Origin: Candidatus Micrarchaeota archaeon
Lineage (GTDB): Archaea > Micrarchaeota > Micrarchaeia > Micrarchaeales > Micrarchaeaceae
DNA: 64,000 nt
Direction of reading: 5' to 3'
Assembly (NCBI GenBank): GCA_028866575.1
Contig: JAGWHU010000003.1
Coordinates: 62,001 to 126,000 of the forward strand
In this document: positions 1 to 64,000 of the stretch, piece by piece
Position numbering within the stretch: position 1 is the stretch's first letter
How the letters are laid out: each line of letters begins with the position of its first letter
The notes under the pieces: model-generated
Seen by the model: only the letters and a program-made list of their open reading frames with translations
The model's database searches: none
What the model was told of the DNA's origin: nothing
Position numbers and translations under genes: made by a program

Positions 1-1578
1 GTGCTCGTATTCGTGTTCATAGAGATGTTCTTCGTCAAGGCCACCCAGCTGCTATTCTTCGATGACGCCATATACCAGGCAATGGCGCTAATGCTCATGC
101 GCACCGGCCAGGCATGGATGTGCAATTTCGGCACCGCAAGCGCGTGCTTCACCGGCCAGATATTCCACGAGCCGATAGGCCTTTCGTTCAACCTTGCAAT
201 GGCCTTCGCCATATTCGGGGTCAGCAGGGCCTCGGCATACGGTACCCAGCTTGCGCTTGGCGTGATATCCGTTGCCATGGGCTTCTTCGCATCCCTGCTG
301 CTCCTGAAAAACAAGAAGGCCGCATTCTTCACCGAGCTCCTCCTGGCGCTTTCCCCTGTGATAATAGTATGGTCAAAGCCCACGAACTCCGATCTTGCGG
401 TCCTTGCATATTCGCTCATATCCGTGTTCTTCTTCATGGTTTTCCTGAAAAAGAAGACCCTGTGGAGCTTCTCCAACATGCTGTTCTCATTCTCGCTGCT
501 CTTCTACATGAAGGTGGACGAGGTCATATTCATACCAATATTCGTGGCGTTTTACCTGCTGCTCGACGACAGGGGCATCGCAAAGAACATATCTGAAACG
601 CTCAGGAGCGTCAAGGATAACTTCTTCAACACAAGGCTCCTTTTGATAATACTGTTCTTCCTGATAGCGGTAATACCCTCTATACTATATTCATACAACG
701 AATCCCAGGTGGATACGTACGGCTGGCAGGGAACTGTAATACAGAACACCTGCACCAAGAACCTCTCCCCAGTCAACGTGACCGGCCCGATAAATCTCAG
801 GAATTTCAATACCAACGTGTGCGCCAACGTGGAATTCTGGTTCAACCAGTACAATTCCGATTACGTGATGCAGCCGATACTGTTCACCGTGCTTGCGATA
901 CTCGGCGCTGCGCTCATGCTCCTCATAGGGAAGAGCAGGCGCATACTTGCTGCCATAGGCATATGGTTCCTGGTGTTCTTCTTCCTCTACACCGCATTCT
1001 ACGCCGGCTCAGTAATATACGGGGTTGACTGGCGCTTCATGCTCAGCCTGATAGCGCAGAGCTGCATGCTCGGCGGCTTCGCGCTTGCGGAGATACTGGA
1101 CCTAGTGGAGTACCACGCCAGGAAGCTGGCAAGGTTCTCAATCGCAATAAAGGCGATCGCAGTAATTGCGGTACTCGCGATCCTTGCAGCGCCGATATAC
1201 CACCTGCTTCCGCTCATATCTGTAAACCCAGCAACGATACAGCAGGCAGGGGACGCCAGGTTCTACGAGAATTTCGTCTACAACAGCTCGTACCTGATAC
1301 CGAGGAACTGCCTGATATACACGTACGACCCCACGCTCTTCCAGCTGCAGAACCTCACCGCAACGCAGATGGACAACCTTTACAACACGACACAGACGAC
1401 CCAGTACATGAACGAGGGGAAATGCCTTGTGCTTGATTACGGGTACTGGTGCCATACGCCCAACAACGAGTGCAGCTACGCCCCGCAAAGCTACAACCTG
1501 GTGCCCCTGAAGCTGATAAACTACACGCCCAACAAATACGACTTCGGATTCTACTACGTCTACAAGAAGCAGCAGTAA
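1..1578 (+). CDS. Polytopic GT-C-like membrane glycosyltransferase, probably 5'-truncated by the window edge
   Basis: The frame is open from the first base, so the true start may lie upstream. The 525 visible residues form about ten to twelve membrane segments. An acidic pair (FFDDAIYQ, residues 19-26) follows the first segment, which is where GT-C enzymes (PMT/ArnT/GT39 type) place the catalytic Asp in the first outer loop. The C-terminal 120 residues are soluble, rich in Asn and Tyr, and contain several Cys, as in an outward-facing domain. The likely role is transfer of sugar from a polyprenyl-phosphate donor to surface glycoprotein or lipid on the outer face. Two further large membrane proteins follow at 2117 and 3881, which supports a surface-glycan locus. 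The family is inferred from topology and the DD pair; the substrate is unknown. Confidence 0.6.
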   Translation: MLVFVFIEMFFVKATQLLFFDDAIYQAMALMLMRTGQAWMCNFGTASACFTGQIFHEPIGLSFNLAMAFAIFGVSRASAYGTQLALGVISVAMGFFASLLLLKNKKAAFFTELLLALSPVIIVWSKPTNSDLAVLAYSLISVFFFMVFLKKKTLWSFSNMLFSFSLLFYMKVDEVIFIPIFVAFYLLLDDRGIAKNISETLRSVKDNFFNTRLLLIILFFLIAVIPSILYSYNESQVDTYGWQGTVIQNTCTKNLSPVNVTGPINLRNFNTNVCANVEFWFNQYNSDYVMQPILFTVLAILGAALMLLIGKSRRILAAIGIWFLVFFFLYTAFYAGSVIYGVDWRFMLSLIAQSCMLGGFALAEILDLVEYHARKLARFSIAIKAIAVIAVLAILAAPIYHLLPLISVNPATIQQAGDARFYENFVYNSSYLIPRNCLIYTYDPTLFQLQNLTATQMDNLYNTTQTTQYMNEGKCLVLDYGYWCHTPNNECSYAPQSYNLVPLKLINYTPNKYDFGFYYVYKKQQ

Positions 1579-1983
1579 TCAGGGCTTCTCCCTACGCAGC
1601 ATATTGGAAACTTCAGAGGAAGTTATCCCCATCCTCAGCTGGCTTGCTATGAAATCCTTCAGCTTGTCCTCGAACGATTCAGCTGGATTGCTGCACACGA
1701 GCAGCGCCTTGAAGGATATCGGTGAAGGAGCATCTGTCTTCTCCCGTATCTTCACGCGGGAGAATGTCGAGCTGTTGACCTCACTTATCTTCATGTTTGT
1801 GATGTACTTCTGAGCGTCCTTGGACATTACAAGTTTCTTGAGGTCCTTTATGTCCTTCCTGACGACCCTGAGCTCTATCGGCTCTTTCCTGTTGATTGTC
1901 GTCGCGAGCTCTACAGGTACAGTCACGTTGTATACGAGCTTTTTGCCCTTGGTCGTACCATCGTTTGAAGCTGTTATCCTCAT
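1579..1983 (-). CDS. Hypothetical protein, 134 aa
   Basis: I do not recognise this soluble protein. It is converging with the upstream membrane protein: the two stop codons are directly adjacent. A TATA-like element lies on the minus strand near 2014-2025, about 35 bases before the ATG, so it is probably transcribed alone with a very short leader. The sequence has a beta-rich N-terminal half (KLVYNVTVPVEL) and a charged helical C-terminus ending in GITSSEVSNMLRREKP. No metal-binding or catalytic motif is visible. Confidence 0.6.
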   Translation of the reverse strand: MRITASNDGTTKGKKLVYNVTVPVELATTINRKEPIELRVVRKDIKDLKKLVMSKDAQKYITNMKISEVNSSTFSRVKIREKTDAPSPISFKALLVCSNPAESFEDKLKDFIASQLRMGITSSEVSNMLRREKP

Positions 1984-2116
1984 GCCATCATGCCGGGACT
2001 ATATAAAATTACAACATATATAAATCTTTTCTACATATGCCGTTAATGCAGATATACATTGGCGGGCAGGACTACACATGCCGGCATTTTTATTTCTTGC
2101 CTGCAATTCTATCCGT

Positions 2117-3868
2117 ATGGACAGGTCCTCGCTGATACTCTCATTCGCGATACTCGCGCTCTATGTCGCCAACGTGAAAATCGGGGAGATAACCTACTTC
2201 TACCCGTTGCACATAATACTCCTCAACATCCTCGGCCTCTCCGCCGCGATCGCATTCTTCCTCGCGTATTCGCAGCGCGGGAAAGGCATAAAACTGCCTC
2301 TCAAGGGCAACGGGATGGTGATAATCGCATCGGTCCTGTTCTTCTTCGTGATAAGCTTTCAGCTGGTTGGCGTTGCTGTGCTCATCACCATAGTGGCATT
2401 GCTCCTGTCGGAATACCCGTCGAGGAAACTAAGGGGCTACAGGCTGTACATCTCATCGTTCCTGATAATAATACTCGCGTTTGCGCTTGTCTATGCAATG
2501 CTGTACCCATTGAGGGGGCTCAACTGGAAGGGGATAGACGAGATAGCCTACAACTACTACGCCTCTTACCTGCTATTGCACGGCACGAACCCGTATACGG
2601 TGAGCATGCTTCCCATACTTAGCGCGCACAACATAACGCCCACATACCTCCTCAACGGCTCAGTGGAAACCGCATACGACTACCCCGCATTCAGCTTCCT
2701 TCCGGTGCTGTTCATGGGCCTCTTCGACCTCAGGAACTTCATAGGCTTCGTCGGGATTGTCGCATTCATCACAATAGCCGTAGCATTCATAATATACAGG
2801 AAGGCTAACTACAGCAGAATGGCGCTTCTTCCGGTAGCTGTATGGCTCCTCGTCACCTACATATTCCTGGGAACCATAGACCAGTACATAGCGGTGGCGT
2901 TCTTCCTGCTCATAGCATATACGGAAAGGCGGAACATCATGCTTTCCGGGATATTCATGGGCCTTGCGGCAAGCACCATCCAGCTCTCATGGTTTGCGCT
3001 GCCGTTCTTCTTCGTGCTTGTGCTGAGGGAGAAAGGAAAGGAGGCGATGCTCAAGTCAATAATGGTTACCATATTGATATTCCTGCTTGCCAACAGCTAC
3101 TTCATAATTGCCGCTCCTAAGCAGTTCCTCATGAACATACTCGGCCTTTTCGGCACCTCGAAGCTGCTGCTTGAGGGCACAAACATCGCGCAGGTATTCG
3201 TAAGGAGCTACGGCGTCGCATTATGGTACCCTGCGGTATTGTCGCTGCTCGCATTTGCGGTGTTCCTTGCGCTGTTCTACCTGTATACGTATACGCTGAA
3301 GCCCATGCTTGCTGTTGCCCCGGCATTCATATTCATGCTCTCATGGCACAACTTCCTGCTCTATAGCCTGCCGTTCGTGCCCCTCCTGATACTCCTGTGC
3401 TACGAGACACGGAAGGAGAATGTGAAGGACATTGCAAGGAATAGGTCTTACATACCGATAGCATTGGGCATTCTCGTATTGGTTGCCGTTGCGCTTGCAA
3501 TCTATGCGCATTCGGTCTATGCAAGGGACAACACCATATCGATAAACGGCGCCTCTGTCTCGCTCGGCTACTCCGGCAATACCTACGGGTTCAACGGCAT
3601 CAACATAAACGTTACTAACAACGGCGATTCGTTGGAGAACATAACCTTCTTCATGGTGACGGAGCAGAACGGCAGGGACGCCGTATTCCAGTCCGTATAC
3701 CTGAACGGAACAGCTCCACATTCAACAAAGGTGTATTCGCTGCCTTATAATGTGCAGTCCCTGTCCGGAAGCACGAGGATATTCATACTGGCGTTCAGCT
3801 CAGATTACATAAGGAGCGCTGAATACGCCCTTGACCCGCAGTCTGGTTCAATTACAAAGATAACGTGA
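2117..3868 (+). CDS. Polytopic GT-C-like membrane protein (putative glycosyltransferase)
   Basis: About 583 residues with roughly ten to twelve membrane helices and an outer C-terminal beta domain of about 110 residues with Asn-X-Ser/Thr sites. The segment DEIAYNYYASYLLLHGTNPY near residues 138-157 resembles the luminal loop of GT-C mannosyltransferase-like proteins, where an acidic residue is followed by a nearby NPY. An ATG exists at 2078, but an AT-rich TATA-like box (ATTTTTATT, about 2084-2092) lies about 26 bases before the ATG at 2117, so I take 2117 as a leaderless start. It sits 12 bases before the DUF2079-like gene and is probably co-transcribed with it. A role in surface glycan assembly is inferred from fold type and neighbours only. 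Confidence 0.6.
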   Translation: MDRSSLILSFAILALYVANVKIGEITYFYPLHIILLNILGLSAAIAFFLAYSQRGKGIKLPLKGNGMVIIASVLFFFVISFQLVGVAVLITIVALLLSEYPSRKLRGYRLYISSFLIIILAFALVYAMLYPLRGLNWKGIDEIAYNYYASYLLLHGTNPYTVSMLPILSAHNITPTYLLNGSVETAYDYPAFSFLPVLFMGLFDLRNFIGFVGIVAFITIAVAFIIYRKANYSRMALLPVAVWLLVTYIFLGTIDQYIAVAFFLLIAYTERRNIMLSGIFMGLAASTIQLSWFALPFFFVLVLREKGKEAMLKSIMVTILIFLLANSYFIIAAPKQFLMNILGLFGTSKLLLEGTNIAQVFVRSYGVALWYPAVLSLLAFAVFLALFYLYTYTLKPMLAVAPAFIFMLSWHNFLLYSLPFVPLLILLCYETRKENVKDIARNRSYIPIALGILVLVAVALAIYAHSVYARDNTISINGASVSLGYSGNTYGFNGININVTNNGDSLENITFFMVTEQNGRDAVFQSVYLNGTAPHSTKVYSLPYNVQSLSGSTRIFILAFSSDYIRSAEYALDPQSGSITKIT

Positions 3869-3880
3869 GTTCGCTGCAAA

Positions 3881-5446
3881 TTGTTGGAGGTGAAATCAAC
3901 GGGACACGAGATTAACAGGAGGGCGATATACACCATTGTCGCGCTGCTCATATCATTGTCGGCAACGACCTACTGGCTTGCGCTTGTGACGCATGCCTAC
4001 TGGGCATTCGAGGACGGGAGCCTGGACCTCACGCACTATTCATATAACCTGTATTTCAACATCCACTACCTGCATTATGGGGGTATTGCGGGAATGCTGC
4101 AGTTCCTGACGTTCGGCAACCACATATCCCCGGATATGCTGCTCATGCTGCCGTTCTTCTACGCCTATCCGCATTCCTTGACGCTGCTGTACATCCAGAC
4201 CATAACGATATGCCTTACCTCATTTCTGGTGTTCGCGATAGCGCGGGATCTCATAAAGGACGACAGGATTGCAATGGCGATGCTTGCTGCGTTCCTCCTG
4301 AACCCAGGAATTACTGGAATACTGACATTTGACTTCCATATCGAGTTCGTGCTCGTGCCTGCGTACCTTCTGGTTTTCTACTCGTATATGAAATCAAGGA
4401 GAAAGCTGTTTGCGGTTTCATTGCTGCTACTGCTGGGCGCTCTGGAAATAGCGCCTGTAATCGCCCTTACAATGGGGATAGGGCTTTTTTCGTACGAGCT
4501 GCTATCGTCAAGATCCAGCGGCAGGGCAATAAGCAGGGAAAAGAGGCAGATGATCGCCATCATCGTGCTCTCGTCGATTGCCACGGGTGCCATGTACTAC
4601 GCTTCGATAAGGCTGCTTGCCGCCTCATACGGCTTGCAATATCCCGGAATACCGCAGTTTTTGCAGATAGGCACTGGCTCTGAAGTGGGATTCATCTCCC
4701 AGCTTCACGGCGCTGCGCTCAATCCGATATCGTTTCTGGGAAGCAATCTTGCAATATACTCCAATCCGCTTGCGCTTTTCATGCTTGCGCTCTCAATGGC
4801 AATAGTGCTGTTCGGGTTCGGCCTCTTCGCGCTGAAAACGCCATCCGTAACCTTCCTGCTTTCGCTGCAATGGCTGGTGCCCGTTATAGCGTGGTCAGGA
4901 AAGATAAAGTTCCTCTATACCGGCTACATGTACTACGGCTATACGCTGGGCTCAACAATCGCTGCATCCATAATCGGCGCAATCTCCTATGCCAGATGCA
5001 AAAACGGTTCAAGCAACATGTTGGACAGGAACGCCATAGGGGCAATCTCCGTCATAATAATCGCCTTGATGCTCTCTTCAGCGTCGCTGATATTGGCATA
5101 TGCACCGTTGAAGTATCTCGCGACTTACGGATCCGCTTCACCAGAGCCGGGGTACAATCCCGTGCAGGTATACCAGATTGCGAGGCTCGTACCTCAGAAC
5201 GCCTCGCTTATGACGCAGGACGTCATATCCCCGCATCTTGGCAGCAGGGAATACCTGGAAACCACAGCATCCTGGGAAATGGGCAACAGCACGTATTTCG
5301 TGCCAGATTACATACTCATATCGCATAACGCAAGCGACGCATACACGAACATCAGCTACTATGACCTTTTCCAGCGGGCCGTAGCGGCCAACCCCTACGT
5401 TGAATACGCAAGCAGCGGCAACGTCGTGCTCTACAAAAGAAAATAG
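3881..5446 (+). CDS. DUF2079-family polytopic membrane protein
   Basis: About 520 residues, mostly membrane helices, with a short soluble C-terminus. The segments LLMLPFFYAYPHSLTLLYIQ and TFDFHIEFVLVPAYLL match the DUF2079 pattern of a PFY.YP loop and an F-H-x-E segment; these proteins are GT-C-like and of unknown substrate. The start is uncertain. TTG codons at 3881 and 3884 and a GTG at 3890 are in frame, but the strong GGAGGTGA at 3887-3894 overlaps them. Measured by the GGTG-to-start spacing seen in this window, an ACG at 3899 fits best. I give the longest frame. It follows the 2117 gene by 12 bases and probably forms an operon with it. Confidence 0.7.
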   Translation: MLEVKSTGHEINRRAIYTIVALLISLSATTYWLALVTHAYWAFEDGSLDLTHYSYNLYFNIHYLHYGGIAGMLQFLTFGNHISPDMLLMLPFFYAYPHSLTLLYIQTITICLTSFLVFAIARDLIKDDRIAMAMLAAFLLNPGITGILTFDFHIEFVLVPAYLLVFYSYMKSRRKLFAVSLLLLLGALEIAPVIALTMGIGLFSYELLSSRSSGRAISREKRQMIAIIVLSSIATGAMYYASIRLLAASYGLQYPGIPQFLQIGTGSEVGFISQLHGAALNPISFLGSNLAIYSNPLALFMLALSMAIVLFGFGLFALKTPSVTFLLSLQWLVPVIAWSGKIKFLYTGYMYYGYTLGSTIAASIIGAISYARCKNGSSNMLDRNAIGAISVIIIALMLSSASLILAYAPLKYLATYGSASPEPGYNPVQVYQIARLVPQNASLMTQDVISPHLGSREYLETTASWEMGNSTYFVPDYILISHNASDAYTNISYYDLFQRAVAANPYVEYASSGNVVLYKRK

Positions 5447-5483
5447 GCACAATTTTTATCTTTGACAGCAAATGGCCGAAAGA

Positions 5484-5525
5484 CATTTAAACCTATCTGT
5501 GATTTCATAGATAAGTATTTAAATG
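5484..5525. promoter_or_regulatory. Imperfect dyad upstream of the pilin promoter
   Basis: An outer inverted repeat CATTTAAA (5484-5491) / TTTAAATG (5518-5525) encloses an inner TATCT / AGATA pair. The 42-base dyad ends six bases before the TATA box of the pilin gene. Both position and symmetry suit a dimeric regulator binding just upstream of TBP/TFB. The arms are AT-rich, so chance similarity is possible. Confidence 0.4.
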
Positions 5526-5530
5526 TGGCA

Positions 5531-5543
5531 AATTTATATATTA
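5531..5543 (+). promoter_or_regulatory. TATA box of the pilin-like gene
   Basis: The sequence AATTTATATATTA centres about 26 bases before the ATG at 5563, so transcription would start almost at the start codon. A purine-rich CGGGGAT lies just before the ATG but does not match the GGTGAT pattern used elsewhere. Confidence 0.55.
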
Positions 5544-5562
5544 GCAGGAAACGGGGATATAA

Positions 5563-5994
5563 ATGAAGAATTTCCTAAACAAAATCTTCGTGAAGACAAC
5601 AAGCATAGCGTACTATGCGAAATATGTTTTGCTGGCACTATCCGTGCTCGGCCTGTTCGGAACATTGGCCACAGCACAGTTCACCACTGGTGCCGGAAGC
5701 GCATTATGCGTAGTGTTCAACTCTGTAAGGAACATTATATTCCTGCTGGGACTGACACTCATGATATTGGGTGCGGCTCTATATGCAGGCGCAAACATAA
5801 TGCCGGCTTCGGCCAAGGGTGGCTTCCAAGGATACGGAATGGCCATGATTATAGGTGGAGTAGTTGGAGTTGCAATAGCAGTTGCGGCGCCATTCGTACT
5901 TAACCTTTTGATTGGTATTGGAGGCGGTGGTGTTCTCGGAAGCACAGGCTCCCAGAACATAGTAACAGCATGCGCAGGAATAGGAACCTTCTAA
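5563..5994 (+). CDS. VirB2/TrbC/CedA1-like pilin-type small membrane protein
   Basis: 143 residues: a basic N-terminus, a signal-like helix (about 22-38) ending ATAQ with a plausible cleavage after ATA, then two hydrophobic helices (about 56-75 and 92-118) joined by a short loop with one Lys (PASAKGGFQGYG), and a glycine-rich tail. One Cys lies before the first mature helix and one near the C-terminus, so a disulfide is possible. This is the architecture of conjugative pilins (VirB2, TrbC) and of archaeal CedA1/TedC. It has its own TATA box and upstream dyad, and a T-rich terminator follows, as expected for a subunit made in excess over the membrane proteins encoded next. The pilin role is inferred from topology and position, not from a sequence match. 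Confidence 0.6.
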   Translation: MKNFLNKIFVKTTSIAYYAKYVLLALSVLGLFGTLATAQFTTGAGSALCVVFNSVRNIIFLLGLTLMILGAALYAGANIMPASAKGGFQGYGMAMIIGGVVGVAIAVAAPFVLNLLIGIGGGGVLGSTGSQNIVTACAGIGTF

Positions 5995-6007
5995 ATTGAG
6001 TGAAGTT

Positions 6008-6038
6008 CCTTTTCTTTTTTTCTTTTTCTTTATTTTTT
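6008..6038 (+). terminator. T-rich archaeal terminator after the pilin-like gene
   Basis: About 30 bases consisting almost only of T with scattered C, starting about 14 bases after the pilin stop. Oligo-T runs on the coding strand are the usual termination signal of archaeal RNA polymerase. Termination here would uncouple pilin levels from the downstream genes. Confidence 0.6.
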
Positions 6039-6145
6039 GATTTCTATCCGCTTATTGCAGGTATGCAAAGCAACCCGCCTTTCAGAATGCAGGGTGCTGT
6101 ATTTTTATTATTTATCACCCATATACTCCGTATTTATGGGATCAC

Positions 6146-6877
6146 ATGCTAAACATACTGAAACACAGCGTCAATACGTATTTTTCCAACATTTACCTGA
6201 TAATACTGTCATCGTTATCGTTCGTGATAGCGCTCATAATACCCCTTTTTGCGTCATTCCCGACGTACAACGACATAGGCGGGGTATTGCTCAGGACAGC
6301 AAGCATATACCTGAATCTTAACCCGTTCAACACCGCCATAATAGTGATATCCGTGCTGTTCTCGCTGCTCTTCCTGAGCTTTGCGATGGTTGCCATAAAC
6401 ATAGTGGTGAAGCACAGCAGGACCCAGACGAAGATAAGGGCCGAGGTGATAAGGGGAATAGAGAAATACACCGGCAACGTGTTCGTCATACTGTTCATCG
6501 CAACAATAGTGATGGTGCTTGCCAACATACTGACGTTCAACAGCGGCTATTCCGGGATAATAACGGTCATAGTCGCCCTTGCCATAACCCCGTTTGTGTT
6601 CTATGCTCCGGCATCCATAGTCATAGACGACGCGAAGCTTCTCAGGTCTGTAAGGGCTAGCCTGAAGTTCTTCGTGAAGAGGTTCGACTATTTCATAGTA
6701 TGGCTGGTAATAGCGCTGGTGCTTCTCACTTTCTTCGATTTTGTATTCATAACAGTTTCAGGCACTGCGCTCTCAAGATATGTGATGCTCATATTCAGCT
6801 CATTGTTCATACTGCCATTCCTCGTGCTGCTTCAGGGCGAGCTGTACATTAGCAGATTCAAACTGCTTAAGGGCTAA
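6146..6877 (+). CDS. Polytopic membrane protein, 243 aa, unknown
   Basis: I do not recognise a family with confidence. Roughly six membrane helices can be seen, with a basic loop (KHSRTQTKIRAEVIRG) after the second and another (DDAKLLRSVRASLKFFVKRFD) before the fifth. The second loop is reminiscent of the amphipathic segments of polytopic DUF families with a glycerophosphodiester-type membrane domain. AT-rich boxes near 6100-6140 can serve as its promoter. It lies between the pilin-like gene and the six VirB6-like genes and is on the same strand, so it may belong to the apparatus, but nothing in the sequence proves this. Confidence 0.65.
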   Translation: MLNILKHSVNTYFSNIYLIILSSLSFVIALIIPLFASFPTYNDIGGVLLRTASIYLNLNPFNTAIIVISVLFSLLFLSFAMVAINIVVKHSRTQTKIRAEVIRGIEKYTGNVFVILFIATIVMVLANILTFNSGYSGIITVIVALAITPFVFYAPASIVIDDAKLLRSVRASLKFFVKRFDYFIVWLVIALVLLTFFDFVFITVSGTALSRYVMLIFSSLFILPFLVLLQGELYISRFKLLKG

Positions 6878-6878
6878 T

Positions 6879-6890
6879 GCAATATATAAA
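6879..6890 (+). promoter_or_regulatory. TATA box for the six-gene VirB6-like operon
   Basis: GCAATATATAAA begins just after the preceding stop and centres about 28 bases before the ATG at 6915. That suggests a nearly leaderless transcript running through the six overlapping or closely spaced genes up to 14320. Confidence 0.55.
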
Positions 6891-6914
6891 TAACTTGTCT
6901 TGTTATCAATAAAT

Positions 6915-8246
6915 ATGTCTGCCTGTCGGTATAAGCAAGCCTTTATTATAGCGTTTGCTGTCCTGAGCCTTTTCCTTCTAAACTCCTATGCCCAAGGCGC
7001 AGGAACCGGGACAGGCGCCTCAATAGCCACTGTGCAGTGCATAATCACGAACAAGTCGACGACAATAGGTGCATGCATAGCATCGGCCCTGCCCCTCAGC
7101 CTTCTGGGCATAGGGGTTTCGCTCATGATAGTCGCGATAACCTTCATGATCAGCCACGTGCTGAACCATGCAGGGCTCAGGAGCTTCTACAGGTCCGAGC
7201 TCTGGGAGGTTGCCAAGAGCGGCATAATAGTCGCAGGCATATTTTCCGCTTTGATACTGGCGAGCGCAGCTGCTACGGCCCTTGCAGGATCCACGCCGCA
7301 GTTCTCGGGAGGGAGCCCGACAGCTGCAGGCACCACGATAACCAACAACCTTGCAAGCCTGTACACCACTGTCGAAACCAAATACCTTGTCCCACAGCTA
7401 AACGCATCGGAAGCGGCATTCGGCGCGATGCTAGGTCTCTCTGTAGGAACAGACCTGCTCAACAGCATAACCTTTGCAACCTGGCTGCCCATCCCAATAC
7501 CCACGGCGGCGGGTTTCGTCGGCTCCGTGCAGTTCGGATCCGTAGCGCAGATATACCAGAGCAACTACCTATCAAGCATATACGGCTCGCCCGCGCTCTC
7601 CGTGGTCAATGCTGGAATAGACATAGAGACTACCGTACTGATAGTCATGCAGATGCAGCACGACCTGCTCTACACGATAGCCGCGATAGGCCTGGGCCTT
7701 CTCATACCAATAGGCATAATCATGCGCGCCATACCGTTCGTGAGGGGCATAGGCGGCACCACGATAGCATTGGGCATAGGGCTCTCCATAATATACCCCA
7801 CGCTCCTCGTTGCTCTCAACCTTCCTGTTACCAACTACATATACGTGCTTACGTCGGCTCCGGCAGCGCAGGCGGCATGCCCGTTTTCGTTCAGCCTAAT
7901 ATGCACACTGTATAACAGCGTCCAATACCTGGTAAACACAGTCCAGAATGCCGGAGCAACTGTTGCCGGCGGCATTATAGGCGCGCCGATGTACCTGGCA
8001 TTCGGCGCAAGGGCGTCGCTTTCCCTGCCACTCATATTTTCAGGTTTCTGGACGGGATTCAACTCGCCGCTGAATAGCGGGATATTCCCCGCACTAAACT
8101 TCGTGATAGACAATACGCTCATACAGAGCGTGCAGTTCATACTCTTCGTGATGGACATAATAATAGCGGTTCCGCTGACAGCAGGCATAGCAAGGCTGCT
8201 AGGCGGATCGTTGAGGCTTGGCGTGGGCAGGTTCAGCCTTACGTGA
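6915..8246 (+). CDS. VirB6/CedA-like polytopic membrane protein, paralog 1 of 6
   Basis: About 443 residues beginning with a signal peptide that ends near NSYAQG. It then has the plan shared by all six proteins: TM1, a short loop with Arg and an acidic pair (RSFYRSELWEVAKSG), TM2, a long extracytoplasmic stretch, and a hallmark R-A-I-P-F-V-R-G-I-G-G followed by IALGIGLSIIYP (about 270-294). A C-terminal helix then reads FVMDIIIAVPLTAGIARLLGG. VirB6/TrbL and archaeal CedA form the inner-membrane channel of conjugation-type DNA transfer. The start at 6915 is chosen over TTG 6900 because it fits the TATA spacing. Four Cys lie in the outer parts, two near the mature N-terminus. The channel role is inferred from topology, the repeated motif and the nearby VirB4-like ATPase. 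Confidence 0.6.
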   Translation: MSACRYKQAFIIAFAVLSLFLLNSYAQGAGTGTGASIATVQCIITNKSTTIGACIASALPLSLLGIGVSLMIVAITFMISHVLNHAGLRSFYRSELWEVAKSGIIVAGIFSALILASAAATALAGSTPQFSGGSPTAAGTTITNNLASLYTTVETKYLVPQLNASEAAFGAMLGLSVGTDLLNSITFATWLPIPIPTAAGFVGSVQFGSVAQIYQSNYLSSIYGSPALSVVNAGIDIETTVLIVMQMQHDLLYTIAAIGLGLLIPIGIIMRAIPFVRGIGGTTIALGIGLSIIYPTLLVALNLPVTNYIYVLTSAPAAQAACPFSFSLICTLYNSVQYLVNTVQNAGATVAGGIIGAPMYLAFGARASLSLPLIFSGFWTGFNSPLNSGIFPALNFVIDNTLIQSVQFILFVMDIIIAVPLTAGIARLLGGSLRLGVGRFSLT

Positions 8247-8255
8247 GTTGAAAAC

Positions 8256-9407
8256 ATGGTAAACACCTGCATATTGTACGGTACCCAAAGCTGGGCTGGC
8301 ATCAACATAATGGTCGTGCTAATAACCTTCCTGATAGTTGCGGCGCTGTACGCCCTCAGCACCATATTCCCCTCGCTCACCAGGGCCAAGCTCCGCGAGG
8401 CCTCGAAATCCGAGCTTACCCAGGCGTTCATAAGCATAATAATCATAATAGTGCTTTCCGGTGTCGCGACAACCGCATGCAGCATATCCGCAAGCATAAG
8501 CAGCTCGCTCACGGGCCAGGCACTGAGCCCGTTCGGCTACGCCGAATACTATACCGGCAACCTCAGCACAAACACCGGGCTGAACCTGCTGACCAACATA
8601 TACTCGACATCCGTGTCGTATTCCATAGAGGCCCACGTGCTCCAGGACCTGGGCTCATTCCTCAACGTAAAGACATCAAAGATACTGAAGATATTGTACA
8701 CTTCCATAGGGCTCACCTCCGTTGTGAGCGTGTTCATTGGCGCTGTTATACAGGTAGGCGTGCTGTTCAGCATACTCAGTTCCCTTTACCTGAACATAAT
8801 GGCGCCGCTGGTAACTGTGGTTGTCGGGCTCTTGTTCGTGCAATTCCTCGCGCTGCCGGTTCTCCAATACACTGCGTTCTCCGTCGTTCTCCCTGTGGCA
8901 ATAGGCATGCGCTCAGTTTCATTCCTCGGGACGCATCTCAAGTACGCTTCCAATACCGTGCTAGCTATAGCCATAGCGGGGTACATTGTGTACCCGCTTA
9001 TGGTATCGTTCAACGGCTACGTCATAGCGTGGATATTCTCCGCATCGAATCCGTCGTTCCAGTACATACACTCGACTTACGTAGTGCCTGCAATACCAAT
9101 AAGCACGTTCTTCCAGAGCGCATCAACCGCATATACCGGGTTCTTCGGCACCATTTACAACGCGCTTTTCAACGGCGGCGTGCTCAATCCGCTTGTGAGC
9201 AGCTCCTTCCAGAACGGGCTGGTGATATCGCCGTGGACGATAGTAACGCAGGCGCAGCTCCTGGTGAACCAGACTGCGCAGTTCATATTTGCAGGGGTAA
9301 TACTTTTCGTAATGGACCTTTCGGTAACCCTCGGCTTCGCGATGGGCCTTGCCAACGCGCTCAACGCGGGAATAGAGGGCGCAGGATCATTCTGGGGTAG
9401 TGTATGA
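8256..9407 (+). CDS. VirB6/CedA-like polytopic membrane protein, paralog 2 of 6
   Basis: 383 residues. It lacks an obvious cleavable signal but keeps the family plan: TM1, the basic/acidic loop LTRAKLREASKSELTQAF, TM2, then a degenerate hallmark (MRSVSFLGTHLKYASN followed by AIAIAGYIVYP, about 217-246) in which the usual R-x-x-G-G is replaced. The C-terminal helix LFVMDLSVTLGFAMGLANAL closely matches paralog 1 (LFVMDIIIAVPLTAGIARLL). It begins nine bases after paralog 1 and overlaps paralog 3 by four bases (ATGA), so translational coupling is likely. The loss of the GG pair suggests a specialised position in a hetero-oligomeric channel. Confidence 0.6.
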   Translation: MVNTCILYGTQSWAGINIMVVLITFLIVAALYALSTIFPSLTRAKLREASKSELTQAFISIIIIIVLSGVATTACSISASISSSLTGQALSPFGYAEYYTGNLSTNTGLNLLTNIYSTSVSYSIEAHVLQDLGSFLNVKTSKILKILYTSIGLTSVVSVFIGAVIQVGVLFSILSSLYLNIMAPLVTVVVGLLFVQFLALPVLQYTAFSVVLPVAIGMRSVSFLGTHLKYASNTVLAIAIAGYIVYPLMVSFNGYVIAWIFSASNPSFQYIHSTYVVPAIPISTFFQSASTAYTGFFGTIYNALFNGGVLNPLVSSSFQNGLVISPWTIVTQAQLLVNQTAQFIFAGVILFVMDLSVTLGFAMGLANALNAGIEGAGSFWGSV

Positions 9408-10948
9408 TGTTTCCGCTAGCTCTTATCGCCCGGGTGATGCTCCTTGCCAGCATCCCCACTGCTGAATCGCAGCTACTCCCCCTTGCTGTCACCGCCCTGA
9501 TGGTTGATGCGCTCATAGTGGCTGTATGGTACCTTATCGGCTCCATGCTGAACAACAGCAGGATCAAGGGCGCGGCATTAAGCGAGTACTACCAGTTCAT
9601 AGGAACTGTAATACTCATAGCGATAGTCATAGGCTCGCTCGGGGTAATCTCATCCGCGTTCTACTCCGTTTACAGCGCAAGCAAGCTGATGAGCCCCACA
9701 GCGATAAGCACCCTTTGCAACAACATAAAATCCACGTCGCAGCTTGACATAATAGGGAAAGGCAAGGACTCGCTGCTTGCAGGGGCGCAGTCAAGCTCCG
9801 GGCAGCAGTTTACCGGCATATGCGACCTTGTAAACGTGCAGGGCGGATCCACGCTTACGGAGAAGCTGGAGTATCCGATATCCGCGGTTACTGTCATTCT
9901 TGCCAACATGACAAACCAGACAGCGGCAAACCTGAACTACAGCTTCACGATAGACGCCTGGCTCGGGTTCCTCTCGCACCTAAGCCCAACGATCGCGCTT
10001 TGCATAGACAAGCCGCCGGTAGCAGAGGCGTGCCAGGTGCCCATACCTGGGGATTCGGCGCTCTTCTTCCTCAGGGTGCAGTTCACGCCTTACGCCGGGT
10101 ACAGCCTCATCGTTAGCAACATGAGCCTTCTCGGGTCGCTGCTCAACCTTTCAATGGACTCGTTCATAGTGCAACTGCTCTTCATCACCATATTCCTGTA
10201 TACGTGGCCGTGGCTGCTTTTCGGGGGGATAGTCCTACGCAGCACCATTTTCACAAGGCGCCTCGGCGGCATGCTTATAGCTGTGGCTATAGCCGCTATG
10301 TTCATATATCCCGCGGTATTCTCAATAGAGTACATGACGTTGGGGAACGGGATATCCGTGGCCCAGACATCGGGCCAGCCTGGAGGGCTCAACACCACGT
10401 ACGGTTTCAACGCTATAACTGCGCTTCCGGCAACCCCTGCGCCGCCGTGGCCCAAGGTCGGTACCCCAGCAACCGGCAACTACGTGATCAATTTCTTCGT
10501 GGAGCCTAACATAAAGGCTATAACGTTCGCCAACGGCTGCTGGCCTGCGTCGCAGGGACTTCTTACCACGACCGGCCTTGTAACCGGCAACATATTCAGC
10601 ACCAGCGTTCTCGGCCTCCCGAAAGGAACGCCCATGAACCTCGTCAGCGCCGAGAGCGCGGACATAGCCGGGCTTATGATACCATTCTCAAGCATACTCT
10701 CCGCGATAAACTACATAACCTCCTTCGCCCTTGGAAGCCCCAACTCGCAGTTCCCCATAGATGCATATTGCGCGCCGCAGGCCGCGCTCAATACGCTGTT
10801 TTCAATGCTTGATGCATACGGCATAATAGGGATAACGTCTTATCTGCTGCCGTTGATAAACATAATACTCACGATAACATCGATACAGGGGATCTCCGAA
10901 CTGCTCGGGGGCGACACGAGCCTAGCAGGGCTGGCAAGGATATTATGA
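9404..10948 (+). CDS. VirB6/CedA-like polytopic membrane protein, paralog 3 of 6
   Basis: 514 residues, the longest of the six. The N-terminus gives a first hydrophobic segment with ESQLLPLAVTALMVDALIVA, then LNNSRIKGAALSEYYQF and TM2. A long outer domain holds several Cys and N-glycosylation sites. The hallmark is LRSTIFTRRLGGMLIAVAI followed by MFIYP (about 278-303), then a second outer domain with Pro-rich and Cys-containing loops. The C-terminal helix contains GISELLGGDTSLAGLARIL. The ATG overlaps the stop of paralog 2. Extra outer sequence relative to its siblings may form the external face of the channel; this is inference. Confidence 0.6.
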   Translation: MMFPLALIARVMLLASIPTAESQLLPLAVTALMVDALIVAVWYLIGSMLNNSRIKGAALSEYYQFIGTVILIAIVIGSLGVISSAFYSVYSASKLMSPTAISTLCNNIKSTSQLDIIGKGKDSLLAGAQSSSGQQFTGICDLVNVQGGSTLTEKLEYPISAVTVILANMTNQTAANLNYSFTIDAWLGFLSHLSPTIALCIDKPPVAEACQVPIPGDSALFFLRVQFTPYAGYSLIVSNMSLLGSLLNLSMDSFIVQLLFITIFLYTWPWLLFGGIVLRSTIFTRRLGGMLIAVAIAAMFIYPAVFSIEYMTLGNGISVAQTSGQPGGLNTTYGFNAITALPATPAPPWPKVGTPATGNYVINFFVEPNIKAITFANGCWPASQGLLTTTGLVTGNIFSTSVLGLPKGTPMNLVSAESADIAGLMIPFSSILSAINYITSFALGSPNSQFPIDAYCAPQAALNTLFSMLDAYGIIGITSYLLPLINIILTITSIQGISELLGGDTSLAGLARIL

Positions 10949-10957
10949 GATGAACCG

Positions 10958-12133
10958 ATGAATGCAAGATGCCTAAAAATTTTCCTTCTCGCGCTCCTGG
11001 CAGCTACTGCAATGCTCTCCGTCGCAGGGGCGCAGCAGACCAGCTCGCTCTTCCAGTCATTCTGCGGGGGAACTGGTGCCGTGGGCTCCGGAGGCGTGAT
11101 ACCGTACAGCAGCATACTCTCCGGCCAGGGCAGCGGCGAAGCCGCGCTCATCAAGCTCTCGGCGCTCATAATGCTCACGATGCTGTTGATCATAGCCATA
11201 ATGTACATGGTAAGCTACGTCTTCGGGCTGGATTTCCTGAAGAGGATGGCAAACGTGGAGTTCGGCGAGCTGCTGGTTACCGGGTTGGTAGTATTCCTGT
11301 TCCTCGGTTCGTGGAACCTTGCCGCTGCATCAACCAGCTCCACCACGTTCCTGCATGTTGCCGGCACGAACTTCGGCCGCAACATATACGTGGAGGACTG
11401 CACCTACCTTGCGCCAACCTCCATAGGGCTCATCATAGGGCCCATGCTCCTCATCAACGTCGCAAGGCTGATACTTAATACCGCGATAAGCCTCAAGATT
11501 ACGATAGAGCCGTCGTTCTTCGGCGTTGCATTCAGCCCGCTGAAGGGATACACGCTGCTTGACTCGGTGCTGGGCACGCTGAGCACCATAACCGGAGGTT
11601 TCGTCATAACTATACTTGCAGTGCTGGTTTTCATAGGCTTTGTCTACGGCCTGTTCCCCGTGTTCCTGTATGCTGGAATAGTCCTCAGGACGCTGCCATG
11701 GACCAGAGCGGCAGGCGGCGCCTTCCTCGGGCTGTTCGTAGGCTTCTACATAGTTTTCCCGCTTGCGCTCCACCTCCTGCTCTCGGGATACGTCACAGCA
11801 TTGCAGACAACAACGATAAACTCAAACCCCACGGCTTTCAACGCATTCATAGTCGGGATAGCAGCGGGAGCAGCTGGAGGCGGCAGCTCTACGGTCTCCA
11901 GCATACTGAGTACGCTGGCGAGCGCAGCGACCAATTTCATCGGCACGAGCGCCGGAGGCAGCTTCGGGCTCATAAACGGATACATATTCTACGTGATAGA
12001 GCCCGCATCCTTCACGATATTCGCGATAATAATATCGCTGATACTGGCGTTCGAATTCACTGAAATGACCGGAAGGATTCTCGGCGCGCCGAGCGTATCT
12101 GCGCAGAATATAATAAGTAGGATAGTGAAATAA
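10958..12133 (+). CDS. VirB6/CedA-like polytopic membrane protein, paralog 4 of 6
   Basis: 391 residues with a clear signal peptide (LLALLAATAMLSVAGAQQ). Family plan: TM1, the loop LDFLKRMANVEFGELLVTG, TM2, an outer part with Cys, a cytoplasmic or re-entrant middle, the hallmark LRTLPWTRAAGGAFLGLF followed by FYIVFP (about 242-268), a glycine-rich outer loop (AAGAAGGGSS), and a C-terminal helix with EFTEMTGRILGAPS. It begins nine bases after paralog 3. It belongs to the inferred inner-membrane channel set. Confidence 0.6.
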   Translation: MNARCLKIFLLALLAATAMLSVAGAQQTSSLFQSFCGGTGAVGSGGVIPYSSILSGQGSGEAALIKLSALIMLTMLLIIAIMYMVSYVFGLDFLKRMANVEFGELLVTGLVVFLFLGSWNLAAASTSSTTFLHVAGTNFGRNIYVEDCTYLAPTSIGLIIGPMLLINVARLILNTAISLKITIEPSFFGVAFSPLKGYTLLDSVLGTLSTITGGFVITILAVLVFIGFVYGLFPVFLYAGIVLRTLPWTRAAGGAFLGLFVGFYIVFPLALHLLLSGYVTALQTTTINSNPTAFNAFIVGIAAGAAGGGSSTVSSILSTLASAATNFIGTSAGGSFGLINGYIFYVIEPASFTIFAIIISLILAFEFTEMTGRILGAPSVSAQNIISRIVK

Positions 12134-12143
12134 TGGTGATACA

Positions 12144-13166
12144 ATGCAAGTGACACTGTATGCAATGCATCTGCAATCAATCGCACTTGCAACCCTGCCG
12201 ATAAGCCCGTCGAAATGGGTAGTGACGTCGATGATCGCCGTCCTTGCGGTCATAATGGTTTCCGCAATGGTCTACATGCTTTCAGGCATAATACAGAGCG
12301 AAAGGGCAAGGGTCTGGTCGAGGTTCCAGATATACGAGGCGCTATTCTCAGCAGTTTTGATACTGGCATTCGGATCCATAACGTACATATTCTTCCTCAA
12401 CCCGCAGACAGTTTACGGCAAGCTCAACCTTGTTCCATCGACATGCACATCAGCGCCGGATCTGTACCAGCTCGCGGCATGCGATGTTAGCCTTTTCAAC
12501 AGCGCATCCTTCGCGTTTTCGGAGTATGCATTCTATGCCTCCTACCTCCCTGCCATAATCTCTGGCATAGGCCCAGAGTTCCAGATAGCGCCAATACCAG
12601 CGAGCCCCAGCATAAACATAGAGATAACCGCGGCCGGGCTGTTCCCGACAGGAACCACATCGCTGCTCGGGATACTTTACGCAACTATACTGTTCATGCT
12701 CATATTCAACCAGCTCCAGCTCATGCTCATAGCCGGGTCGCTGCTCTTCCTGTCGTTCTTCCTGACAATAGGGCTGATAGCGAGGACGCTCGGTTTCCTG
12801 AGGAGCTTCGGCGGCGCGATGATAGCGTTCGGGCTCGGCCTTGGCATAATATACCCTCTATTGGTAAGCCTCACTTACGGCTATGTCGATGTCGCGGCTA
12901 ACCTGGTGTGCATGCAGACTGCGTCATGCGCATTGAGCAGCACATGGACCGCGATATGGACGACAATTTTCGGCGTATGGTCCACAGGGTTCAGCGCGAT
13001 ACCAGCCGCGGTTGGGACTCTGTTCACTGACATAGGCTACATAATAGCAGGGCTTACAATAGTGCCATTGCTCAACATAGTCATAGTCGATGCGTTCATA
13101 ATCGACTTTTCAAAAGCTGTAGGGGAGCCCATGAGCTTCGGCCAGCTGTTCTCCAACCTGTTATGA
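12144..13166 (+). CDS. VirB6/CedA-like polytopic membrane protein, paralog 5 of 6
   Basis: 340 residues, the shortest paralog, with no cleavable signal. The start ATG has GGTG five bases upstream. Family plan: TM1 (SMIAVLAVIMVSAMVYMLSG), loop QSERARVWSRFQIYEALF, TM2, an outer domain with Cys, then the hallmark ARTLGFLRSFGGAMIAFG followed by LGIIYP (about 212-238), and a C-terminal helix FIIDFSKAVGEPMSFGQLFS. Its stop overlaps the ATG of paralog 6 by four bases. It aligns best by eye with paralogs 1 and 6. Confidence 0.6.
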   Translation: MQVTLYAMHLQSIALATLPISPSKWVVTSMIAVLAVIMVSAMVYMLSGIIQSERARVWSRFQIYEALFSAVLILAFGSITYIFFLNPQTVYGKLNLVPSTCTSAPDLYQLAACDVSLFNSASFAFSEYAFYASYLPAIISGIGPEFQIAPIPASPSINIEITAAGLFPTGTTSLLGILYATILFMLIFNQLQLMLIAGSLLFLSFFLTIGLIARTLGFLRSFGGAMIAFGLGLGIIYPLLVSLTYGYVDVAANLVCMQTASCALSSTWTAIWTTIFGVWSTGFSAIPAAVGTLFTDIGYIIAGLTIVPLLNIVIVDAFIIDFSKAVGEPMSFGQLFSNLL

Positions 13167-14320
13167 AAAACGGTGCAAGCATGAAAACCAAAATACTGGC
13201 CCTTGCGGTTGCCGCAATCTTAGTCGTAGCGCTTCTCGCAAGTCTGCCGAGGATAGTCAGCGCGCAGGGTACAACTACAACGGGCTGCGGCCTTGTGCTC
13301 GGAAGCATAGCCTCTCAGATAAGCACCAACGAGCCATGGTACTGCCCGATAAACCAGCAGATATACTCGCAATGGGTCGGGTACCTCCCGCTTGGAATAG
13401 CAATGGTCCTCATATCCTTCTTCATAGCCGGGATAATATTCATGATCGGGGTGGCCCTCAACAACACTAGGATAAGGAACTTCGGGGTCGGCGAGCTCTA
13501 CGAGGCGATAGCTACGGCCATAATCGTCGTGGCCTTCCTTTACCTTTCCGCAGTCATGTTCGGGCTCCTTCCGGGGCTGTACGTAGCCGATATAAACCCG
13601 TATGCCACTGCATTCAACCTCATGACAAAGACCATAGGCACAGCCGAGCAGATGTATACGTCGCTTTTCAACGTCTACTTCTCGCTCTCATTCGCAACTT
13701 CGCCGCAGGTGATACTCAACATCGGTGGGGCCCTGAGCGGCCTTGCGAAGACGCTGCTCAACTTCATAGGCTATGCGCCGCAGCTTTTCGTGAACCTTCT
13801 CACGATCCCGATAACGATATTCTTCCTCGACCCGGCAGTTGCCATAGGCGGCTTCCTGGTTGACGGGATAGCCGCGCTTTACGCCGAGTATTACCTGCTT
13901 GTGTTCTTCTCAGTTGCCGCGATACCAGTTTTCCTCGTTCCCGGGGTATTGTTCAGGTCGCTCTTCCCGACAAGGGCACTCGGCGGCATACTGATAGCGT
14001 TTGCGTTCGGGTTCTACCTTGTGATGCCTGCCCTGTTCGCAGTTGCATACTACTTCACAGCCCCTACGGTGCAGAGGGACATGGGACTGTCAACGCTGCA
14101 GATGCAGAGGCTCGGCAACACCGAGCAGAATGCGGCCTCGGCGACCAGCCCGCTAGCAGAGCAGCTCTCAAACGTGAAATCCTCGCTGAACGGCTTCTGG
14201 CTGCTGATATTCTTCTATCCGCCGCTCATAATAGCGATAACATACGCCGCGATAAGGGAGATAGCCAACTTCATAGGCAGGGCGCCCTTCACCGCCGGGA
14301 GGATGAGGAGCTTCATATGA
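13163..14320 (+). CDS. VirB6/CedA-like polytopic membrane protein, paralog 6 of 6
   Basis: 385 residues with a signal peptide ending near SLPRIVSAQG; an ATG at codon 7 (13181) is an alternative start. Family plan: outer Cys pair near the mature N-terminus, TM1, loop LNNTRIRNFGVGELYEAI (very close to LNNSRIKGAALSEYYQ of paralog 3), TM2, the hallmark FRSLFPTRALGGILIAFA followed by FYLVMP (about 263-288), and the C-terminal segment AIREIANFIGRAPFTAGRM. It is the last gene of the six-gene block. A GC hairpin follows 10 bases after its stop. Confidence 0.6.
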   Translation: MKNGASMKTKILALAVAAILVVALLASLPRIVSAQGTTTTGCGLVLGSIASQISTNEPWYCPINQQIYSQWVGYLPLGIAMVLISFFIAGIIFMIGVALNNTRIRNFGVGELYEAIATAIIVVAFLYLSAVMFGLLPGLYVADINPYATAFNLMTKTIGTAEQMYTSLFNVYFSLSFATSPQVILNIGGALSGLAKTLLNFIGYAPQLFVNLLTIPITIFFLDPAVAIGGFLVDGIAALYAEYYLLVFFSVAAIPVFLVPGVLFRSLFPTRALGGILIAFAFGFYLVMPALFAVAYYFTAPTVQRDMGLSTLQMQRLGNTEQNAASATSPLAEQLSNVKSSLNGFWLLIFFYPPLIIAITYAAIREIANFIGRAPFTAGRMRSFI

Positions 14321-14330
14321 GGGGCATGAT

Positions 14331-14345
14331 CCCCGCGGCGCGGGG
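14331..14345 (+). terminator. GC-rich hairpin after the VirB6-like block
   Basis: CCCCGC-GGC-GCGGGG forms a six-base-pair perfect stem with a three-base loop and is followed by CTTTTGGG. It starts 10 bases after the stop at 14320 and before a new TATA element. Two similar hairpins follow other gene ends in this window (22501-22521 and 30866-30884). Confidence 0.45.
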
Positions 14346-14416
14346 CTTTTGGGCAAATATGCCTGGAGCATGCGGCTCGATGGCGTTCACCTGCCTTACG
14401 AAAGGGGGAGCGTCAA

Positions 14417-14430
14417 TAATAAATAAATTG
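14417..14430 (+). promoter_or_regulatory. TATA-like element before the VirB3/4-like genes
   Basis: An AT-rich AATAATAAATAAAT box lies about 32 bases before the ATG at 14456, in the gap after the hairpin. The ATPase part of the apparatus therefore appears to have its own promoter. Confidence 0.45.
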
Positions 14431-14455
14431 CCTACAATCATATTAACCTGAGTCA

Positions 14456-15292
14456 ATGAACCCGAAGATTTTGGTATTCATAGGATTCCTGGGGCTTTCG
14501 GTGGCCATGCTGGGACTAGCAATAGCGATGCCGAACACGATTTACTTCGTCGCGCCTAAGCTCCTCCTTCTGATACTCTCGGTGCTTTTCGACGTGCTGG
14601 CATTCGCATCAAGATACTACACCTACCTGATACTGCCGCTGGTGAGGCAGCGCAAAAGGCATGCGGTGATAAACGAGCACACCGCATACTGGCTATCAAC
14701 CACAGGGGACTGCATAGTGAAGAAGGAGGGCGACGACTACATAGCAACCGCTTACATAAACATACCTCTTTATGTATCTGCGAGCGAGATGAGCGACGAC
14801 GACAAGCTGATGTTCGCAAGCCAGGTAAGCAAGCTAGTCGGCATAAGCAGGGATCCTGTGAGGTTCACAACAGAGCTCTACCTCATGAACAAGGACGAGT
14901 ACATACAGAAGCTGAAGGAGAACATAGTGGAGATAGAGGACGAGCAGGCAAAGATGTCGAGCAACAAGAAAACGCCGCCTAACGAGCTTGAGCACGTGAA
15001 GGGAAAGCTCTCCATGTGGAGGAAGATGCTTGACAACGTGTCCAACGGAACGTCCTTCGAGCTGAACACTTTCGCGACAATATCCGCAAAGGGCACAAAG
15101 GAATTCGAGGCGATAACAATGGTCCAGCAGAAGGCCAGGGACCTGATGAACGGGATGGCATCCATACTGGGCGTGCCCCCAAGCATAGTGGTAGGTAACG
15201 AGCTGCTCAAGTACATAGAGCCCGAATACCTGATACCATTCACTACGATAACGGAGCAGATAAGCAGGAAGATACAGCAGCAGGTGTCATAG
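14456..15292 (+). CDS. Membrane-anchored VirB3/VirB4 N-domain-like protein A
   Basis: 278 residues: two N-terminal helices (about 5-25 and 32-52) followed by a basic stop (RQRKRHAV) and a soluble cytoplasmic domain with alternating beta strands, a helical stretch (about 140-200) and a C-terminal amphipathic region. Two short helices followed by a soluble domain match a VirB3 unit joined to the N-terminal (CagE/TrbE/VirB) domain of VirB4. The VirB4 ATPase domain itself is encoded separately two genes downstream. Its stop is adjacent to the ATG of the next gene, which has the same layout, so the two look like diverged paralogs. The homology is inferred from layout and context. Confidence 0.5.
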   Translation: MNPKILVFIGFLGLSVAMLGLAIAMPNTIYFVAPKLLLLILSVLFDVLAFASRYYTYLILPLVRQRKRHAVINEHTAYWLSTTGDCIVKKEGDDYIATAYINIPLYVSASEMSDDDKLMFASQVSKLVGISRDPVRFTTELYLMNKDEYIQKLKENIVEIEDEQAKMSSNKKTPPNELEHVKGKLSMWRKMLDNVSNGTSFELNTFATISAKGTKEFEAITMVQQKARDLMNGMASILGVPPSIVVGNELLKYIEPEYLIPFTTITEQISRKIQQQVS

Positions 15293-16126
15293 ATGGACGA
15301 GGAAGGGATAGTATATCTTGCACTGTGCCTTGCCATATCCATGGCTTCGCTGTCGCTGCTGTTCTACTTCGGCACCGGGTTCATAAGGATAATAGCGCTC
15401 ATCATAATACTTACGGGAGTGGTGATGATACTCATACTGAACTTCGCAGATTACGTGCTCATATCCGTGGTGTTCAGCCTGCTAGGGATAACCTTCCAAC
15501 CGGCGCAGGGATACACGATAATAAAGGAGCAGAACGCAGTCATAAAGAACGTAAACGGCCTCTTCTACGCAACAGGATACGTCACAGCGAACCTTTTCCC
15601 ATACACGTTCAAGCTGGAGCTGGAGCCCAGGGAGGAGGACGCGAAGATGATGGCCGCGCCGGAAAACTGGGAGCGCGCCGTCATGAACCTCGGCTTCCCG
15701 TTCAAGTGGCACGTCATAGCGATGGGGCTTGACGTCCAGAAGGTGAGGGACGAGCAGGAGGGCAAGAGGTCGTACCAGGAGTTCCAGATGTCCAGGGCGC
15801 TGCAGAACCAGAACATAGACAGCGTCACGATATCCAACATACAGAGGAAGATAAACGTCATACAGAGGAAGATGGACAGGATATCGCAGGGCGAGAAGCC
15901 TATCGCTACGATAATGTACGTTGAGACAACCGCGATAGGCGTGAGCATGAAAGCTGCACTAGACAACCTCGCGCAGCAGATAGACGGGCTCCAGATAGCG
16001 CTCGGGTCCATGGACGTGGATTTGTCAAGGGTGTCGGGAAGGGAGATGTACACGCTGTTCAACTTCAACTTCTCGCTGCCTATATCGTTCGACGAGGCAT
16101 CCGCGCACTTCGACCAGCAGAGCTGA
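15293..16126 (+). CDS. Membrane-anchored VirB3/VirB4 N-domain-like protein B
   Basis: 277 residues with two to three N-terminal membrane helices (about 8-65, including a short hairpin) and then a soluble domain laid out like that of protein A. Both have a strand pair after the membrane (IIKEQNAVIKNVNGLFYATGY here, CIVKKEGDDYIATAYINIPL in A), a long helix with Gln and Lys (NIQRKINVIQRKMDRISQG), and then strands ending near a Gly-rich turn (IGVSMKAALDNLAQQIDGLQ). Start directly follows the stop of protein A with no spacer. Together the two may form the ring that couples the ATPase to the six channel-like proteins. Confidence 0.5.
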   Translation: MDEEGIVYLALCLAISMASLSLLFYFGTGFIRIIALIIILTGVVMILILNFADYVLISVVFSLLGITFQPAQGYTIIKEQNAVIKNVNGLFYATGYVTANLFPYTFKLELEPREEDAKMMAAPENWERAVMNLGFPFKWHVIAMGLDVQKVRDEQEGKRSYQEFQMSRALQNQNIDSVTISNIQRKINVIQRKMDRISQGEKPIATIMYVETTAIGVSMKAALDNLAQQIDGLQIALGSMDVDLSRVSGREMYTLFNFNFSLPISFDEASAHFDQQS

Positions 16127-16167
16127 GTATTTATAGGCTTGATGTTAGATAATAAGGGTAATGAAAT

Positions 16168-17688
16168 ATGACGCTGGTGAAACTTCAGCACATAATGAGC
16201 AACGAGATATCGAAGAGGTCGTTCATATCCAGGCCTCCGGAGCCGCCCGCAGGCATACTCATGGGCGACCCGTTGAGCTCGATATTCATAGGCACCACCA
16301 AGATATTCAAGGTGCCGTTCACCTGGTCCTATTCCAACATAACCAACCCGCACATAGCTGTTGTCGGGATAACAGGCGCAGGGAAGAGCTATTTCGTCAA
16401 GACGTTCCTGGTAAGGGCAAACTACATCTGGGGCACCAATGCGATAATAATAGACTTTGCTGGGGAGTACAAGGCATGGGTGAAGCAGAGCGGCGGCGTG
16501 GTGGTGTCGTTGGGAAAGGGCGACTACCTCAACATAATGGACCTATCCTCCATGAAGCCGCTCGACAGGACCAAGCAGATAATGACGTCGCTGGAGATAC
16601 TTACCGACATATCCATGTATCCTGAGCAGAAGCGCATAACCGAGGAAGCGATAGAGCAGGCATACATAAACTTCGGGTTCTCGCTTTCGGAAGCGGCGCC
16701 TAAGAAAAAGGAGGTCCCTACGCTGCACAACGTCATATCCCTTTTGCAGGAGAAGCTGCAGGAGGGAACCTACGAGTACCCTGCGGAGCTGGAGAATGCA
16801 GTGTACAGGCTCAGGCAGTTCGCGCGCGAGGGCGAGGACTATTTCTCCAAGAAGAGCACGCTCGATCTAGGGAAGCTCTCACATTCCGGGCTGGTCGCGG
16901 TCGACCTATCAGGGCTTTCCGACGACAGGTTCAGGGCATTCGCCGCTCTCTTCATACTCCAAACGCTCAAGGAGATAATGAGGAGCGAGAACTGGAGCGA
17001 GTCGAAGGGGCTGAAGGCTCTGGTGGTGCTCGACGAGGCGTGGAAGGTCGCAAGCGATGACAAGAGCGACGCGATACTCATAGTCAGGGAGGGCAGGAAG
17101 TTCCAGTTCGGGCTCATAGTGGCGTCGCAGAACCCTACTGATATAAACGAGGCGATATTCTCCAACGTCGGAACCACATTCATACTCAAGATAAAGTTCG
17201 AGAAGTTCATGAACTACATACAGGGATCGCTTAACTTCTCCGACTTCATAAGGCTGGAGATAGGGAAGTTCGGCGTCGGGCAGGCTGCGGTCGACATGGC
17301 GTTCCAGAGCGCGATAAGGTTCCCCAGCGTGTTCATACTGGACAAGATATACGGCGAGGAGCCCCTATACGTTTACACGCTCGACCTGTCGGACGTGCTC
17401 ACGCAGAGCGAGATGTCAGCAAACGTGCTGCAGAAGGACTACCAGTTCGAGAGGGACGAGCTGCGCAACAGGCTGATAGAGTACAACGTCGGCCTCGAGA
17501 TAATAAACCAGATATTCAGCACTATGGACATGCACGACAGGACGATGAAGCTCCTCGACTTCCTGAGGATACTCAAGAAGAGCGGGGGCATAAGCATATC
17601 CAATACTGTGATATTCCTGAAGAGCCTGGGGATAGACGACCAGCTGATAACGAGGATAATAGCGAGCACAGGTGTTAGCGTTGAGTAA
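16168..17688 (+). CDS. VirB4/CedB-like conjugation ATPase (HerA/FtsK superfamily)
   Basis: 506 residues. Walker A is GITGAGKS (about 67-74) and Walker B is ALVVLDEAW (about 284-292), with a later ASQNPTDINEAIFSNVGTTF segment (about 322-343) typical of VirB4 and HerA-type ATPases, where a sensor-like Gln/Asn follows the ASQ. The DFAGEYKAWVKQSGG segment matches the DxxGEY pattern seen after Walker A in HerA/CedB. The protein lacks the usual VirB4 N-terminal domain, which seems to be supplied by the two preceding genes. A TATATTTATAG-like box near 16126-16139 may give an internal promoter. Role: powering pilus assembly or DNA transfer across the membrane. The ATPase family is certain; the VirB4/CedB assignment is strongly supported by neighbours. 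Confidence 0.85.
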   Translation: MTLVKLQHIMSNEISKRSFISRPPEPPAGILMGDPLSSIFIGTTKIFKVPFTWSYSNITNPHIAVVGITGAGKSYFVKTFLVRANYIWGTNAIIIDFAGEYKAWVKQSGGVVVSLGKGDYLNIMDLSSMKPLDRTKQIMTSLEILTDISMYPEQKRITEEAIEQAYINFGFSLSEAAPKKKEVPTLHNVISLLQEKLQEGTYEYPAELENAVYRLRQFAREGEDYFSKKSTLDLGKLSHSGLVAVDLSGLSDDRFRAFAALFILQTLKEIMRSENWSESKGLKALVVLDEAWKVASDDKSDAILIVREGRKFQFGLIVASQNPTDINEAIFSNVGTTFILKIKFEKFMNYIQGSLNFSDFIRLEIGKFGVGQAAVDMAFQSAIRFPSVFILDKIYGEEPLYVYTLDLSDVLTQSEMSANVLQKDYQFERDELRNRLIEYNVGLEIINQIFSTMDMHDRTMKLLDFLRILKKSGGISISNTVIFLKSLGIDDQLITRIIASTGVSVE

Positions 17689-17989
17689 GCAGGATACCTT
17701 CACGATAAGCAGGACCGACCTGAGGCAGGTGCTCGTCGGGCTCGGGGCAAGGGAGAAGGACATAGGCAATCTGATAAGCCTTCTGGACAAGGCGCACAGG
17801 CACACGAACGTGGTAGTGTTCGCGAACATGCTGGAAAAGATGGGCATAGGCAGGGACAAGATGTCCAACGTGCTCAGGAGGATGGGCATGGACGACGTTA
17901 CGATATCAAGGGCGTTCCGCATGGTCGACGAGAACAAGATAAGCGCGGAAACCGGAAGGATATACTATGCGACCGTTGACTTCAGCTGA
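17681..17989 (+). CDS. Small helical protein, unknown, coupled to the ATPase
   Basis: About 102 residues, soluble, helical and basic, with two similar halves (RQVLVGLGAREKDIGNLISL and KMSNVLRRMGMDDVTISRAF) that look like tandem helix-hairpin units. I choose TTG 17681 because GGTG lies six bases before it; a GTG at 17672 overlaps that signal. Either start overlaps the end of the ATPase gene, whose own C-terminus (residues about 460-506) has similar helical units (LRILKKSGGISISNTVIFLK), so this may be a detached C-terminal repeat domain of the ATPase. Confidence 0.6.
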   Translation: MSKQDTFTISRTDLRQVLVGLGAREKDIGNLISLLDKAHRHTNVVVFANMLEKMGIGRDKMSNVLRRMGMDDVTISRAFRMVDENKISAETGRIYYATVDFS

Positions 17990-17993
17990 TTCT

Positions 17994-18383
17994 ATGGGAA
18001 AACCTGCGTGCATAATCTGCGGAAAGGAGAGGGACGGGCTGGAGGTAAGGGACGACATCATCATAAAGTCACTCCGCTGGATAAAGAAAAACGTGACTAA
18101 GAGCCAGAAGAACTACAGGCTTGTTGTGTGCAAGGACTGCTTCCTGAGCTACAGGAAGAGGCGCGAAAGCTACGAGAGGAAGATGATGATATACGGCGCG
18201 ATAGGCGTGATCTTCCTCCTTGCGCTGCTGGTTTCGGCAGGCGGTAGGCTGGGGGCCATAGGCGTAGGCATACTCATAATAATCGGGCTGCTCCTGCTTG
18301 CTCAGTTCAGCTACATGCCAGCCGTGAAAATGCCGGATGCGCCTAAGTCTTCGGGCAAGGGGAAAAGGCGCGGGAAAAACTAG
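17994..18383 (+). CDS. Zinc-ribbon protein with two C-terminal membrane helices
   Basis: About 129 residues. CIIC (near residue 5) and CKDC (near residue 44) can bind one zinc, followed by a very basic stretch (YRKRRESYERKM), two hydrophobic helices and a basic tail (KSSGKGKRRGKN). An ATG at 17967 would overlap the previous gene; the ATG at 17994 leaves four bases and is preferred. A membrane-tethered zinc ribbon with basic flanks could bind nucleic acid at the transfer channel; this is a guess from position. Confidence 0.65.
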   Translation: MGKPACIICGKERDGLEVRDDIIIKSLRWIKKNVTKSQKNYRLVVCKDCFLSYRKRRESYERKMMIYGAIGVIFLLALLVSAGGRLGAIGVGILIIIGLLLLAQFSYMPAVKMPDAPKSSGKGKRRGKN

Positions 18384-18401
18384 GATGGACGTCGCAAAGC
18401 A

Positions 18402-18422
18402 CATATAAAGCTATATAAATAT
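18402..18422 (+). promoter_or_regulatory. TATA-rich promoter region
   Basis: Two overlapping TATATAAA-like boxes lie between the zinc-ribbon gene and the TTG at 18483. They suggest a separate transcript for the 18483-21812 genes. The leader would be about 50 bases. Confidence 0.4.
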
Positions 18423-18482
18423 ACTCTTCATATATTCAGTCAGTGGAGGATTTTGATAAGGACAAAAACATAGAGTGTTTGC

Positions 18483-19214
18483 TTGCCTGATGAAGAAGCC
18501 GCATTTATAGAGCCGAAGACCGACGGGTTTGAGATAAGCGCGAAGCTCTCTGGAAGTTTTGACGAAATGTACAGGAGGCTTGGCAAGCTGCAGCTGTTCT
18601 CCATAAGCAAGTCAACTACGGGATTGAGGATGCTCCGCGTGGAAAGCCGCGACATACAGAAGAGGCCGTTCCTGTTCATGATATTCGACATGAGGTCCGA
18701 CAAGCTTGCTGTATATTACACCATAGCGCTTGATGCGAGCCCGAAAATAAGGAAGCTATTCGTGCTGAAGACCCTTCTCGGGGTGCTGTCGCTCGTCTCC
18801 GATTTGTACAAGGCGGAGGACACAGAGCTCTTCCAGTACATGGATTCATCCATAGATGATGTGCTCAACTCCATAACGCAAAGCTACAGCAAGCTCTTCA
18901 ACAACTACGATTCCCTGTTCAACGAATACAGGGAGGTGAAAAGGCTCAACATAGAGCTCGAGGCTTCAAACAAGAACCTCACAGTGCAGGCGCTCCAGTT
19001 CAACGACGAGAACGGGCATCTGAAGGCGGAGCTTGCGGCGCTGGAGGCGTATTCCGACAGCTCGCTCATGGTGATGGTGCAGGACTGGCTGGACGCGCAC
19101 GATTCGGCCATAGACATAGCGGAGTTCGCCAAGAACTACAAGGTAACGCCCACAAGGGTGGAGCAGATACTGAACAGGATGGTCTCTCTAGGCTATATAG
19201 AGCTGAAGGGTTAG
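18483..19214 (+). CDS. Coiled-coil protein with C-terminal winged helix, unknown
   Basis: 243 residues from a TTG; an in-frame stop at 18471 excludes anything longer. The N-terminal 120 residues look like an alpha/beta domain, a coiled coil follows (about 130-185, with EYREVKRLNIELEASNKNL), and the last 55 residues form a likely winged helix (DIAEFAKNYKVTPTRVEQIL ending in LGYIELKG). It could be a cytoplasmic regulator or adaptor. It starts a second sub-cluster that overlaps into the 56-residue and 808-residue genes. Confidence 0.7.
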   Translation: MPDEEAAFIEPKTDGFEISAKLSGSFDEMYRRLGKLQLFSISKSTTGLRMLRVESRDIQKRPFLFMIFDMRSDKLAVYYTIALDASPKIRKLFVLKTLLGVLSLVSDLYKAEDTELFQYMDSSIDDVLNSITQSYSKLFNNYDSLFNEYREVKRLNIELEASNKNLTVQALQFNDENGHLKAELAALEAYSDSSLMVMVQDWLDAHDSAIDIAEFAKNYKVTPTRVEQILNRMVSLGYIELKG

Positions 19215-19218
19215 GCGT

Positions 19219-19389
19219 ATGATTTACAAGGTAAGGATGAACCGAAGGCTGAGCAACGTGAAGGTCTACGTGGTGCTCAAGCGGCAGAACCAGAGGAAGC
19301 AATCCTTCATGACAAAGCTGTTCATGAAGATATTCAGGCAGGAGAACAAGGGCACCACGTCTGAATCTGCGGTAGATAGGCTGAGATGA
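19219..19389 (+). CDS. Small basic protein, 56 aa
   Basis: ATG at 19219, TGA at 19387-19389. The product is strongly basic (MIYKVRMNRRLSNVKVYVVL, then KRQNQRKQSFMTKLFMKIF), without Cys or a membrane segment. It starts four bases after the 18483 gene, and its TGA overlaps the ATG of the 808-residue gene (ATGA), which supports a real, translationally coupled gene. No family is recognised. Confidence 0.6.
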   Translation: MIYKVRMNRRLSNVKVYVVLKRQNQRKQSFMTKLFMKIFRQENKGTTSESAVDRLR

Positions 19390-21812
19390 TGGCATACAAT
19401 GACCAGGCTAAGGCTCGCGAGGGGGAAAAGAAGTCCAACAGGAAGCTCATTTTCATAATAGTGGCGGTAATAGCCGTTGCCGGGCTGCTTGCGATCTTGT
19501 ACTTCACGCTATCCTTCTCGAGCATACTGAACGGCAACGGTGCGCAGCAGCACAAGGGCGCGCTGCCCCCCTCGGCAATAAACAACGCCTCGTTGGAGGA
19601 GCAGGACCTGCTCACGTACAACCTGGTCAAGCAGTACGTGCCATACGCGCTTGTGAACTATACCGTCACCAACGTGACTAACATAAACGCAAACGTGAGC
19701 CTCTACTATTATGCGCCGCCGAGCAGCATATTCATACTGAACATAAGCGACCAGTGCTTCAACTGCGGAGACACCAGCGCCATAGAGAGCGCGATGATAA
19801 ACAAGCTGATGGCATACAACGTCATAGAGAGTCCCGCGAACCTGAGCGAGATATCCATAAGCAACGTGAGGTCGCTCCCGGACGATTCGCTGCTCATAGT
19901 CCTAAACGGCCTGCTCCCGTACCAGTTCCTTGCGCCCGTTAGCGCCAACACCACCGTGCTTGACACCCTAATGCAAAGGCACGTGAGCATCCTTTACGTG
20001 GGCCAGGCCTTCTCCAGCGTGCTGCTGCCCGATTCGGTCGTAATACCTGCGCAGCACATCCCCGGATACCTGTACACACTAAGGTATTCCGGCAACGCGA
20101 TAAAGAACAACGGCTTCTACTTCAACAAGTCTACATTCTACTTCACCAACGGGAGCGTATACAGCGGCTACCTTACCTATGTCAACGTCTACAACGGCTC
20201 CATAGCCGCGTTCCCCAATACCCCGACCTCGTGGAAGACCTCGCAGGAAGCGGGCAACGACATAGCCAAGGCTGTGCAGGATATGTTCTGGCTCCCGAAA
20301 TACGCATACGGTACAAGGACCGTGAACACAATAAAGCCCAATTCAACCGGCAGGATAGGCGTGGTGCTTGACAATCTGGAGATACCTTACAATACGACGT
20401 TCGTGGCAAACGTTGAGAGCAACGGCGCGATGCGGGTCGTGCTGACTGCCAACGCGACGTATTCCTACGGCAGATCCACAAGCGTCTACCAGTACATAGT
20501 CGCTAAGCCGCTGTTCTACGACAACGGGACCATAGGGATAAACAGGTCCATAATAACAAACCAGACTGTTCCACTGTCGTTCAGCATACACACGCATTCG
20601 CAGGTGCCGGAGAACATACAGCCCCACCTCTCCATATACAATTTGAACATGACGCTCATATTCAGCACGCCGCTTGCGTTCATACACAACGTAACCGACA
20701 ATTTCACGTTTCTAATACCGTACCAGCGCCTTGTGCTGCAGCCCGGGCAGGGCTACGTTATGAAGCTGCACAGCTTCTACGGCCAGGAATACGGAGGCGC
20801 ATTCTTCAACGTCTCGCCGCTCAACCTCTACCTCATCGGAGCCAACGTCAGCACAGGCAGGTTCAACTTCTCCGTGACGTCCAACAACCAGTCCGTTACC
20901 AACCTCAACTACACCATAAGCCTCAACGGCCAGTATCCCGAGAAGGGAACCATAAAATACGGGTTCATATCATACACGCTGCCGCAGGACGTGTCTGTTC
21001 CCAGGGGCAGCCTCAACTTCACGCTGAACGTATCCGGGAGCACGTTCTACTACCATACCTCCTACAACCCATTGCCGTTCAAGATAAACCAGCAGTACAT
21101 CGAGGTGGTCGTGGTCGTAGTGATAATGCTCGTGATGATAATATTCGTGAAGGCGCCCTACAGGGACGAGTTCTACATAGATGTCCCGCACCTTCCCGAG
21201 GAAAAGAAGACGCAGGTGCAGCTGAAGGCGACTGACATAGTCAACGTCTTCGACAGGCTCAATACCTCGTACAGGTGGAAATACATGCCATTATCGAAGA
21301 CTGAGGTGCGCTCGGCAATAGCTAGCTACATAAAGTACAACAGCATACCAGTGAGCCTGACGTACAGCAACGTGGAGCAGATAATAGGGCAGCTCACAGT
21401 GAAGAAGTACCTGGTGAGCGCCGACGAGCTGTACGCCCCTGTTGAATGGGTAACCGGCAGCGGTCACGACATAGAGTACCTATCCACGTTCAAGAAGCTG
21501 AGGATATTCCTTGTCACGCACGCGTTCATATTCACGGACATCGACATAAGCAAGGAAAGCGACGTAGTCGCTACGCTGCACGGGGAGCGCAAGTACATAG
21601 TGCTGTACTCCAAGACGAGCAAGTTCCAGAACATACCCATATACCCCGACTGGAAGACCTACATAGTTTTCCTCAACAATTACAGGCTGGAGGAGTTCAG
21701 GAACAACCTTTACGTTTCCACTACCTTCGAGGCCGAGGAGCTCAAGATGTACATGGCGGCGGATCACGTGAGGCTGATAGATGCCGACAATCCGGAAGGG
21801 CTCCTCAGCTAA
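19386..21812 (+). CDS. Large membrane-anchored surface protein, 808 aa, unknown
   Basis: A short basic cytoplasmic N-terminus, one helix (about 22-45), then about 525 outer residues rich in Asn, Tyr, Ser and Thr with many N-glycosylation sites and a CFNC pair near residue 125. A second helix (about 573-592) follows and a cytoplasmic domain of about 215 residues ends the protein. The outer part contains beta-sandwich-like stretches in its C-terminal third. The cytoplasmic part starts with LPEEKKTQVQLKATDIVNVF and looks like winged-helix units followed by an alpha/beta domain. It is coupled to the preceding small gene by a four-base overlap. It could be an adhesin or receptor of the transfer apparatus, with the inner domain signalling or docking. 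I recognise no family. Confidence 0.75.
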   Translation: MMAYNDQAKAREGEKKSNRKLIFIIVAVIAVAGLLAILYFTLSFSSILNGNGAQQHKGALPPSAINNASLEEQDLLTYNLVKQYVPYALVNYTVTNVTNINANVSLYYYAPPSSIFILNISDQCFNCGDTSAIESAMINKLMAYNVIESPANLSEISISNVRSLPDDSLLIVLNGLLPYQFLAPVSANTTVLDTLMQRHVSILYVGQAFSSVLLPDSVVIPAQHIPGYLYTLRYSGNAIKNNGFYFNKSTFYFTNGSVYSGYLTYVNVYNGSIAAFPNTPTSWKTSQEAGNDIAKAVQDMFWLPKYAYGTRTVNTIKPNSTGRIGVVLDNLEIPYNTTFVANVESNGAMRVVLTANATYSYGRSTSVYQYIVAKPLFYDNGTIGINRSIITNQTVPLSFSIHTHSQVPENIQPHLSIYNLNMTLIFSTPLAFIHNVTDNFTFLIPYQRLVLQPGQGYVMKLHSFYGQEYGGAFFNVSPLNLYLIGANVSTGRFNFSVTSNNQSVTNLNYTISLNGQYPEKGTIKYGFISYTLPQDVSVPRGSLNFTLNVSGSTFYYHTSYNPLPFKINQQYIEVVVVVVIMLVMIIFVKAPYRDEFYIDVPHLPEEKKTQVQLKATDIVNVFDRLNTSYRWKYMPLSKTEVRSAIASYIKYNSIPVSLTYSNVEQIIGQLTVKKYLVSADELYAPVEWVTGSGHDIEYLSTFKKLRIFLVTHAFIFTDIDISKESDVVATLHGERKYIVLYSKTSKFQNIPIYPDWKTYIVFLNNYRLEEFRNNLYVSTTFEAEELKMYMAADHVRLIDADNPEGLLS

Positions 21813-21828
21813 ACCTAAAGATACCAGA

Positions 21829-21842
21829 CTCTATAAATAATT
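21829..21842 (+). promoter_or_regulatory. TATA box for the 21883 gene
   Basis: ACTCTATAAATAAT lies about 47 bases before the ATG, leaving a leader of about 20 bases that contains GGTGATAGG next to the start. Confidence 0.5.
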
Positions 21843-21882
21843 TAACCGCGGATAGTATACAAGCAGGGAAAAGGGTGATAGG

Positions 21883-22485
21883 ATGGACAAGAAAACGATA
21901 GCTTACGTGCTAGTAGCGGCGATGCTTGCCGTAGCCGCTTCGGGCGTGTATATCGCGGCAAGCGGCGCCTACAGGTCACAGCTGTTGCCTATGGCGCCCT
22001 ACAGGGCATCGGATGCGAACTCTTTGCAGACTGCAAACTCAACAACGGGCACAACAGCAAGCAGCACTACAATCAGCAATGCTGGAATGCAGGCGCATGA
22101 AGGGGGTGCTGATTCAATGATATACATAACTGGCGCAAGCGCATACGTGGGGCCCAATTCTGGACACGAGAACACGACGCTGCTTGGGGTATCAGTCAGC
22201 AACAACGCAAGCGTGCCCATAGCTGTGAAAACCGTAACATTCAAGGGAGAAAACGGCAGCAGCATTACGTTCATGATAAACCCGTCCAACAGCAGCATGC
22301 AGCTGCCCACGCAGCTGAATTCCAGCTCCGGGTTCGTGCTTGCTCCGCACCAGAACACCACATTCGTGTACGACAACTACAGCAGCTCAATGCTGGCTGC
22401 TAACCGCACCTACTCCGTTTCCGTTGCAGGGAGCAACGGATCCTACGCTACATACGCGAACCTTACCGCAATAAAGTCGGGATGA
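21883..22485 (+). CDS. Exported Ser/Thr/Asn-rich membrane-anchored protein
   Basis: 200 residues with one N-terminal membrane or signal helix (about 6-26), a Thr/Ser-rich linker (about 48-70), and a beta-rich domain (about 80-195) that looks like a single Ig-like or DUF4352-type sandwich (NTTLLGVSVSNNASVPIAVK). No Cys. GGTG precedes the ATG by five bases. It has its own TATA box and ends the same-strand run that began with the pilin-like gene; a GC hairpin follows. A link to the transfer cluster is possible but unproven. Confidence 0.65.
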   Translation: MDKKTIAYVLVAAMLAVAASGVYIAASGAYRSQLLPMAPYRASDANSLQTANSTTGTTASSTTISNAGMQAHEGGADSMIYITGASAYVGPNSGHENTTLLGVSVSNNASVPIAVKTVTFKGENGSSITFMINPSNSSMQLPTQLNSSSGFVLAPHQNTTFVYDNYSSSMLAANRTYSVSVAGSNGSYATYANLTAIKSG

Positions 22486-22500
22486 GCCTGCATAGGCCAT

Positions 22501-22521
22501 GCCGGTGCCTTGCGCACCGGC
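22501..22521 (+). terminator. GC-rich hairpin after the 21883 gene
   Basis: GCCGGTGC / GCACCGGC is a perfect eight-base-pair stem with a five-base loop, followed by GAATATTTTCC. It starts 15 bases after the stop, in the gap before the histidine phosphatase gene. It resembles a bacterial-type intrinsic terminator. Confidence 0.45.
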
Positions 22522-22548
22522 GAATATTTTCCATTCGGTGATTGTATA

Positions 22549-23277
22549 ATGAAGGCCAATTCTGGAAACGAAGGCAGCGCCGCAAAAAACGGCAAGCTGC
22601 CAAATGCGCAATTGAGGCGCGGCAGAACGGATGGCGTTACCGTGCTCTACATAACGAGGCACGCAGTCACTGCGCCGAACCAGGAAGACCTTGTGCAGGG
22701 CAGGAGATACGATTCGGAAATATCCGACGCGGGGAAGCTGCAGAGCGAGGAGCTCGCAGTGGAGCTGCTGCGGCACAAGATAGACGTAGCATACTGCTCG
22801 AGCATGAGGAGGTGCAGGCAGAGCATAATGCCGTACAAGAACAGCGCCGGCATAAAAGTAAATTACGTGAAGGATCTGGAGGAAAGGGACTACGGCGTTT
22901 TTGACGGCAGGCCAGGGAGCGAGTACAGGGAATGGATAAGGAGGAACGGCTTCGAAGGGAACTACAGCTTCAGGCCGCCCGGTGGCGAGACGTTCCAGGA
23001 CCTGAGGGCACGCGCACGTGCAGTTATGCGGGAAATACTTGCCAGGCACGGCGGCGAGGCGATACTGATCATGGCGCACTGCGCCACGGGCGTGGCTATA
23101 ATGCTGAACCTGTTCAACGAGAGGGAAGAGGGCAACTACGTCAAGTACATGCTGAAGAACTGCGCGCTCTCGGTAGTTGAGATAAGATACGGCAGGCCGC
23201 ACCTTGAGCTGCTGAATTCCACGGCCCACCTCAAGAATACGGAAAGCACTGGAAAGGCAAGAAGCCCGACGCCATAG
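22549..23277 (+). CDS. Histidine phosphatase (phosphoglycerate mutase-like)
   Basis: About 242 residues. The catalytic motif appears as YITRHA near residue 40. Further family features are DLVQGRRYDSEISDAGKLQ, the SSMRRCRQS segment with the phosphate-pocket Arg, the LEERDYGVFDGRPG acid motif and the second His in IMAHCATGV. Such enzymes dephosphorylate small metabolites or act as cofactor-dependent phosphoglycerate mutases. The usual F-E-G of mutases is Y-G-V-F-D-G here, so a phosphatase is as likely. A TTG at 22510 is in frame, but GGTG eight bases before the ATG at 22549 supports the shorter form. The first 30 residues are a charged extension. Confidence 0.85.
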   Translation: MKANSGNEGSAAKNGKLPNAQLRRGRTDGVTVLYITRHAVTAPNQEDLVQGRRYDSEISDAGKLQSEELAVELLRHKIDVAYCSSMRRCRQSIMPYKNSAGIKVNYVKDLEERDYGVFDGRPGSEYREWIRRNGFEGNYSFRPPGGETFQDLRARARAVMREILARHGGEAILIMAHCATGVAIMLNLFNEREEGNYVKYMLKNCALSVVEIRYGRPHLELLNSTAHLKNTESTGKARSPTP

Positions 23278-23284
23278 AAATGAA

Positions 23285-23764
23285 TCATGCGGATTGCATG
23301 TAGACGCACTGCACTGCGTTGTTGGAAGGGCAATAGTCCTGGGCGCTGACGTTGACCAGGTAGGTCCCGGGCTGGGAAAGCCCCTCCAGGTACCCGCTAA
23401 CGTTGACCGGGGTATATGCGGTGACGTAGCTTATCCCTGCGTTTGTGTTTATCGTGAATATTATCTCGTGGCCCACGCCGTTGGTCTGGTTTCCTATGTA
23501 TATGCTCTGCACGTCCGGCGGTACCTGTATGAGCACCAGCTGCTTGGCGGGATAGCCCTGCGAGCCTACGGATGTGGCTGCCGTTGCAAGCTTTGCAGCT
23601 GTTCCCTGCGCCTCCGTGGCCGAAAGCGTGGAAGTCGACGTGGATATCTGTATGAATGCGAGAAGGATTATGGGCAGGAGTATTATGAGCCCGAAAGAGA
23701 GCGTGACAAGCAGCTCAAGGCTGGACTGCCCCCTTGGGTCGCCGCGCCTCCTGTTGTTGTTCAT
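23285..23764 (-). CDS. Type IV pilin-like protein with class III signal peptide
   Basis: 159 residues. The N-terminus RRRGDPRGQSSLELL is the class III signal (cleavage before Q13, Glu at position +5), followed by a hydrophobic helix (about 19-42). The rest is a beta-rich head with two Cys near the C-terminus (DYCPSNNAVQC), possibly a disulfide. Such proteins are cut by an archaeal prepilin peptidase and assemble through the helix into pili or cell-surface filaments. The ATG overlaps the stop of the upstream CBS gene by four bases, so they are co-translated. No assembly ATPase or platform protein is in the window. Confidence 0.8.
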   Translation of the reverse strand: MNNNRRRGDPRGQSSLELLVTLSFGLIILLPIILLAFIQISTSTSTLSATEAQGTAAKLATAATSVGSQGYPAKQLVLIQVPPDVQSIYIGNQTNGVGHEIIFTINTNAGISYVTAYTPVNVSGYLEGLSQPGTYLVNVSAQDYCPSNNAVQCVYMQSA

Positions 23765-24903
23765 TCCATCGTGTCCTTTAGCGTATTTACCTTCTTGTGG
23801 GTTATTATGCTCTCCTTTTCCTTTATTATCCTGTGCTTAAGCTTCTTGATCAGGTCGCTCAGCGCGTCATCGAACAGGTATTTCGTGACATGCATTGATA
23901 TTATCCCGTGCCTGCCCAGGGAGAGCCTGACCTGCAGCTCGTAGAGCTTGCTCTTGCTCCTCTTGACCTTGAAGGTTATGTAATCCACGTCTATGCCGCT
24001 CAGCCTCTCGATGCTGTCGACAAAGGACCTGAGCTCCTCCCTCGCATCGTCCTCGTACTGGTAGGTGTTCGCGTCGAAGCCGGACATGAAGACCTTGCTG
24101 GGTGCAACACGCTGCTTCACCAGTATGTTTTCCATCACGTCCGTTACTGTGAGGATGCCTATGGGGTTGCTGTTCTTCACAACGACCAGCGATGATATGC
24201 TGTTCTCTATCATGTCTCTTACCGCATCGGACAGCGGCCTGTTGTACTCTATTGACCTGACATTAGGCTCCATCACGCTGCTTATGGATATGTTTGAGGG
24301 CTTGTAAACATCTGTCTTCAACTGGGGAAGCCGCTCCGAGCCCTTCGCTATCTCGTTTGCCATGTCGTAGTTAGTTATGAGCCCCACGAACTTGTCGTTG
24401 CGCAGGACAACCAGCCTGTTCACCTTCCTTTCGCGCATGGTGCTCTTGGCCTGGGCCACGCTTGCATTGGCGTCTATCGCAAGTACCGGCGTGGTCATAG
24501 CCTCGCCCACCTTCATGTTTTCGAGTATGTTGAGCGAAAGGAGTACCTTCAGGAGCGTGCTTCTTTCGAATATGCCTATTATCCTGCTCCCTGCCGAGAA
24601 AGGCAGTGCCTTTACCCCGAGCTTGTAGAAGTAGTTCACGAGGTCGTATATGGAGGTGCTGTTCGTTATCTTCGGAGTCTTTATGCTGAACTTTTCCACC
24701 TTCTCGTTCGCTGGCAGCTTGAGCCCCTGCAAAGCCCTGTATCTCGTCCTCGTATCGACAATCCCGTAGTACTCCTTGTTCTTTGTTATCACTATGGCGG
24801 AATATTTGTTCAGGTAATGGCCCGCCTTGGACATCGGCGTCCTGTAATCAAGGTTTATCGTGCGTGATATAAGCTCCTTTGGTATATTTTGCAGCCTCTC
24901 CAT
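23761..24903 (-). CDS. CBS-domain protein with a C-terminal HPF-like domain
   Basis: 380 residues. Four CBS-like units cover residues about 1-265; the clearest are at 130-190 (VGEAMTTPVLAIDANASVAQ) and 205-265 (ISSVMEPNVRSIEYNRPLSD). The last 100 residues (DYITFKVKRSKSKLYELQV, then a helix ending DLIKKLKHRIIKEKE) read like a ribosome hibernation-promoting factor domain. CBS pairs bind adenosine nucleotides, so this may link energy state to ribosome silencing, as described for archaeal CBS-type hibernation factors. A TATA-like box is present upstream on the minus strand near 24930. The HPF call is by pattern and moderately sure; the CBS call is sure. Confidence 0.75.
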   Translation of the reverse strand: MERLQNIPKELISRTINLDYRTPMSKAGHYLNKYSAIVITKNKEYYGIVDTRTRYRALQGLKLPANEKVEKFSIKTPKITNSTSIYDLVNYFYKLGVKALPFSAGSRIIGIFERSTLLKVLLSLNILENMKVGEAMTTPVLAIDANASVAQAKSTMRERKVNRLVVLRNDKFVGLITNYDMANEIAKGSERLPQLKTDVYKPSNISISSVMEPNVRSIEYNRPLSDAVRDMIENSISSLVVVKNSNPIGILTVTDVMENILVKQRVAPSKVFMSGFDANTYQYEDDAREELRSFVDSIERLSGIDVDYITFKVKRSKSKLYELQVRLSLGRHGIISMHVTKYLFDDALSDLIKKLKHRIIKEKESIITHKKVNTLKDTME

Positions 24904-25128
24904 CCAATCATCTATCCTATAAGTAAATAAGAAAATATATAATAGTCTCTGTGTAAATCATATCAGGCCAGGATGGCAGATCGGCTATGCGGCCGCCTGC
25001 AGAGCGGCATAGGGGGATTCGACACTTTTTACCAAAAGCGATACTTCCCCTCCTGGCTTATCACACGATCTGCAGCCAATGAACCGAACAAATATATATC
25101 TTGGAACCTATACAAAATATGTGATAGA

Positions 25129-25965
25129 ATGGCAACAGCATTGCTGCGCCCGGCAAGGTCCGAGGACCTGGCGGATTACCTGGTATATTGCATAAGATCA
25201 GGGGGAAAGATAACCCATGTCAACGATTATTCATTCGAAAATGCACAGAAGAACATGCCCAAGCCCGAAAAGGTGACGGCGCTGCTCCCGCTCCTGGATC
25301 CCTCATGCTCCCTTCCTGAGCTGCATGAATTGGCCAGGCTCACCGAAAGCATGTCCGCCGGATCAAGAAGGCAGCTGGAGGGGCTGAAGCGCAGGGAGGA
25401 TGACATCACGAAATGGCTGGTGCCCGAAGCCCCAGAGGAAATAAGGAGGCAAATCGACAGCATATCAAGAAAAATGACAAGGGAGGAAAAGGAAAAGGTC
25501 ATAGAGACGCAAAACCACACCCTCCTTATATTCGACAGCGAGGTGTACCGCCTCCAAAGGGTCCTCTCGCCCGGCGATGCAAAGACACTTGCGACATTCA
25601 TGAATAATTTTTACTATGCGGAAAAGTCCTGCGAAATAGTTGGGGAACTATGCGGCAACGATGCAATAAACGTCATAGTGCCAAGGAATCTCACGGTCAC
25701 GACATTGGAATCCAGCCATAACAGGATAATGAGGATGAAAAGCCCGCTTGAAAGCGCGTTTAACCCGGTATATGTGGATATCCCTGCGATAATGGACAAA
25801 AAGGGCATACACCTTGGAATCCAGCACCTGGACCCGCGAATCCACTCACAATGGGGCGAGTTTGCGAGATGCGCAAAGATGTACGAGGCCCGCATGGCAA
25901 TGCCTGCAAACGCGTCAGGGCATGCAAGGCCCTGGTATACGCGCCTGAAGGAAATGCTCGGCTGA
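25129..25965 (+). CDS. Hypothetical protein, 278 aa
   Basis: I do not recognise this soluble protein. It is helical in the first two-thirds, with a charged stretch around REEDDITKWLV and EEKEKVIETQ, and has an alpha/beta segment (DAINVIVPRNLTVTTLESSH) in the last third. The frame opens at 24973, but a TATATATC box at about 25090 and GTGATAG just before the ATG at 25129 support the shorter form; the first 52 residues of the longer frame also look unlike protein. It is isolated, with its own promoter. Confidence 0.65.
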   Translation: MATALLRPARSEDLADYLVYCIRSGGKITHVNDYSFENAQKNMPKPEKVTALLPLLDPSCSLPELHELARLTESMSAGSRRQLEGLKRREDDITKWLVPEAPEEIRRQIDSISRKMTREEKEKVIETQNHTLLIFDSEVYRLQRVLSPGDAKTLATFMNNFYYAEKSCEIVGELCGNDAINVIVPRNLTVTTLESSHNRIMRMKSPLESAFNPVYVDIPAIMDKKGIHLGIQHLDPRIHSQWGEFARCAKMYEARMAMPANASGHARPWYTRLKEMLG

Positions 25966-26024
25966 GCTAAGGTTAAATAACTGCCGCTTTTATATAATAC
26001 CGCGATTTGCCTAGCGTCCTGGCA

Positions 26025-26150
26025 ATGGCTGGTAATGCTATGAGATGTCTGCTCTGCGGCTATGAGATGAAGTTCGTAAAGTCATGCAGGCAGAAGTGCA
26101 AGAAGTGCGGCTATGAGATAGACTGCGAGGACGGCGGTTTCGACGAATAG
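26025..26150 (+). CDS. Small zinc-ribbon protein, 41 aa
   Basis: ATG at 26025 (an alternative at 26040), TAG at 26148-26150. CLLC and CKKC are spaced to bind one zinc, and the repeated CGYE after each knuckle resembles the two halves of archaeal zinc-ribbon proteins. A TATATAATA box at about 25990 lies 32 bases before the first ATG, which suits a nearly leaderless transcript. The acidic tail (CEDGGFDE) holds a fifth Cys. Function unknown; small ribbons of this type often bind RNA or transcription partners. Confidence 0.6.
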   Translation: MAGNAMRCLLCGYEMKFVKSCRQKCKKCGYEIDCEDGGFDE

Positions 26151-26209
26151 CATGCGCTGCATCATGAATGAGCCGCAGCGTTCGCGGCGCATCGCCCTGG
26201 CCTTTGCTG

Positions 26210-26587
26210 CTACGTCTTCGCCTGCGACTTGCCTGAGTAGCGCTTTGCATAGTCCGTTATGACCGGTATCGTAATGTCGTTGCCGTTGTAAGCCTCAAAG
26301 CCCACGTAAAGCCCGTACAGCCATATGAACAGGTTCAGCAGCGTCCCGAGCGTGCCTATGAAGAAAAGGCCGAAGGAGATCACGGTGAAGACTATGGATA
26401 CGATTATCATGAGTATGCCGAGGAATATTGCCTGCATTGAATGTAATTTCAGCCTTTGATCTTCTTCTCCTTTCAAGAAGAGGACGACTATACCTGTGAC
26501 CAAGGAGAGGAAATAAGCAATTATAAACCAACTCCTGTTGTCAGGCGCACTTGTGCTGGATTTCTTTGTTGTGGATCTTGTTGCCAT
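26210..26587 (-). CDS. DUF4870/Tic20-like membrane protein
   Basis: 125 residues with a Ser/Thr/Lys-rich head and three membrane helices. The KGEEDQRLKLHSMQAIFLGI segment matches the DUF4870 pattern in which a charged loop and an H-x-x-Q-A motif link the first two helices. Its role is unknown in archaea. The gene is convergent with the small zinc-ribbon gene. Confidence 0.75.
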   Translation of the reverse strand: MATRSTTKKSSTSAPDNRSWFIIAYFLSLVTGIVVLFLKGEEDQRLKLHSMQAIFLGILMIIVSIVFTVISFGLFFIGTLGTLLNLFIWLYGLYVGFEAYNGNDITIPVITDYAKRYSGKSQAKT

Positions 26588-26672
26588 TATAATGACCCTA
26601 GTAAAAAGATACGTTTGTTGGCTATTTATAGCTTATGCAACTGGCCAGAAATAACCGAAATCAGCGATATGC

Positions 26673-27125
26673 TCAAACGTCAAGCACGACAGTGGCGCTT
26701 ATGCCGCCCTTTGCCCTTTTTATGCCAAGATTGTATCGCGATACCCCCTTGACGTCAAGCTTGGATGCGGCGCTGCTCTTCCTCTTGCCGTGTATCGTCA
26801 TGCTTATCGAGAAAGAGCCGCCATCCCTGCCTATCCGGAGTTTCGAAACCCTGTATGCGAAAATACCGCTCGAATCAGCTACGGACAACGCGTCCTGCAA
26901 TGAATACCAGAGCAGGTCCTCGATGCTGCTGGCGCTGTCCTTCACCACGAAGGACTCCTCCTTTGACCTTGAGGCCGAAGCCTTATCCGTATACGATATC
27001 GTGTCAAACATGCCGAGGAGCGCGTTCCTGAAGCATGATTCCACAGAAACGCCGTAGGCTATGTACTCGACGTCCGCTGTATGCTCCACGAACCTGTATT
27101 TTTTGCTGTTTCGGATTGTTGCCAT
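26673..27125 (-). CDS. Archease, RtcB RNA-ligase activator
   Basis: About 150 residues. The signature RFVEHTADVEYIAYG holds the metal-binding His and Asp. DVKGVSRYNLGIK matches the archease core (evKavTyH-like, here with Tyr-Asn), and the protein ends with the conserved V-L-D-V. Archease promotes guanylylation of the tRNA ligase RtcB, so it supports joining of tRNA exons; this fits a genome with a T-loop tRNA intron (51818-51924). A GTG at 27134 is in frame but GGTG six bases before the ATG at 27125 favours that start. A TTTATAAATATATT-like promoter lies at 27138-27155 on this strand. Confidence 0.85.
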   Translation of the reverse strand: MATIRNSKKYRFVEHTADVEYIAYGVSVESCFRNALLGMFDTISYTDKASASRSKEESFVVKDSASSIEDLLWYSLQDALSVADSSGIFAYRVSKLRIGRDGGSFSISMTIHGKRKSSAASKLDVKGVSRYNLGIKRAKGGISATVVLDV

Positions 27126-27259
27126 TGCACGCACCTGTAATATATTTATAAACCTTATTATAATTAATAAACTAGAATCTTATGGTCCTGTGACGAAAAG
27201 AGTAACTACTGAAACGTGATGAAGCCCATCTCGGCTGAGGACTTTGCAACGGTTGAATT

Positions 27260-28786
27260 ATGAATGGAAAAAAAGCGAAGCTATTCGGAATCGCGATAAT
27301 ATTCGCGGCTTTCTTGGGGGTATCAATCAATTCCATACTTGCCACGAATCCGAGCATACTCGACACGGATTCCAGCACGTACATAATCGTAGTCATGCTG
27401 ATGCTCCTGCTGTTCATAATATTCTCTTCAAAGGCTGAGCTTGATTTCTCCTTCGGCCCCAAGAACGCCGCATATGCAGCATTCATATTCGTCGCATATG
27501 CGCTCCTGCTATCTTCCATGCGGGTTGCGCTATCGTCCGCATTCCTGTCGTACAGAATTGACGCGCTGCTCTTCCCGCTGCCGATGCTAGCGCTCGTGGT
27601 GCTGGTATTCGGAATCAAAGGCGCAAGAAAGCTTTGGCCACTAATCGCATATTCGGTTTTCGCATCCCCGCTGCTGCTGGTTCCGGTCATAAACCTGAGC
27701 GCCGCGTTCGCGAACCTCAACGCCCTACTCGTATACGCGATAATCAAGGGCATCGGGGTCCAGGTGCTGCGCTCCGGGTACGTGATAACTTCGGCCCTTG
27801 GATCCAGCATAACCATCTCGACTGCATGCGTGCCCATAGGCACTTTCATAGCATTCGTGATGTTCCTGATCCCTGTCGCATATTTATACGACGGCTCCCT
27901 GAAGCACAAGCTCTACTGGATTTTGTCTGGATCCGCGCTGATGCTGTTCCTGAACTTTGCAAGGATGCTCTTTATAGCGTTGATCTGGGTGTTCTACGGC
28001 CTGGATAACGCGGTGAACACCTTCCATGTATTCGCCGGGCAGTTGATATTCTACGCGGCGATAATAATCATGATGCTTGTTTCCGGAAAGTACGGCCTCG
28101 GCCTTGCCAGGCGCGCGAAGAAATCTAGGCGCGGAGTCGCTGCTCCAGGAATAGCAGCCGGCAGGCTGGCTGCGGCAACGGTGGTAGCTGCTGCTTTTGC
28201 GATTGCCGCATTTGCCCTGAATTACGGGTATTACAGCGACATACACGCATCGTATGCACTGTTTGCAGGCAATGCAGGGGTCAATGCAGTGGCGCTTGGC
28301 AACAGGATAATAGGCAGCGTGGCGAATTCAAGCGGCAACGTTACTGTAATAGGATCCACGTCCATCGGCGAAATCTTCCTGATCGGACATGCGAACGATA
28401 CGGACTCCACCTACATCATAGCTAACGCATCCTACTCTGCAGTGCCAAAATACAGGATTCCAGGATACACGCCTACGGGGCCGCTGCACTCATATCTGCT
28501 CAGGAACGGGATCACGATAAACGCGCAGGACGCATATTCGGGAAACAGCACGTTCGAGCTTAACTATTTCTCGATACCGTACAACATAAGCGGCGAATGG
28601 GTAATGGTGAACTACGTTGCATTCAGGAAGACGATTCCAGGGAGCACGCCAAGCTGCAGCGCGATAAACTACGGCTCCATCGGCCCGGTCAGCTATTTTG
28701 AATCGGAAATATACAATCTTGTAATGATGCAGCGTACATCCAGCGAAGGATTCATATGCGAGGGCTACGCCATAGCATCGGGATAG
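27260..28786 (+). CDS. Archaeosortase/exosortase-family membrane cysteine protease
   Basis: 508 residues: about nine membrane helices (1-325) and an outer C-terminal domain of about 180 residues with N-glycosylation sites. The catalytic triad of the family is visible at the expected places: Cys190 in TISTACVPIGTFI, Arg235 in LNFARMLFIA and His256 in NTFHVFAGQL. These enzymes cut surface proteins near a C-terminal sorting signal and attach them to lipid. The C-terminal outer domain resembles the EpsI-type extension found on some exosortases. The ATG lies about 80 bases after a TATA-like element near 27165. No gene next to it shows a sorting tripartite signal, so substrates are likely elsewhere. 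Confidence 0.8.
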   Translation: MNGKKAKLFGIAIIFAAFLGVSINSILATNPSILDTDSSTYIIVVMLMLLLFIIFSSKAELDFSFGPKNAAYAAFIFVAYALLLSSMRVALSSAFLSYRIDALLFPLPMLALVVLVFGIKGARKLWPLIAYSVFASPLLLVPVINLSAAFANLNALLVYAIIKGIGVQVLRSGYVITSALGSSITISTACVPIGTFIAFVMFLIPVAYLYDGSLKHKLYWILSGSALMLFLNFARMLFIALIWVFYGLDNAVNTFHVFAGQLIFYAAIIIMMLVSGKYGLGLARRAKKSRRGVAAPGIAAGRLAAATVVAAAFAIAAFALNYGYYSDIHASYALFAGNAGVNAVALGNRIIGSVANSSGNVTVIGSTSIGEIFLIGHANDTDSTYIIANASYSAVPKYRIPGYTPTGPLHSYLLRNGITINAQDAYSGNSTFELNYFSIPYNISGEWVMVNYVAFRKTIPGSTPSCSAINYGSIGPVSYFESEIYNLVMMQRTSSEGFICEGYAIASG

Positions 28787-28794
28787 TTGTTTAC

Positions 28795-29355
28795 ATGGAC
28801 AAGGCTAGGGAAATAACGAGGCTCAATGCTGCATACGGAAAGCTGCCGCGAACGGCAGGGCGCTGGCTGCTCAGCAGGAGATTCGTGCCGGCGGAGGGCC
28901 CGCCGGATGCTGAGGTAATGTTCATAGGCCAGGCCCCGGGGCGAAACGAGGACATGCAGCTCAGGCCTTTCATCGGCACGAGCGGAAAATTCCTTGACAG
29001 GCTGATGGGGCTTGCAGGCATTGAAAGGAAATCCGCCTACATTGCAAGCGTGGTGCAGTTCTTCCCGCCGGAAAACAGGATCCCGAGCGACGAGGAGATA
29101 CAATTATGCAGCAGGTTCCTTTTCAGGCAGATAGATATCGTAAACCCGAGGTTCGTAATCCTGCTGGGATCTGTTGCGTGCAAAACCGTGCTAGGCATGG
29201 AAAAAATAGGCTCCATTCACGGCACTGTCGTAAAAAAGGGCAACAGGACATACATGCTGAGCATGCATCCCGCGGCCGCGGTAAGGATAAGGAGCAAGAT
29301 GCCTGAGATGGAAAGGGATTTCAGGCGGTTCAGGAAGATAATGAGCAGGAAGTAG
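28795..29355 (+). CDS. Family 4-like uracil-DNA glycosylase without most Fe-S cysteines
   Basis: About 186 residues. Core motifs of family 4 UDGs are present: VMFIGQAPGRNED (motif A, with Gln instead of Glu), LRPFIGTSGKFL, PPENRIPSDEEI and the SMHPAAAVR motif C. Family 4 proteins usually bind a 4Fe-4S cluster through four Cys; here the N-terminal pair is absent and the Lys-Cys of the third site reads Gln-Phe, leaving one of four (EIQLC). The enzyme removes uracil from DNA in base excision repair. It starts nine bases after the archaeosortase gene; an ATG at 28756 would overlap that gene and is rejected. Confidence 0.8.
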   Translation: MDKAREITRLNAAYGKLPRTAGRWLLSRRFVPAEGPPDAEVMFIGQAPGRNEDMQLRPFIGTSGKFLDRLMGLAGIERKSAYIASVVQFFPPENRIPSDEEIQLCSRFLFRQIDIVNPRFVILLGSVACKTVLGMEKIGSIHGTVVKKGNRTYMLSMHPAAAVRIRSKMPEMERDFRRFRKIMSRK

Positions 29356-30792
29356 CTAATGCTTTGAGTCCCCCCTCCTTTCCATGGGGAAGAGTATAAC
29401 CTCCTTTATGGAGCTCTTGTCGGCGAATATCATCACCAGCCTGTCTATTCCAAGGCCAAGCCCTCCCGTTGGGGGCATCCCGTATTCCATGGCCTCCACG
29501 AAGTCCATGTCAAGCGGCTCGGCATCCCTGTCGCCAAGCTCCGCCTTCTTCATCTCCTTCTCGAAATTCTCCCTCTGTATTACCGGGTTGTTGAGCTCCG
29601 AATAGGCGTTGGCTATCTCCATGCCTGCTATGTACAGCTCGAACCTTTCAGTCATTCCCGGATCGCCGCGCTTGGGCCTTGTCAATGGGGAGGAATCCCT
29701 TGGATAATCGATCACGAACGTAGGCTGCACTATCCCCGGCTGCACCAGCGCGCTGAACAGCTTGTCATACGCATGCACGCGCGTCATCTTCCCCTTTTCG
29801 AACCTTATGCCGTGGCTTCCCGCAAGCTTGAATAGCTCGTCGTCGCCTATTCTGGTTATGTCAACGCCAGTCTTCTCCTCTATGCTCTTCATGTAGCCTA
29901 TGCGCCTGAACTTTCCCCCGAAGCCTATCCTGCCGCCCTGGTATTCCGTTTCATGCGAGCCGGTCATGCCCTTGCATATCGCTCTTAGAAGGCTTTCAGA
30001 CAGATCCATCATGTCGTTGTAATCTGCGTATGCCTGGTACCATTCTATCATCGTGAATTCCGGGCTGTGCGTGCTGTCTATGTCCTCGTTCCTGAACGCC
30101 TTGTATATCTCGTAGACCCTGTCGAACCCGCCTATTATGAGCCTTTTCAGGTAGAGCTCGTCAGATATCCTCAGGTAGTGCTCCTCGTCAAGCGTATTCA
30201 CCCTCACCTTGAACGGCTCGGCATCGGCACCGCCGTAGAGCGGCTGTATTACCGGCGTTTCGAATTCAAGGAAGCCCTGCCCGTCAAGAAACCCTCGTAT
30301 GAGCGATATTACTCTGCTCCTCTTGGCGAATACGTCCCTTGACTCATCGTTCATTATGAGGTCAAGGTGCCTTTTCCTGTACCTTGTCTCAACGTCCTGA
30401 AGGCCGTGCCACTTGTCCGGAAGCGTGCGCATAGCCTTTGAAAGCAGCGTATACTCTATTGACTTCACGCTTATCTCCCCCGGCTTGGTCTTGAATACGG
30501 TGCCCCTTACCCCTATTATGTCGCCCGCATTCAGCCTTTTTGCCTCGCCGAATGCCTTTTCGCCTATGGCCGAATAGTCGAAGTATATCTGTATCCTGCC
30601 CGTCCTGTCCAACAAATCCGCAAACACAAGCTTCCCGGATTTCCTTATGGCAACCACGCGCCCCGCCACGTTCACCTCCTTGCCCTCGTACGAGTCGTAT
30701 TTTCCCTTTATCTCCTTTGAGAAATCCGAGACGCGGTACGAATACGGCAAGCCGGACAGTAGATCGCTGAGTTCCTTCAAACCTGTATCCAT
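29356..30792 (-). CDS. lysS: Lysyl-tRNA synthetase, class II
   Basis: 478 residues. An N-terminal OB-fold anticodon-binding domain (about 30-140, EVNVAGRVVAIRKSGKLVFA) precedes a class II core with motif 2 (FRNEDIDSTHSPEFTMIEWY) and motif 3 (GGLGLGIDRLVM, about 438-450). The protein charges tRNA-Lys. Many archaea use an unrelated class I LysRS, so the class II form is notable. The ATG has a CATTTATATG box about 20 bases before it on this strand, which suggests a leaderless transcript. The stop directly abuts the stop of the UDG gene. Confidence 0.93.
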   Translation of the reverse strand: MDTGLKELSDLLSGLPYSYRVSDFSKEIKGKYDSYEGKEVNVAGRVVAIRKSGKLVFADLLDRTGRIQIYFDYSAIGEKAFGEAKRLNAGDIIGVRGTVFKTKPGEISVKSIEYTLLSKAMRTLPDKWHGLQDVETRYRKRHLDLIMNDESRDVFAKRSRVISLIRGFLDGQGFLEFETPVIQPLYGGADAEPFKVRVNTLDEEHYLRISDELYLKRLIIGGFDRVYEIYKAFRNEDIDSTHSPEFTMIEWYQAYADYNDMMDLSESLLRAICKGMTGSHETEYQGGRIGFGGKFRRIGYMKSIEEKTGVDITRIGDDELFKLAGSHGIRFEKGKMTRVHAYDKLFSALVQPGIVQPTFVIDYPRDSSPLTRPKRGDPGMTERFELYIAGMEIANAYSELNNPVIQRENFEKEMKKAELGDRDAEPLDMDFVEAMEYGMPPTGGLGLGIDRLVMIFADKSSIKEVILFPMERRGDSKH

Positions 30793-30865
30793 TCAATCAT
30801 ATAAATGGGCGTGTAAAGATATAAAAATCAAATATGAACGCTAATGTTTTAGGAAAAGCATTAGA

Positions 30866-30884
30866 GCCTGCGCGTAGCGCAGGC
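30866..30884 (-). terminator. Perfect GC hairpin after the winged-helix gene
   Basis: GCCTGCGC-GTA-GCGCAGGC forms an eight-base-pair perfect stem. On the minus strand it starts eight bases after the stop of the gene at 30892-31440. A second, AT-rich hairpin (30841-30864: CTAATG/CATTAG plus TTTT/AAAA with one bulge) follows directly. The pair may be a tandem terminator. Confidence 0.45.
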
Positions 30885-30891
30885 CCGAACT

Positions 30892-31440
30892 TTACTGTGG
30901 GGGTGAAACAATTAGCGTGTTAGTCGTCTTGCCAGCATCAAATTTGTAATAGACCTTGTGCCCCAACTGGTATCTCTCCAACAGGCCAAGCTTGTAAAGC
31001 TTATTCAGCCTAGCCGAAGCCGCATTCCTGCCCTTGTAGCTCATCTGCTTCTTTATGTCGTCAGCGCAGACCATGCCATTGCCATGCAGCTGGATTACCT
31101 GCATTATCTGCGCATCTAACCCGGAAATCGGCTGTACCTTAACAAGCTTGTTTTCCTGTTGGTAGGGTTCCTGGTCGTCTTGCTCATAGTATTCAGTGTT
31201 AATGTTGCCTTCTATCCTCTCAAGCTTATCCGCAATCGCCTTGAGTATCATCGTCGTGTTCTTGTTCTCGTTCATCATGTACTTGAGAAGCGTTATGAGG
31301 CTCGAGCCGGTTTCCTCGGATCTCGCCTTCTCCTGCAGCGCCTCCCTGAACTCCTCGCTCCTGCCGGACATCCTGCTTATCTGGCGCTTCATGTCCTGAA
31401 GCTCCTTGTCCAGTTCCTTTCTTGAGCGGTTATTTGACAT
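30892..31440 (-). CDS. Winged-helix DNA-binding protein with coiled-coil head
   Basis: 182 residues from ATG 31440; an in-frame TTG at 31488 would add 16 residues. The N-terminal half is charged and helical (KELDKELQDMKRQISRMSG), suggesting a dimerising coiled coil. The C-terminal half is a winged helix (DAQIMQVIQLHGNGMVCADD, then ASARLNKLYKLGLLERYQLG). A TTTAAATACTTT box near 31526-31537 serves as its promoter. It is divergent from the KH gene with a structured spacer between them; a local regulator is plausible. Confidence 0.75.
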   Translation of the reverse strand: MSNNRSRKELDKELQDMKRQISRMSGRSEEFREALQEKARSEETGSSLITLLKYMMNENKNTTMILKAIADKLERIEGNINTEYYEQDDQEPYQQENKLVKVQPISGLDAQIMQVIQLHGNGMVCADDIKKQMSYKGRNAASARLNKLYKLGLLERYQLGHKVYYKFDAGKTTNTLIVSPPQ

Positions 31441-31556
31441 GCAATCCCAATCCAATCTTGATGCATTCACGAAACATGCACGGAACAATCATGAATGAAT
31501 CACGACTTTATTGTGGATGAAAAAGTATTTAAACCTTTCCAAATTGCGGAACTGAC

Positions 31557-31575
31557 GAAAATTAGCGGAATTTTC
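31557..31575. repeat. Seven-base-pair AT-rich hairpin in the divergent spacer
   Basis: GAAAATT / AATTTTC with a five-base loop. It lies in the 290-base spacer between the winged-helix gene and the KH gene, upstream of the larger inverted repeat at 31634-31687. No coding frame is visible in this spacer. Confidence 0.35.
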
Positions 31576-31633
31576 CATCCCTACAGGCATTTTGTTTAAC
31601 ATATTCAACGCGCATTTATTAAATGCTTTTATA

Positions 31634-31687
31634 ATTTTCCGAATATAATTCTACCTGTACTTTTCGCAGGACGGAATTATGGAAAAT
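31634..31687. promoter_or_regulatory. Long bulged inverted repeat upstream of the KH gene
   Basis: Arms ATTTTCC (31634-31640) / GGAAAAT (31681-31687) and ATAATTC (31645-31651) / GAATTAT (31674-31680) pair with a four-base bulge, and CCTG / CAGG (31654-31657 / 31667-31670) closes an inner stem. This gives 18 base pairs over 54 bases just before the AATATTAATAT promoter-like box. It could be an operator for the divergent winged-helix protein or a small structured RNA. Confidence 0.4.
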
Positions 31688-31730
31688 ATTAATATCCGCA
31701 GAAGCATAAGGTATTGGGCCGGTTGATAGG

Positions 31731-32255
31731 ATGCAGAGCGTTAACATACCCCGCGAAAGGGCGAGGAAGCTGAGGGGGCACAAGGAGCTCGTGGATAAAA
31801 TAGAAAAGCTCTGCGGCTGCAGCATAGGCTTCGGGGACGATGACATTATAGAGATAACAGGGGCTGCGTTCGCTGAGTACTCCGCGCGAAACATAGTGTA
31901 TGCATTCGGGAGGGGCTTCGAATGCGACATAGCATGCAAGCTGCACGACAACGAATACTACTTCAATTCCATAGACCTCGCGCAGCTGATATCGAGCGAC
32001 AAGCGGATAAAGCAGGTGAAGGCTAGGATAATAGGCGAGAGCGGAAAGACCAAGCGCTATATAGAGGGGGTGAGCTCCGCGAAGCTGAGTGTATACGGTG
32101 ATACCGTAAGCTTTATAGGGACCATAGAGGAAATAAATGAGGCCGAAACCGCAGTAAACACCCTGATAGAGGGCGGCACGCACAGGCTCGCATATGCAAG
32201 GATGGAGGCAGCGCACAGGAAAAACAAGGTTGCCGCCAAAAAGGCAGGATTCTAA
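31731..32255 (+). CDS. KH-domain rRNA-processing protein (Pno1/Dim2-like)
   Basis: 174 residues with two KH-like units. The second carries the RNA-binding G-x-x-G loop in ARIIGESGKTKRYIE (about 99-113), the Pno1/Dim2 pattern. These proteins bind pre-rRNA near the 3' end of 16S and work with Nob1 and RIO kinases in small-subunit maturation; RIO1 is encoded at 38926. TopoVI-B follows 10 bases downstream, so the two may be co-transcribed. The start has GTTGATAGG directly before the ATG. Confidence 0.87.
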   Translation: MQSVNIPRERARKLRGHKELVDKIEKLCGCSIGFGDDDIIEITGAAFAEYSARNIVYAFGRGFECDIACKLHDNEYYFNSIDLAQLISSDKRIKQVKARIIGESGKTKRYIEGVSSAKLSVYGDTVSFIGTIEEINEAETAVNTLIEGGTHRLAYARMEAAHRKNKVAAKKAGF

Positions 32256-32265
32256 GGTAAGAAAA

Positions 32266-33891
32266 ATGGAGACCAGGAAAGCAGAGGACATATTCAAGGA
32301 ATTCAAGGAGCATTCCATAGCGGAGTTCTTCAAGAAGAACAGGCAGATGCTGGGATATTCCGGGAAGGTGCGATCGCTGGTTACTGTTGTCCACGAATGG
32401 GTGACCAACTCGATAGACGCATCGGAAGAGGCCAACATACTGCCCTCTGTGAGCGTTTCGGTGAAGCAGGTGGCGGAGGACAAGTACAGGATATCCGTAT
32501 CGGACAACGGCCCCGGGATACCAAGGAACTACATAGGAAGGGCGCTTGCAACGATACTCGCAGGCACAAAGTTCCACAGGTACATACAGCAGCGCGGCCA
32601 GCAGGGCATAGGCGCAGCAGGGTGCACGCTGTTCTCCCAGATAACGACGGGCAAGCAGATATTCGCTAAGTCCTCAACAGGCACAGGGAAGGCCTATTCA
32701 TGCAGCATAGCGATAGACACGGTCAGGAACAGGCCCGTGGTCAGCGACATGGCACCCATAGACGAGGATTTCAGGGGCCTGTACGTTGAGGGCGAATTCG
32801 CAGAGGTGAAGTACGAGAACGGGGACCACGGGATATACGAGTACATAAGGAGGACTGCCCTCTCCAACCCCCACATAGAGATAAAATACACGGATCCCGA
32901 GGGCAAGGAGAACGTGTTCGTGAGGGCCATAGAAAAGATGCCGGAGCGCCCGAAGCCCACCAAGCCGCACCCGCTCGGATTGTCAGTCAACGACCTGCTC
33001 GAGTTCGCGCAGGTCAGCGAAAGCAGGAAGGTTGGATCGTTCTTAGTAGATACGTTCTCAAGGGTCACGCCAAACAAGGTCGGGGAGCTCAGGGAGCTAG
33101 CGGCAAGCGTTGATTTCGACAAGGACCCCAGGTCGCTCACCTGGCCTGACGCGGAGGAGCTGATAAAGGCTTTCGCGAAGGTGAAGTGGATGTTCCCGGA
33201 TGCAACACAGATCAAGCCGATAGGCGAGGAGCAGATAAGGATAGCACTGAGGAACATACTTGACCCGGAATACATGAGCGTAGTTGAGAGGAAGCCCGCG
33301 GTTTTCAAGGGCGGGATACCTTTCGTTGTTGAAGCGGCAGTTGCGTTCGGCGGCACCGCAGGCAAGAGGACATCCGAGGGATATTCCGGCACAATACTGA
33401 GGTTCTCCAACAGGGTGCCGCTGCTGTTCGATAGCGGCTCCTGCGCTATAACCGTTGCAGCCAAGGACGTGCAGTGGAAAAGGTACAACATAGACCTGGA
33501 TAGCCAGCCTGTGAGCATACTGGTAAACGTCTCCTCGGCGCACATCCCGTATTCCGGGGTTGGAAAGGAATCCATATCACAGGAAGACGAGATAATGGAG
33601 GAGATAAAGCTCGCGATAATGGAGGCTGCGAGGGGCGTGCAGAGGTACATAAGCGGGAAGCAGCGCATGCATGAAGAAGCATCCCGCTACAACACCATAA
33701 TGAGGTACACCAAGCAGCTCGCGCAGGACCTTGGCGAGATGACAGGCGAGGACCGGAAGGTGCTGGAAAGGAAGATAGAGGAGCTCGTCGCAAAGCACTA
33801 TCCCAAGGCGAAGAAGGAGGAGGAGCAGGAAAAGGAATACGACGAGCTGTCGGTGAAATCAGACTCCGACGAAAAAAAGGATAAGGAATAA
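32266..33891 (+). CDS. top6B: DNA topoisomerase VI subunit B
   Basis: 541 residues. GHKL ATP-binding motifs are in order: HEWVTNSIDAS (about 43-53), SDNGPGIP (about 79-86) and GQQGIGAAGC (about 111-120). The transducer domain follows (HPLGLSVNDL to ILVNVSSAHIPYSGVGKESI). The highly charged C-terminal tail (KKEEEQEKEYDELSV) is an extension. With subunit A it forms the ATP-dependent type IIB enzyme that relaxes and decatenates DNA; subunit A is not in this window. The start at 32266, 10 bases after the KH gene stop, is preferred over the out-of-family extension from 32194. Confidence 0.95.
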   Translation: METRKAEDIFKEFKEHSIAEFFKKNRQMLGYSGKVRSLVTVVHEWVTNSIDASEEANILPSVSVSVKQVAEDKYRISVSDNGPGIPRNYIGRALATILAGTKFHRYIQQRGQQGIGAAGCTLFSQITTGKQIFAKSSTGTGKAYSCSIAIDTVRNRPVVSDMAPIDEDFRGLYVEGEFAEVKYENGDHGIYEYIRRTALSNPHIEIKYTDPEGKENVFVRAIEKMPERPKPTKPHPLGLSVNDLLEFAQVSESRKVGSFLVDTFSRVTPNKVGELRELAASVDFDKDPRSLTWPDAEELIKAFAKVKWMFPDATQIKPIGEEQIRIALRNILDPEYMSVVERKPAVFKGGIPFVVEAAVAFGGTAGKRTSEGYSGTILRFSNRVPLLFDSGSCAITVAAKDVQWKRYNIDLDSQPVSILVNVSSAHIPYSGVGKESISQEDEIMEEIKLAIMEAARGVQRYISGKQRMHEEASRYNTIMRYTKQLAQDLGEMTGEDRKVLERKIEELVAKHYPKAKKEEEQEKEYDELSVKSDSDEKKDKE

Positions 33892-33899
33892 CCGCAAGA

Positions 33900-35192
33900 T
33901 CAGTGCGGGGCCATGCCTTCATGCACGCTGTTATCTCCTGTTTCCCCGACTACCGCATGCTCAGGCCTGCAGAAAATCCAGAATACCGCGGCCGCAACAA
34001 GCGCTATGCCTGATGCGATGTACAGCGGGAACACCGGTGAAAATGCTGCCGCCATGAATCCCGCAATAACCGGCGGTATCATCTGCGCGAACGCAGCCAC
34101 GCTTGAATTTATCCCAAGTATCTGGCCCTGTATGGACCTGTCCGCTGATCTGCTTACCAGGCCTGTGAGGTAGGCCTGGGTTATGCCGTTGAATATCGCG
34201 AATATCGGGTATATGACTAGAAGCTGCCACGGTGCCGTGGGGATCACAACAAGGAAGAGCGCGATCGCAGTAGCTATTAGCGATATCCTCAATATCTGGT
34301 ATTCCCTGTTAGCAGGGAGTTTCCTTGTTATGAACAACTGGGTGAATGCTATCCATATGCCTATGTACGCGAAAAGGTTGCCTATGCTGCCCTGCGTGAA
34401 CCCGAACTTGTTTATGTAGAACACCGCAATGAAGGTGGTGAAGAAGGTGAAGCCCATCTGGAACAGGAATACGGTGCTTAGGACAGCGCGCACGCTCTTG
34501 TGCTTGTATACCTGTATTATGTTCTCTATCGATCTTAGCATGCTGACATGCAGCGCCTTTGCCCTCTCCTTGAGCGTTTCTGGAAGCACGAGCAGTATGA
34601 GCATTAGCTCGGTGAAGCTGAGCATCGCGGCGAAGTAAAACGGCGTGGATGCGCTGAACCAGCTTACCAGTGCCGGATTGGAAAGCTCGCCCCCGAGGAA
34701 CGGCCCTATTATGAACCCAAGGCCGAACGCAGCGCCTATCAGGCCGAAGTTCTTGGCCCTGTCCTTGGGCTCCGTCACGTCGGCTATGGAAGCCTGGGCG
34801 ATGGCGATGTTCCCGCCCGTTATCCCGTCAAATGCGCGGGATATGAAAAGCATTGGTATGTTCCTGAAGAGTATCCCGAGGGCGAATATTATGTAGGCTA
34901 TCGCGCTCCCGGCAACGGAGATCGCAAGCAGCTTCTTCCTCCCGAACCTGTCGGAAAGCTGCCCGAGTATCGGCGCAGCCAGGAACATCATGAGCGGGTA
35001 TATGGCCGTAAGCAGTCCAAGCAGTATGTATCCGCTTGCAACCGAGCCGGCCCCGGAAAGCAGGAAGTACTGCGATGCCGGATCAGCGAGCAAAAGCGGT
35101 ATTACCGGTATGAGTATGCCGAAGCCCAGCAGGTCCACGAATATTATAAAGAATATTACCACTAGGGTGTTGTTCTTCAGCTTTTCCATCAT
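33900..35192 (-). CDS. MFS transporter, TetA-like
   Basis: About 430 residues with 12 membrane helices. The motif GQLSDRFGRKKLL between TM2 and TM3 is the MFS signature, and DLLGFGILIPVIPLLL in TM1 and FGLGFIIGPFLGG in TM5 are typical of the DHA1 drug-proton antiporters such as TetA. The substrate is unknown. A GTG at 35204 is in frame; the ATG at 35192 has GGTG six bases before it. Genes on both sides are unrelated. Confidence 0.88.
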   Translation of the reverse strand: MMEKLKNNTLVVIFFIIFVDLLGFGILIPVIPLLLADPASQYFLLSGAGSVASGYILLGLLTAIYPLMMFLAAPILGQLSDRFGRKKLLAISVAGSAIAYIIFALGILFRNIPMLFISRAFDGITGGNIAIAQASIADVTEPKDRAKNFGLIGAAFGLGFIIGPFLGGELSNPALVSWFSASTPFYFAAMLSFTELMLILLVLPETLKERAKALHVSMLRSIENIIQVYKHKSVRAVLSTVFLFQMGFTFFTTFIAVFYINKFGFTQGSIGNLFAYIGIWIAFTQLFITRKLPANREYQILRISLIATAIALFLVVIPTAPWQLLVIYPIFAIFNGITQAYLTGLVSRSADRSIQGQILGINSSVAAFAQMIPPVIAGFMAAAFSPVFPLYIASGIALVAAAVFWIFCRPEHAVVGETGDNSVHEGMAPH

Positions 35193-35304
35193 TCTACCCA
35201 CCAAATGAGCCTATACCCTAAAGGTTCCTACCAGAGCCTATTTATACCTTGCCGGAATCACGTGTGCCTGTTCATACAATAAATGCATTGCTGCATTCGT
35301 ACGC

Positions 35305-35976
35305 TCACTTCATGAACTTGTTGTATGGCACAACTGCATCCAGATGCAGCGAATACGTGTTCCTGTACAGCTTCTTTCCGCGCTTCATCCCGTAGAGCCT
35401 GAACGACCTTGTAGGCTTGAGGCCGTAGTCCTTGAAGAACTCGTTCATCATGAGCTTGTCGCTCACGTAAACGTCCCTGCCCTCATTTACGTCCTCTATC
35501 TTTGCTATGAAGCCACCGCGCCTCTGCACGTACTTGGTCACCTTTGCTATGAGGTTGTTTATCCTGTACATGTCCCCCCTCAGCTGTATTACCGCTTCGT
35601 AATACCCTGAGCTTATCCTGTAGCAGCGCTGGCATGTCTCGTGCAGCACCTTGTACTGCAGCCTCCTCGGGAAGCTCACCCTCTCGCCATCAACCTCGAA
35701 TACGAAAACCGCATCGATCTCCTTTCCTGTGTGTCCTATCACCTTGACCTCGCACTGCAGCCTGTGCCCCACCTTCACCGCCCTCGAAAGCGATGCGTTG
35801 CTCATCCTCGAGAAGGTCTTGCCCTCCTTTATCCGCCTGCAGAACCTGCACTGGTATATGGAAACTTCTTCAGGAACCCTCTTCTCCAGTTTCTTGATTA
35901 CGCAAAGCTCGCAGAAATTGCCTATGAACCTTATCTCGTCGCTTGAGTTGTTGCAAAGCGGGCAGTATATTGTCGT
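35305..35976 (-). CDS. NMD3-like 60S-export/ribosome-assembly protein with a non-canonical start
   Basis: About 224 residues. The four CxxC knuckles of NMD3 are seen in order: YCPLC, FCELC, QCRFC and TCQRC, followed by the typical RRGGFIAKIEDVNEGRDVYV and the YSLHLDAVVPYN end. The first ATG in the frame (35805) lies after three of the four knuckles and cannot be the start. Between the in-frame TAA at 35995-35997 and the first knuckle there is no ATG, GTG or TTG. GGTG stands five bases before ACG (35974-35976), and ATA at 35968-35970 is the other candidate. A TATA-like AACAAATAAATTCC at about 36015-36028 fits transcription starting near 35996. The role is in large-subunit maturation. Confidence 0.8.
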   Translation of the reverse strand, partial: TTIYCPLCNNSSDEIRFIGNFCELCVIKKLEKRVPEEVSIYQCRFCRRIKEGKTFSRMSNASLSRAVKVGHRLQCEVKVIGHTGKEIDAVFVFEVDGERVSFPRRLQYKVLHETCQRCYRISSGYYEAVIQLRGDMYRINNLIAKVTKYVQRRGGFIAKIEDVNEGRDVYVSDKLMMNEFFKDYGLKPTRSFRLYGMKRGKKLYRNTYSLHLDAVVPYNKFMK

Positions 35977-36047
35977 AAAAGCACCAAAGGAACCTTACAT
36001 TAATTGTTTTCAAGGAATTTATTTGTTCGCAATTCTATGCAGTGCAC

Positions 36048-37634
36048 CTATGAGTAGTGCCTGCTCAGTATCGCGCTGTATGCCGGCCTCGTCACGAGCA
36101 CGCCGAGGAGCGCGCCTATTATGGTGGATTCGGAGAACCCTACAACTGTTACCAAAGAAGTTGAGAAGAACAGCGGAAGCATCGCTATGACCAGCAGCGC
36201 CGCATCCGCCCATATTATGTAGAACGCGTTGCCGAGAACGACCTTTGCTGAGGCGTTCTCCCCCTTCTCGCCGAGCATCTCGTCGGTTATGATTATCTGG
36301 GCATCTACCCCCGTACCAACGACCGCTATCATCCCTGCGACCGCAGACAGGTCTATGGTGCCGACGAGGCCTATGATAGATATTATGATGAAAAGCTCCA
36401 TTACCGTTGTTATGAGTATCGGTGCTATGAGGAATATGCGCCTGTACCTGAACACTATGAAAAGGGAGACGAACGCAACGGCGATTAGCCCGGTTATGCC
36501 GCTTATGTACAGGAATCGCTGGCCAAGGGTAGCCGGTATCGTTGTTGGAGTCCCTGCTATTATGGCGACAGGTAGAGCGCCGCCGTTGAGTATGCTGGCT
36601 ATGGTCTTAGTCTGGTTCTGGGCGTACTTCATCTCGTTCTGCGGCGATGACTGCGGGGAAACCCCTGATATCTGGTAGCTCTGGCTGGTCGTGCCGTTGG
36701 TTATGGATGGATTGAGCAGCGGGGCCGAAAGGAGCCCGACAACAGGCCAGGACTGGACTATGCTGCTGTTGATGGATATCCTCGTGTACTGCGGAGTCAT
36801 GTTCTTCTTGCTCTCCAGCCTTACCGTATAGTTGTTCGCTATTGCGAAGCCTATCAGCGAGCCCTGCAGATTTGAGCTTGCTATGACCGTCTTGTACCTG
36901 CCGTTGTTAGCTGCAAGGAAATTCTCTGCGCTGCGTATGCTTGAATTGGAATTCGTGACGCCAATGACAGGTATAGACTGGTTCCCGGAGTTCAGGGCAG
37001 ATTGCATCGCAGCGAGCGATTCTGGCGCGGTTAGCCCTGCAGTGGTGTTTCCCAGGTCGGAATAATTCATGAGCACCACAGTGGAGCTGGGCCTGTCAAG
37101 GAACATGTACAGAGGCTTGTTTGACTGGCCGAAAACCGTCCTTGCGAACTTCACCGAAGCGGCCTGCGTCACGAAGAACGTTACCGTCCACGTTACCGTA
37201 TTGTTGCTCGTCTGCTGCGGGGAAAGCTGGCCTATGCTGCCCTTGAGTATGTCGCTGCCGTTTATCGCCTCCCTGCCGTTTACAATCCCCTCGAACTTGC
37301 CCTGGCTCTGTATGATGTTTATCGTCTGGTTTATCTCTGCGGGCGAGACTGACGGTATTATCAAATAGACGTGGGAGTCCCCGACGCCCTCCACGGTGAC
37401 CTGCTTGAGCCCGAAAGTCGAAACTCGCTGCTGCAGCGCAGATATCAGCGCGCTCATCGCCGTTACGTTTACCGGATGCTCCAGGGTTATGGGTATCTGG
37501 GTGCCGCCTATGAACTCTATGCCGAAGTGTATCCCGTAGTGCAGGTCGAGCACAACCAAGGCCACGACTATTATTATGAGTGGCCATATGCGCCTGTCCT
37601 TAAGGTAGCCCTTTATGCTGTGGCCCTCGCTCAT
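36048..37634 (-). CDS. secD: Archaeal protein-export membrane protein SecD
   Basis: 528 residues. TM1 is followed by the GGTQIPITLEHP segment, an RND-type layout. A large outer P1-like domain follows, then five membrane helices with the conserved GTGVDAQIIITDEMLGE segment near residue 445. It pairs with SecF to drive late steps of Sec export. The ATG at 37634 has GGAGGTG upstream and overlaps the SecF stop by four bases; an earlier in-frame start at 37694 would lie inside secF and is rejected. The outer domain is Asn/Ser-rich with many glycosylation sites. Confidence 0.92.
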   Translation of the reverse strand: MSEGHSIKGYLKDRRIWPLIIIVVALVVLDLHYGIHFGIEFIGGTQIPITLEHPVNVTAMSALISALQQRVSTFGLKQVTVEGVGDSHVYLIIPSVSPAEINQTINIIQSQGKFEGIVNGREAINGSDILKGSIGQLSPQQTSNNTVTWTVTFFVTQAASVKFARTVFGQSNKPLYMFLDRPSSTVVLMNYSDLGNTTAGLTAPESLAAMQSALNSGNQSIPVIGVTNSNSSIRSAENFLAANNGRYKTVIASSNLQGSLIGFAIANNYTVRLESKKNMTPQYTRISINSSIVQSWPVVGLLSAPLLNPSITNGTTSQSYQISGVSPQSSPQNEMKYAQNQTKTIASILNGGALPVAIIAGTPTTIPATLGQRFLYISGITGLIAVAFVSLFIVFRYRRIFLIAPILITTVMELFIIISIIGLVGTIDLSAVAGMIAVVGTGVDAQIIITDEMLGEKGENASAKVVLGNAFYIIWADAALLVIAMLPLFFSTSLVTVVGFSESTIIGALLGVLVTRPAYSAILSRHYS

Positions 37635-38779
37635 TTGTTGTGCACCTCCTTCCTCTGCTTGTACCACAATATCATCGGCATGTTCGCCATCCATGTTGTT
37701 ATGAGGTCTCCTATCAGACCTACTAGCACTACTCCGGATATTTCAAGGTATGTTGGTATGAACGCGTAATACGACACCGCCAGCAGTATGCCGAAGGATA
37801 TTATTGCGGTTATGGTCATCGTGGATCCGGTCTTGAAGGACGAGAACGCCCTTTCCGCGGATGTGCCCTCGCTCCTCTTCAGCACCCTTATGCCGGAAAG
37901 CATGTCCGTGTCTATGGAATAGCCGAGAAGCATGAGAAGACCGCCTACCGATGCTATGCCGAGGGGTATCCCGAAAAGCCCCATTGCGCCCAGTGCGACT
38001 ATTATGTCGTTTGCGGCCCCGAAGACAACCGCAAAAGCTGGTATCGGGGTGCGGAATACGGCGAAAACGGCTATCGCAACAAGTATGAACGCGACTATTA
38101 TTATCGTCTTCATCTGGTTAAGGAAGAATGCACCGAGCGTGGGCGTTACCTGGTTGTACGAATAAGAGGAAAACGGTAGTATGGACTTGAGCGTGGATAT
38201 TATCCTGTTCTGGTAGACGATCGATGCGTTGGAGTAGCTTCCCTTTGCGACGTTAGTCATGGATGCATAATCAGTTGAATTGTAGCTTACGTTGCCTATG
38301 AACGGCCTCAGGCTGGAAAGCTCGCTTGAGAGCGATGCAGTGAAAGAGGTTATGGACTTCTGCTGCTCAATCCTGGAATCGGCCAGGAGCGTCTGTATTG
38401 TGGAGTTGTCCGGCTGCGTGTTAAGCTCTGTCTGGTATGCGGATATGTTGAACGTTGCAGAGGTGTAATTGCCGTATGCGCTGTAGAACGCCAGGAGATC
38501 AGCTTCCCCCGCAGCTATGCTGCTGTTCTCAGCCATTGTTATGGATATGCCCCCGGGAGACCTGGACACGCTGGCCTGCGCCCCGGGTATCTTGGAGTCG
38601 ACCATGGATGTCAGGGACCTTATGTTTATCGTGGAATTGGTGACCAGCTGCACGCTGACCCCTCCCTTGAGGGATGAGTCGAGCTGTATGTGCGAGATAA
38701 AGTACAAACTGATTAGAAGCATGGCTACTGGTACGATTATGTATAGCTTGTAGTGCTTGCTTTCGTATATATTCTTCAT
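37631..38779 (-). CDS. secF: Archaeal protein-export membrane protein SecF
   Basis: 382 residues: TM1, the DSSLKGGVSVQLVTN segment after it, an outer domain of about 160 residues, then five helices with GYSIDTDMLSGIRVLKR, the SecF signature of TM4-TM5. The outer domain is longer than in many SecF proteins and is largely helical. It precedes secD in the same operon, the reverse of bacterial order but usual for archaea. Confidence 0.92.
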   Translation of the reverse strand: MKNIYESKHYKLYIIVPVAMLLISLYFISHIQLDSSLKGGVSVQLVTNSTINIRSLTSMVDSKIPGAQASVSRSPGGISITMAENSSIAAGEADLLAFYSAYGNYTSATFNISAYQTELNTQPDNSTIQTLLADSRIEQQKSITSFTASLSSELSSLRPFIGNVSYNSTDYASMTNVAKGSYSNASIVYQNRIISTLKSILPFSSYSYNQVTPTLGAFFLNQMKTIIIVAFILVAIAVFAVFRTPIPAFAVVFGAANDIIVALGAMGLFGIPLGIASVGGLLMLLGYSIDTDMLSGIRVLKRSEGTSAERAFSSFKTGSTMTITAIISFGILLAVSYYAFIPTYLEISGVVLVGLIGDLITTWMANMPMILWYKQRKEVHNK

Positions 38780-38854
38780 TAAGACCAGTAAGCGATATTA
38801 TTGAATTATTAGGCGGAAACAGGCAGGCAGCCCCAAACCCGTGATTCCATTAAT

Positions 38855-38866
38855 ATTTATAAGGAA
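38855..38866 (+). promoter_or_regulatory. TATA box for the RIO1 kinase gene
   Basis: TATTTATAAGGA lies about 65 bases before the ATG at 38926, so the leader would be about 40 bases. That leader holds a small GGCC/GGCC hairpin near 38899-38912, which may be chance. Confidence 0.45.
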
Positions 38867-38925
38867 AAGCTTAAAAGATGTTATGAGGTCGCGCTGAAGG
38901 CCGAAACGGGCCAAGAGGTAGTCAT

Positions 38926-39696
38926 ATGGCAAGGAGAGTATCGAGGAGGAAGGAACCCAGCAGGGATTTCTACACGCTCAAGGAGCAGAACAAGATAGAC
39001 TCCGGAATATTCGATACTAAGACGATGGTATACCTGAGCAAGTTCTACAACAAGGGCATAATAGGGAAGCTCGACTTCATGATAGCGAAGGGCAAGGAGG
39101 CAAACGTGTACGTCGCGCAGCCCGGGACCTCGGATATCGTAAGCGGCTCGAAATTCATAGCCATCAAATTCTTCAGGGTGGAAACCACCTCGTTCTTCAA
39201 CATGCAGAATTACATAGTGGGCGACCCGAGGTTCTCCAAGATCAGGCTCACGAAAAGGAACATAGTCAAGGCCTGGTGCATGAAGGAGATGGGCAACCTC
39301 CGGATAGCGAAATCGGCAGGGATACCGTCACCTAGGCCGTACATGGCGAACGGAAGCATACTTGCAATGGAGTTCATAGGAAATGACGACGGCGTACCAG
39401 CACCGCAGCTGAAGGACGCATTCCTGGACAACCCCGGGGCGTTCCTTGACATAGTGATAGATCAGGCAAGGAAGCTGTACAGGGCAGGGCTTGTGCATGC
39501 GGATCTGAGCGAGTACAACATACTTGTGCATGAGGGCGAGCCGCATATGATAGATTTCGGCCAGGCTGTCATACTCAAGCACCCGAACGCGCAGCCGTTC
39601 CTGGAGAGGGACGTGAAAAACATGCTATCATATTTCTCGAAAAGGTATTCCATAGACATGAACCCGGAAAAGGTCCTCGAGCGAATAAAGGGATGA
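38926..39696 (+). CDS. rio1: RIO1-type atypical serine kinase
   Basis: 256 residues. The flexible loop KGKEANVYVAQ replaces a normal P-loop. The catalytic loop is HADLSEYN (about 191-198) and the metal-binding motif is MIDFGQA (about 208-214), all RIO1 hallmarks, although the usual IDVSQ reads IDFGQ here. RIO1 acts as an ATPase switch in late small-subunit maturation. Its partner Pno1-like protein is encoded at 31731. Confidence 0.92.
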   Translation: MARRVSRRKEPSRDFYTLKEQNKIDSGIFDTKTMVYLSKFYNKGIIGKLDFMIAKGKEANVYVAQPGTSDIVSGSKFIAIKFFRVETTSFFNMQNYIVGDPRFSKIRLTKRNIVKAWCMKEMGNLRIAKSAGIPSPRPYMANGSILAMEFIGNDDGVPAPQLKDAFLDNPGAFLDIVIDQARKLYRAGLVHADLSEYNILVHEGEPHMIDFGQAVILKHPNAQPFLERDVKNMLSYFSKRYSIDMNPEKVLERIKG

Positions 39697-39752
39697 AACG
39701 AATCGCATGCATAGGTTAAAATTAATTCAACGAGCAATCCAATTGTGACCCA

Positions 39753-40235
39753 ATGGATGGCGATAAAATAGTGCGCGAGCAGCTGCTGTCGCTCCTTAAG
39801 GGAGGCAATGCGCACATAAGGTTCAACGACGCGGTAAGGGGCTTTCCCGCCAAGCACATAAACTCGACGCTTCCCAACGTCCCCTACTCCTTCTGGCACC
39901 TGCTGGAGCACATGAGGATAACGCAGAATGACATACTCGATTTCATAGAGAACCCAAGGTACAGGTATCTTGGCTGGCCGAAGGACTACTGGCCAAGAAA
40001 AGGTTCAATGGCAACGAAAAGGGACTGGGGCGATTCCATAGCCTCATTCAACAGCGATTCGGAAAGACTGCAGGGGATAGTGCGCAATCCGAAAATTGAT
40101 CTTTACGCCAAGATTCCGCACGGGACAGGCCAGAGCATCGCAAGGGAGATAATGCTTGTCGCGGACCATACCGCTTACCATCTTGGCGAGTTCGTAGTAA
40201 TGAAAAGGGCCATAGGGGAGTGGAAGGGGAAATAG
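39753..40235 (+). CDS. DinB-like four-helix metal-binding protein
   Basis: 160 residues. YSFWHLLEHMRITQND holds the first His of the metal site and ADHTAYHLGEFVVMKRA the other two, in the DinB/YfiT order. WPKDYWPRKG is the variable loop. Family members are thiol-dependent transferases or have no known role. TGTG lies five bases before the ATG. It sits between RIO1 and convergent thiI and has no functional link to either. Confidence 0.8.
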   Translation: MDGDKIVREQLLSLLKGGNAHIRFNDAVRGFPAKHINSTLPNVPYSFWHLLEHMRITQNDILDFIENPRYRYLGWPKDYWPRKGSMATKRDWGDSIASFNSDSERLQGIVRNPKIDLYAKIPHGTGQSIAREIMLVADHTAYHLGEFVVMKRAIGEWKGK

Positions 40236-40246
40236 AATCTGCCGTG

Positions 40247-41386
40247 TCATCCAGAGACTGACATTTTCCTGAGCGTCATCCTAACCGCTGAATCCATCGA
40301 TGCCTTTTTCCAAAGCTCCCTTATCTTCAGGTATTCGCTGCTGGTTGCTGGGCTCCTTGCAGCTATTGAGCACACGTCCTTGTATTTTTTTATCGATTCC
40401 TCGTAGGTGCCTATCCTCTTTGCTACGTTTATTATCTCCTGCTTGTCGAATCCTATGAGCGGCCTGATTATGAGGCGCTTTATGCCGTACTGCGACGATG
40501 TGAGGTTTCCGACAGTTTGGGACGCGACCTGGCCCAGGCTCTCCCCGCTTACGATGCATCCGGCTCCCTCCTTCTTCGCTATCTCCTCCGCAATCCTGTA
40601 CAGGAACAGCTTGAATAGGACAAGCTCGTATTTCCTAGGTGTCTTCAGGGCAGCAGACTGGAACACGTGCCCTGGCATCAGGCAGAGCTTGTAATCATTC
40701 GAATAGGATGAAAGTATCCTGCCTAGGCTCTTTATTTTCGATAGCCTCTCGTCGCCGTTGTCCGGGAATGCGTGCACGTGCATATATATCGGCCTGAGGC
40801 CCCTCTTCATCGCGTAGAAGGATGCCACCGGAGAGTCTATGCCCCCTGAAAATAGGACTACCGCGCTGCCCGACGACCCGACCGGGAGCCCGTTAGCTCC
40901 GCCGATCCTTTCGGTGTAAAGGAATGCGACATTCTTCGTTGCATTTATGTAGAGGTCCTTCCTCGCATCCTTGTCTATCTTGAATTTTAGTCTCTTGGTG
41001 TTTTTTATGAAATGGCTTACCACATCGGAGGAATCGAAGCTCAGGCTCTTCACCGACCTGTGCGGCACTATCCTTACCTTGTCCGCCCTTTTCAGCATCC
41101 TGTTTGCCGCATCGACCATGGAATCGAGGTCGTTGCCGCACGTTATGACAGGGGAGAACCTGCTTATGCCGAAAACCATTGATAGCTTTCCCTCTATCGA
41201 TTTCCGGTCGGAACTACTATCGAAGACCAGGAAGAACCTGTCCCTCATGTGCCTGAGCTCCGAATAGCTCTCGCCGCTCAGGGCTAGCCTTACGTTGTCG
41301 TAAAGACTATTTACGAACGAGCTCCTGTTCCTCCCCTTGAGCCATATCTCGCCGAAATGTATGAGTATGCCTTCGTATTCATTCAT
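40247..41386 (-). CDS. thiI: tRNA 4-thiouridine synthetase ThiI
   Basis: About 379 residues. An N-terminal ferredoxin-like/THUMP region (GILIHFGEIWLKGRNRSSFV at the start) is followed by the PP-loop SGGIDSPVASF (about 182-192), which adenylates U8 of tRNA. There is no rhodanese domain, as in most archaeal forms, but GHVFQSAALK and SGESLGQVASQT match the family core. CSIAAR near the end holds a Cys that may be catalytic. GGTG stands three bases before the ATG; a TTG at 41401 is in frame. It is divergent from secE with a shared AT-rich spacer. Confidence 0.92.
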   Translation of the reverse strand: MNEYEGILIHFGEIWLKGRNRSSFVNSLYDNVRLALSGESYSELRHMRDRFFLVFDSSSDRKSIEGKLSMVFGISRFSPVITCGNDLDSMVDAANRMLKRADKVRIVPHRSVKSLSFDSSDVVSHFIKNTKRLKFKIDKDARKDLYINATKNVAFLYTERIGGANGLPVGSSGSAVVLFSGGIDSPVASFYAMKRGLRPIYMHVHAFPDNGDERLSKIKSLGRILSSYSNDYKLCLMPGHVFQSAALKTPRKYELVLFKLFLYRIAEEIAKKEGAGCIVSGESLGQVASQTVGNLTSSQYGIKRLIIRPLIGFDKQEIINVAKRIGTYEESIKKYKDVCSIAARSPATSSEYLKIRELWKKASMDSAVRMTLRKMSVSG

Positions 41387-41468
41387 GGGCACCACGAACA
41401 AAAAGCAATATAAATATCCCTTCCTATTATTTATCTTAAGCTATTAAACATATGTTTGAGTGTTTGAA

Positions 41469-41672
41469 ATGAATCTTGACATAGCTGGATCCTTCAGGAA
41501 GTTCATAGGCAATTCCAAGCACGTGATGAGCGTAAGCTACAAGCCCAACAGGGACGAGTTCAACAAGGCAGCAAAGCTGATAATATTCGGCATACTGCTC
41601 ATAGGCGCAATGGGCTTCGTGCTTGCGCTTGCAATATCGATAATAATAACCGGATCGCTGTCACTTATATAG
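41469..41672 (+). CDS. secE: Preprotein translocase subunit SecE/Sec61-gamma
   Basis: 67 residues with an amphipathic helix (RKFIGNSKHVMSVSYKPNRD) and one C-terminal membrane helix (KLIIFGILLIGAMGFVLALA). This is the whole archaeal SecE layout, and PNRDEF is the conserved hinge. A GTG at 41460 is in frame; the ATG at 41469 is preferred. AATATAAATATCC at 41407-41419 is the likely TATA box. The NFACT gene starts three bases downstream. Sec61-beta (46129), SecD and SecF are also in the window. Confidence 0.88.
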   Translation: MNLDIAGSFRKFIGNSKHVMSVSYKPNRDEFNKAAKLIIFGILLIGAMGFVLALAISIIITGSLSLI

Positions 41673-41674
41673 TC

Positions 41675-42451
41675 ATGGAGATAGAAATTGATTTCACCAA
41701 GTCCGCACAGGAGAACGCGAACGAATACTACAAGAGGTCCAAGAAGCTTGCGCTGAAGAAGGAGGGCGCGGAGAAGGCTATAGTAGAGCTCCAGGAGAAA
41801 CTCTCGGCCGCAAGGTCCGACTCATCCAAGAAAAGGCAGGAGCGCCTGGTACTGAAAGTGGTAAAGAGGGAGTGGTACGAGAAGTTCCACTGGTTCTTCA
41901 CCAGCAGCGGCATGCTTGCGATAGGCGGAAGGGACGCCCACCAGAACGAGGCGCTGAACTCCAAGCATTTCGAGGAGAAGGACCTGTTCTTCCATGCGGA
42001 TGTCTTCGGGGCCGATGTCGTAATACTCAAGGGCGGGGCAGCCTCAGACAGGCAGGTCAGGGAGGAGGCCGCGCAGTTCGCCGCATCATATTCAAGCGCA
42101 TGGAGGGACGGGATGCGCACCGCTGATGTATATGCGATGAGGCGCGAGCAGGTGAGCAAGTCGAGCAGCAAGGGATCCCTTGGCACAGGGAGCTTCCTTC
42201 TCAGCGGGGAGCGCGACTGGTACAGGGGGGTCCAGCTGTCGCTCGTTCTTTTCGTGGAAGGCGAGCGCATGCATGCGGTGCCTGAGTTAACATTTAAAAG
42301 GCTGGGCAAAGATAAGGTAACGCACGCGAAGGTAACGCAGGGCAACTACAGGAAATCCGAGGCCGCCAAGAAGATAGCCGCCAAATTGGGCTACATGGAC
42401 ATAGACTCGGTGATGAGGTGCCTTCCTGCAGGGAGCTTCAGGATAGAGTGA
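41675..42451 (+). CDS. Stand-alone NFACT-R (RqcH C-terminal) domain protein
   Basis: 258 residues. A coiled coil (about 10-60, NANEYYKRSKKLALKKEGAE) precedes the NFACT-R domain: WYEKFHWFFTSSGMLAIGGR, NEALNSKHFEEKDLFFHADV and GSLGTGSFLLSGERDWYRG. The N-terminal NFACT-N/HhH region of full-length RqcH/NEMF, which helps bind tRNA and the 60S subunit, is absent. The protein therefore keeps only the RNA-binding half with its coiled coil. In full-length proteins this family runs ribosome-associated quality control. The gene follows secE closely, and the PH-like gene follows in turn. Confidence 0.85.
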   Translation: MEIEIDFTKSAQENANEYYKRSKKLALKKEGAEKAIVELQEKLSAARSDSSKKRQERLVLKVVKREWYEKFHWFFTSSGMLAIGGRDAHQNEALNSKHFEEKDLFFHADVFGADVVILKGGAASDRQVREEAAQFAASYSSAWRDGMRTADVYAMRREQVSKSSSKGSLGTGSFLLSGERDWYRGVQLSLVLFVEGERMHAVPELTFKRLGKDKVTHAKVTQGNYRKSEAAKKIAAKLGYMDIDSVMRCLPAGSFRIE

Positions 42452-42461
42452 TGGTGAATAA

Positions 42462-42839
42462 TTGGCGGGGAAATTATCCATAAGGAACGACAATCTTGTT
42501 TTCGAGGTTGAGGGTATCGACGAGATATTCGCGATAAAGCGCATAATAAAAATTCCGCTGAAGCACGTGACTTCTGTGTCCTCAAGCAGCATCGGCTGGT
42601 TCAAGCCCATACCCTACGTAAAAGTCGGCGGCACCTCCATTCCCGGTATGGTGAGGGACGGCAGGTTCGTAACCTCAAGGGGCTGGGTGTTCTACGTGAT
42701 GCACAACCCGGAGAAATGCATATCAATAAGGCTCAACCACGAAATGTACAGGACTGCGATATTCGAGGTTCCAGACAAGAGGGCCGCGATATCCATGATC
42801 GAGAAGGCGATAAGGGCAAGGAAGAAAAGGAGGAAATGA
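42462..42839 (+). CDS. PH-like domain protein, 125 aa
   Basis: A TTG start is indicated by GGTG five bases upstream. The protein looks all-beta with a C-terminal helix (KRAAISMIEKAIRARKKRRK), the shape of a bacterial-type PH domain. SIPGMVRDGRFVTSRGWVFY is the longest recognisable strand block. It has a very basic tail and no Cys in a motif. Function unknown; it is co-directional with secE and the NFACT-R gene. Confidence 0.65.
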   Translation: MAGKLSIRNDNLVFEVEGIDEIFAIKRIIKIPLKHVTSVSSSSIGWFKPIPYVKVGGTSIPGMVRDGRFVTSRGWVFYVMHNPEKCISIRLNHEMYRTAIFEVPDKRAAISMIEKAIRARKKRRK

Positions 42840-42870
42840 GAGCAGCCCAAGCTCTGCACAGTTAGCTTTA

Positions 42871-42956
42871 TGCAGGGAGGGAGATTTGAACTCCCGAACC
42901 CGCTAAGGGACAAGGCCCTGAACCTTGCGCGTTTGACCATGCTCCGCGATCCCTGC
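42871..42956 (-). tRNA. tRNA-Leu(CAG)
   Basis: On the minus strand GCAGGGA pairs with TCCCTGC, with A as the discriminator. The anticodon stem CAAGG/CCTTG encloses TTCAGGG, so the anticodon is CAG. A long variable arm (TCCCTTAGCGGGTTC) marks it as a class II tRNA. T-arm GGGAG-TTCAAAT-CTCCC is intact. There is no intron and no encoded CCA. Confidence 0.95.
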
Positions 42957-43027
42957 GATGAACCTATTAATATACTTTAACTTTTATATAAAGTTTGGCA
43001 TTGGTATAATAAACAATCGGTATTTTG

Positions 43028-44356
43028 ATGGCAGGCGATGATAAAAACAAGGTCAGTGTCGCAGTTGCAACAGCTGTGGGCCTAGGCGCGATAATAGGCG
43101 CTGGGATATACGTCCTGAGCGGCACCGCCGTCGCGCTTGCCGGGGCCGACGCGCTGATAGCATTTGTCATAGTCGGAATCGTTGCGTTCATAGTCGCCCT
43201 GGAGCTGGGGGAGCTCGGCTCGCTCATGCCCTACGTAAAGGGCGCATCCTATTCATATACGTACAACGCCCTAGGAAGCCAGCTCGGTTTCATAACCGGG
43301 ATGCTGCGCTACATGGCGCTTGCGACGTCCATATCTGCGATATCGCTCGGGTTCGGATCCTATCTGTCAAGCTTTCTAGGAATCCCGATAGCTGCATATT
43401 CCATACCATTCGCGATAATACTCATAGCTGTCCTATCGCTGGTCAACATGCTCGGCGTCAAGAAGGCGGCGCAGACGGACTTCGGGCTCGTGATAATAAA
43501 GATAACAATACTCCTCATATTCATAGGGTTCGCGATATTCATGGCCGCGACAAGGGTGCACATAGGGCCGTCCAACTTCAGCTTTGACATATCAAGGGGC
43601 GGTGCCGCCGGGATATTCGCCGCAAGCGTTGTGGTGTTCTTCGCGTATTCAGGGTTCCAGTCCATATCCACGATAACGGACAAGATAAAGAACGGCTCAT
43701 CCGGTTACGTGAAGGCGATAATAGCCGCGGTGATAATAAGCATAATAGTGTATGCGCTCGTCGTGTTCGCGCTATTGCTGATGATGCCTGCAGCTTCCTA
43801 CAAGATAGCAGCTGATCCGCTGTCGTTCGCGCTCAAGAGCACCGGCGCCCCTGTATGGCTGTTCAGCGTAGTCGACATAGGCGCGCTAGTGGCCACAGCA
43901 TCGGCAACCATAGCAATGATACTCAGCTCATCGAGGTCGCTGTACCAGATGAGCACCGACAGGCTGCTTCCGAAATTCCTGAGGAAATACGACAAAAAGA
44001 ACGACATCGCAACTAACGGCATCATAGTATCCGCAATAATAGGTGTGGCGATGCTCTTCTCAGGCAACATATACATAATCGCCTCGATAGCCAACTTCGG
44101 CCTCATGTTCGATTACCTGCTTATAGGGTTCGACGTGATACATTTCAGGAGGATAGGGAGCAATGCTCCGTTCAAGATGCCGCTGTATCCCTACCTCCCG
44201 ATCATAGGCATAATAGCGATACTTGTGTTCTTCACCGGAATGCCGAAGATAGCGCTTGTAGTTGGCGTGATAATGATACTCTCCCTGATAGTCGTGTACT
44301 ATTCGCTCAGGGAGGCAAGGGAGAAGAAAGTGATAAGGATAAAGCTGTTCGACTAG
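43028..44356 (+). CDS. APC-family amino acid permease
   Basis: 442 residues with 12 membrane helices. The first helix holds GLGAIIGAGIYVLSGTA, the unwound GxGxxxG substrate site of the APC superfamily, and PYVKGASYSYTYNALGSQLG is the TM2-TM3 signature. FFAYSGFQSISTI matches TM6. The transported amino acid cannot be told. The ATG at 43028 follows an in-frame TTG at 43025. The GTPase gene starts 12 bases downstream with a clear GGTGAT. Confidence 0.9.
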   Translation: MAGDDKNKVSVAVATAVGLGAIIGAGIYVLSGTAVALAGADALIAFVIVGIVAFIVALELGELGSLMPYVKGASYSYTYNALGSQLGFITGMLRYMALATSISAISLGFGSYLSSFLGIPIAAYSIPFAIILIAVLSLVNMLGVKKAAQTDFGLVIIKITILLIFIGFAIFMAATRVHIGPSNFSFDISRGGAAGIFAASVVVFFAYSGFQSISTITDKIKNGSSGYVKAIIAAVIISIIVYALVVFALLLMMPAASYKIAADPLSFALKSTGAPVWLFSVVDIGALVATASATIAMILSSSRSLYQMSTDRLLPKFLRKYDKKNDIATNGIIVSAIIGVAMLFSGNIYIIASIANFGLMFDYLLIGFDVIHFRRIGSNAPFKMPLYPYLPIIGIIAILVFFTGMPKIALVVGVIMILSLIVVYYSLREAREKKVIRIKLFD

Positions 44357-44368
44357 CCAGGTGATCCG

Positions 44369-45541
44369 ATGCTCATAGGAATAGTAGGCGCCCCGAACAA
44401 GGGCAAAAGCACGCTGTTTTCCGCGCTCACGCTTAACGACGTGGGCATAGCGGATTACCCGTTCACCACAATAGATCCCAACAAGGGGATAACATACGCC
44501 ACGAGCAAGTGCCCGGAAACTGAGCTAGGGACAAGGTGCGGCGCAAGGAACTCCCTGTGCCAGAACGGCATAAGGCACATACCTGTTAACGTGGTCGATG
44601 TAGCTGGGCTCGTAGAGGGCGCCCACCTAGGCAAGGGCATGGGCAACCAGTTCCTCAACGACCTTGCGGCCTCCGACGCGCTGATGCTCGTGGTTGATGC
44701 GAGCGGCAAAACGGATCCAGGCGGTAACCCGTGCGAGTCGTGCGACGCATCGCCGGAAATAAGAATGGTCAAGGGGGAGATCGCTGACTGGATTGCATCG
44801 ATAGTGAAAAGGCACATGCCGCAGATTTCGAGGAGACAGGACGGGATAAATGCGCTTTCCGAGGCGCTCACCGGTCTGAAGGTCAACAGGGACGAGATAA
44901 AATTCGCCATAGAGTCAAACGGTATCGCAGATGCAAGGATTTCATGGAGCGACGAAGACACGAAGAAATTCGCCGACAAGCTCCTTGAAATAAGCAAGCC
45001 CATGCTGATAGTCGCAAACAAGTGCGACGTAAAGGGCTCGGAGGGGGAGGTAAGCATACTGAAATCGAGCTTCGGGGAGGCCAATGTGGTCGCAGTTTCA
45101 GCCGCGATAGAGCTCGCATTGAGGAAGGCGGAGAAGCAGCACATGATAGAGCGAGCCCCGGGCTCAAAGGAAATAAAAATACTCAGTCCAAGCATGACAA
45201 AGGAGCAAACCGACGCACTGGGCTACATGCAGGACTTCATAAGGAAAAGCGATGCAAGCGCTCAGGGGCTCGTCAACCACGTCGTGTTCAATCTGCTCGA
45301 TGACATAGTCGTATATCCCGTAGAGGATGAAAACAAATATACGGACCATTTCGGGAACGTGCTGCCGGATGCGCTCCTGATGAGGAAGGGCTCAACCGCC
45401 CTGGACCTCGCTGCTAGGATACACACCGACATAGCCAAGAATATGCTGTATGCGGTCGATGCGAGGAGCAAGATGCGCCTTGGCAAGGACTACGAGCTCA
45501 AGCACAACGACGTGATAAGGATAGTCAGCGCTGCAAGATGA
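44369..45541 (+). CDS. Archaeal YchF-type Obg GTPase with TGS domain
   Basis: 390 residues. G1 is GAPNKGKST (7-15), G2 around YPFTTIDPNKG, G3 is DVAGLVEGAHLGKG and G4 is NKCD. A TGS domain ends the protein (about 310-388, ending HNDVIRIVSAAR). The YPFTTI-P and DVAGLV motifs are those of the OBG/YchF clan. Two Cys pairs near residues 50-66 and 112-120 are typical of the archaeal subgroup. Family members bind ribosomes and affect translation. GGTG stands five bases before the ATG. Confidence 0.9.
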   Translation: MLIGIVGAPNKGKSTLFSALTLNDVGIADYPFTTIDPNKGITYATSKCPETELGTRCGARNSLCQNGIRHIPVNVVDVAGLVEGAHLGKGMGNQFLNDLAASDALMLVVDASGKTDPGGNPCESCDASPEIRMVKGEIADWIASIVKRHMPQISRRQDGINALSEALTGLKVNRDEIKFAIESNGIADARISWSDEDTKKFADKLLEISKPMLIVANKCDVKGSEGEVSILKSSFGEANVVAVSAAIELALRKAEKQHMIERAPGSKEIKILSPSMTKEQTDALGYMQDFIRKSDASAQGLVNHVVFNLLDDIVVYPVEDENKYTDHFGNVLPDALLMRKGSTALDLAARIHTDIAKNMLYAVDARSKMRLGKDYELKHNDVIRIVSAAR

Positions 45542-46063
45542 CTATCCGTGCCTCCTTTCAGCCGAGAGGATCGCGAATATCGGTATGACTATCATGTTTA
45601 TCGCGAAGGGTATGACTATGAGGTACTCGGAGAACGTGACCACGCTCAGGTTAGCGAGCACGCCGCCGTTGGAGAACCTCATCAGTATGTAGATTATGAA
45701 TATGGATATCGAGTATACCAGCGAGGTGTAAAGCGCGTTCAGGAGCCCCTTGTAGGCGAGCACCTGCGACCCCTTGCGTATGTAGCTTACCCTGTCCCCG
45801 ACCCAAAGCGATATGACCAGCGGCATTACGACTATCCCCGGTATGTATATGAGGTAGTTTGCGAAGTCCTCCAGTACTCCCTTGAACAGCACGCGTCCGT
45901 AGTGGCTTGCAAAAGGCAGTATCACGAGCTGCAGCAAAGCTGCTATTAGGAGAAGGCCTACCCAGAACATCAGCGGGCTCTCGATGCTTATCGTTACCTC
46001 TTCATCCTTCCTTTCCTCCTTGTTCTCCGCCTTGTCCTTCCTGTAATAGCTGTCGTAGGCCAC
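45542..46063 (-). CDS. Yip1-like polytopic membrane protein, 173 aa
   Basis: A GTG start with AGTG five bases before it. A charged head (SYYRKDKAENKEERKDEE) precedes about four to five membrane helices, with no Cys or His motif. The helix pattern and the FANYLIYIPGIVVMPLVISL region recall Yip1-domain proteins, but the match is weak. It is convergent with the YchF gene: the stops abut. Confidence 0.65.
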   Translation of the reverse strand: MAYDSYYRKDKAENKEERKDEEVTISIESPLMFWVGLLLIAALLQLVILPFASHYGRVLFKGVLEDFANYLIYIPGIVVMPLVISLWVGDRVSYIRKGSQVLAYKGLLNALYTSLVYSISIFIIYILMRFSNGGVLANLSVVTFSEYLIVIPFAINMIVIPIFAILSAERRHG

Positions 46064-46128
46064 CGAATCACTTTTCTATATGAGCAGAAAAGATATTAAA
46101 GTCTTGCATAAAATAGTATAATGATTTG

Positions 46129-46281
46129 ATGGCAGACTTGTACACGCCCCAAAGCTCCGCGGGCATACAGAGCTTCTACGACGCACCGACCAAAGGGCCG
46201 AAGGTAAACCCGAAGCTGCTGCTTGCGATAGTCATAATATTCACCATAGCCATACTCGTGGCGGACCATTTCCTTTATTGA
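46129..46281 (+). CDS. Preprotein translocase subunit Sec61-beta (SecG equivalent)
   Basis: 50 residues, TGA at 46279-46281. The layout is exactly that of archaeal Sec61-beta: a polar head with SSAGIQSFYDAP, a KVNPKLLLAIV transition and one C-terminal helix ending ILVADHFLY. Such proteins sit beside SecY and SecE in the translocon. An ATATTAAAG box at about 46092-46100 is about 33 bases upstream. Confidence 0.85.
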   Translation: MADLYTPQSSAGIQSFYDAPTKGPKVNPKLLLAIVIIFTIAILVADHFLY

Positions 46282-46377
46282 TTCCCGGCCTCAACGCGCA
46301 ATAACCGTGCGAGGCTCAATGGGTGAAAATCCTACGGCCGGCAGCCCAACGGATGCGATGCAATGCATGTGATCCAA

Positions 46378-47097
46378 ATGCGCAAACAGGATATAATATT
46401 CCTCAACTCCGTGTTCTTCGTCCTTGGCTTTACTATCGTCTTTTCAATCATCGGCATACTGTTCCAGACGATTTTGCTGCATGTGGGGCACACAGCGATG
46501 TACGTAGTCAGGGACATAGGCGGCGCGGTGATAATATTCTTCGGGATATTGATGATAGCCTCTACGCGGTACATAATACCCTTCTTTTCGGCAGAGCATA
46601 AAATCAGCGTGAGGAGATTCAGCAACAGCTACCTGACGTCGATAGTATTCGGGATTGCGTTCGCGCTGGGGTGGACGCCGTGCGTCGGCGCCATACTCGG
46701 CTCCATATACGCATTGGCCGCATCATCCCCGGGCCTGAGTTTCCTGCTTCTGCTCGCATACTCCATCGGGCTAGGAATACCATTCCTTATATTCGGGGCC
46801 TTCATATCCAAATTGTCAGGCTTCCTCAAAAGAATACGACTCTTCCTGAAGTACTTCAGCATCATAAGCGGCCTTTTCCTGATGGCGCTAGGCATCCTCG
46901 TAATCACTGGTTATATAGGCCTGATCTCTGTATTCCTTGTGGGTCCAAACGGCCCGATGTCCCTCAGCAACCAGCTCAATTTCCTGCTCGCGATTGTTGC
47001 CGGAGTGCTTACATTCCTTTCCCCGTGCATACTGCCGCTTCTTCCGGCATATTTCTCCTATATGGCAGGTACAGCATCCGAAACGGTGAGAAAATAA
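46378..47097 (+). CDS. CcdA-like thiol-disulfide membrane protein with circularly permuted helices
   Basis: 239 residues from ATG 46378 (TGTG six bases before it; an ATG at 46363 is also in frame). In CcdA/DsbD the first helix carries F-x-SPCxLPLLPAY and the fourth carries GWTPCxGxIL. Here the protein begins with the usual second helix (FFVLGFTIVFSIIG), runs through GWTPCVGAILGSI (Cys about 102), and ends with FLSPCILPLLPAYFSYMAG (Cys about 217), the normal first helix. The two redox Cys are thus kept with helix order changed from 1-2-3-4-5-6 to 2-3-4-5-6-1. No PC motif lies upstream in any frame. It passes electrons across the membrane, probably to the thioredoxin-like protein encoded next. 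Confidence 0.8.
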   Translation: MRKQDIIFLNSVFFVLGFTIVFSIIGILFQTILLHVGHTAMYVVRDIGGAVIIFFGILMIASTRYIIPFFSAEHKISVRRFSNSYLTSIVFGIAFALGWTPCVGAILGSIYALAASSPGLSFLLLLAYSIGLGIPFLIFGAFISKLSGFLKRIRLFLKYFSIISGLFLMALGILVITGYIGLISVFLVGPNGPMSLSNQLNFLLAIVAGVLTFLSPCILPLLPAYFSYMAGTASETVRK

Positions 47098-48173
47098 AAA
47101 CCAACATATATGTTATCGTGTTCGGCATCATAGCAGCATTGGTGCTCGTTGCTGCATTCTCAACATTCGCATTCAACAAAAACCTCGCAAATTCCTCCCC
47201 TAAAAACATCTCAGCGGCGAATCTGACAAATTACGGCCCGGCACCGAACCTGCAAGGGATATCCGGCTGGATAAATTCCGGGCCGATAAACATATCCCAG
47301 CTCAAGGGCAAGGTTGTGCTGGTTGATTTCTGGACGTATTCCTGCATAAACTGCATACGCTCCATACCCCACCTCAACGCATGGTACGGCGCATACGGCG
47401 CAAACGGCCTTGTCATAATAGGGGTGCATACCCCTGAGTTCCAGTTCGAGCACAACTACAGCAACGTTTATTCCGCTGTGCAGAGGTTCGGCGTAAGGTA
47501 TCCTGTCGCGCTGGACAACAATTATTCCACATGGGACGCATATGGGAACCAGTACTGGCCAGCAGATTACCTGATAGACAGGAACGGCAACGTAAGGTAC
47601 GTCGTTTTCGGAGAGGGCAACTACAACCAGACGGAAGCAGTAATAAGGGAGCTGTTGCAGAATGCGGGATACAAGATACAGCAAAACCTCACCAGCGTAC
47701 CTCTCGGAGTAAACTTCTCGCAGATAGGCACGCCTGAAATATACGTCGGCTATTCCAGGGCCAGGGCGCCGATAGGAAACGGCCAGGGATTCGCCCCGAA
47801 CAGGACCGTGAACTATTCATTCACGGCCATATCGAAGAACAACACGGTGTACTTTTCGGGTAACTGGTACAATGCGCCGGACTCCATGATTGCAGGAGGG
47901 AACGGCTCAAAGGTATTCCTGGTCTACTATGCAAAGAAACTGAATATAGTCGCTGATGGAAATTCGTCCACGATGATAGGCGTAAAGGTGGACGGCAGCA
48001 GCGAGCAGCAGGATTACCTCGGTGCGGACGTGCATTTATCGAACGGCACGGCAATCGCAGCGGTAAACTCGTCAAGGCTTTACAACATTGTATCAGCGCC
48101 ATCGGCAGGATGGCACACGATTGAAATAGACGCAAGCAAGGGATTCAGGCTGTACACGTTCACGTTCGGCTAG
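47094..48173 (+). CDS. Membrane-anchored thioredoxin-like protein, DipZ C-terminal type
   Basis: About 359 residues: one N-terminal helix, a thioredoxin-fold domain with VDFWTYSCINCIRSIPHL (CINC, about 84-87), and a C-terminal beta domain (about 200-359) like that of mycobacterial DipZ. In DipZ these parts are fused to CcdA; here they form a separate chain after the permuted CcdA. The frame has no ATG, GTG or TTG at the expected place. GGTG lies five bases before ATA at 47094, which overlaps the CcdA stop (ATAA) as ATGA usually does; a GTG at 47118 has no such signal. Role: reduction of outer-face disulfides. Frameshifting into one DipZ-like chain is an alternative. Confidence 0.8.
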   Translation: MKTNIYVIVFGIIAALVLVAAFSTFAFNKNLANSSPKNISAANLTNYGPAPNLQGISGWINSGPINISQLKGKVVLVDFWTYSCINCIRSIPHLNAWYGAYGANGLVIIGVHTPEFQFEHNYSNVYSAVQRFGVRYPVALDNNYSTWDAYGNQYWPADYLIDRNGNVRYVVFGEGNYNQTEAVIRELLQNAGYKIQQNLTSVPLGVNFSQIGTPEIYVGYSRARAPIGNGQGFAPNRTVNYSFTAISKNNTVYFSGNWYNAPDSMIAGGNGSKVFLVYYAKKLNIVADGNSSTMIGVKVDGSSEQQDYLGADVHLSNGTAIAAVNSSRLYNIVSAPSAGWHTIEIDASKGFRLYTFTFG

Positions 48174-49063
48174 GCCGCCCTGAAAACGTCCTTCCTTACC
48201 TCAGTCACGTCACCGCTCTCCGACAGGACGTAGAGTATGGTCCTTACCCCGTCCTCTTCAAGGCCGACGCTCTTGGCTATCTCCTCTATGTCCACGCTCC
48301 TCTGCTCTATCAGCTTCAGTATCTTCGGCGCATTCTTGTTTATGAAGCCGCGCAGGCCTATGTAGAACTTCTTGTTGAAGGCCCTGGTTCCTAGGATGAG
48401 CCCCTGCCTTATGCTGTCCTCCAAAGAGGCGGAAACTATCGCTGCCTCGGCCTCGTTCCCAAGGACTACAAAGCCCTTTGACTCCAGCGTCTCTATGTAA
48501 ACGTCGTTGTCGCCGCCTATTTTCTGCTCCCATGCCTTTGGCTGCCTGGAGGAAAGCTGCGGCCTCGCTTTCTGCACCTGCTGCGAAGCGGCAGGCTGCT
48601 GCTCCTGCTTCTTCCTGTACAAAAACGCATCGTAGACGCTCTTCTGTATGCTGTACCTTACTTCCTTCTCGCTCCCTTTCCTGAACGGCACCACTATGCT
48701 CCTGTTTATCAGTGCCTGCAATGTCTCCTTTTCGGAGCTGTTGAGCATCGGCGCGACCTTTACGCTCGTCCTGTCGTTGTATTTCAGCGTGTCAAGCTTC
48801 TTGAGCACCGCAAGCTCCTGCGGCTCAAGATGCGCGGCCCTTCCAGTGCTTCGCGGCACATAGGCCTTTCCCGCAGGCTTCGCCTCGTCCGGAGTGTTCT
48901 TGGAAAGCAGCTTTACGATGTCCATCTTCTTTGCTACCAGGAACGTGCTCTCGCCGTATTTCAGGAAATCAAGGTCGTCGCCGTCCTTTATGCCAAGCGA
49001 ATCTATCACGTCATACGGTATCGATACGACAAGCTTGTTGTTCGTCTTGTATACCTTTGGAAT
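48170..49063 (-). CDS. AbrB-type DNA-binding protein with C-terminal winged helix, ATT start
   Basis: About 297 residues. The N-terminus PKVYKTNNKLVVSIPYDVID continues into SLGIKDGDDLDF, a full SpoVT/AbrB swapped-hairpin fold. The GTG at 49009 would cut this fold in half. Upstream of it the frame holds no ATG, GTG or TTG before a TAG, but GGTG lies five bases before ATT (49061-49063), which I take as the start. The middle holds a winged-helix-like region and a Gln/Pro-rich linker, and the end (IEEIAKSVGLEEDGVRTILY) is a second winged helix. It is a likely transcription regulator. The stop overlaps that of the thioredoxin-like gene. Confidence 0.75.
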   Translation of the reverse strand: MPKVYKTNNKLVVSIPYDVIDSLGIKDGDDLDFLKYGESTFLVAKKMDIVKLLSKNTPDEAKPAGKAYVPRSTGRAAHLEPQELAVLKKLDTLKYNDRTSVKVAPMLNSSEKETLQALINRSIVVPFRKGSEKEVRYSIQKSVYDAFLYRKKQEQQPAASQQVQKARPQLSSRQPKAWEQKIGGDNDVYIETLESKGFVVLGNEAEAAIVSASLEDSIRQGLILGTRAFNKKFYIGLRGFINKNAPKILKLIEQRSVDIEEIAKSVGLEEDGVRTILYVLSESGDVTEVRKDVFRAA

Positions 49064-49178
49064 CTTACCACCACACTAAAGCCAATAAATAAGTATTGCC
49101 AGTTATATTTATAGAATAGAAAGCTTAAAATGGTTTGGAATAGCCAAAGGCTGAAGCAACGATACTTATGCTGATGGG

Positions 49179-49628
49179 ATGATTTCCGTGGCGCTAAAAA
49201 TAAGGAATATGCGGAAAAGCGACATAAACGCAGTATATAAAATGGCCGTAAAGGCAAGGGAGCTGCAGTCTTCCTCGCTTGGCAGGTGGTACCCGAAGAT
49301 TGCATTGAATGTGTGGCTCAAATCAAAGGGCGACGACCTGCTGCTCGTTGCGGAAGAAAACAGGAAAGTCGTTGGATTTCTCCTGTGCTACGTGCACTAC
49401 AAGCGCTGGTCGCTGCTTGACAGCATGGTTGTGGATCCTATGCACAGGAGGAAGGGCATAGCGACAGCATTGATAAACGGCGCAAGCAAAAGGCTGAAGA
49501 AACTCGGGGTGGTGTATGCACAGGGCCTTGTGCGCACAAACAACAGCAGGACATTGAAGATGATGAAGAAACTCGGGTTCAATAGGGGGTACGACTTCTA
49601 TATAGTCGATAAAGTATTCTATGGGTAA
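49179..49628 (+). CDS. GNAT-family N-acetyltransferase
   Basis: 149 residues. The acetyl-CoA motif is VVDPMHRRKGIATALINGA (the R/Q-x-x-G-x-G/A loop), followed by the typical NNSRTLKMMKKLGFNRGYDF. The N-terminal KIRNMRKSDINAVYKMAVKA is the usual first strand and helix. The substrate is unknown. The gene ends two bases before the ArgRS start, so the two may share a transcript. Confidence 0.88.
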   Translation: MISVALKIRNMRKSDINAVYKMAVKARELQSSSLGRWYPKIALNVWLKSKGDDLLLVAEENRKVVGFLLCYVHYKRWSLLDSMVVDPMHRRKGIATALINGASKRLKKLGVVYAQGLVRTNNSRTLKMMKKLGFNRGYDFYIVDKVFYG

Positions 49629-49630
49629 GC

Positions 49631-51481
49631 ATGAACGGCTCAACATATTCAAATGCGGTCTCGAAATTGTCAGAGGCGATAGGCAAGGCCGCGGGCAAAC
49701 TGGGCCACAGCGCGGAAAACATAACGGGCACAATAGAATTCTCGAAGGGATTCGGGGATTTCTCGTCATCCATATCGTTCAGGCTTGCAAAGGAGCTGAA
49801 GAAGGATGCGAATTCCATAGCAAGGGAAATAATGTCAAAAATGGAAAAGCCGGGGTTTGTCAGTGAAATAACGGTTGAAAACGGTTTCCTTAATTTCCAT
49901 TTGGACAGGAACGCGTTTGCTGAAATGGTCCTGAGGCCAAATGAAAATCCAGCCAAGCGCAAGGCAGGCAAGGTCATAATAGAGTATCCGAGCGTAAACC
50001 CGAACAAGCCATGGCACATCGGTCACCTAAGGAACGCGCTTCTCGGGGATTCGATATCCAAGATGTATTCTGCCCTGGGCTTCGATATAGAGCGCGAGGA
50101 CTACATAGACGATCTGGGCTTGCAGATGGCCGAAACGCTGTGGTGGTACGTGAGCACAAACCGGAAGCCAGAAAAGAAATTCGATCACTGGCTCGGTGAG
50201 GAATACGTTAAGGCCAACCAGCACATAAACGAGGAATCTGCAAAGAGCGGCATATCGGACATGATGTCGCTGATGAGCCAGGACGGAACGTATGAATCGA
50301 AGCTCCTGAGGGACGTGGTGAATGAATGCGTGAAGGCTCAATACGAAACCGCGTTCAACCTTTCCATATTCCATGACCTGCTCGTATGGGAAAGCGACAT
50401 AGTAAGGGAGAAGCTCCTCGAAAAGGCGCTGCATATGCTCAAGGGCCACGGGTTCGTGGAAACGCCCAAAGAAGGGGATTACGCCAATTGCATCCTAATC
50501 GATCTCAAGAAAATAAAGGATCTCCCTGAAGAATTCAAGGGCCTGAAGGAAGACGTCAAGGTGCTGGTGAGGAGCAACGGCGCGCCAACGTACATAGCCA
50601 AGGACATAGCCTTCCACATGTGGAAATTCGGGATGATAGAGAATACGTTCAAGTACTCCGCATTTATGGGAAGGCAGCCGAATGGCGATGCGTTGTACAC
50701 GACCAGTCCGGAGGGCAAACAGATGGATTTCACCAACGCGAAGATCGCGATAAACATCATAGACGTAAGGCAGAGCCACCCGCAGTCTGTCCTGAGGCTT
50801 GTGTTCAGCACCATGGGCAAAAAGGACGAAGCCGGAAATATCAGGCATCTGGCATACGGGATGGTCGAGCTTGAATCAGGGGCGCTCTCGGGGAGAAAGG
50901 GCACATGGCAGGGTTACAGCGCAGATGACCTGCTAAGGGAAACGGAGGCAAAGGCGATGACCCTTGTAAGCTCAAGGTTCAAGCTTGGCAGGGAGGAGGA
51001 GCATGAGATAGCAAAGGAGGTCGCAATCGCCGCAATAAAGTTTGAATTCCTGAAAGTCAGCCCTGAAAAAAAGATAGTGTTCTCGTGGGAAAAGGCGCTG
51101 AACTTCGAGGGTAACTCAGGCCCCTATGCCCAATACATGCATGCTAGGGCGTCAAGGATAATGGAGGAAGCCCCGAAGGAATTATTGAAAAAGGAAATGC
51201 GTATACCGGAACTGAATGAATCGGAGTTTGCGCTGATAAAATTAATCTCCAAGAAGGGATTTGTGCTTGAAAAGGCCGTGAAAGAGCTGAGGCCAAACGT
51301 GATAACCGATTACATAAGCGAGCTCGGCTATGCGTTCGCGAGCTTCTACGAGAACTCGCCGATACTCAAGGCAGAATCTGACAGCGAGAAGCTAATCAGG
51401 ATCAAGCTAACCGCTGCGTTCAAGGATTCGATGAAGGAGATGCTTGAAGTTATCGGCATATGTGCATTGGAAAGGATGTGA
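49631..51481 (+). CDS. argS: Arginyl-tRNA synthetase
   Basis: 616 residues: an N-terminal Add1-like domain (SFRLAKELKKDANSIAREIM), the class I core with PSVNPNKPWHIGHLRNALLG (HIGH at 129-132), and a DALR-type helical anticodon domain (NSGPYAQYMHARASRIMEEA and after). The KMSKS loop is degenerate: ESGALSGRKGTWQG near 413-426, where SxRKG remains. It charges tRNA-Arg; one acceptor, tRNA-Arg(CCU), is encoded just downstream at 51818. Confidence 0.95.
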   Translation: MNGSTYSNAVSKLSEAIGKAAGKLGHSAENITGTIEFSKGFGDFSSSISFRLAKELKKDANSIAREIMSKMEKPGFVSEITVENGFLNFHLDRNAFAEMVLRPNENPAKRKAGKVIIEYPSVNPNKPWHIGHLRNALLGDSISKMYSALGFDIEREDYIDDLGLQMAETLWWYVSTNRKPEKKFDHWLGEEYVKANQHINEESAKSGISDMMSLMSQDGTYESKLLRDVVNECVKAQYETAFNLSIFHDLLVWESDIVREKLLEKALHMLKGHGFVETPKEGDYANCILIDLKKIKDLPEEFKGLKEDVKVLVRSNGAPTYIAKDIAFHMWKFGMIENTFKYSAFMGRQPNGDALYTTSPEGKQMDFTNAKIAINIIDVRQSHPQSVLRLVFSTMGKKDEAGNIRHLAYGMVELESGALSGRKGTWQGYSADDLLRETEAKAMTLVSSRFKLGREEEHEIAKEVAIAAIKFEFLKVSPEKKIVFSWEKALNFEGNSGPYAQYMHARASRIMEEAPKELLKKEMRIPELNESEFALIKLISKKGFVLEKAVKELRPNVITDYISELGYAFASFYENSPILKAESDSEKLIRIKLTAAFKDSMKEMLEVIGICALERM

Positions 51482-51691
51482 CTAGTCTTCAGCGTATGGT
51501 ATGGGATACCTAAACCCCTTTACCGGGGTCGGGAGGCGCAATCCATAGCATTCGGAAGGCGGTAGTATTACGGACCCTTCTGCAACCGGCCTCTTGCTTC
51601 TCCTCTTTTTTGTCTGCTTCTCTGCCTCCTTCCTTAATAGCGGCGCTACAGAATCATTCTTGGTATTTGACACAGGTTTCCTAACTTCCAT
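51482..51691 (-). CDS. Small basic protein, 69 aa, unknown
   Basis: Starts at an ATG preceded by GGTAAT and a TATATATAT box at about 51718-51728. The head is Lys/Arg-rich (RKEAEKQTKKRRSKRPVAEG) and the tail contains PPSECYGLRLPTPVKGFRYP. No family is recognised. It is convergent with argS, the stops being adjacent. Confidence rests on promoter and start context. Confidence 0.55.
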   Translation of the reverse strand: MEVRKPVSNTKNDSVAPLLRKEAEKQTKKRRSKRPVAEGSVILPPSECYGLRLPTPVKGFRYPIPYAED

Positions 51692-51817
51692 ATTACCATC
51701 AATTCATATACGATATGCGAGATATATATAGTTTACTGATTCTGGGCAATGCCTGGGGATTGCAAAATCGCTTAATCCGTTAATGTTTAATATAACTATC
51801 CTTCTAAAATTAATGAA

Positions 51818-51924
51818 GGGCCTGTAGCTCAGCTTGGATAGAGCGGCATCCTCCTAAGGTGAAGGTCGTGGGTTCAAAGTAAACTTTTGATAGTCCGAAA
51901 GTTATGAAAATCCCACCAGGCCCG
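51818..51924 (+). tRNA. tRNA-Arg(CCU) with a 32-base intron in the T-loop
   Basis: GGGCCTG pairs with CAGGCCC (51917-51923), with G as discriminator. The anticodon loop is CTCCTAA, giving CCU for AGG codons, the preferred Arg codon here. The T-stem GTGGG (51868-51872) and CCCAC (51912-51916) are separated by 39 bases rather than 7. A bulge-helix-bulge fits exactly: central helix TTCA (51873-51876) with TGAA (51905-51908), three-base bulges AAG (51877-51879) and AAT (51909-51911), and an inner stem built on AACTTT/AAAGTT. Cutting after the second base of each bulge removes 51879-51910 and restores TTCAAAT, so the intron sits between tRNA positions 59 and 60. Confidence 0.93.
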
Positions 51925-51937
51925 TAATGGTGTATGC

Positions 51938-52999
51938 ATGGTAGTCAAAAAACAGGGCAAGGATCCCAAAATGACGGGCAAGGAGCCTGTCTTCATAGTC
52001 AAGCCTGCGCTCAAGAACTTCGGGCTCGATTACCTTCACATAACGCTTCTCGCGCTTGTTGTGGTATTGATTGTGCTTGCGTTCGCGCTAAGCTACTTCA
52101 AGCAGGGCGTTGTCATAACCAACTGCCAGTACGGATCTATGTCAAACGGAACCTGCAACACCACGATGCACACGAGCGCGCAGGCGCTTGCAGCGGCAAG
52201 CAGGTACCTTGCGGCGTATTCCAGCATAAACACGTCGCTCTCGCTCATACCGTACTTCTCGCTTGTGAACGAGTCTGAGGTAAGCTACCTGCCGCAGAGC
52301 AAGGAATGGCTCGTGGTAACCCCGTACATAGACCCGTACAACAGGAACATAACATTCAACATCTCAATGGCTCTCCACGATTCGAACCTGAGCATCGCAA
52401 ACTCCTACCTCCAGACGCTCAAGCCGGCAATCCCCACGAACGACAGCGTGGCTGCTCTCGGAACAGTGAGCCTGTACGGAGAATCCGCATGCAAGACCTC
52501 TCTTCCAATACCGATATACGTTGTGACTGACCCGTATGCGCCAGGAATGCTTAACGCGCTCAACACCACAATAAGCGCCGCAAGGAATTACGGCAACACC
52601 ATAAACGTGAGCTACTTCTTCATATTCGGCGGCTATTCAATACAGTACTACAAATCCTTCGGGATCGAGCAGACGCAGCAGCTTGGAAGGTACCTCGTAT
52701 GCGCGTCCAAGCAGCGCGGGACGTTCGCGCCCTTCGTATCAAACCTGAGCATGGCATACACCGGAAAACCGATCCCGAACCAGACGCTGTACCAGATAGT
52801 GCAGGGCTCCGGCCTCAACGCAACTGAATTCGGCTCCTGCATGCAGAACGTCACCACGACCCTGAACATACAGGCGCAGTTCGCAAGCCTGTACCACATA
52901 GTATCTACACCGGAGATAATAGCAAACTGCAGGTACTCCACGATACCGCAGACGCTTGATTACGCAATAAATTATTCTGTTAAGCACCTAAACGGCTGA
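51938..52999 (+). CDS. Membrane-anchored DsbA-like fold protein lacking the CxxC
   Basis: 353 residues: cytoplasmic head, one helix (about 37-57), then an outer domain with many N-glycosylation sites. The segment PIYVVTDPYAPGMLNALNTT reads like a DsbA active site (F-x-D-P-x-C-P-x-C) with both Cys replaced by Ala and Met. The later ARNYGNTINVSYFFIFGG and STPEIIANCRYSTIPQTLDY match the helix-strand order of a thioredoxin/DsbA fold with STPEI in the cis-Pro region. Several other Cys remain. It is possibly a non-redox scaffold or chaperone. GGTG stands five bases before the ATG. The fold call is moderately sure. Confidence 0.65.
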   Translation: MVVKKQGKDPKMTGKEPVFIVKPALKNFGLDYLHITLLALVVVLIVLAFALSYFKQGVVITNCQYGSMSNGTCNTTMHTSAQALAAASRYLAAYSSINTSLSLIPYFSLVNESEVSYLPQSKEWLVVTPYIDPYNRNITFNISMALHDSNLSIANSYLQTLKPAIPTNDSVAALGTVSLYGESACKTSLPIPIYVVTDPYAPGMLNALNTTISAARNYGNTINVSYFFIFGGYSIQYYKSFGIEQTQQLGRYLVCASKQRGTFAPFVSNLSMAYTGKPIPNQTLYQIVQGSGLNATEFGSCMQNVTTTLNIQAQFASLYHIVSTPEIIANCRYSTIPQTLDYAINYSVKHLNG

Positions 53000-53009
53000 A
53001 TATGGTTTG

Positions 53010-53483
53010 ATGTACTTAATAGCTGGAATAGACCCCGGAAAGACGTGCGGGATAGTCTGCCTGGACCTGAAGGGCAAGCTGCTGTACAGGGCCCACAGGA
53101 CCTTCGGCGGGCACGATTGGCTCATAGAGGTACTTAACGGCGTGGGCACGCCGGTAATAGTGGCAAGCGACAAGCCCAACGCCAGCGAGCTTGTAAGGAG
53201 GGTGAACAGCGCCTTCAGGTCAAGGCTTTTCAGCCCGGAGAGGGAGTTCAAGGTGGGCGAGAAGAGGATCGCAGCGATGGGCCTCGGCATAAATAACCCG
53301 CACGAGAGGGACGCATACGTGGCCGCGATATCCGCCTATCACGCATACGAGAACAAATTCAAGCAGGTAGAGCACATAGCGATGGAAAACAGGTACAAGG
53401 ACGTGGACGAGCTCAAGGCCAGGGTTGTTGAAAGGCATTCCATAAGGGAAGCCATTGATGGAAGGAAGGCAAACCGGAAATAG
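53010..53483 (+). CDS. DUF460 RNase H-like protein
   Basis: 157 residues. IAGIDPGKTCGIVCLDLKGK is the RNase H/YqgF-like first strand with the catalytic-type Asp, and NPHERDAYVAAISAYHAY holds the second acidic site of DUF460. Longer archaeal relatives have an extra C-terminal region; this is the minimal domain. It may act as a nuclease or resolvase-like protein, but no activity is established for the family. An in-frame TTG is at 53007. Confidence 0.8.
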   Translation: MYLIAGIDPGKTCGIVCLDLKGKLLYRAHRTFGGHDWLIEVLNGVGTPVIVASDKPNASELVRRVNSAFRSRLFSPEREFKVGEKRIAAMGLGINNPHERDAYVAAISAYHAYENKFKQVEHIAMENRYKDVDELKARVVERHSIREAIDGRKANRK

Positions 53484-53569
53484 ACAACAAGCTATTTAAA
53501 CCTAATTAGAGCATACTGAATACTTCACATTGAATTTTCACGAACCAGTATAATATTACCTTACTAGTG

Positions 53570-54430
53570 ATGCTTTTGGAAAGGACCCGACACCTGCGAC
53601 CCAGGTTGAGAAGCAAAGGGCTTTCATTGGAAATAAGGTGCAAAGCCAACGTGCTGCCGCTGAAATCGCTGCTTTTCGCAACCGCATATGCGAACAAGCA
53701 CGCGATAAAGCACAGGAATTCAAACATTTCCCTATATTCCGGAAGGCTGAATTCCCAGATAAGCAGGATATCATCCATAATAAACGTGCTCAACGCCCAC
53801 TCGAAGGGCCAGAAGCACCACCAGCAATTCCATGGCGAGCCCCAATCGCCTGGCTCGGATCCCGACGATCCAGACATGCATTCAAAAAGCATAGAAACGG
53901 CAACAAACACGTACGTTGATCTGTTCTATAGCGTTGGAAAGGAGGAAAGGAAGAGCTACATAGAATCGTTCAACAGCGCGAGAAAGACCAAGATAAAGCC
54001 GGAGAGGAACCTTCTTGTACTGCCTGCGCTAATGGCCGAGCTGAAGATGCCAAAGGCGGAGGTATCAAGCGCAATCTTCCGATCGTTGTACAAGATGCCG
54101 TTCAAGATACTGCACGAATCCAGCAAGGCAGCGCTGCACGTGGCGCTTTTCGAGCAGAACATAGCCATAAGGACGATACCTTACGGCACAGTAGAAAGCT
54201 TTTCCAAATCAATGCAGATGCTTGAAACCAAGATAAAGGATGTCGAAAACGGGGTCATACAGCCGCAGGAGGACGAGGACACTAAGGCCAACTTCATAGA
54301 CGAGGCTGCAAAGTTCTCGAAGGACACGGAAATAAACATAGTCGATATAATATCCGAGAAGGTAGGGACCGAAAACGCGATGCTGACAAGGCTGAACAGG
54401 ATAATGAGAAGGGTAAATACTAATTATTAA
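53570..54430 (+). CDS. Hypothetical protein, 286 aa
   Basis: Not recognised. The first 100 residues are basic and low in complexity, with a His/Gln/Pro-rich linker (KGQKHHQQFHGEPQSPGSDP). The rest is helical (NTYVDLFYSVGKEERKSYIE, then RNLLVLPALMAELKMPKAEV), ending in RLNRIMRRVNTNY. A CTATTTAAACC box at about 53492-53502 is the likely promoter, leaving a leader of about 45 bases. An ATG at codon 102 or a later in-frame start could give a compact C-terminal protein. A GTG at 53567 is also in frame. Confidence 0.6.
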   Translation: MLLERTRHLRPRLRSKGLSLEIRCKANVLPLKSLLFATAYANKHAIKHRNSNISLYSGRLNSQISRISSIINVLNAHSKGQKHHQQFHGEPQSPGSDPDDPDMHSKSIETATNTYVDLFYSVGKEERKSYIESFNSARKTKIKPERNLLVLPALMAELKMPKAEVSSAIFRSLYKMPFKILHESSKAALHVALFEQNIAIRTIPYGTVESFSKSMQMLETKIKDVENGVIQPQEDEDTKANFIDEAAKFSKDTEINIVDIISEKVGTENAMLTRLNRIMRRVNTNY

Positions 54431-54467
54431 ATAAGATGATACGAAAGGTATTATCTTGCCAAGAGAT

Positions 54468-54542
54468 GCTCCTATCGTCTAGTCCGGTCAAGGACACGGC
54501 CCTCTCAAGGCCGAGGCTCGGGTTCAAATCCCGATGGGAGCA
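54468..54542 (+). tRNA. tRNA-Glu(CUC)
   Basis: GCTCCTA pairs with TGGGAGC, with A as discriminator. The anticodon stem CGGCC/GGCCG encloses CTCTCAA, giving CUC. The T-arm TCGGG-TTCAAAT-CCCGA is intact and there is no intron. Its 3' end (54527-54542) recurs in part at 55191-55206 and 55875-55885, which makes it a candidate integration site. Confidence 0.96.
54527..54542 (+). repeat. Candidate attachment site 1 (tRNA-Glu 3' end)
   Basis: AATCCCGATGGGAGCA is the 3' end of tRNA-Glu. The same core occurs with one mismatch at 55191-55206 and its last 11 bases at 55875-55885. The copies bracket two AT-rich genes at spacings of 664 and 679 bases. tRNA 3' ends are classic integration sites in archaea. 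Confidence 0.5.
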
Positions 54543-54581
54543 TATGCGAATAGATATCTTTGCAATAAAGAGGTTGATGGA

Positions 54582-55169
54582 GTGGTGAAATATGGATTTA
54601 GATTACATAAGGTAATAAATAATTTGAGACCCAGTGAAGATGCTTCACTTTTGGAAGTTATAGCAAAAAACAAATCCTTAAATCAGAATGTAAGAGAACA
54701 TGCAATAAATAGATTAGATTTAGATAGAAGTGAGGATTGCATTAATTCTTTGGCGCTTGATAGGGAAGAACCATTTAAGATAAGAAATGCTGCAATATCA
54801 AGGATGCATGATGTTGGCTTTATCAGGGGCCTCGCCCTTGATAGGACGGAACACTATTATGTCAGAAGGCCTGCCATAAGAAAATTAAATTATAACGATG
54901 CTGTAATAGCCCAAATAGCACAAGATAAAACACTTGAACAAGATGTTAGGGAGTTTGCAATAACACGAAAAGTCAGAGATGTTGCTTTATTAAGGAAAAT
55001 CGCTGCAGATAAAACAGATGCTCAGCCAGTTAGGGTATTTGCATCGCATAGGATAAATATTCTTCTAAGGAGCGAGGAAACAGAAGGTGCCATAAATGAA
55101 CAAAAAAACAAAAAGAGTAGCGAAGGCTATGCAGTTCAGCGTAGTTCCGCTTCTTCAATCCCAAAGTAG
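54582..55169 (+). CDS. HEAT-like repeat protein in an AT-rich island
   Basis: About 195 residues from GTG 54582 or 54585; a start at 54534 would lie inside the tRNA and is rejected. The protein consists of helical repeats of about 25 residues, with recurring units such as LLEVIAKNKSLNQNVREHAI, IAQIAQDKTLEQDVREFAIT and LRKIAADKTDAQPVRVFASH. This is the pattern of HEAT-like or armadillo-like repeats that bind partners. Codon use is strikingly AT-rich compared with the genes on both sides, which suggests recent transfer. It lies directly downstream of tRNA-Glu. Confidence 0.65.
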   Translation: MVKYGFRLHKVINNLRPSEDASLLEVIAKNKSLNQNVREHAINRLDLDRSEDCINSLALDREEPFKIRNAAISRMHDVGFIRGLALDRTEHYYVRRPAIRKLNYNDAVIAQIAQDKTLEQDVREFAITRKVRDVALLRKIAADKTDAQPVRVFASHRINILLRSEETEGAINEQKNKKSSEGYAVQRSSASSIPK

Positions 55170-55190
55170 CGCACATATACCCAGTAGAGT

Positions 55191-55206
55191 AATCCCAATG
55201 GGAGCA
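55191..55206 (+). repeat. Candidate attachment site 2
   Basis: AATCCCAATGGGAGCA differs from the tRNA-Glu 3' end by one base. It lies between the HEAT-like and HD-domain genes. The length is short, so it could be chance, but its place between the two cargo genes fits tandem insertions. Confidence 0.35.
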
Positions 55207-55239
55207 AAAGGGAGATTGGAACCTACAGAGTTGACTAAA

Positions 55240-55839
55240 ATGGAAAAGCAAAGATTAGATACTATCCTAAAATTTATGACAGAGGTGAATAAGCTAAAAA
55301 GAGTAAGAAGAACTGGATGGGTCAGGTCTAAAGTTAAAAATCCCGAAAGTGTTGCTGACCATTCCTTCAGCACCGCACTTCTGGCTTATATTATTGCTAA
55401 GGATTTAAAGCTGGATGCCAACAAAGCGATGCTAATGGCACTAACTCACGATATAAATGAAGTAATATCTGGGGATATCGCAACACGGCATAGGGAAGAA
55501 TTGCAAGAAACGAGCAACGTAGAAAAAGCCAAAGTTGAACATAAAAGTCATATGAAAATGCTCTCACATCTACAAAGGAAAGATAGGGGGGAATTTACAA
55601 AAATCTGGAAAGAATTAAAGAACCAAAGTTCAGAAGAAGCAAAGCTCGTCAAGCAAATAGATGCTCTTGATTATATAATACAGATTGCATTATATTCAAA
55701 AGAAGTTGATAAAAAGAGGTTCGAAACATTTTTCCTTACTGCAAGAAAGAAGATATCGAATCCAGACCTTCTTTATATTTTCGACAAAGTCAAAAAGACA
55801 GTTTATGGAAACAAAAAGATAAACAAAGGAGCGATTTAA
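55240..55839 (+). CDS. HD-domain phosphohydrolase (YfbR/HDDC2-like)
   Basis: About 199 residues. LKRVRRTGWVRSKVKNPESV and then ADHSFSTALLAYII carry the first His, LMALTHDINEVISGD holds the HD pair, and KQIDALDYIIQIALY holds the last Asp. This is the 5'-deoxynucleotidase YfbR/HDDC2 order, so it may hydrolyse nucleoside monophosphates. Several starts are possible (55096, 55198, 55240); the longer ones run into the HEAT-like gene or through the repeat at 55191-55206, so I take 55240. Base composition is AT-rich, like its neighbour and unlike the rest. Confidence 0.8.
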   Translation: MEKQRLDTILKFMTEVNKLKRVRRTGWVRSKVKNPESVADHSFSTALLAYIIAKDLKLDANKAMLMALTHDINEVISGDIATRHREELQETSNVEKAKVEHKSHMKMLSHLQRKDRGEFTKIWKELKNQSSEEAKLVKQIDALDYIIQIALYSKEVDKKRFETFFLTARKKISNPDLLYIFDKVKKTVYGNKKINKGAI

Positions 55840-55874
55840 TGACAAAAAGACATAGAACCCAAGTGGGTAACGCT

Positions 55875-55885
55875 CGATGGGAGCA
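55875..55885 (+). repeat. Candidate attachment site 3, right end of the island
   Basis: CGATGGGAGCA repeats the last 11 bases of tRNA-Glu exactly. It lies 36 bases after the HD-domain gene, near where base composition returns to the local norm. Confidence 0.45.
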
Positions 55886-55948
55886 ATGGGATTAGGGATA
55901 ATGCTCGCAATAGGCTAAAGATTTAATGGCCAGCCTTAATAAAGCAAT

Positions 55949-55962
55949 AGCTTTATAAAGCT
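55949..55962 (+). promoter_or_regulatory. Palindromic TATA element of the ArsR gene
   Basis: AGCTTTATAAAGCT is a perfect 14-base palindrome whose TATA core centres about 26 bases before the ATG at 55982. It can serve as promoter and operator at once, so the ArsR protein may repress itself by blocking TBP. Confidence 0.5.
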
Positions 55963-55981
55963 AAAGGTTTATAATATATTC

Positions 55982-56311
55982 ATGGACATGTTTTATGCGC
56001 TTGCTGAACCGCGTAGGAGAAAGATAATAGAAATGCTTGCAACTAACGGGCAGATGTCCGCGACAGAGATAAGCCGCAACTTCAGGATAAGCCCGCAGGC
56101 AATATCGCAGCACCTCAGGATACTTCTGGAAACGAGGCTCTTGCGGATGGAAAAGCATGCGCAGCAGCACATATACAGGGTAAACCCGGATTCGATCCTT
56201 GAGCTGGAGGCATGGGTCAGGCAAACGAAAAAATTGTGGGATGCGCGTTTTGACAGGCTGGACGAGGTATTGAAAGAGGAAAATAGACACTCGAAAAAAA
56301 CAAAGATGTGA
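55982..56311 (+). CDS. ArsR-family winged-helix regulator
   Basis: 109 residues. EPRRRKIIEMLATNGQMSAT, then ISRNFRISPQAISQHLRILL, is the typical ArsR helix-turn-helix, followed by the wing LRMEKHAQQHIYRVNP. There are no Cys, so it does not sense metals through thiols. Such regulators often precede an AHSA1 gene, as here. The transcript looks leaderless. Three downstream genes (56317, 56920, 57167) are closely packed and may share its control. Confidence 0.9.
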   Translation: MDMFYALAEPRRRKIIEMLATNGQMSATEISRNFRISPQAISQHLRILLETRLLRMEKHAQQHIYRVNPDSILELEAWVRQTKKLWDARFDRLDEVLKEENRHSKKTKM

Positions 56312-56316
56312 TTTGT

Positions 56317-56808
56317 ATGGCTGAACCAAGCGAAAAAAGGGAATTGACAATAACGCGCACGTTCGATGCGCCGCGGAATCTGGTGTGGAGGGCGTGGACC
56401 GACAGGAATATTGTGCAGAAATGGTGGGGACCGAAAGGGGTTACGAATCCCACGTGCGAATGGGACCCGAGGCCTAAAGGCAGGATAAACATAGTGATGC
56501 AGGCCGGGAAGGAAATGGGGGATTTTGCAGGCCAGAGGTGGCCTATGGACGGAAAATTCATAGAAGTGACTCCTGAAACAAGGCTCGTATTCACATCCAG
56601 GGCAATAGACGAAAGGCAGGAGGCGCTCGTAGAGAATATGGTGACTGTAGAATTAGAGGAAAGGGCAGGTAAGACATTTATGAAACTGCACATAGTCGTA
56701 ACCAAGGCTGATGCCGGAAGGGCGAAGATGATGCTGGAAGGCATGGAAATGGGATGGAACTCGCAGTCGGACAAGCTGGTTGAGGAAGTGCACAGGATGC
56801 GGGGTTGA
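56317..56808 (+). CDS. AHSA1/SRPBCC-domain protein
   Basis: 163 residues. ITRTFDAPRNLVWRAWTD, then IVQKWWGPKGVTNPTCEWDP, is the AHSA1 N-terminal pattern, and the protein ends with the long C-terminal helix (GWNSQSDKLVEEVHR). The SRPBCC cavity binds a hydrophobic ligand or an Hsp90-type partner; here the ligand is unknown. A GTG at 56308 overlaps the ArsR stop; the ATG at 56317 is preferred. ArsR-AHSA1 pairs are common in bacteria and archaea. Confidence 0.88.
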   Translation: MAEPSEKRELTITRTFDAPRNLVWRAWTDRNIVQKWWGPKGVTNPTCEWDPRPKGRINIVMQAGKEMGDFAGQRWPMDGKFIEVTPETRLVFTSRAIDERQEALVENMVTVELEERAGKTFMKLHIVVTKADAGRAKMMLEGMEMGWNSQSDKLVEEVHRMRG

Positions 56809-56919
56809 CACGATGACAGGAAGCCATTACAACAGAAAGCCAGCAAGGATTCTTCACAGTGCCGATTGGTCAAATACCATTTAGGTGCAGGTTAAACGTA
56901 AGGTGTGAAGGGTGAAACC

Positions 56920-57162
56920 ATGACCTACAAGGCATACATAGACAACATAAAGGCGAAGACCGGGAAGGATCCCGAGTACTACAGAAAGGAGGCGAAGAAG
57001 AAGGGGCTTGTCAGGCACGGCGATCTCCTAAAATGGCTTAAGGGCAAGGAAAAGCTGGGCCATGGGCATGCGAACGCGATAATCCTGTACATACAGGAGC
57101 CCGAACTCGCAAGGAAGAAGATTGCCGAAGATGCGAAAAAGGAGAAGGCTAAGAAAGGGTGA
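56920..57162 (+). CDS. DUF4287-family small protein
   Basis: 80 residues. YKAYIDNIKAKTGKDPEYYR, then KKGLVRHGDLLKWLKGKEKL and GHGHANAIILYI, match DUF4287, with the H-G-H-A-x-A motif. The role is unknown, although relatives sit with AHSA1 and stress genes, as here. GGTG stands five bases before the ATG. Confidence 0.85.
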   Translation: MTYKAYIDNIKAKTGKDPEYYRKEAKKKGLVRHGDLLKWLKGKEKLGHGHANAIILYIQEPELARKKIAEDAKKEKAKKG

Positions 57163-57166
57163 AACT

Positions 57167-57562
57167 GTGGAGAACGGGATTGAAAAGCAGGAAAAGGAAT
57201 CTGCCCTGAAGTTCTTCGGGGCTCTTGGGGACATAAAGAAGGCAAGGTACCTGTTTACCAAAGACTGCAGGCACCACAATCCGTACACAGAGCCGGGAAT
57301 GGATGCGCTCCTCGAAGCCATTGTAAGGGTGCAGGGCGACAAGTCGATGCAGGGCAACAAAAACGCTACATTCAAGGTTAGGAGCGTGATTGCAGAGGGA
57401 GACATGGTAGCAGTTTATACCACATTGCAGTCCGAGGACAAGAAGAGCGGGCTCAGGCAGGTGCACCTATTCCGCTTTGGCAGCAGCGGGAAGATAGAGG
57501 AGTACTGGGACGTAACGCAGAGCACACCTGCAAACGCGCCCTATCCTGAAAATATGTTCTAG
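57167..57562 (+). CDS. NTF2/SnoaL-like domain protein
   Basis: 131 residues from GTG 57167, with GGTG five bases before it; the longer frame from 57122 overlaps the preceding gene. LFTKDCRHHNPYTEPGMDAL and EGDMVAVYTTLQSE, then VHLFRFGSSGKIEEYWDVTQ, are typical of SnoaL-like folds, where the HNP segment and the final WDV line the pocket. These may be enzymes or binding proteins with no set substrate. Last gene of the ArsR set. Confidence 0.8.
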   Translation: MENGIEKQEKESALKFFGALGDIKKARYLFTKDCRHHNPYTEPGMDALLEAIVRVQGDKSMQGNKNATFKVRSVIAEGDMVAVYTTLQSEDKKSGLRQVHLFRFGSSGKIEEYWDVTQSTPANAPYPENMF

Positions 57563-57655
57563 CTTTCACCATGGTCAGCGCATTTTTCGTCTGTGAAGCC
57601 TAAATATAAAGAAAGTGTTAAAATAAAGTTAATTCATAATGTAGCTCGTGATAAT

Positions 57656-58198
57656 ATGTGGAAAATATCTAATGTGTTTATAATATTCGCAGCTATGGCC
57701 ATTGCCGTGCCGTTGGCGGTGGCACAATACGGCTATTCCACAGCGCCAACCACAGTGGCAGGGCTTCCAACGATACCGGCAATTGGAAATGTATCAATGC
57801 CAAACACAATACTTCCAAACGTTTCAAACACGCCAACAGCCAACATGTCCCATGTAATGACCACTAATGCAGCCAACTCAATATCAGCCAACATGTCTAA
57901 TGCAATGACCGCCAACATGACGAATTCGATATCCGCCAACGCATTGAATGCAACGGCCTCAAACGTGCCGAGCTCGATAATCCCAAACCTACCGAGCGCG
58001 ACAAACCAAACTACAACAATGTCAAGCGGCAACGTTTTCATGCCCCAGGCAGGCGGGAAATTCGCATGGCAAGGCACTGGTTACTACGAGATACCCTCCG
58101 GAAGCAAGGACATACCTGCAACAGGGATGATGCCCGGGGTCCAGTATCTGATTACCAACCAGGCATTCATAAGCAGCGTGAATTCATGGCTGTCTTAG
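57656..58198 (+). CDS. Secreted low-complexity Asn/Ser/Thr-rich protein
   Basis: About 180 residues. A signal peptide (FIIFAAMAIAVPLAVAQYGY) is followed by a degenerate repeat region (about 45-130) with units such as NSISANMSNAMTANMTNSIS, full of N-glycosylation sites, then a small C-terminal domain (GGKFAWQGTGYYEIPSGSKD). It is probably a surface or secreted glycoprotein. A TAAATATAAAG box at about 57600-57610 is the likely promoter. The longer frame from 57593 adds an unlikely basic extension. Confidence 0.65.
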   Translation: MWKISNVFIIFAAMAIAVPLAVAQYGYSTAPTTVAGLPTIPAIGNVSMPNTILPNVSNTPTANMSHVMTTNAANSISANMSNAMTANMTNSISANALNATASNVPSSIIPNLPSATNQTTTMSSGNVFMPQAGGKFAWQGTGYYEIPSGSKDIPATGMMPGVQYLITNQAFISSVNSWLS

Positions 58199-58304
58199 GC
58201 CTGGCGTTTGCCTGATGCGGTTAAGTGCCGTTGATACCTGGCCGAACCATACGGCAAGGTATTTATTTTTTTATCCATAAACCAAACTGGAACGGGTGAA
58301 AACC

Positions 58305-58595
58305 ATGATAATAGTGCACGACATTTTTATATGCAAGCCAGGAAACGCCTCGAAAATGGCGAAGATGTTCAAGGAGGCAATGGGGGGAGAGAGTGGAACC
58401 AGCATAATGACCGACATGACTGGCGAATTCAACAAGGTGGTCATGGTGAGCCAGTATAAGGATTTGGCCGAATTCGAGAAAAGCTTCGAGAAATACATGA
58501 AGCCCGACGAGGAGATGAAAAAAACCATGGCAAAAATGGAAGGCTACCACGACATGTACGTAGCAGGAAGGCGTGAAATCTATCGCGTATGGTAG
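58305..58595 (+). CDS. Dimeric alpha/beta-barrel (NIPSNAP/ABM-like) protein
   Basis: 96 residues. The strand-helix-strand order IIVHDIFICKPGNASKMAKM, then VVMVSQYKDLAEFEKSFEKY, matches the ferredoxin-like monooxygenase or NIPSNAP group, which dimerises. There is no catalytic signature. GGTG stands six bases before the ATG; a GTG at 58296 is in frame. A TATTTATTTTTTTATC stretch at about 58259-58275 is the promoter. Confidence 0.7.
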   Translation: MIIVHDIFICKPGNASKMAKMFKEAMGGESGTSIMTDMTGEFNKVVMVSQYKDLAEFEKSFEKYMKPDEEMKKTMAKMEGYHDMYVAGRREIYRVW

Positions 58596-58753
58596 CACAA
58601 GTCAAACAGCCCTTCATTGATGGCCCTATTTTTCCAACCTGCTTTTGATTTGCGGCTTGGGCTCCAAATTCAGGATTCGACATGGTTAGCATTGCAACCG
58701 TACTATAAGAAAACCAATATATAAATTGTAACAGATTTAACTACGGTGGATAT

Positions 58754-58939
58754 ATGGCCAAGATGAAAATGGTTGAGGTGCACAGGAACGGGAAAGTGTA
58801 CAAGAGGAGGCAGCCTCTGCACCATAAAATAGGTAGGCGCGTATTGAAACGCGAGCTTAAAAGGCTGAAGGAACAGGAAGAGGTCATAAAAGAGAACGTC
58901 AGGAAGGCCAAGCGAAGGGTCATGAGGGGAATGCAATGA
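58754..58939 (+). CDS. Small basic protein, 61 aa
   Basis: Very basic and helical, with no Cys (VYKRRQPLHHKIGRRVLKRE, then EEVIKENVRKAKRRVMRGMQ). Its stop overlaps the ATG of the next basic gene (ATGA). A CCAATATATAAATTG box at about 58711-58725 is the promoter. It may be a nucleic-acid-binding or ribosome-associated protein; no family is recognised. Confidence 0.65.
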   Translation: MAKMKMVEVHRNGKVYKRRQPLHHKIGRRVLKRELKRLKEQEEVIKENVRKAKRRVMRGMQ

Positions 58940-59235
58940 GCCCAAACAGGTACAGGGGCAAGCGCAAGAGGCTGGGGCTTGCCTTGAGCACTGCAAGGCG
59001 GCATCCTTACGGCAAGGGTGCTGCAAAGCTGAATCCGAAAACCCTGGTGGAGAAGGGCAGGAAGGGCGGCGCAAGCGAAAAGCTGGTGGCAAAGGAGCTG
59101 CAGGCTAAGGCCAACATCAACAAGGGCAGGAACCCGAAAGTGTACCGGAAGTTCAGCAAGGCTGCCAGCATCGCCAGGAAAATGGCGCACCGCAAGAAGC
59201 AGTACGCAAAAGACAAGGTAACAAATAAAAATTGA
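58936..59235 (+). CDS. Small basic protein, 99 aa
   Basis: Strongly basic (RYRGKRKRLGLALSTARRHP, then KAASIARKMAHRKKQYAKDK), with no Cys or hydrophobic segment. It is coupled to the preceding basic gene by a four-base overlap and followed by the BofA-like gene five bases on. Size and charge suit a nucleoid or ribosome-associated protein; not recognised. Confidence 0.65.
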   Translation: MSPNRYRGKRKRLGLALSTARRHPYGKGAAKLNPKTLVEKGRKGGASEKLVAKELQAKANINKGRNPKVYRKFSKAASIARKMAHRKKQYAKDKVTNKN

Positions 59236-59240
59236 TTCCG

Positions 59241-59504
59241 ATGCCAATAATAAGCGGAATAATATCAGAATTCGTGCTTATTTTGGGCATTTTCCTAATC
59301 CTGTACATAATATTCAGCCTGGGCCGCGCCATACTCGGGCTTCTGCTAAACCTCATACTGGGATTCATATCCATATTCCTTCTCAATGCGATATTCAATC
59401 TTGGAATAAGGTTCGATCTTATAGTGATAATAATAGTAGCTGTGCTCGGGCTCCCGGGAACCGCGGTAGTCGTATTGCTGAAGCTGATAGGGGTATCGTT
59501 GTGA
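59241..59504 (+). CDS. BofA-like small membrane protein
   Basis: 87 residues with two to three helices. The end VLGLPGTAVVVLLKLIGVSL matches the SigmaK-factor processing regulator BofA family (pro-Gly near the C-terminus). The family is found in many archaea, where its role is unknown. A TTG at 59232 is in frame; the ATG at 59241 is preferred. Confidence 0.75.
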   Translation: MPIISGIISEFVLILGIFLILYIIFSLGRAILGLLLNLILGFISIFLLNAIFNLGIRFDLIVIIIVAVLGLPGTAVVVLLKLIGVSL

Positions 59505-59599
59505 TTTTTCTGCATGATGATGCCGGAGAAGCCAAGTACCTGACAAGGTAGTGGTGCATATATAATTGTTAATTGTGCTAGTAGATGGATGGTGATCTC

Positions 59600-60376
59600 A
59601 TGCATGCTCTGAAAAGCTTCAGGCTTGACGGCAAGGTCGGTATAGTCACCGGCGTATCCAGCGGGCTCGGGATAGGTTTTTCAACCGCCCTTGCGGAGGC
59701 CGGCGCCAGCTTAATCGTGTGCGCAAGGAGGATCGACAAGCTCAAGGCAAACGCCAGGAGCATATCAAAGGCAACCGGCGCCGAGGTGATACCGATGGCT
59801 GCAGACGTCACGAAGGAAACATCGGCAAAGAAGGTAATGGAAGAGGCGGAGAGGAGGTTCGGGAAAGTTGATATACTTGTAAACAACGCAGGCGTAGGCG
59901 TGGCCGGGCCTGCGCTGAAATTGACTGAAAAGGACTGGCTGAACGTGGTAAACGTGGATCTGAACGGCACATTCTATTTTGCAAAGGAGGCAGCGAAGAG
60001 CATGATAAGGAAAAAGGTAAGCGGCAGCATAATAAACATAGCCTCGATATACGGCCTTTTCGGCGACGTGATACCAGCAGCTGCGTACTATGCGTCGAAA
60101 GGCGCCGTTGTAAACCTTACCAGGGCGCTTGCGGTTGAGTGGGCGCAATACAATGTGAGGGTCAATGCAATAGCCCCGGGGTTCTTCCCGAGCGAGATGA
60201 CTGCCGGGATACAGAACGACAAGGGGATAATGGCTCACATAAAGGAGAGGACGCCTTTCGGTAGGCTGGGCGCAGTTGAAGAATTGAAGGGCGCGGCTGT
60301 ATTCCTTGCATCCGGTGCAAGCGCATACGTCACTGGAGTCGTGCTGCCGGTGGATGGCGGATGGTCCGCGCGCTAG
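59600..60376 (+). CDS. Short-chain dehydrogenase/reductase
   Basis: 258 residues. The cofactor motif is TGVSSGLG (17-24), with NNAG near 95-98, Ser near 149 and Y-x-x-x-K near 164-168 (YYASKG). It ends VLPVDGGWSAR, as classical SDRs do. CARR after the second strand suggests NADP(H). The substrate is unknown. GGTG lies five bases before the ATG at 59600, which is better than the ATG at 59585. Confidence 0.92.
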   Translation: MHALKSFRLDGKVGIVTGVSSGLGIGFSTALAEAGASLIVCARRIDKLKANARSISKATGAEVIPMAADVTKETSAKKVMEEAERRFGKVDILVNNAGVGVAGPALKLTEKDWLNVVNVDLNGTFYFAKEAAKSMIRKKVSGSIINIASIYGLFGDVIPAAAYYASKGAVVNLTRALAVEWAQYNVRVNAIAPGFFPSEMTAGIQNDKGIMAHIKERTPFGRLGAVEELKGAAVFLASGASAYVTGVVLPVDGGWSAR

Positions 60377-60390
60377 CAACAGGACTTAGG

Positions 60391-62679
60391 TCATTCGCAC
60401 TTGCTGTAGGCGCACCTTGGGCATGTCAGGCAGCCGGAACCAGGTATCATCACAGTTGAGCATTCCGGGCATCGCTGCTCCTTCCCTATAGTGAGCGAAT
60501 ACCTTTCCGCCTCTATGGAGATTGCGGACATGCTCATGGGCGTTACCTCCTCCTTACTTTTCTCGTGCTCCTTCCTTATTTCGGTAAGGCTTTTCTGCTG
60601 CACCGCGCCCTTTACCGACTGGAGCACCTGCACGCTCTTGGATGCATCCCTGTATACCGTTATGCCCTTGCATCCCAGTTTCCATGCGAGCTGGTATGCC
60701 TCCTCTATGTCCTGCGGGGTAGCCCAGTTCGGGAAGTTTATCGTTTTGGATACGCCGTTGTCCGTGTGCTTCTGGAATGCGGCCTGCATCTTGACGTGCC
60801 ATTCTGGCGATATGTCATGCGCCGTGACGAAGAGCTTCCTTACCTGCTCAGGTATCTCATCAAAGCCCTGTATGGATACCGTATTGGCAAGCTTGTGCAT
60901 GAGCTCATCGGAATAGAACCCGTACTCAAGGGCATAGGACTCGAACTCGTTGTTTACCTCTATCAGGTTTGATCCGAGGGACTCGCTGACGTTCCTCAGG
61001 TACACTATGGAAAATATCGGCTCTATGCCCTGCGAGGTCCCCCCCGCTATTATGCTTATCGTGCCGGTAGGTGCTATGGTTGTTACCGTGGAGTTCCTGA
61101 GCGGCTTGAACCCAAGGCGTGCCCATATGCTGTTGTGGAACTCGGGGAACGGCCCCCTCTCCTCGGCAAGCTCCTCGCTCATCTTCCTGGCATTCTGCGT
61201 TATGAACGACATTATCTGCTCCGCGAGCAGCAGCGCCTCGTTGCTGTCGTACCGCATGCCTAGCTTTATCAGCATGTCGGACCAGCCCATTACGCCCAGG
61301 CCTATTCTCCTAATGGCCCTGCTGACCCTGTCTATCTCGGGTATAGGGTACCTGTTCGCCTCTACCACGTTGTCAAGGAACCTTGTGGCCAGCCTTGTAA
61401 CCCTTTTCAGCTCGTCCCAGTCTATCTCGTAATGATCGCCAGCGCTCTTCACCATCTTCGCAAGGTTTATGGAGCCAAGGTTGCACGAGTCGTAAGGGTA
61501 CAAAGGCTGCTCTCCGCATGGGTTAGTAGATTCGACAGGGCCATAGCTCGGAACAGGGTTTGCATAGCTTGAGTTTATCCTGTCAAGGAAGACCAGTCCT
61601 GGATCTCCTGTCTTCCATGCCATTGTGACTATGAGGTTCCATACGGCCCTTGCGTTGAGCTTCCCAACAGTAAGGCCGTTGTGCGGGTTTACTAGCATGT
61701 AGTCCTTGTTGTCCTTCAATGCCTTCATGAACGCATCGGTAATGCCAACTGATATGTTGAAGTTCCTCAATGTTCCCTCGTTCTCCTTGAGCACTATGAA
61801 GTCCAGTATGTTGGGATGGTCTACGCGAAGTATGCCCATGTTCGCACCCCTTCTTTTGCCCCCCTGCTTTATCTCCTCAGTTGATGCGTCGAATATCTTC
61901 ATGAAGGAAATCGGCCCGGATGCGACTCCGTGCGTCGATCCGACGAAATCGTTCGAGGGCCTAAGTCTTGAGAAGGCGAATCCTGTGCCTCCGCCGGTCT
62001 TGTGGACCAGGGCCTGGTACTTCAGCGCGTCGTATATTTCCGGTATCGAATCCCCTACAGGTATCACGAAGCATGCGCTCAATTGCCCGTCCTTGGTGCC
62101 TGCATTCATTAGCGTGGGCGAGTTCGGCATGAACTTGGAGGTTGCCATCAGGTCGTAGAACTCCTGCTCGATCTTCATGACATCCTCGCTGCTCTTCCCG
62201 AATACCGCCTCTGCGCCTGCTATCGCCTTTGCCACCCTGCCGAAGAGCTGCTGCGGCGACTCTATTATCTTGCCCTGGTCGTTCTTGAGCAGGTACCTTG
62301 CTGCGAGCACTATCACAGAATTTATGGATACCTTCAGGCTGTCGTTCGGTATGCCAAGGGATCTCCTGAACGTGCGCAGCTCTGCGCGCTTGTTCCTATA
62401 TAGAATATAACTCTTTGCCACTTTCGGCTCGTTCTGCATGAGCGCGTTCTCGACCGCATCCTGTATCTCCTCTACCCCTATCTCCTCCTTGTTGGTATTG
62501 GCCAGGTTCTTTACTATCACTTCCGTTATGACATTTGCGGACTTGGCGTTTTCCGACTCCTCCCTTGTCTTGTAAACCTCGTTGAAGGCCTTTGAAACGG
62601 CGAGTTCAATCTTAGAAGAGTCAAACGCAACCTTTGACTTGTCTCTCTTGATAGTGTATTTCGGATTTGTCTGGTCCAT
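60391..62679 (-). CDS. nrdJ: Class II (adenosylcobalamin-dependent) ribonucleotide reductase
   Basis: About 762 residues. An N-terminal ATP-cone (YTIKRDKSKVAFDSSKIELA to about residue 98) gives allosteric control. The core carries LSACFVIPVGDSIPEIYDAL, STNPCGEQPLYPYDSCNLGS with the thiyl Cys near 387, and APTGTISIIAGGTSQGIEP. The C-terminal tail RCPECSTVM...CLTCPRCAYSKC is the zinc-type redox tail of class II enzymes. It reduces ribonucleotides without oxygen or a small subunit. GGTG stands five bases before the ATG at 62679; GTG 62691 is rejected. A TATA-like element lies near 62712-62722. Confidence 0.95.
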   Translation of the reverse strand: MDQTNPKYTIKRDKSKVAFDSSKIELAVSKAFNEVYKTREESENAKSANVITEVIVKNLANTNKEEIGVEEIQDAVENALMQNEPKVAKSYILYRNKRAELRTFRRSLGIPNDSLKVSINSVIVLAARYLLKNDQGKIIESPQQLFGRVAKAIAGAEAVFGKSSEDVMKIEQEFYDLMATSKFMPNSPTLMNAGTKDGQLSACFVIPVGDSIPEIYDALKYQALVHKTGGGTGFAFSRLRPSNDFVGSTHGVASGPISFMKIFDASTEEIKQGGKRRGANMGILRVDHPNILDFIVLKENEGTLRNFNISVGITDAFMKALKDNKDYMLVNPHNGLTVGKLNARAVWNLIVTMAWKTGDPGLVFLDRINSSYANPVPSYGPVESTNPCGEQPLYPYDSCNLGSINLAKMVKSAGDHYEIDWDELKRVTRLATRFLDNVVEANRYPIPEIDRVSRAIRRIGLGVMGWSDMLIKLGMRYDSNEALLLAEQIMSFITQNARKMSEELAEERGPFPEFHNSIWARLGFKPLRNSTVTTIAPTGTISIIAGGTSQGIEPIFSIVYLRNVSESLGSNLIEVNNEFESYALEYGFYSDELMHKLANTVSIQGFDEIPEQVRKLFVTAHDISPEWHVKMQAAFQKHTDNGVSKTINFPNWATPQDIEEAYQLAWKLGCKGITVYRDASKSVQVLQSVKGAVQQKSLTEIRKEHEKSKEEVTPMSMSAISIEAERYSLTIGKEQRCPECSTVMIPGSGCLTCPRCAYSKCE

Positions 62680-62880
62680 TGAGTCACCCAACTCTAGTAA
62701 ATCTCACAAATGCTTTAAAAATGCTTGCTTTCTTTGAGTTGTAAAAAAATATCATCCCTTTTATGCACACATTTATAAACCTGCCTGGTAACCAAAAAAT
62801 GCCTGTTATTGTCGTCGGTTTATCATCGTGCCGGTTCGTGCCTTTTGCACTCACTTCCGAGTACCTGACATTACATTTTT

Positions 62881-62905
62881 ATATATATCATAATATGATA
62901 TATAT
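62881..62905 (+). promoter_or_regulatory. 25-base perfect palindrome, candidate PadR operator
   Basis: ATATATATCATA and TATGATATATAT flank one central base. It overlaps the TATA region and ends 15 bases before the PadR ATG. PadR proteins are dimers that bind such palindromes, so self-repression by blocking TBP is likely. Confidence 0.65.
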
Positions 62906-62920
62906 GCGCTGTTGGTGCGA

Positions 62921-63343
62921 ATGCCTGACATTGAGATAAAGAACATGGTGAAGCTTTTTACGGTGCTGCTGCTTAGCGAGAAGCCCCAGCACGGCTATGA
63001 AATCATGAAGGAGGTTGAGCGGAGGTCAGGGAAAAAGGCCAGTCCTGGGCAGATATACCCGTTCCTCAAACAGCTCAAGAAATACAATTATGTAGAAACC
63101 AGGGGCAGGAAGGAGAGGGACAAACAGGCCTATTATCTGACTCCGTCAGGGAGGAAGTTCGTGGCAAGGCTTTCAGACAAGTTCGGGGACATGTTCGAGA
63201 TTGCAATAAAATCCAAGCTTACTACGTGCGCACACTGCAGCTGCGAGATATACAAGGGAGGGTACAGGAAAAAGATGGGCGGCAGGTACCTTAATTTCTG
63301 CTGTAAGAACTGCGCAAAGAGCTATGGGCCAGCAGGTGAATAA
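62921..63343 (+). CDS. PadR-family regulator with a C-terminal TRASH-type metal site
   Basis: 140 residues. The PadR winged helix is seen in TVLLLSEKPQHGYEIMKEVE, then ASPGQIYPFLKQLKKYNYVE and KQAYYLTPSGRKFV. The tail TCAHCSCEIYKGGYRKKMGG ending NFCCKNCAKSY is a TRASH/YHS-like metal-binding site with seven Cys. This fusion can sense copper or a similar metal. GGTG lies three bases before the ATG. The cupredoxin gene starts one base after its stop, so the pair probably forms a metal-responsive operon. Confidence 0.9.
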   Translation: MPDIEIKNMVKLFTVLLLSEKPQHGYEIMKEVERRSGKKASPGQIYPFLKQLKKYNYVETRGRKERDKQAYYLTPSGRKFVARLSDKFGDMFEIAIKSKLTTCAHCSCEIYKGGYRKKMGGRYLNFCCKNCAKSYGPAGE

Positions 63344-63344
63344 G

Positions 63345-63974
63345 GTGGCGAAGAGCACAACGAGCAGGGCATACTACAGATTTGCATTGATTGGGGCGCT
63401 AGTGCTCATTGCAGTAGCTGCGATGCTGTTTTTGGCAACATCCTCTTCGTATACCAATTCTTGGTCATCGATTGGCCCGGGCTTCGGCATGGTGCATTAC
63501 TGGAACTTCAGCGGCGAAACGCTGCTTAACTCTAGCCAGTTGGGCAGCATGATCGCAACCGAGTCCTCCGCATCGGTATCGAACAATACTCTGTACTTCA
63601 ACGGCAGCGATGTAAGGATGGTGGTGCTTATGGGACCGATGGGTAAAAACCAGAGCATGTATTCTTTTGTGATAGATAACCTTACCAATCCAACGCTTGT
63701 CTTCCAGAAGGGAGCAAGAGTAACGATGTTTGTTGTTAACATAGATACAGATGCCAGCCATTCTCTAACCGTGGTGGATGAAGACCCTCCATACTCATAC
63801 GGTATGATGCCCATGATGATGTATTCATATGCTAGCAGCATGATGCTCCCCCCAAACTCAAACGAATACTTCGGGCAGGAGGTTTCTTTCTCGGCAAATG
63901 GCGATGCGTACTACATATGCACAGTGCCAGGACATGCTCAGAAGGGCATGTACGGCAGGATAATCGCGGAGTGA
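63345..63974 (+). CDS. Rusticyanin/sulfocyanin-like blue copper protein
   Basis: About 209 residues from GTG 63345, with GGTG six bases before it; the longer ATG at 63324 overlaps the PadR gene. One N-terminal helix anchors it to the membrane. The type 1 copper ligands are visible: His in DASHSLTVVD, then Cys, His and Met in YYICTVPGHAQKGMYG. The PPYSYGMMPMM stretch resembles the rusticyanin loop. Such proteins carry electrons at low pH in iron- or sulfur-oxidising acidophiles. Confidence 0.85.
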   Translation: MAKSTTSRAYYRFALIGALVLIAVAAMLFLATSSSYTNSWSSIGPGFGMVHYWNFSGETLLNSSQLGSMIATESSASVSNNTLYFNGSDVRMVVLMGPMGKNQSMYSFVIDNLTNPTLVFQKGARVTMFVVNIDTDASHSLTVVDEDPPYSYGMMPMMMYSYASSMMLPPNSNEYFGQEVSFSANGDAYYICTVPGHAQKGMYGRIIAE

Positions 63975-63977
63975 AAT

Positions 63978-64000
63978 ATGTTTATTATATGGTGGAAAGA
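63978..64000 (+). CDS. Possible gene start cut by the window edge
   Basis: An ATG three bases after the cupredoxin stop opens MFIIWWK before the sequence ends. Spacing fits a third gene in the PadR operon, but too little is visible to say more. Confidence 0.3.

Follow-up and report, generated by a model that had tools for sequence, protein, structure and literature searches.

A conserved Micrarchaeota gene block with six putative channel paralogues is related to type IV secretion and Ced systems

Introduction

How DPANN symbionts exchange material with their hosts and kin is a long-standing question to which no molecular machine has been assigned. The window analysed here, a 64,000-nucleotide stretch of a Micrarchaeota genome, contains a gene block that an initial annotation had read as a DNA-transfer locus related to Ced and type IV secretion systems (T4SS). 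A literature search that left aside all preprints and most subscription papers returned no paper on a Micrarchaeota T4SS or Ced-like machine. We asked which components of the block can be traced to these systems, how widely it is conserved and what it may transport.

Results

Organization and extent of the gene block

The block occupies positions 5563-21812, with all of its genes on the forward (+) strand. It encodes a VirB2-like pilin, a small polytopic protein, six paralogous polytopic proteins, the two related proteins n1 and n2, a DUF87/VirB4-class ATPase and four conserved partners, in the order originally described:

5563-5994, +, pilin-like protein of 143 aa, VirB2/T4SS-pilin type (profile matches)
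6146-6877, +, conserved polytopic membrane protein of 243 aa (syntenic in relatives)
6915-8246, +, putative channel paralogue A
8256-9407, +, putative channel paralogue B, lacking the R-x5-R-x2-GG motif and with a pilin-like N-terminal region (hhalign, motif scan)
9404-10948, +, putative channel paralogue C
10958-12133, +, putative channel paralogue D
12144-13166, +, putative channel paralogue E
13163-14320, +, putative channel paralogue F, the most conserved of the six
14456-15292, +, n1, transmembrane (TM) hairpin with a predicted VirB4 N-terminal-domain fold (AF2 model, Foldseek)
15293-16126, +, n2, paralogue of n1 (hhalign)
16168-17688, +, DUF87/VirB4/CedB-class ATPase with Walker motifs (profile searches, hhalign)
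17672-17989, +, protein of 105 aa, paralogous to the C-terminal domain of the ATPase (69 of 71 loci)
17967-18383, +, 138-aa protein with paired cysteines (zinc-ribbon-like) and two TM helices (71 of 71 loci)
18483-19214, +, soluble 243-aa protein with a coiled coil (71 of 71 loci)
19386-21812, +, 808-aa surface protein (71 of 71 loci)

The gene overlaps noted initially were borne out. The genes are tightly packed, with overlaps of 4 bases each between channel genes B and C and between E and F, directly adjoining n1 and n2 genes, and overlaps of 17 bases between the ATPase and 105-aa reading frames and of 23 bases between those of the 105-aa and 138-aa proteins. Likewise, the topologies first described for the pilin, the proteins with six to seven TM segments, the TM-pair proteins and the 808-aa protein all agreed with our predictions. 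The proposed extent of the locus (5484-22485) proved too wide, however: while the gene block is real, the product encoded at 21883-22485 has no counterpart in relatives, so that the conserved unit ends at 21812. The gene order itself is conserved in other Micrarchaeota, and its synteny across dozens of their genomes puts the arrangement far beyond chance. A family search with the polytopic protein at 6146-6877 returned nothing above the cut-off, and no VirB8-VirB11 proteins were recognised within the block.

Among the downstream partners, the 808-aa protein has TM segments at residues ~30 and ~581, together with an ectodomain (~45-570), which contains 26 N-glycosylation sequons compared to 9.2 expected, and a cytoplasmic domain (~600-808). 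The soluble protein at 18483-19214 may end in a winged helix, as suggested by weak wHTH matches to its C-terminal region.

Pilin, ATPase and hairpin proteins link the block to type IV secretion

The pilin has an N-terminal hydrophobic segment followed by two helices. When its family profile was compared with the PDB, the best match was the R388 VirB2 protein TrwL (E=0.002), and a direct comparison with VirB2 scored 73% in hhalign, with unrelated controls below 2%. T4SS_pilin and TrbC matches were obtained for 9 and 6 of 14 family members, respectively, with weak E-values. These sequence comparisons support homology to the T4SS pilin VirB2 and uphold the proposed VirB2/CedA1-like assignment. 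The pilin also resembles the N-terminal region of channel paralogue B (hhalign, 87%), much as CedA1 resembles CedA (PMC9905601).

The kinship of the ATPase with T4SS and Ced proteins, also part of the initial annotation, is similarly supported at the sequence level, with DUF87, AAA_10 and TraG matches, a score of 97% against VirB4 in hhalign and family scores of 6e-19 for CedD, 6e-17 for CedB, 1e-16 for VirB4 and 3e-15 for HerA. Under curated cut-offs, it reached 62 bits for CedB (cut-off 700) and 68 bits for CedD (cut-off 600), and tblastn searches against plasmids gave only distant TraC/VirB4 matches. A deep ATPase tree did not separate VirB4, CedB-like and HerA-like proteins; nevertheless, the ATPase is distinct from the genome's own HerA-like proteins, which argues against a plain HerA/NurA repair protein. 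Taken together, it appears to be a VirB4-class, T4SS-related enzyme.

The proteins n1 and n2, each composed of an N-terminal TM pair and a soluble domain, are clearly paralogous (hhalign, 99.9%). For the AF2 model of n1 (pLDDT 87), the best 14 matches among 350,542 PDB chains were all R388 VirB4/TrwK (prob 0.84-1.00). The Foldseek E-values of these matches were modest (0.003-0.13), and their TM-scores, at 0.24-0.34 of the query, were low. Unlike this fold match, hhalign profile comparisons of n1 and n2 with VirB4 N-domains and VirB3 were negative. The fold match thus favours the earlier description of n1 and n2 as VirB3/VirB4 N-domain-like and supports a relationship to the VirB4 N-domain at the level of modelled structure. 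On this combined sequence or fold basis, it is well supported that VirB4 is split here into membrane-hairpin/N-domain subunits (n1 and n2) and a separate ATPase. In Sulfolobales, CedB and CedD have been proposed to share the VirB4 N-domain (PMC11868833).

Six paralogues as putative channel subunits

The six putative channel proteins, with six to seven TM segments each, are homologous to one another (hhalign, 97-99.7%) and to the channel protein of a compact cassette located elsewhere in the same genome (98-99.7%). The repeated motif reported previously was recovered as R-x(4-6)-R-x2-GG (e.g. VPGVLFRSLFPTRALGGILIAFAFG), which is present in five of the six channels of the window (missing from 8256-9407) and in 13 of 14 compact-cassette channels, but in none of the 13 other window proteins.

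The six proteins are polytopic paralogues, but the VirB6/CedA-like identity proposed for them found no direct sequence support: hhalign profile comparisons with proteobacterial VirB6 (VirB6/TrbL from nine bacterial plasmids) were negative, including those with broad or compact-only profiles and relaxed settings. TrbL/VirB6 Pfam matches were absent from the whole genome, the NCBIfam matches of the channels included no CedA model, and no pNOB8 protein provided an archaeal bridge to the channels, the only pNOB8 matches being those of DUF87 proteins to the ATPase. The all-helical AF2 model of paralogue F (pLDDT 87) had no significant Foldseek match in the PDB or among viral structures, with a weak resemblance to R388 VirB6 (7o3v; E~1.5, TM(target) 0.34-0.39). 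A VirB6/CedA identity is therefore tentative and draws on gene context, topology and the pilin-like segment.

The number of channel genes is strikingly constant. Complete arrays (57 of 91 distinct ATPase loci) always contain exactly six genes in a fixed order, arrays placed elsewhere in the genome again comprise six, and some lineages have duplicated the whole array, as sets of six. A tree of 94 channel rows (LG+G4 with SH-aLRT) revealed positional orthology across arrays. Judging from gene number, the six paralogues probably form one hetero-oligomeric, most simply hetero-hexameric, channel. VirB6 is a pentamer in the R388 structure, which counts against a hetero-hexamer. A hetero-oligomeric CedA-CedE channel has already been proposed in Sulfolobales (PMC11868833).

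Distribution and accompanying genes

Within the phylum, 247 of 295 genomes, among them 89 of the 96 of high quality, encode the ATPase, at identities of 55-79%. Given this distribution, the locus is core rather than mobile. The genome of M. harzensis has it as well (locus L075), and ARM-1 carries the compact cassette as well as the ATPase-surface protein module and, unlinked to it, a six-gene array, with no pilin gene of this family beside the module or the array. The matches listed in our contig search for relatives were Micrarchaeota-type genomes; NCBI lists ARM-1 as Microcaldota.

The absence of VirD4 and relaxase genes, initially noted for the locus, extends to the whole genome, which gave no matches to PF02534 (VirD4; five controls positive) or to the single relaxase family PF03432 (only the Lactococcus control positive). 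NurA, found in the Sulfolobus control, is also absent from the genome. Without VirD4, NurA or a PF03432 relaxase, the genome contains nothing known to supply single-stranded DNA.

The compact cassette, on contig C7, has the order pilin-channel-n-ATPase. Its first three genes are contiguous in all ten loci compared, one of them this genome's own, and the ATPase follows in nine, that is, in every locus whose sequence continues past n. Its channel occurs in 53 of 97 genomes, and the top NCBIfam match of its ATPase is CedB (1e-23). The best explanation is that the cassette represents a simpler Ced-like form, of which the six-channel locus is an elaborated relative.

Discussion

The closest known systems are both archaeal and bacterial. 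The Ced system of Sulfolobales (CedA, CedA1, CedA2, CedB, CedD and CedE) is also chromosomal, combines a VirB2-like pilin with a polytopic channel and a VirB4/HerA-class ATPase, has multiple N-domain proteins and channel paralogues, and its described set likewise contains no relaxase or VirD4. However, its channel proteins number one or two, against six here, its N-domain is fused to each ATPase rather than residing in separate proteins, and no counterparts of the 138-, 243- and 808-aa proteins have been described. The Ted system of Thermoproteales (TedA, TedB and TedC), which has been linked to HerA, Rad50 and ParA genes (PMC9905601), is a minimal pilin-channel-ATPase set much like the compact cassette and, unlike the locus studied here, lacks a six-channel array. 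R388-type T4SSs (VirB2-VirB11, VirD4 and relaxase) share the VirB2-like pilin, the VirB4 N-domain fold seen in the n1 model and the VirB4-class ATPase, whereas in the Micrarchaeota locus VirB4 is split, VirB6 sequence similarity is undetectable, and VirD4 and PF03432 relaxase (genome) as well as recognised VirB8-VirB11 (block) are missing. The MPF_FATA-related T4SS of Patescibacteria similarly belongs to tiny cells that depend on a host, most of whose genomes carry its genes (VirB4 in 2,417 of 3,035 assemblies; PMC12102498), but it is bacterial, and no six-gene channel array has been described for it.

The locus is best read as encoding a domesticated Ced/T4SS-like machine whose channel is probably hetero-hexameric. 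We consider it likely that it specifies an envelope machine of the T4SS and Ced/Ted kinship that is chromosomal and inherited vertically, with an inferred hetero-oligomeric channel and DNA as its most likely cargo. In such a machine, the six paralogues would form one membrane channel in the VirB6/CedA position, atop a ring of n1/n2 and the ATPase that could power translocation, the insertion and polymerisation of pilin, or both. The 808-aa protein may contact the partner cell, the 138- and 243-aa proteins might couple cargo to the ATPase, and the DNA would move between cells by import or exchange.

This T4SS-related machine could instead move proteins, or proteins and metabolites, to or from the host cell. 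This possibility, to which we give perhaps a one-in-several chance, would fit the missing VirD4, NurA and PF03432 relaxase, the host dependence of most DPANN, the essential role of T4SS genes including virB6 in the epibiotic growth of a Patescibacterium (PMC12102498) and the filaments seen where M. harzensis, itself a carrier of the locus, touches its host (PMC8975820). However, no candidate effectors were recognised beside the locus, the ATPase class and the wHTH-like partner suit DNA at least as well, and the Ced relatives carry DNA (PMC9905601, PMC11868833). The same filaments between a Micrarchaeon and its host (PMC8975820), together with the pilin and the large, sequon-rich ectodomain, would also suit an attachment pilus, in which the ATPase and channel merely extrude pilin and the 808-aa protein is an adhesin, with no translocation at all. 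We regard this as unlikely, because six distinct conserved channel subunits seem too many for pilus extrusion and ARM-1 keeps both the ATPase-surface module and the six-channel array without an adjoining pilin gene of the family.

Distribution and linkage led us to reject two further readings. That the ATPase is a DNA-repair helicase of the HerA type, next to membrane proteins unrelated to it, is very improbable: although HerA profiles match its domain about equally well, two different cassettes of the genome each join an ATPase of this homologous group to VirB4-N-type, pilin and channel genes, there is no NurA partner, and the other HerA-like ATPases of the genome stand apart. A conjugative or integrative element caught in the chromosome, which the kinship with conjugation machinery might suggest, is hardly credible in view of the broad, syntenic occurrence of the locus, the range of ATPase identities and the missing PF03432 relaxase.

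The six-channel machine is a prime candidate for how Micrarchaeota symbionts swap material with other cells, and because a T4SS/Ced-related apparatus is near-universal core equipment of Micrarchaeota, including the cultured host-associated M. harzensis A_DKE and ARM-1, the question of exchange becomes testable. With a fixed set of six paralogues that is duplicated only in its entirety, the locus would be an unusual example of a secretion channel having become, in evolution, a hetero-oligomer of specialised subunits. It is tempting to speculate, albeit as a long shot, that an obligate hetero-hexameric T4SS-like conduit forms the symbiont side of a host-Micrarchaeon connection, for instance the large, unidentified barrel observed in ARM-1 beneath the S-layer at the docking sites of the host's nanotubes (PMC11329633).

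Organization and conservation of the locus

The genome (1.13 Mb in 53 contigs, completeness 97.5%) carries a block of plus-strand genes in the order listed below, opening with a pilin-like protein and closing with an 808-residue protein. Pfam offers no family for most of the products.

The gene block (window coordinates)
5563-21812, +, whole block
gene 1, +, pilin-like protein, 143 aa
gene 2, +, polytopic protein, 243 aa
genes 3-8, +, six polytopic channel proteins A-F, 340-514 aa
genes 9-10, +, n1 (14456-15292) and n2 (15293-16126), ~278 aa each, N-terminal transmembrane pair followed by a soluble domain
gene 11, +, ATPase, 506 aa
genes 12-15, +, proteins of 105, 138, 243 and 808 aa

The ATPase, called at E <= 1e-20, is present in 247 of the 295 genomes of the phylum and in 89/96 high-quality ones; orthologues (n=100 aligned) share 55-79% identity with the window protein. 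Its named relatives in public genomes belong to Micrarchaeota-type MAGs and to two organisms in culture, Candidatus Micrarchaeum sp. A_DKE (M. harzensis) and ARM-1; a few MAG titles read Marsarchaeota, and NCBI places ARM-1 in the Microcaldota. The complete series A-B-C-D-E-F is found in order at 57 of 91 distinct ATPase loci. At the remaining loci, it is broken by locus or contig ends, contains split frames (one case) or is missing from the locus (17 cases). In nine genomes searched from this last group, the array was located elsewhere in six, with A cut by a contig end or beginning there in two, while the other three, all drafts, yielded only the compact cassette described below.

Unlinked channel arrays occur in ARM-1, where there are six genes, and in three distant families (L148, L150-L155; a contig end truncates L153). 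In the distant families, each complete one again has six genes, and two of these families carry a pair of complete arrays in the genome. Among the arrays examined, none that was complete departed from six. In the channel tree, for which SH-aLRT is the only support and deeper nodes are weak, the fifth and sixth positions of every array cluster with channels E (97) and F (98), and both array types of the distant families cluster position by position. Downstream of the ATPase, the 138-, 243- and 808-aa genes are retained in 71/71 loci with enough sequence and the 105-aa gene in 69 of them; the 200-aa product of 21883-22485 is not conserved in relatives.

Probable relationship to type IV secretion and Ced systems

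The locus is very probably related to type IV secretion (T4SS) and Ced systems. The family profile of the pilin has R388 VirB2 (TrwL) as its top PDB sequence (E=0.002), many members weakly match T4SS_pilin and TrbC, and hhalign scores the pilin against VirB2 at 73%, compared with <2% for unrelated controls. The initial annotation had described n1 and n2 as VirB3/VirB4 N-domain-like, a guess supported by fold, since all 14 best PDB matches of the n1 model (pLDDT 87) are R388 VirB4, and not by sequence profiles, which detect no such similarity in either protein; n2 is a paralogue of n1. The ATPase is a P-loop protein (Pfam DUF87/AAA_10/TraG) that hhalign aligns with VirB4 at 97%. CedD, CedB, VirB4 and HerA score alike in NCBIfam; sequence by itself does not separate these classes.

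Channels A-F are homologous to one another (hhalign, 97-99.7%), and all but B share the motif R-x5-R-x2-GG. Profile tests gave no match to VirB6, and the predicted fold of F (pLDDT 87) matches R388 VirB6 below significance. Indirect support for a putative kinship to VirB6/CedA comes from gene context, from topology and from a segment at the N-terminus of B that is similar to the pilin (hhalign, 87%), a likeness that resembles the reported relation of CedA1 to CedA in Ced (PMC9905601).

In the 808-aa protein, N-glycosylation sequons number 26 in the predicted ectodomain, compared with 9.2 in shuffles (0/1000 reached 26), and a single one lies in the C-terminal domain, which is the better conserved of the two (median identity 45%, against 31%). 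This pattern is consistent with a glycoprotein that faces outward and has a cytoplasmic tail.

A compact cassette in the same genome

A second, smaller set of genes lies back to back on contig C7.

The compact cassette
L145:10743-14324, pilin, one channel, one VirB4-N-like protein (n) and ATPase
L145:10743-11138, pilin

Its channel, homologous to A-F (hhalign, 98-99.7%), was found in 53/97 genomes. The order pilin-channel-n holds in 10/10 loci fetched, including that of this genome, and the ATPase, whose top NCBIfam match is CedB, comes next in the nine loci not cut before it. The natural Ced/Ted-like counterpart is this cassette, and the six-channel locus looks like an elaborated relative; we infer the direction of change, from one channel to six and one n to two. 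Next on L145 come a gene weakly related to the 243-aa gene and one for a 229-aa protein. Contig C1 encodes a further DUF87-type ATPase (L146:6310-8073, 588 aa; top scores CedB/CedD) beside a 13-TM protein.

Possible mechanism and cargo

In the machine we envisage, n1 and n2 would complete a split VirB4 ring with the ATPase, six different channel subunits would form the membrane pore, the pilin would provide a filament or conduit, and the 808-aa protein would contact the partner. We know of no precedent for a six-subunit channel, and an obligate hetero-hexamer falls slightly short of an even chance. The logic does have a precedent in what has been proposed for Sulfolobales: hetero-oligomers of CedA with CedE, and VirB4 N-domains that complement each other in CedB/CedD (PMC11868833).

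Whether DNA is the main cargo is evenly balanced. The lack of a VirD4-type coupling protein and relaxase, first noted for the window, extends to the whole genome for VirD4 and the one relaxase family tested. NurA, a nuclease for which a role in generating the single-stranded DNA of Ced has been proposed (PMC9905601), likewise has no match in this genome, though HerA-like ATPases occur there. DNA export would therefore leave the processing step unaccounted for; import from another cell would not require that step.

The literature searched contained no description of a T4SS in Micrarchaeota. A parallel exists in Patescibacteria, most of whose genomes have T4SS genes, with virB6 essential in an epibiont (PMC12102498). 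Use of the machine with a host appears rather unlikely. Filaments join M. harzensis and its host at contact sites (PMC8975820), and host-derived nanotubes reach a 21-nm barrel of unknown identity in ARM-1 (PMC11329633); tying either structure to the locus is speculation.

Neighboring genes

Two polytopic proteins, the second DUF2079, are encoded upstream of the block (2078-5446); their relatives adjoin or sit within the block in several genomes, for example at L041 and L044 between the pilin and the 243-aa gene. One distant family has a 7-TM protein between pilin and n1 (L051:9062-10036), with no profile kinship to the channels. A conserved ~535-aa gene on the opposite strand adjoins the 808-aa gene in several relatives (L112:13618-15246, L119:15569-17176, L096:16946-18538) and by eye looks like topoisomerase VI subunit B. 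Elsewhere in the window, 54001-56000, adjacent to a tRNA-Glu gene, has a G+C content of 0.40 compared with ~0.51 in its surroundings and is possibly a recent insertion.
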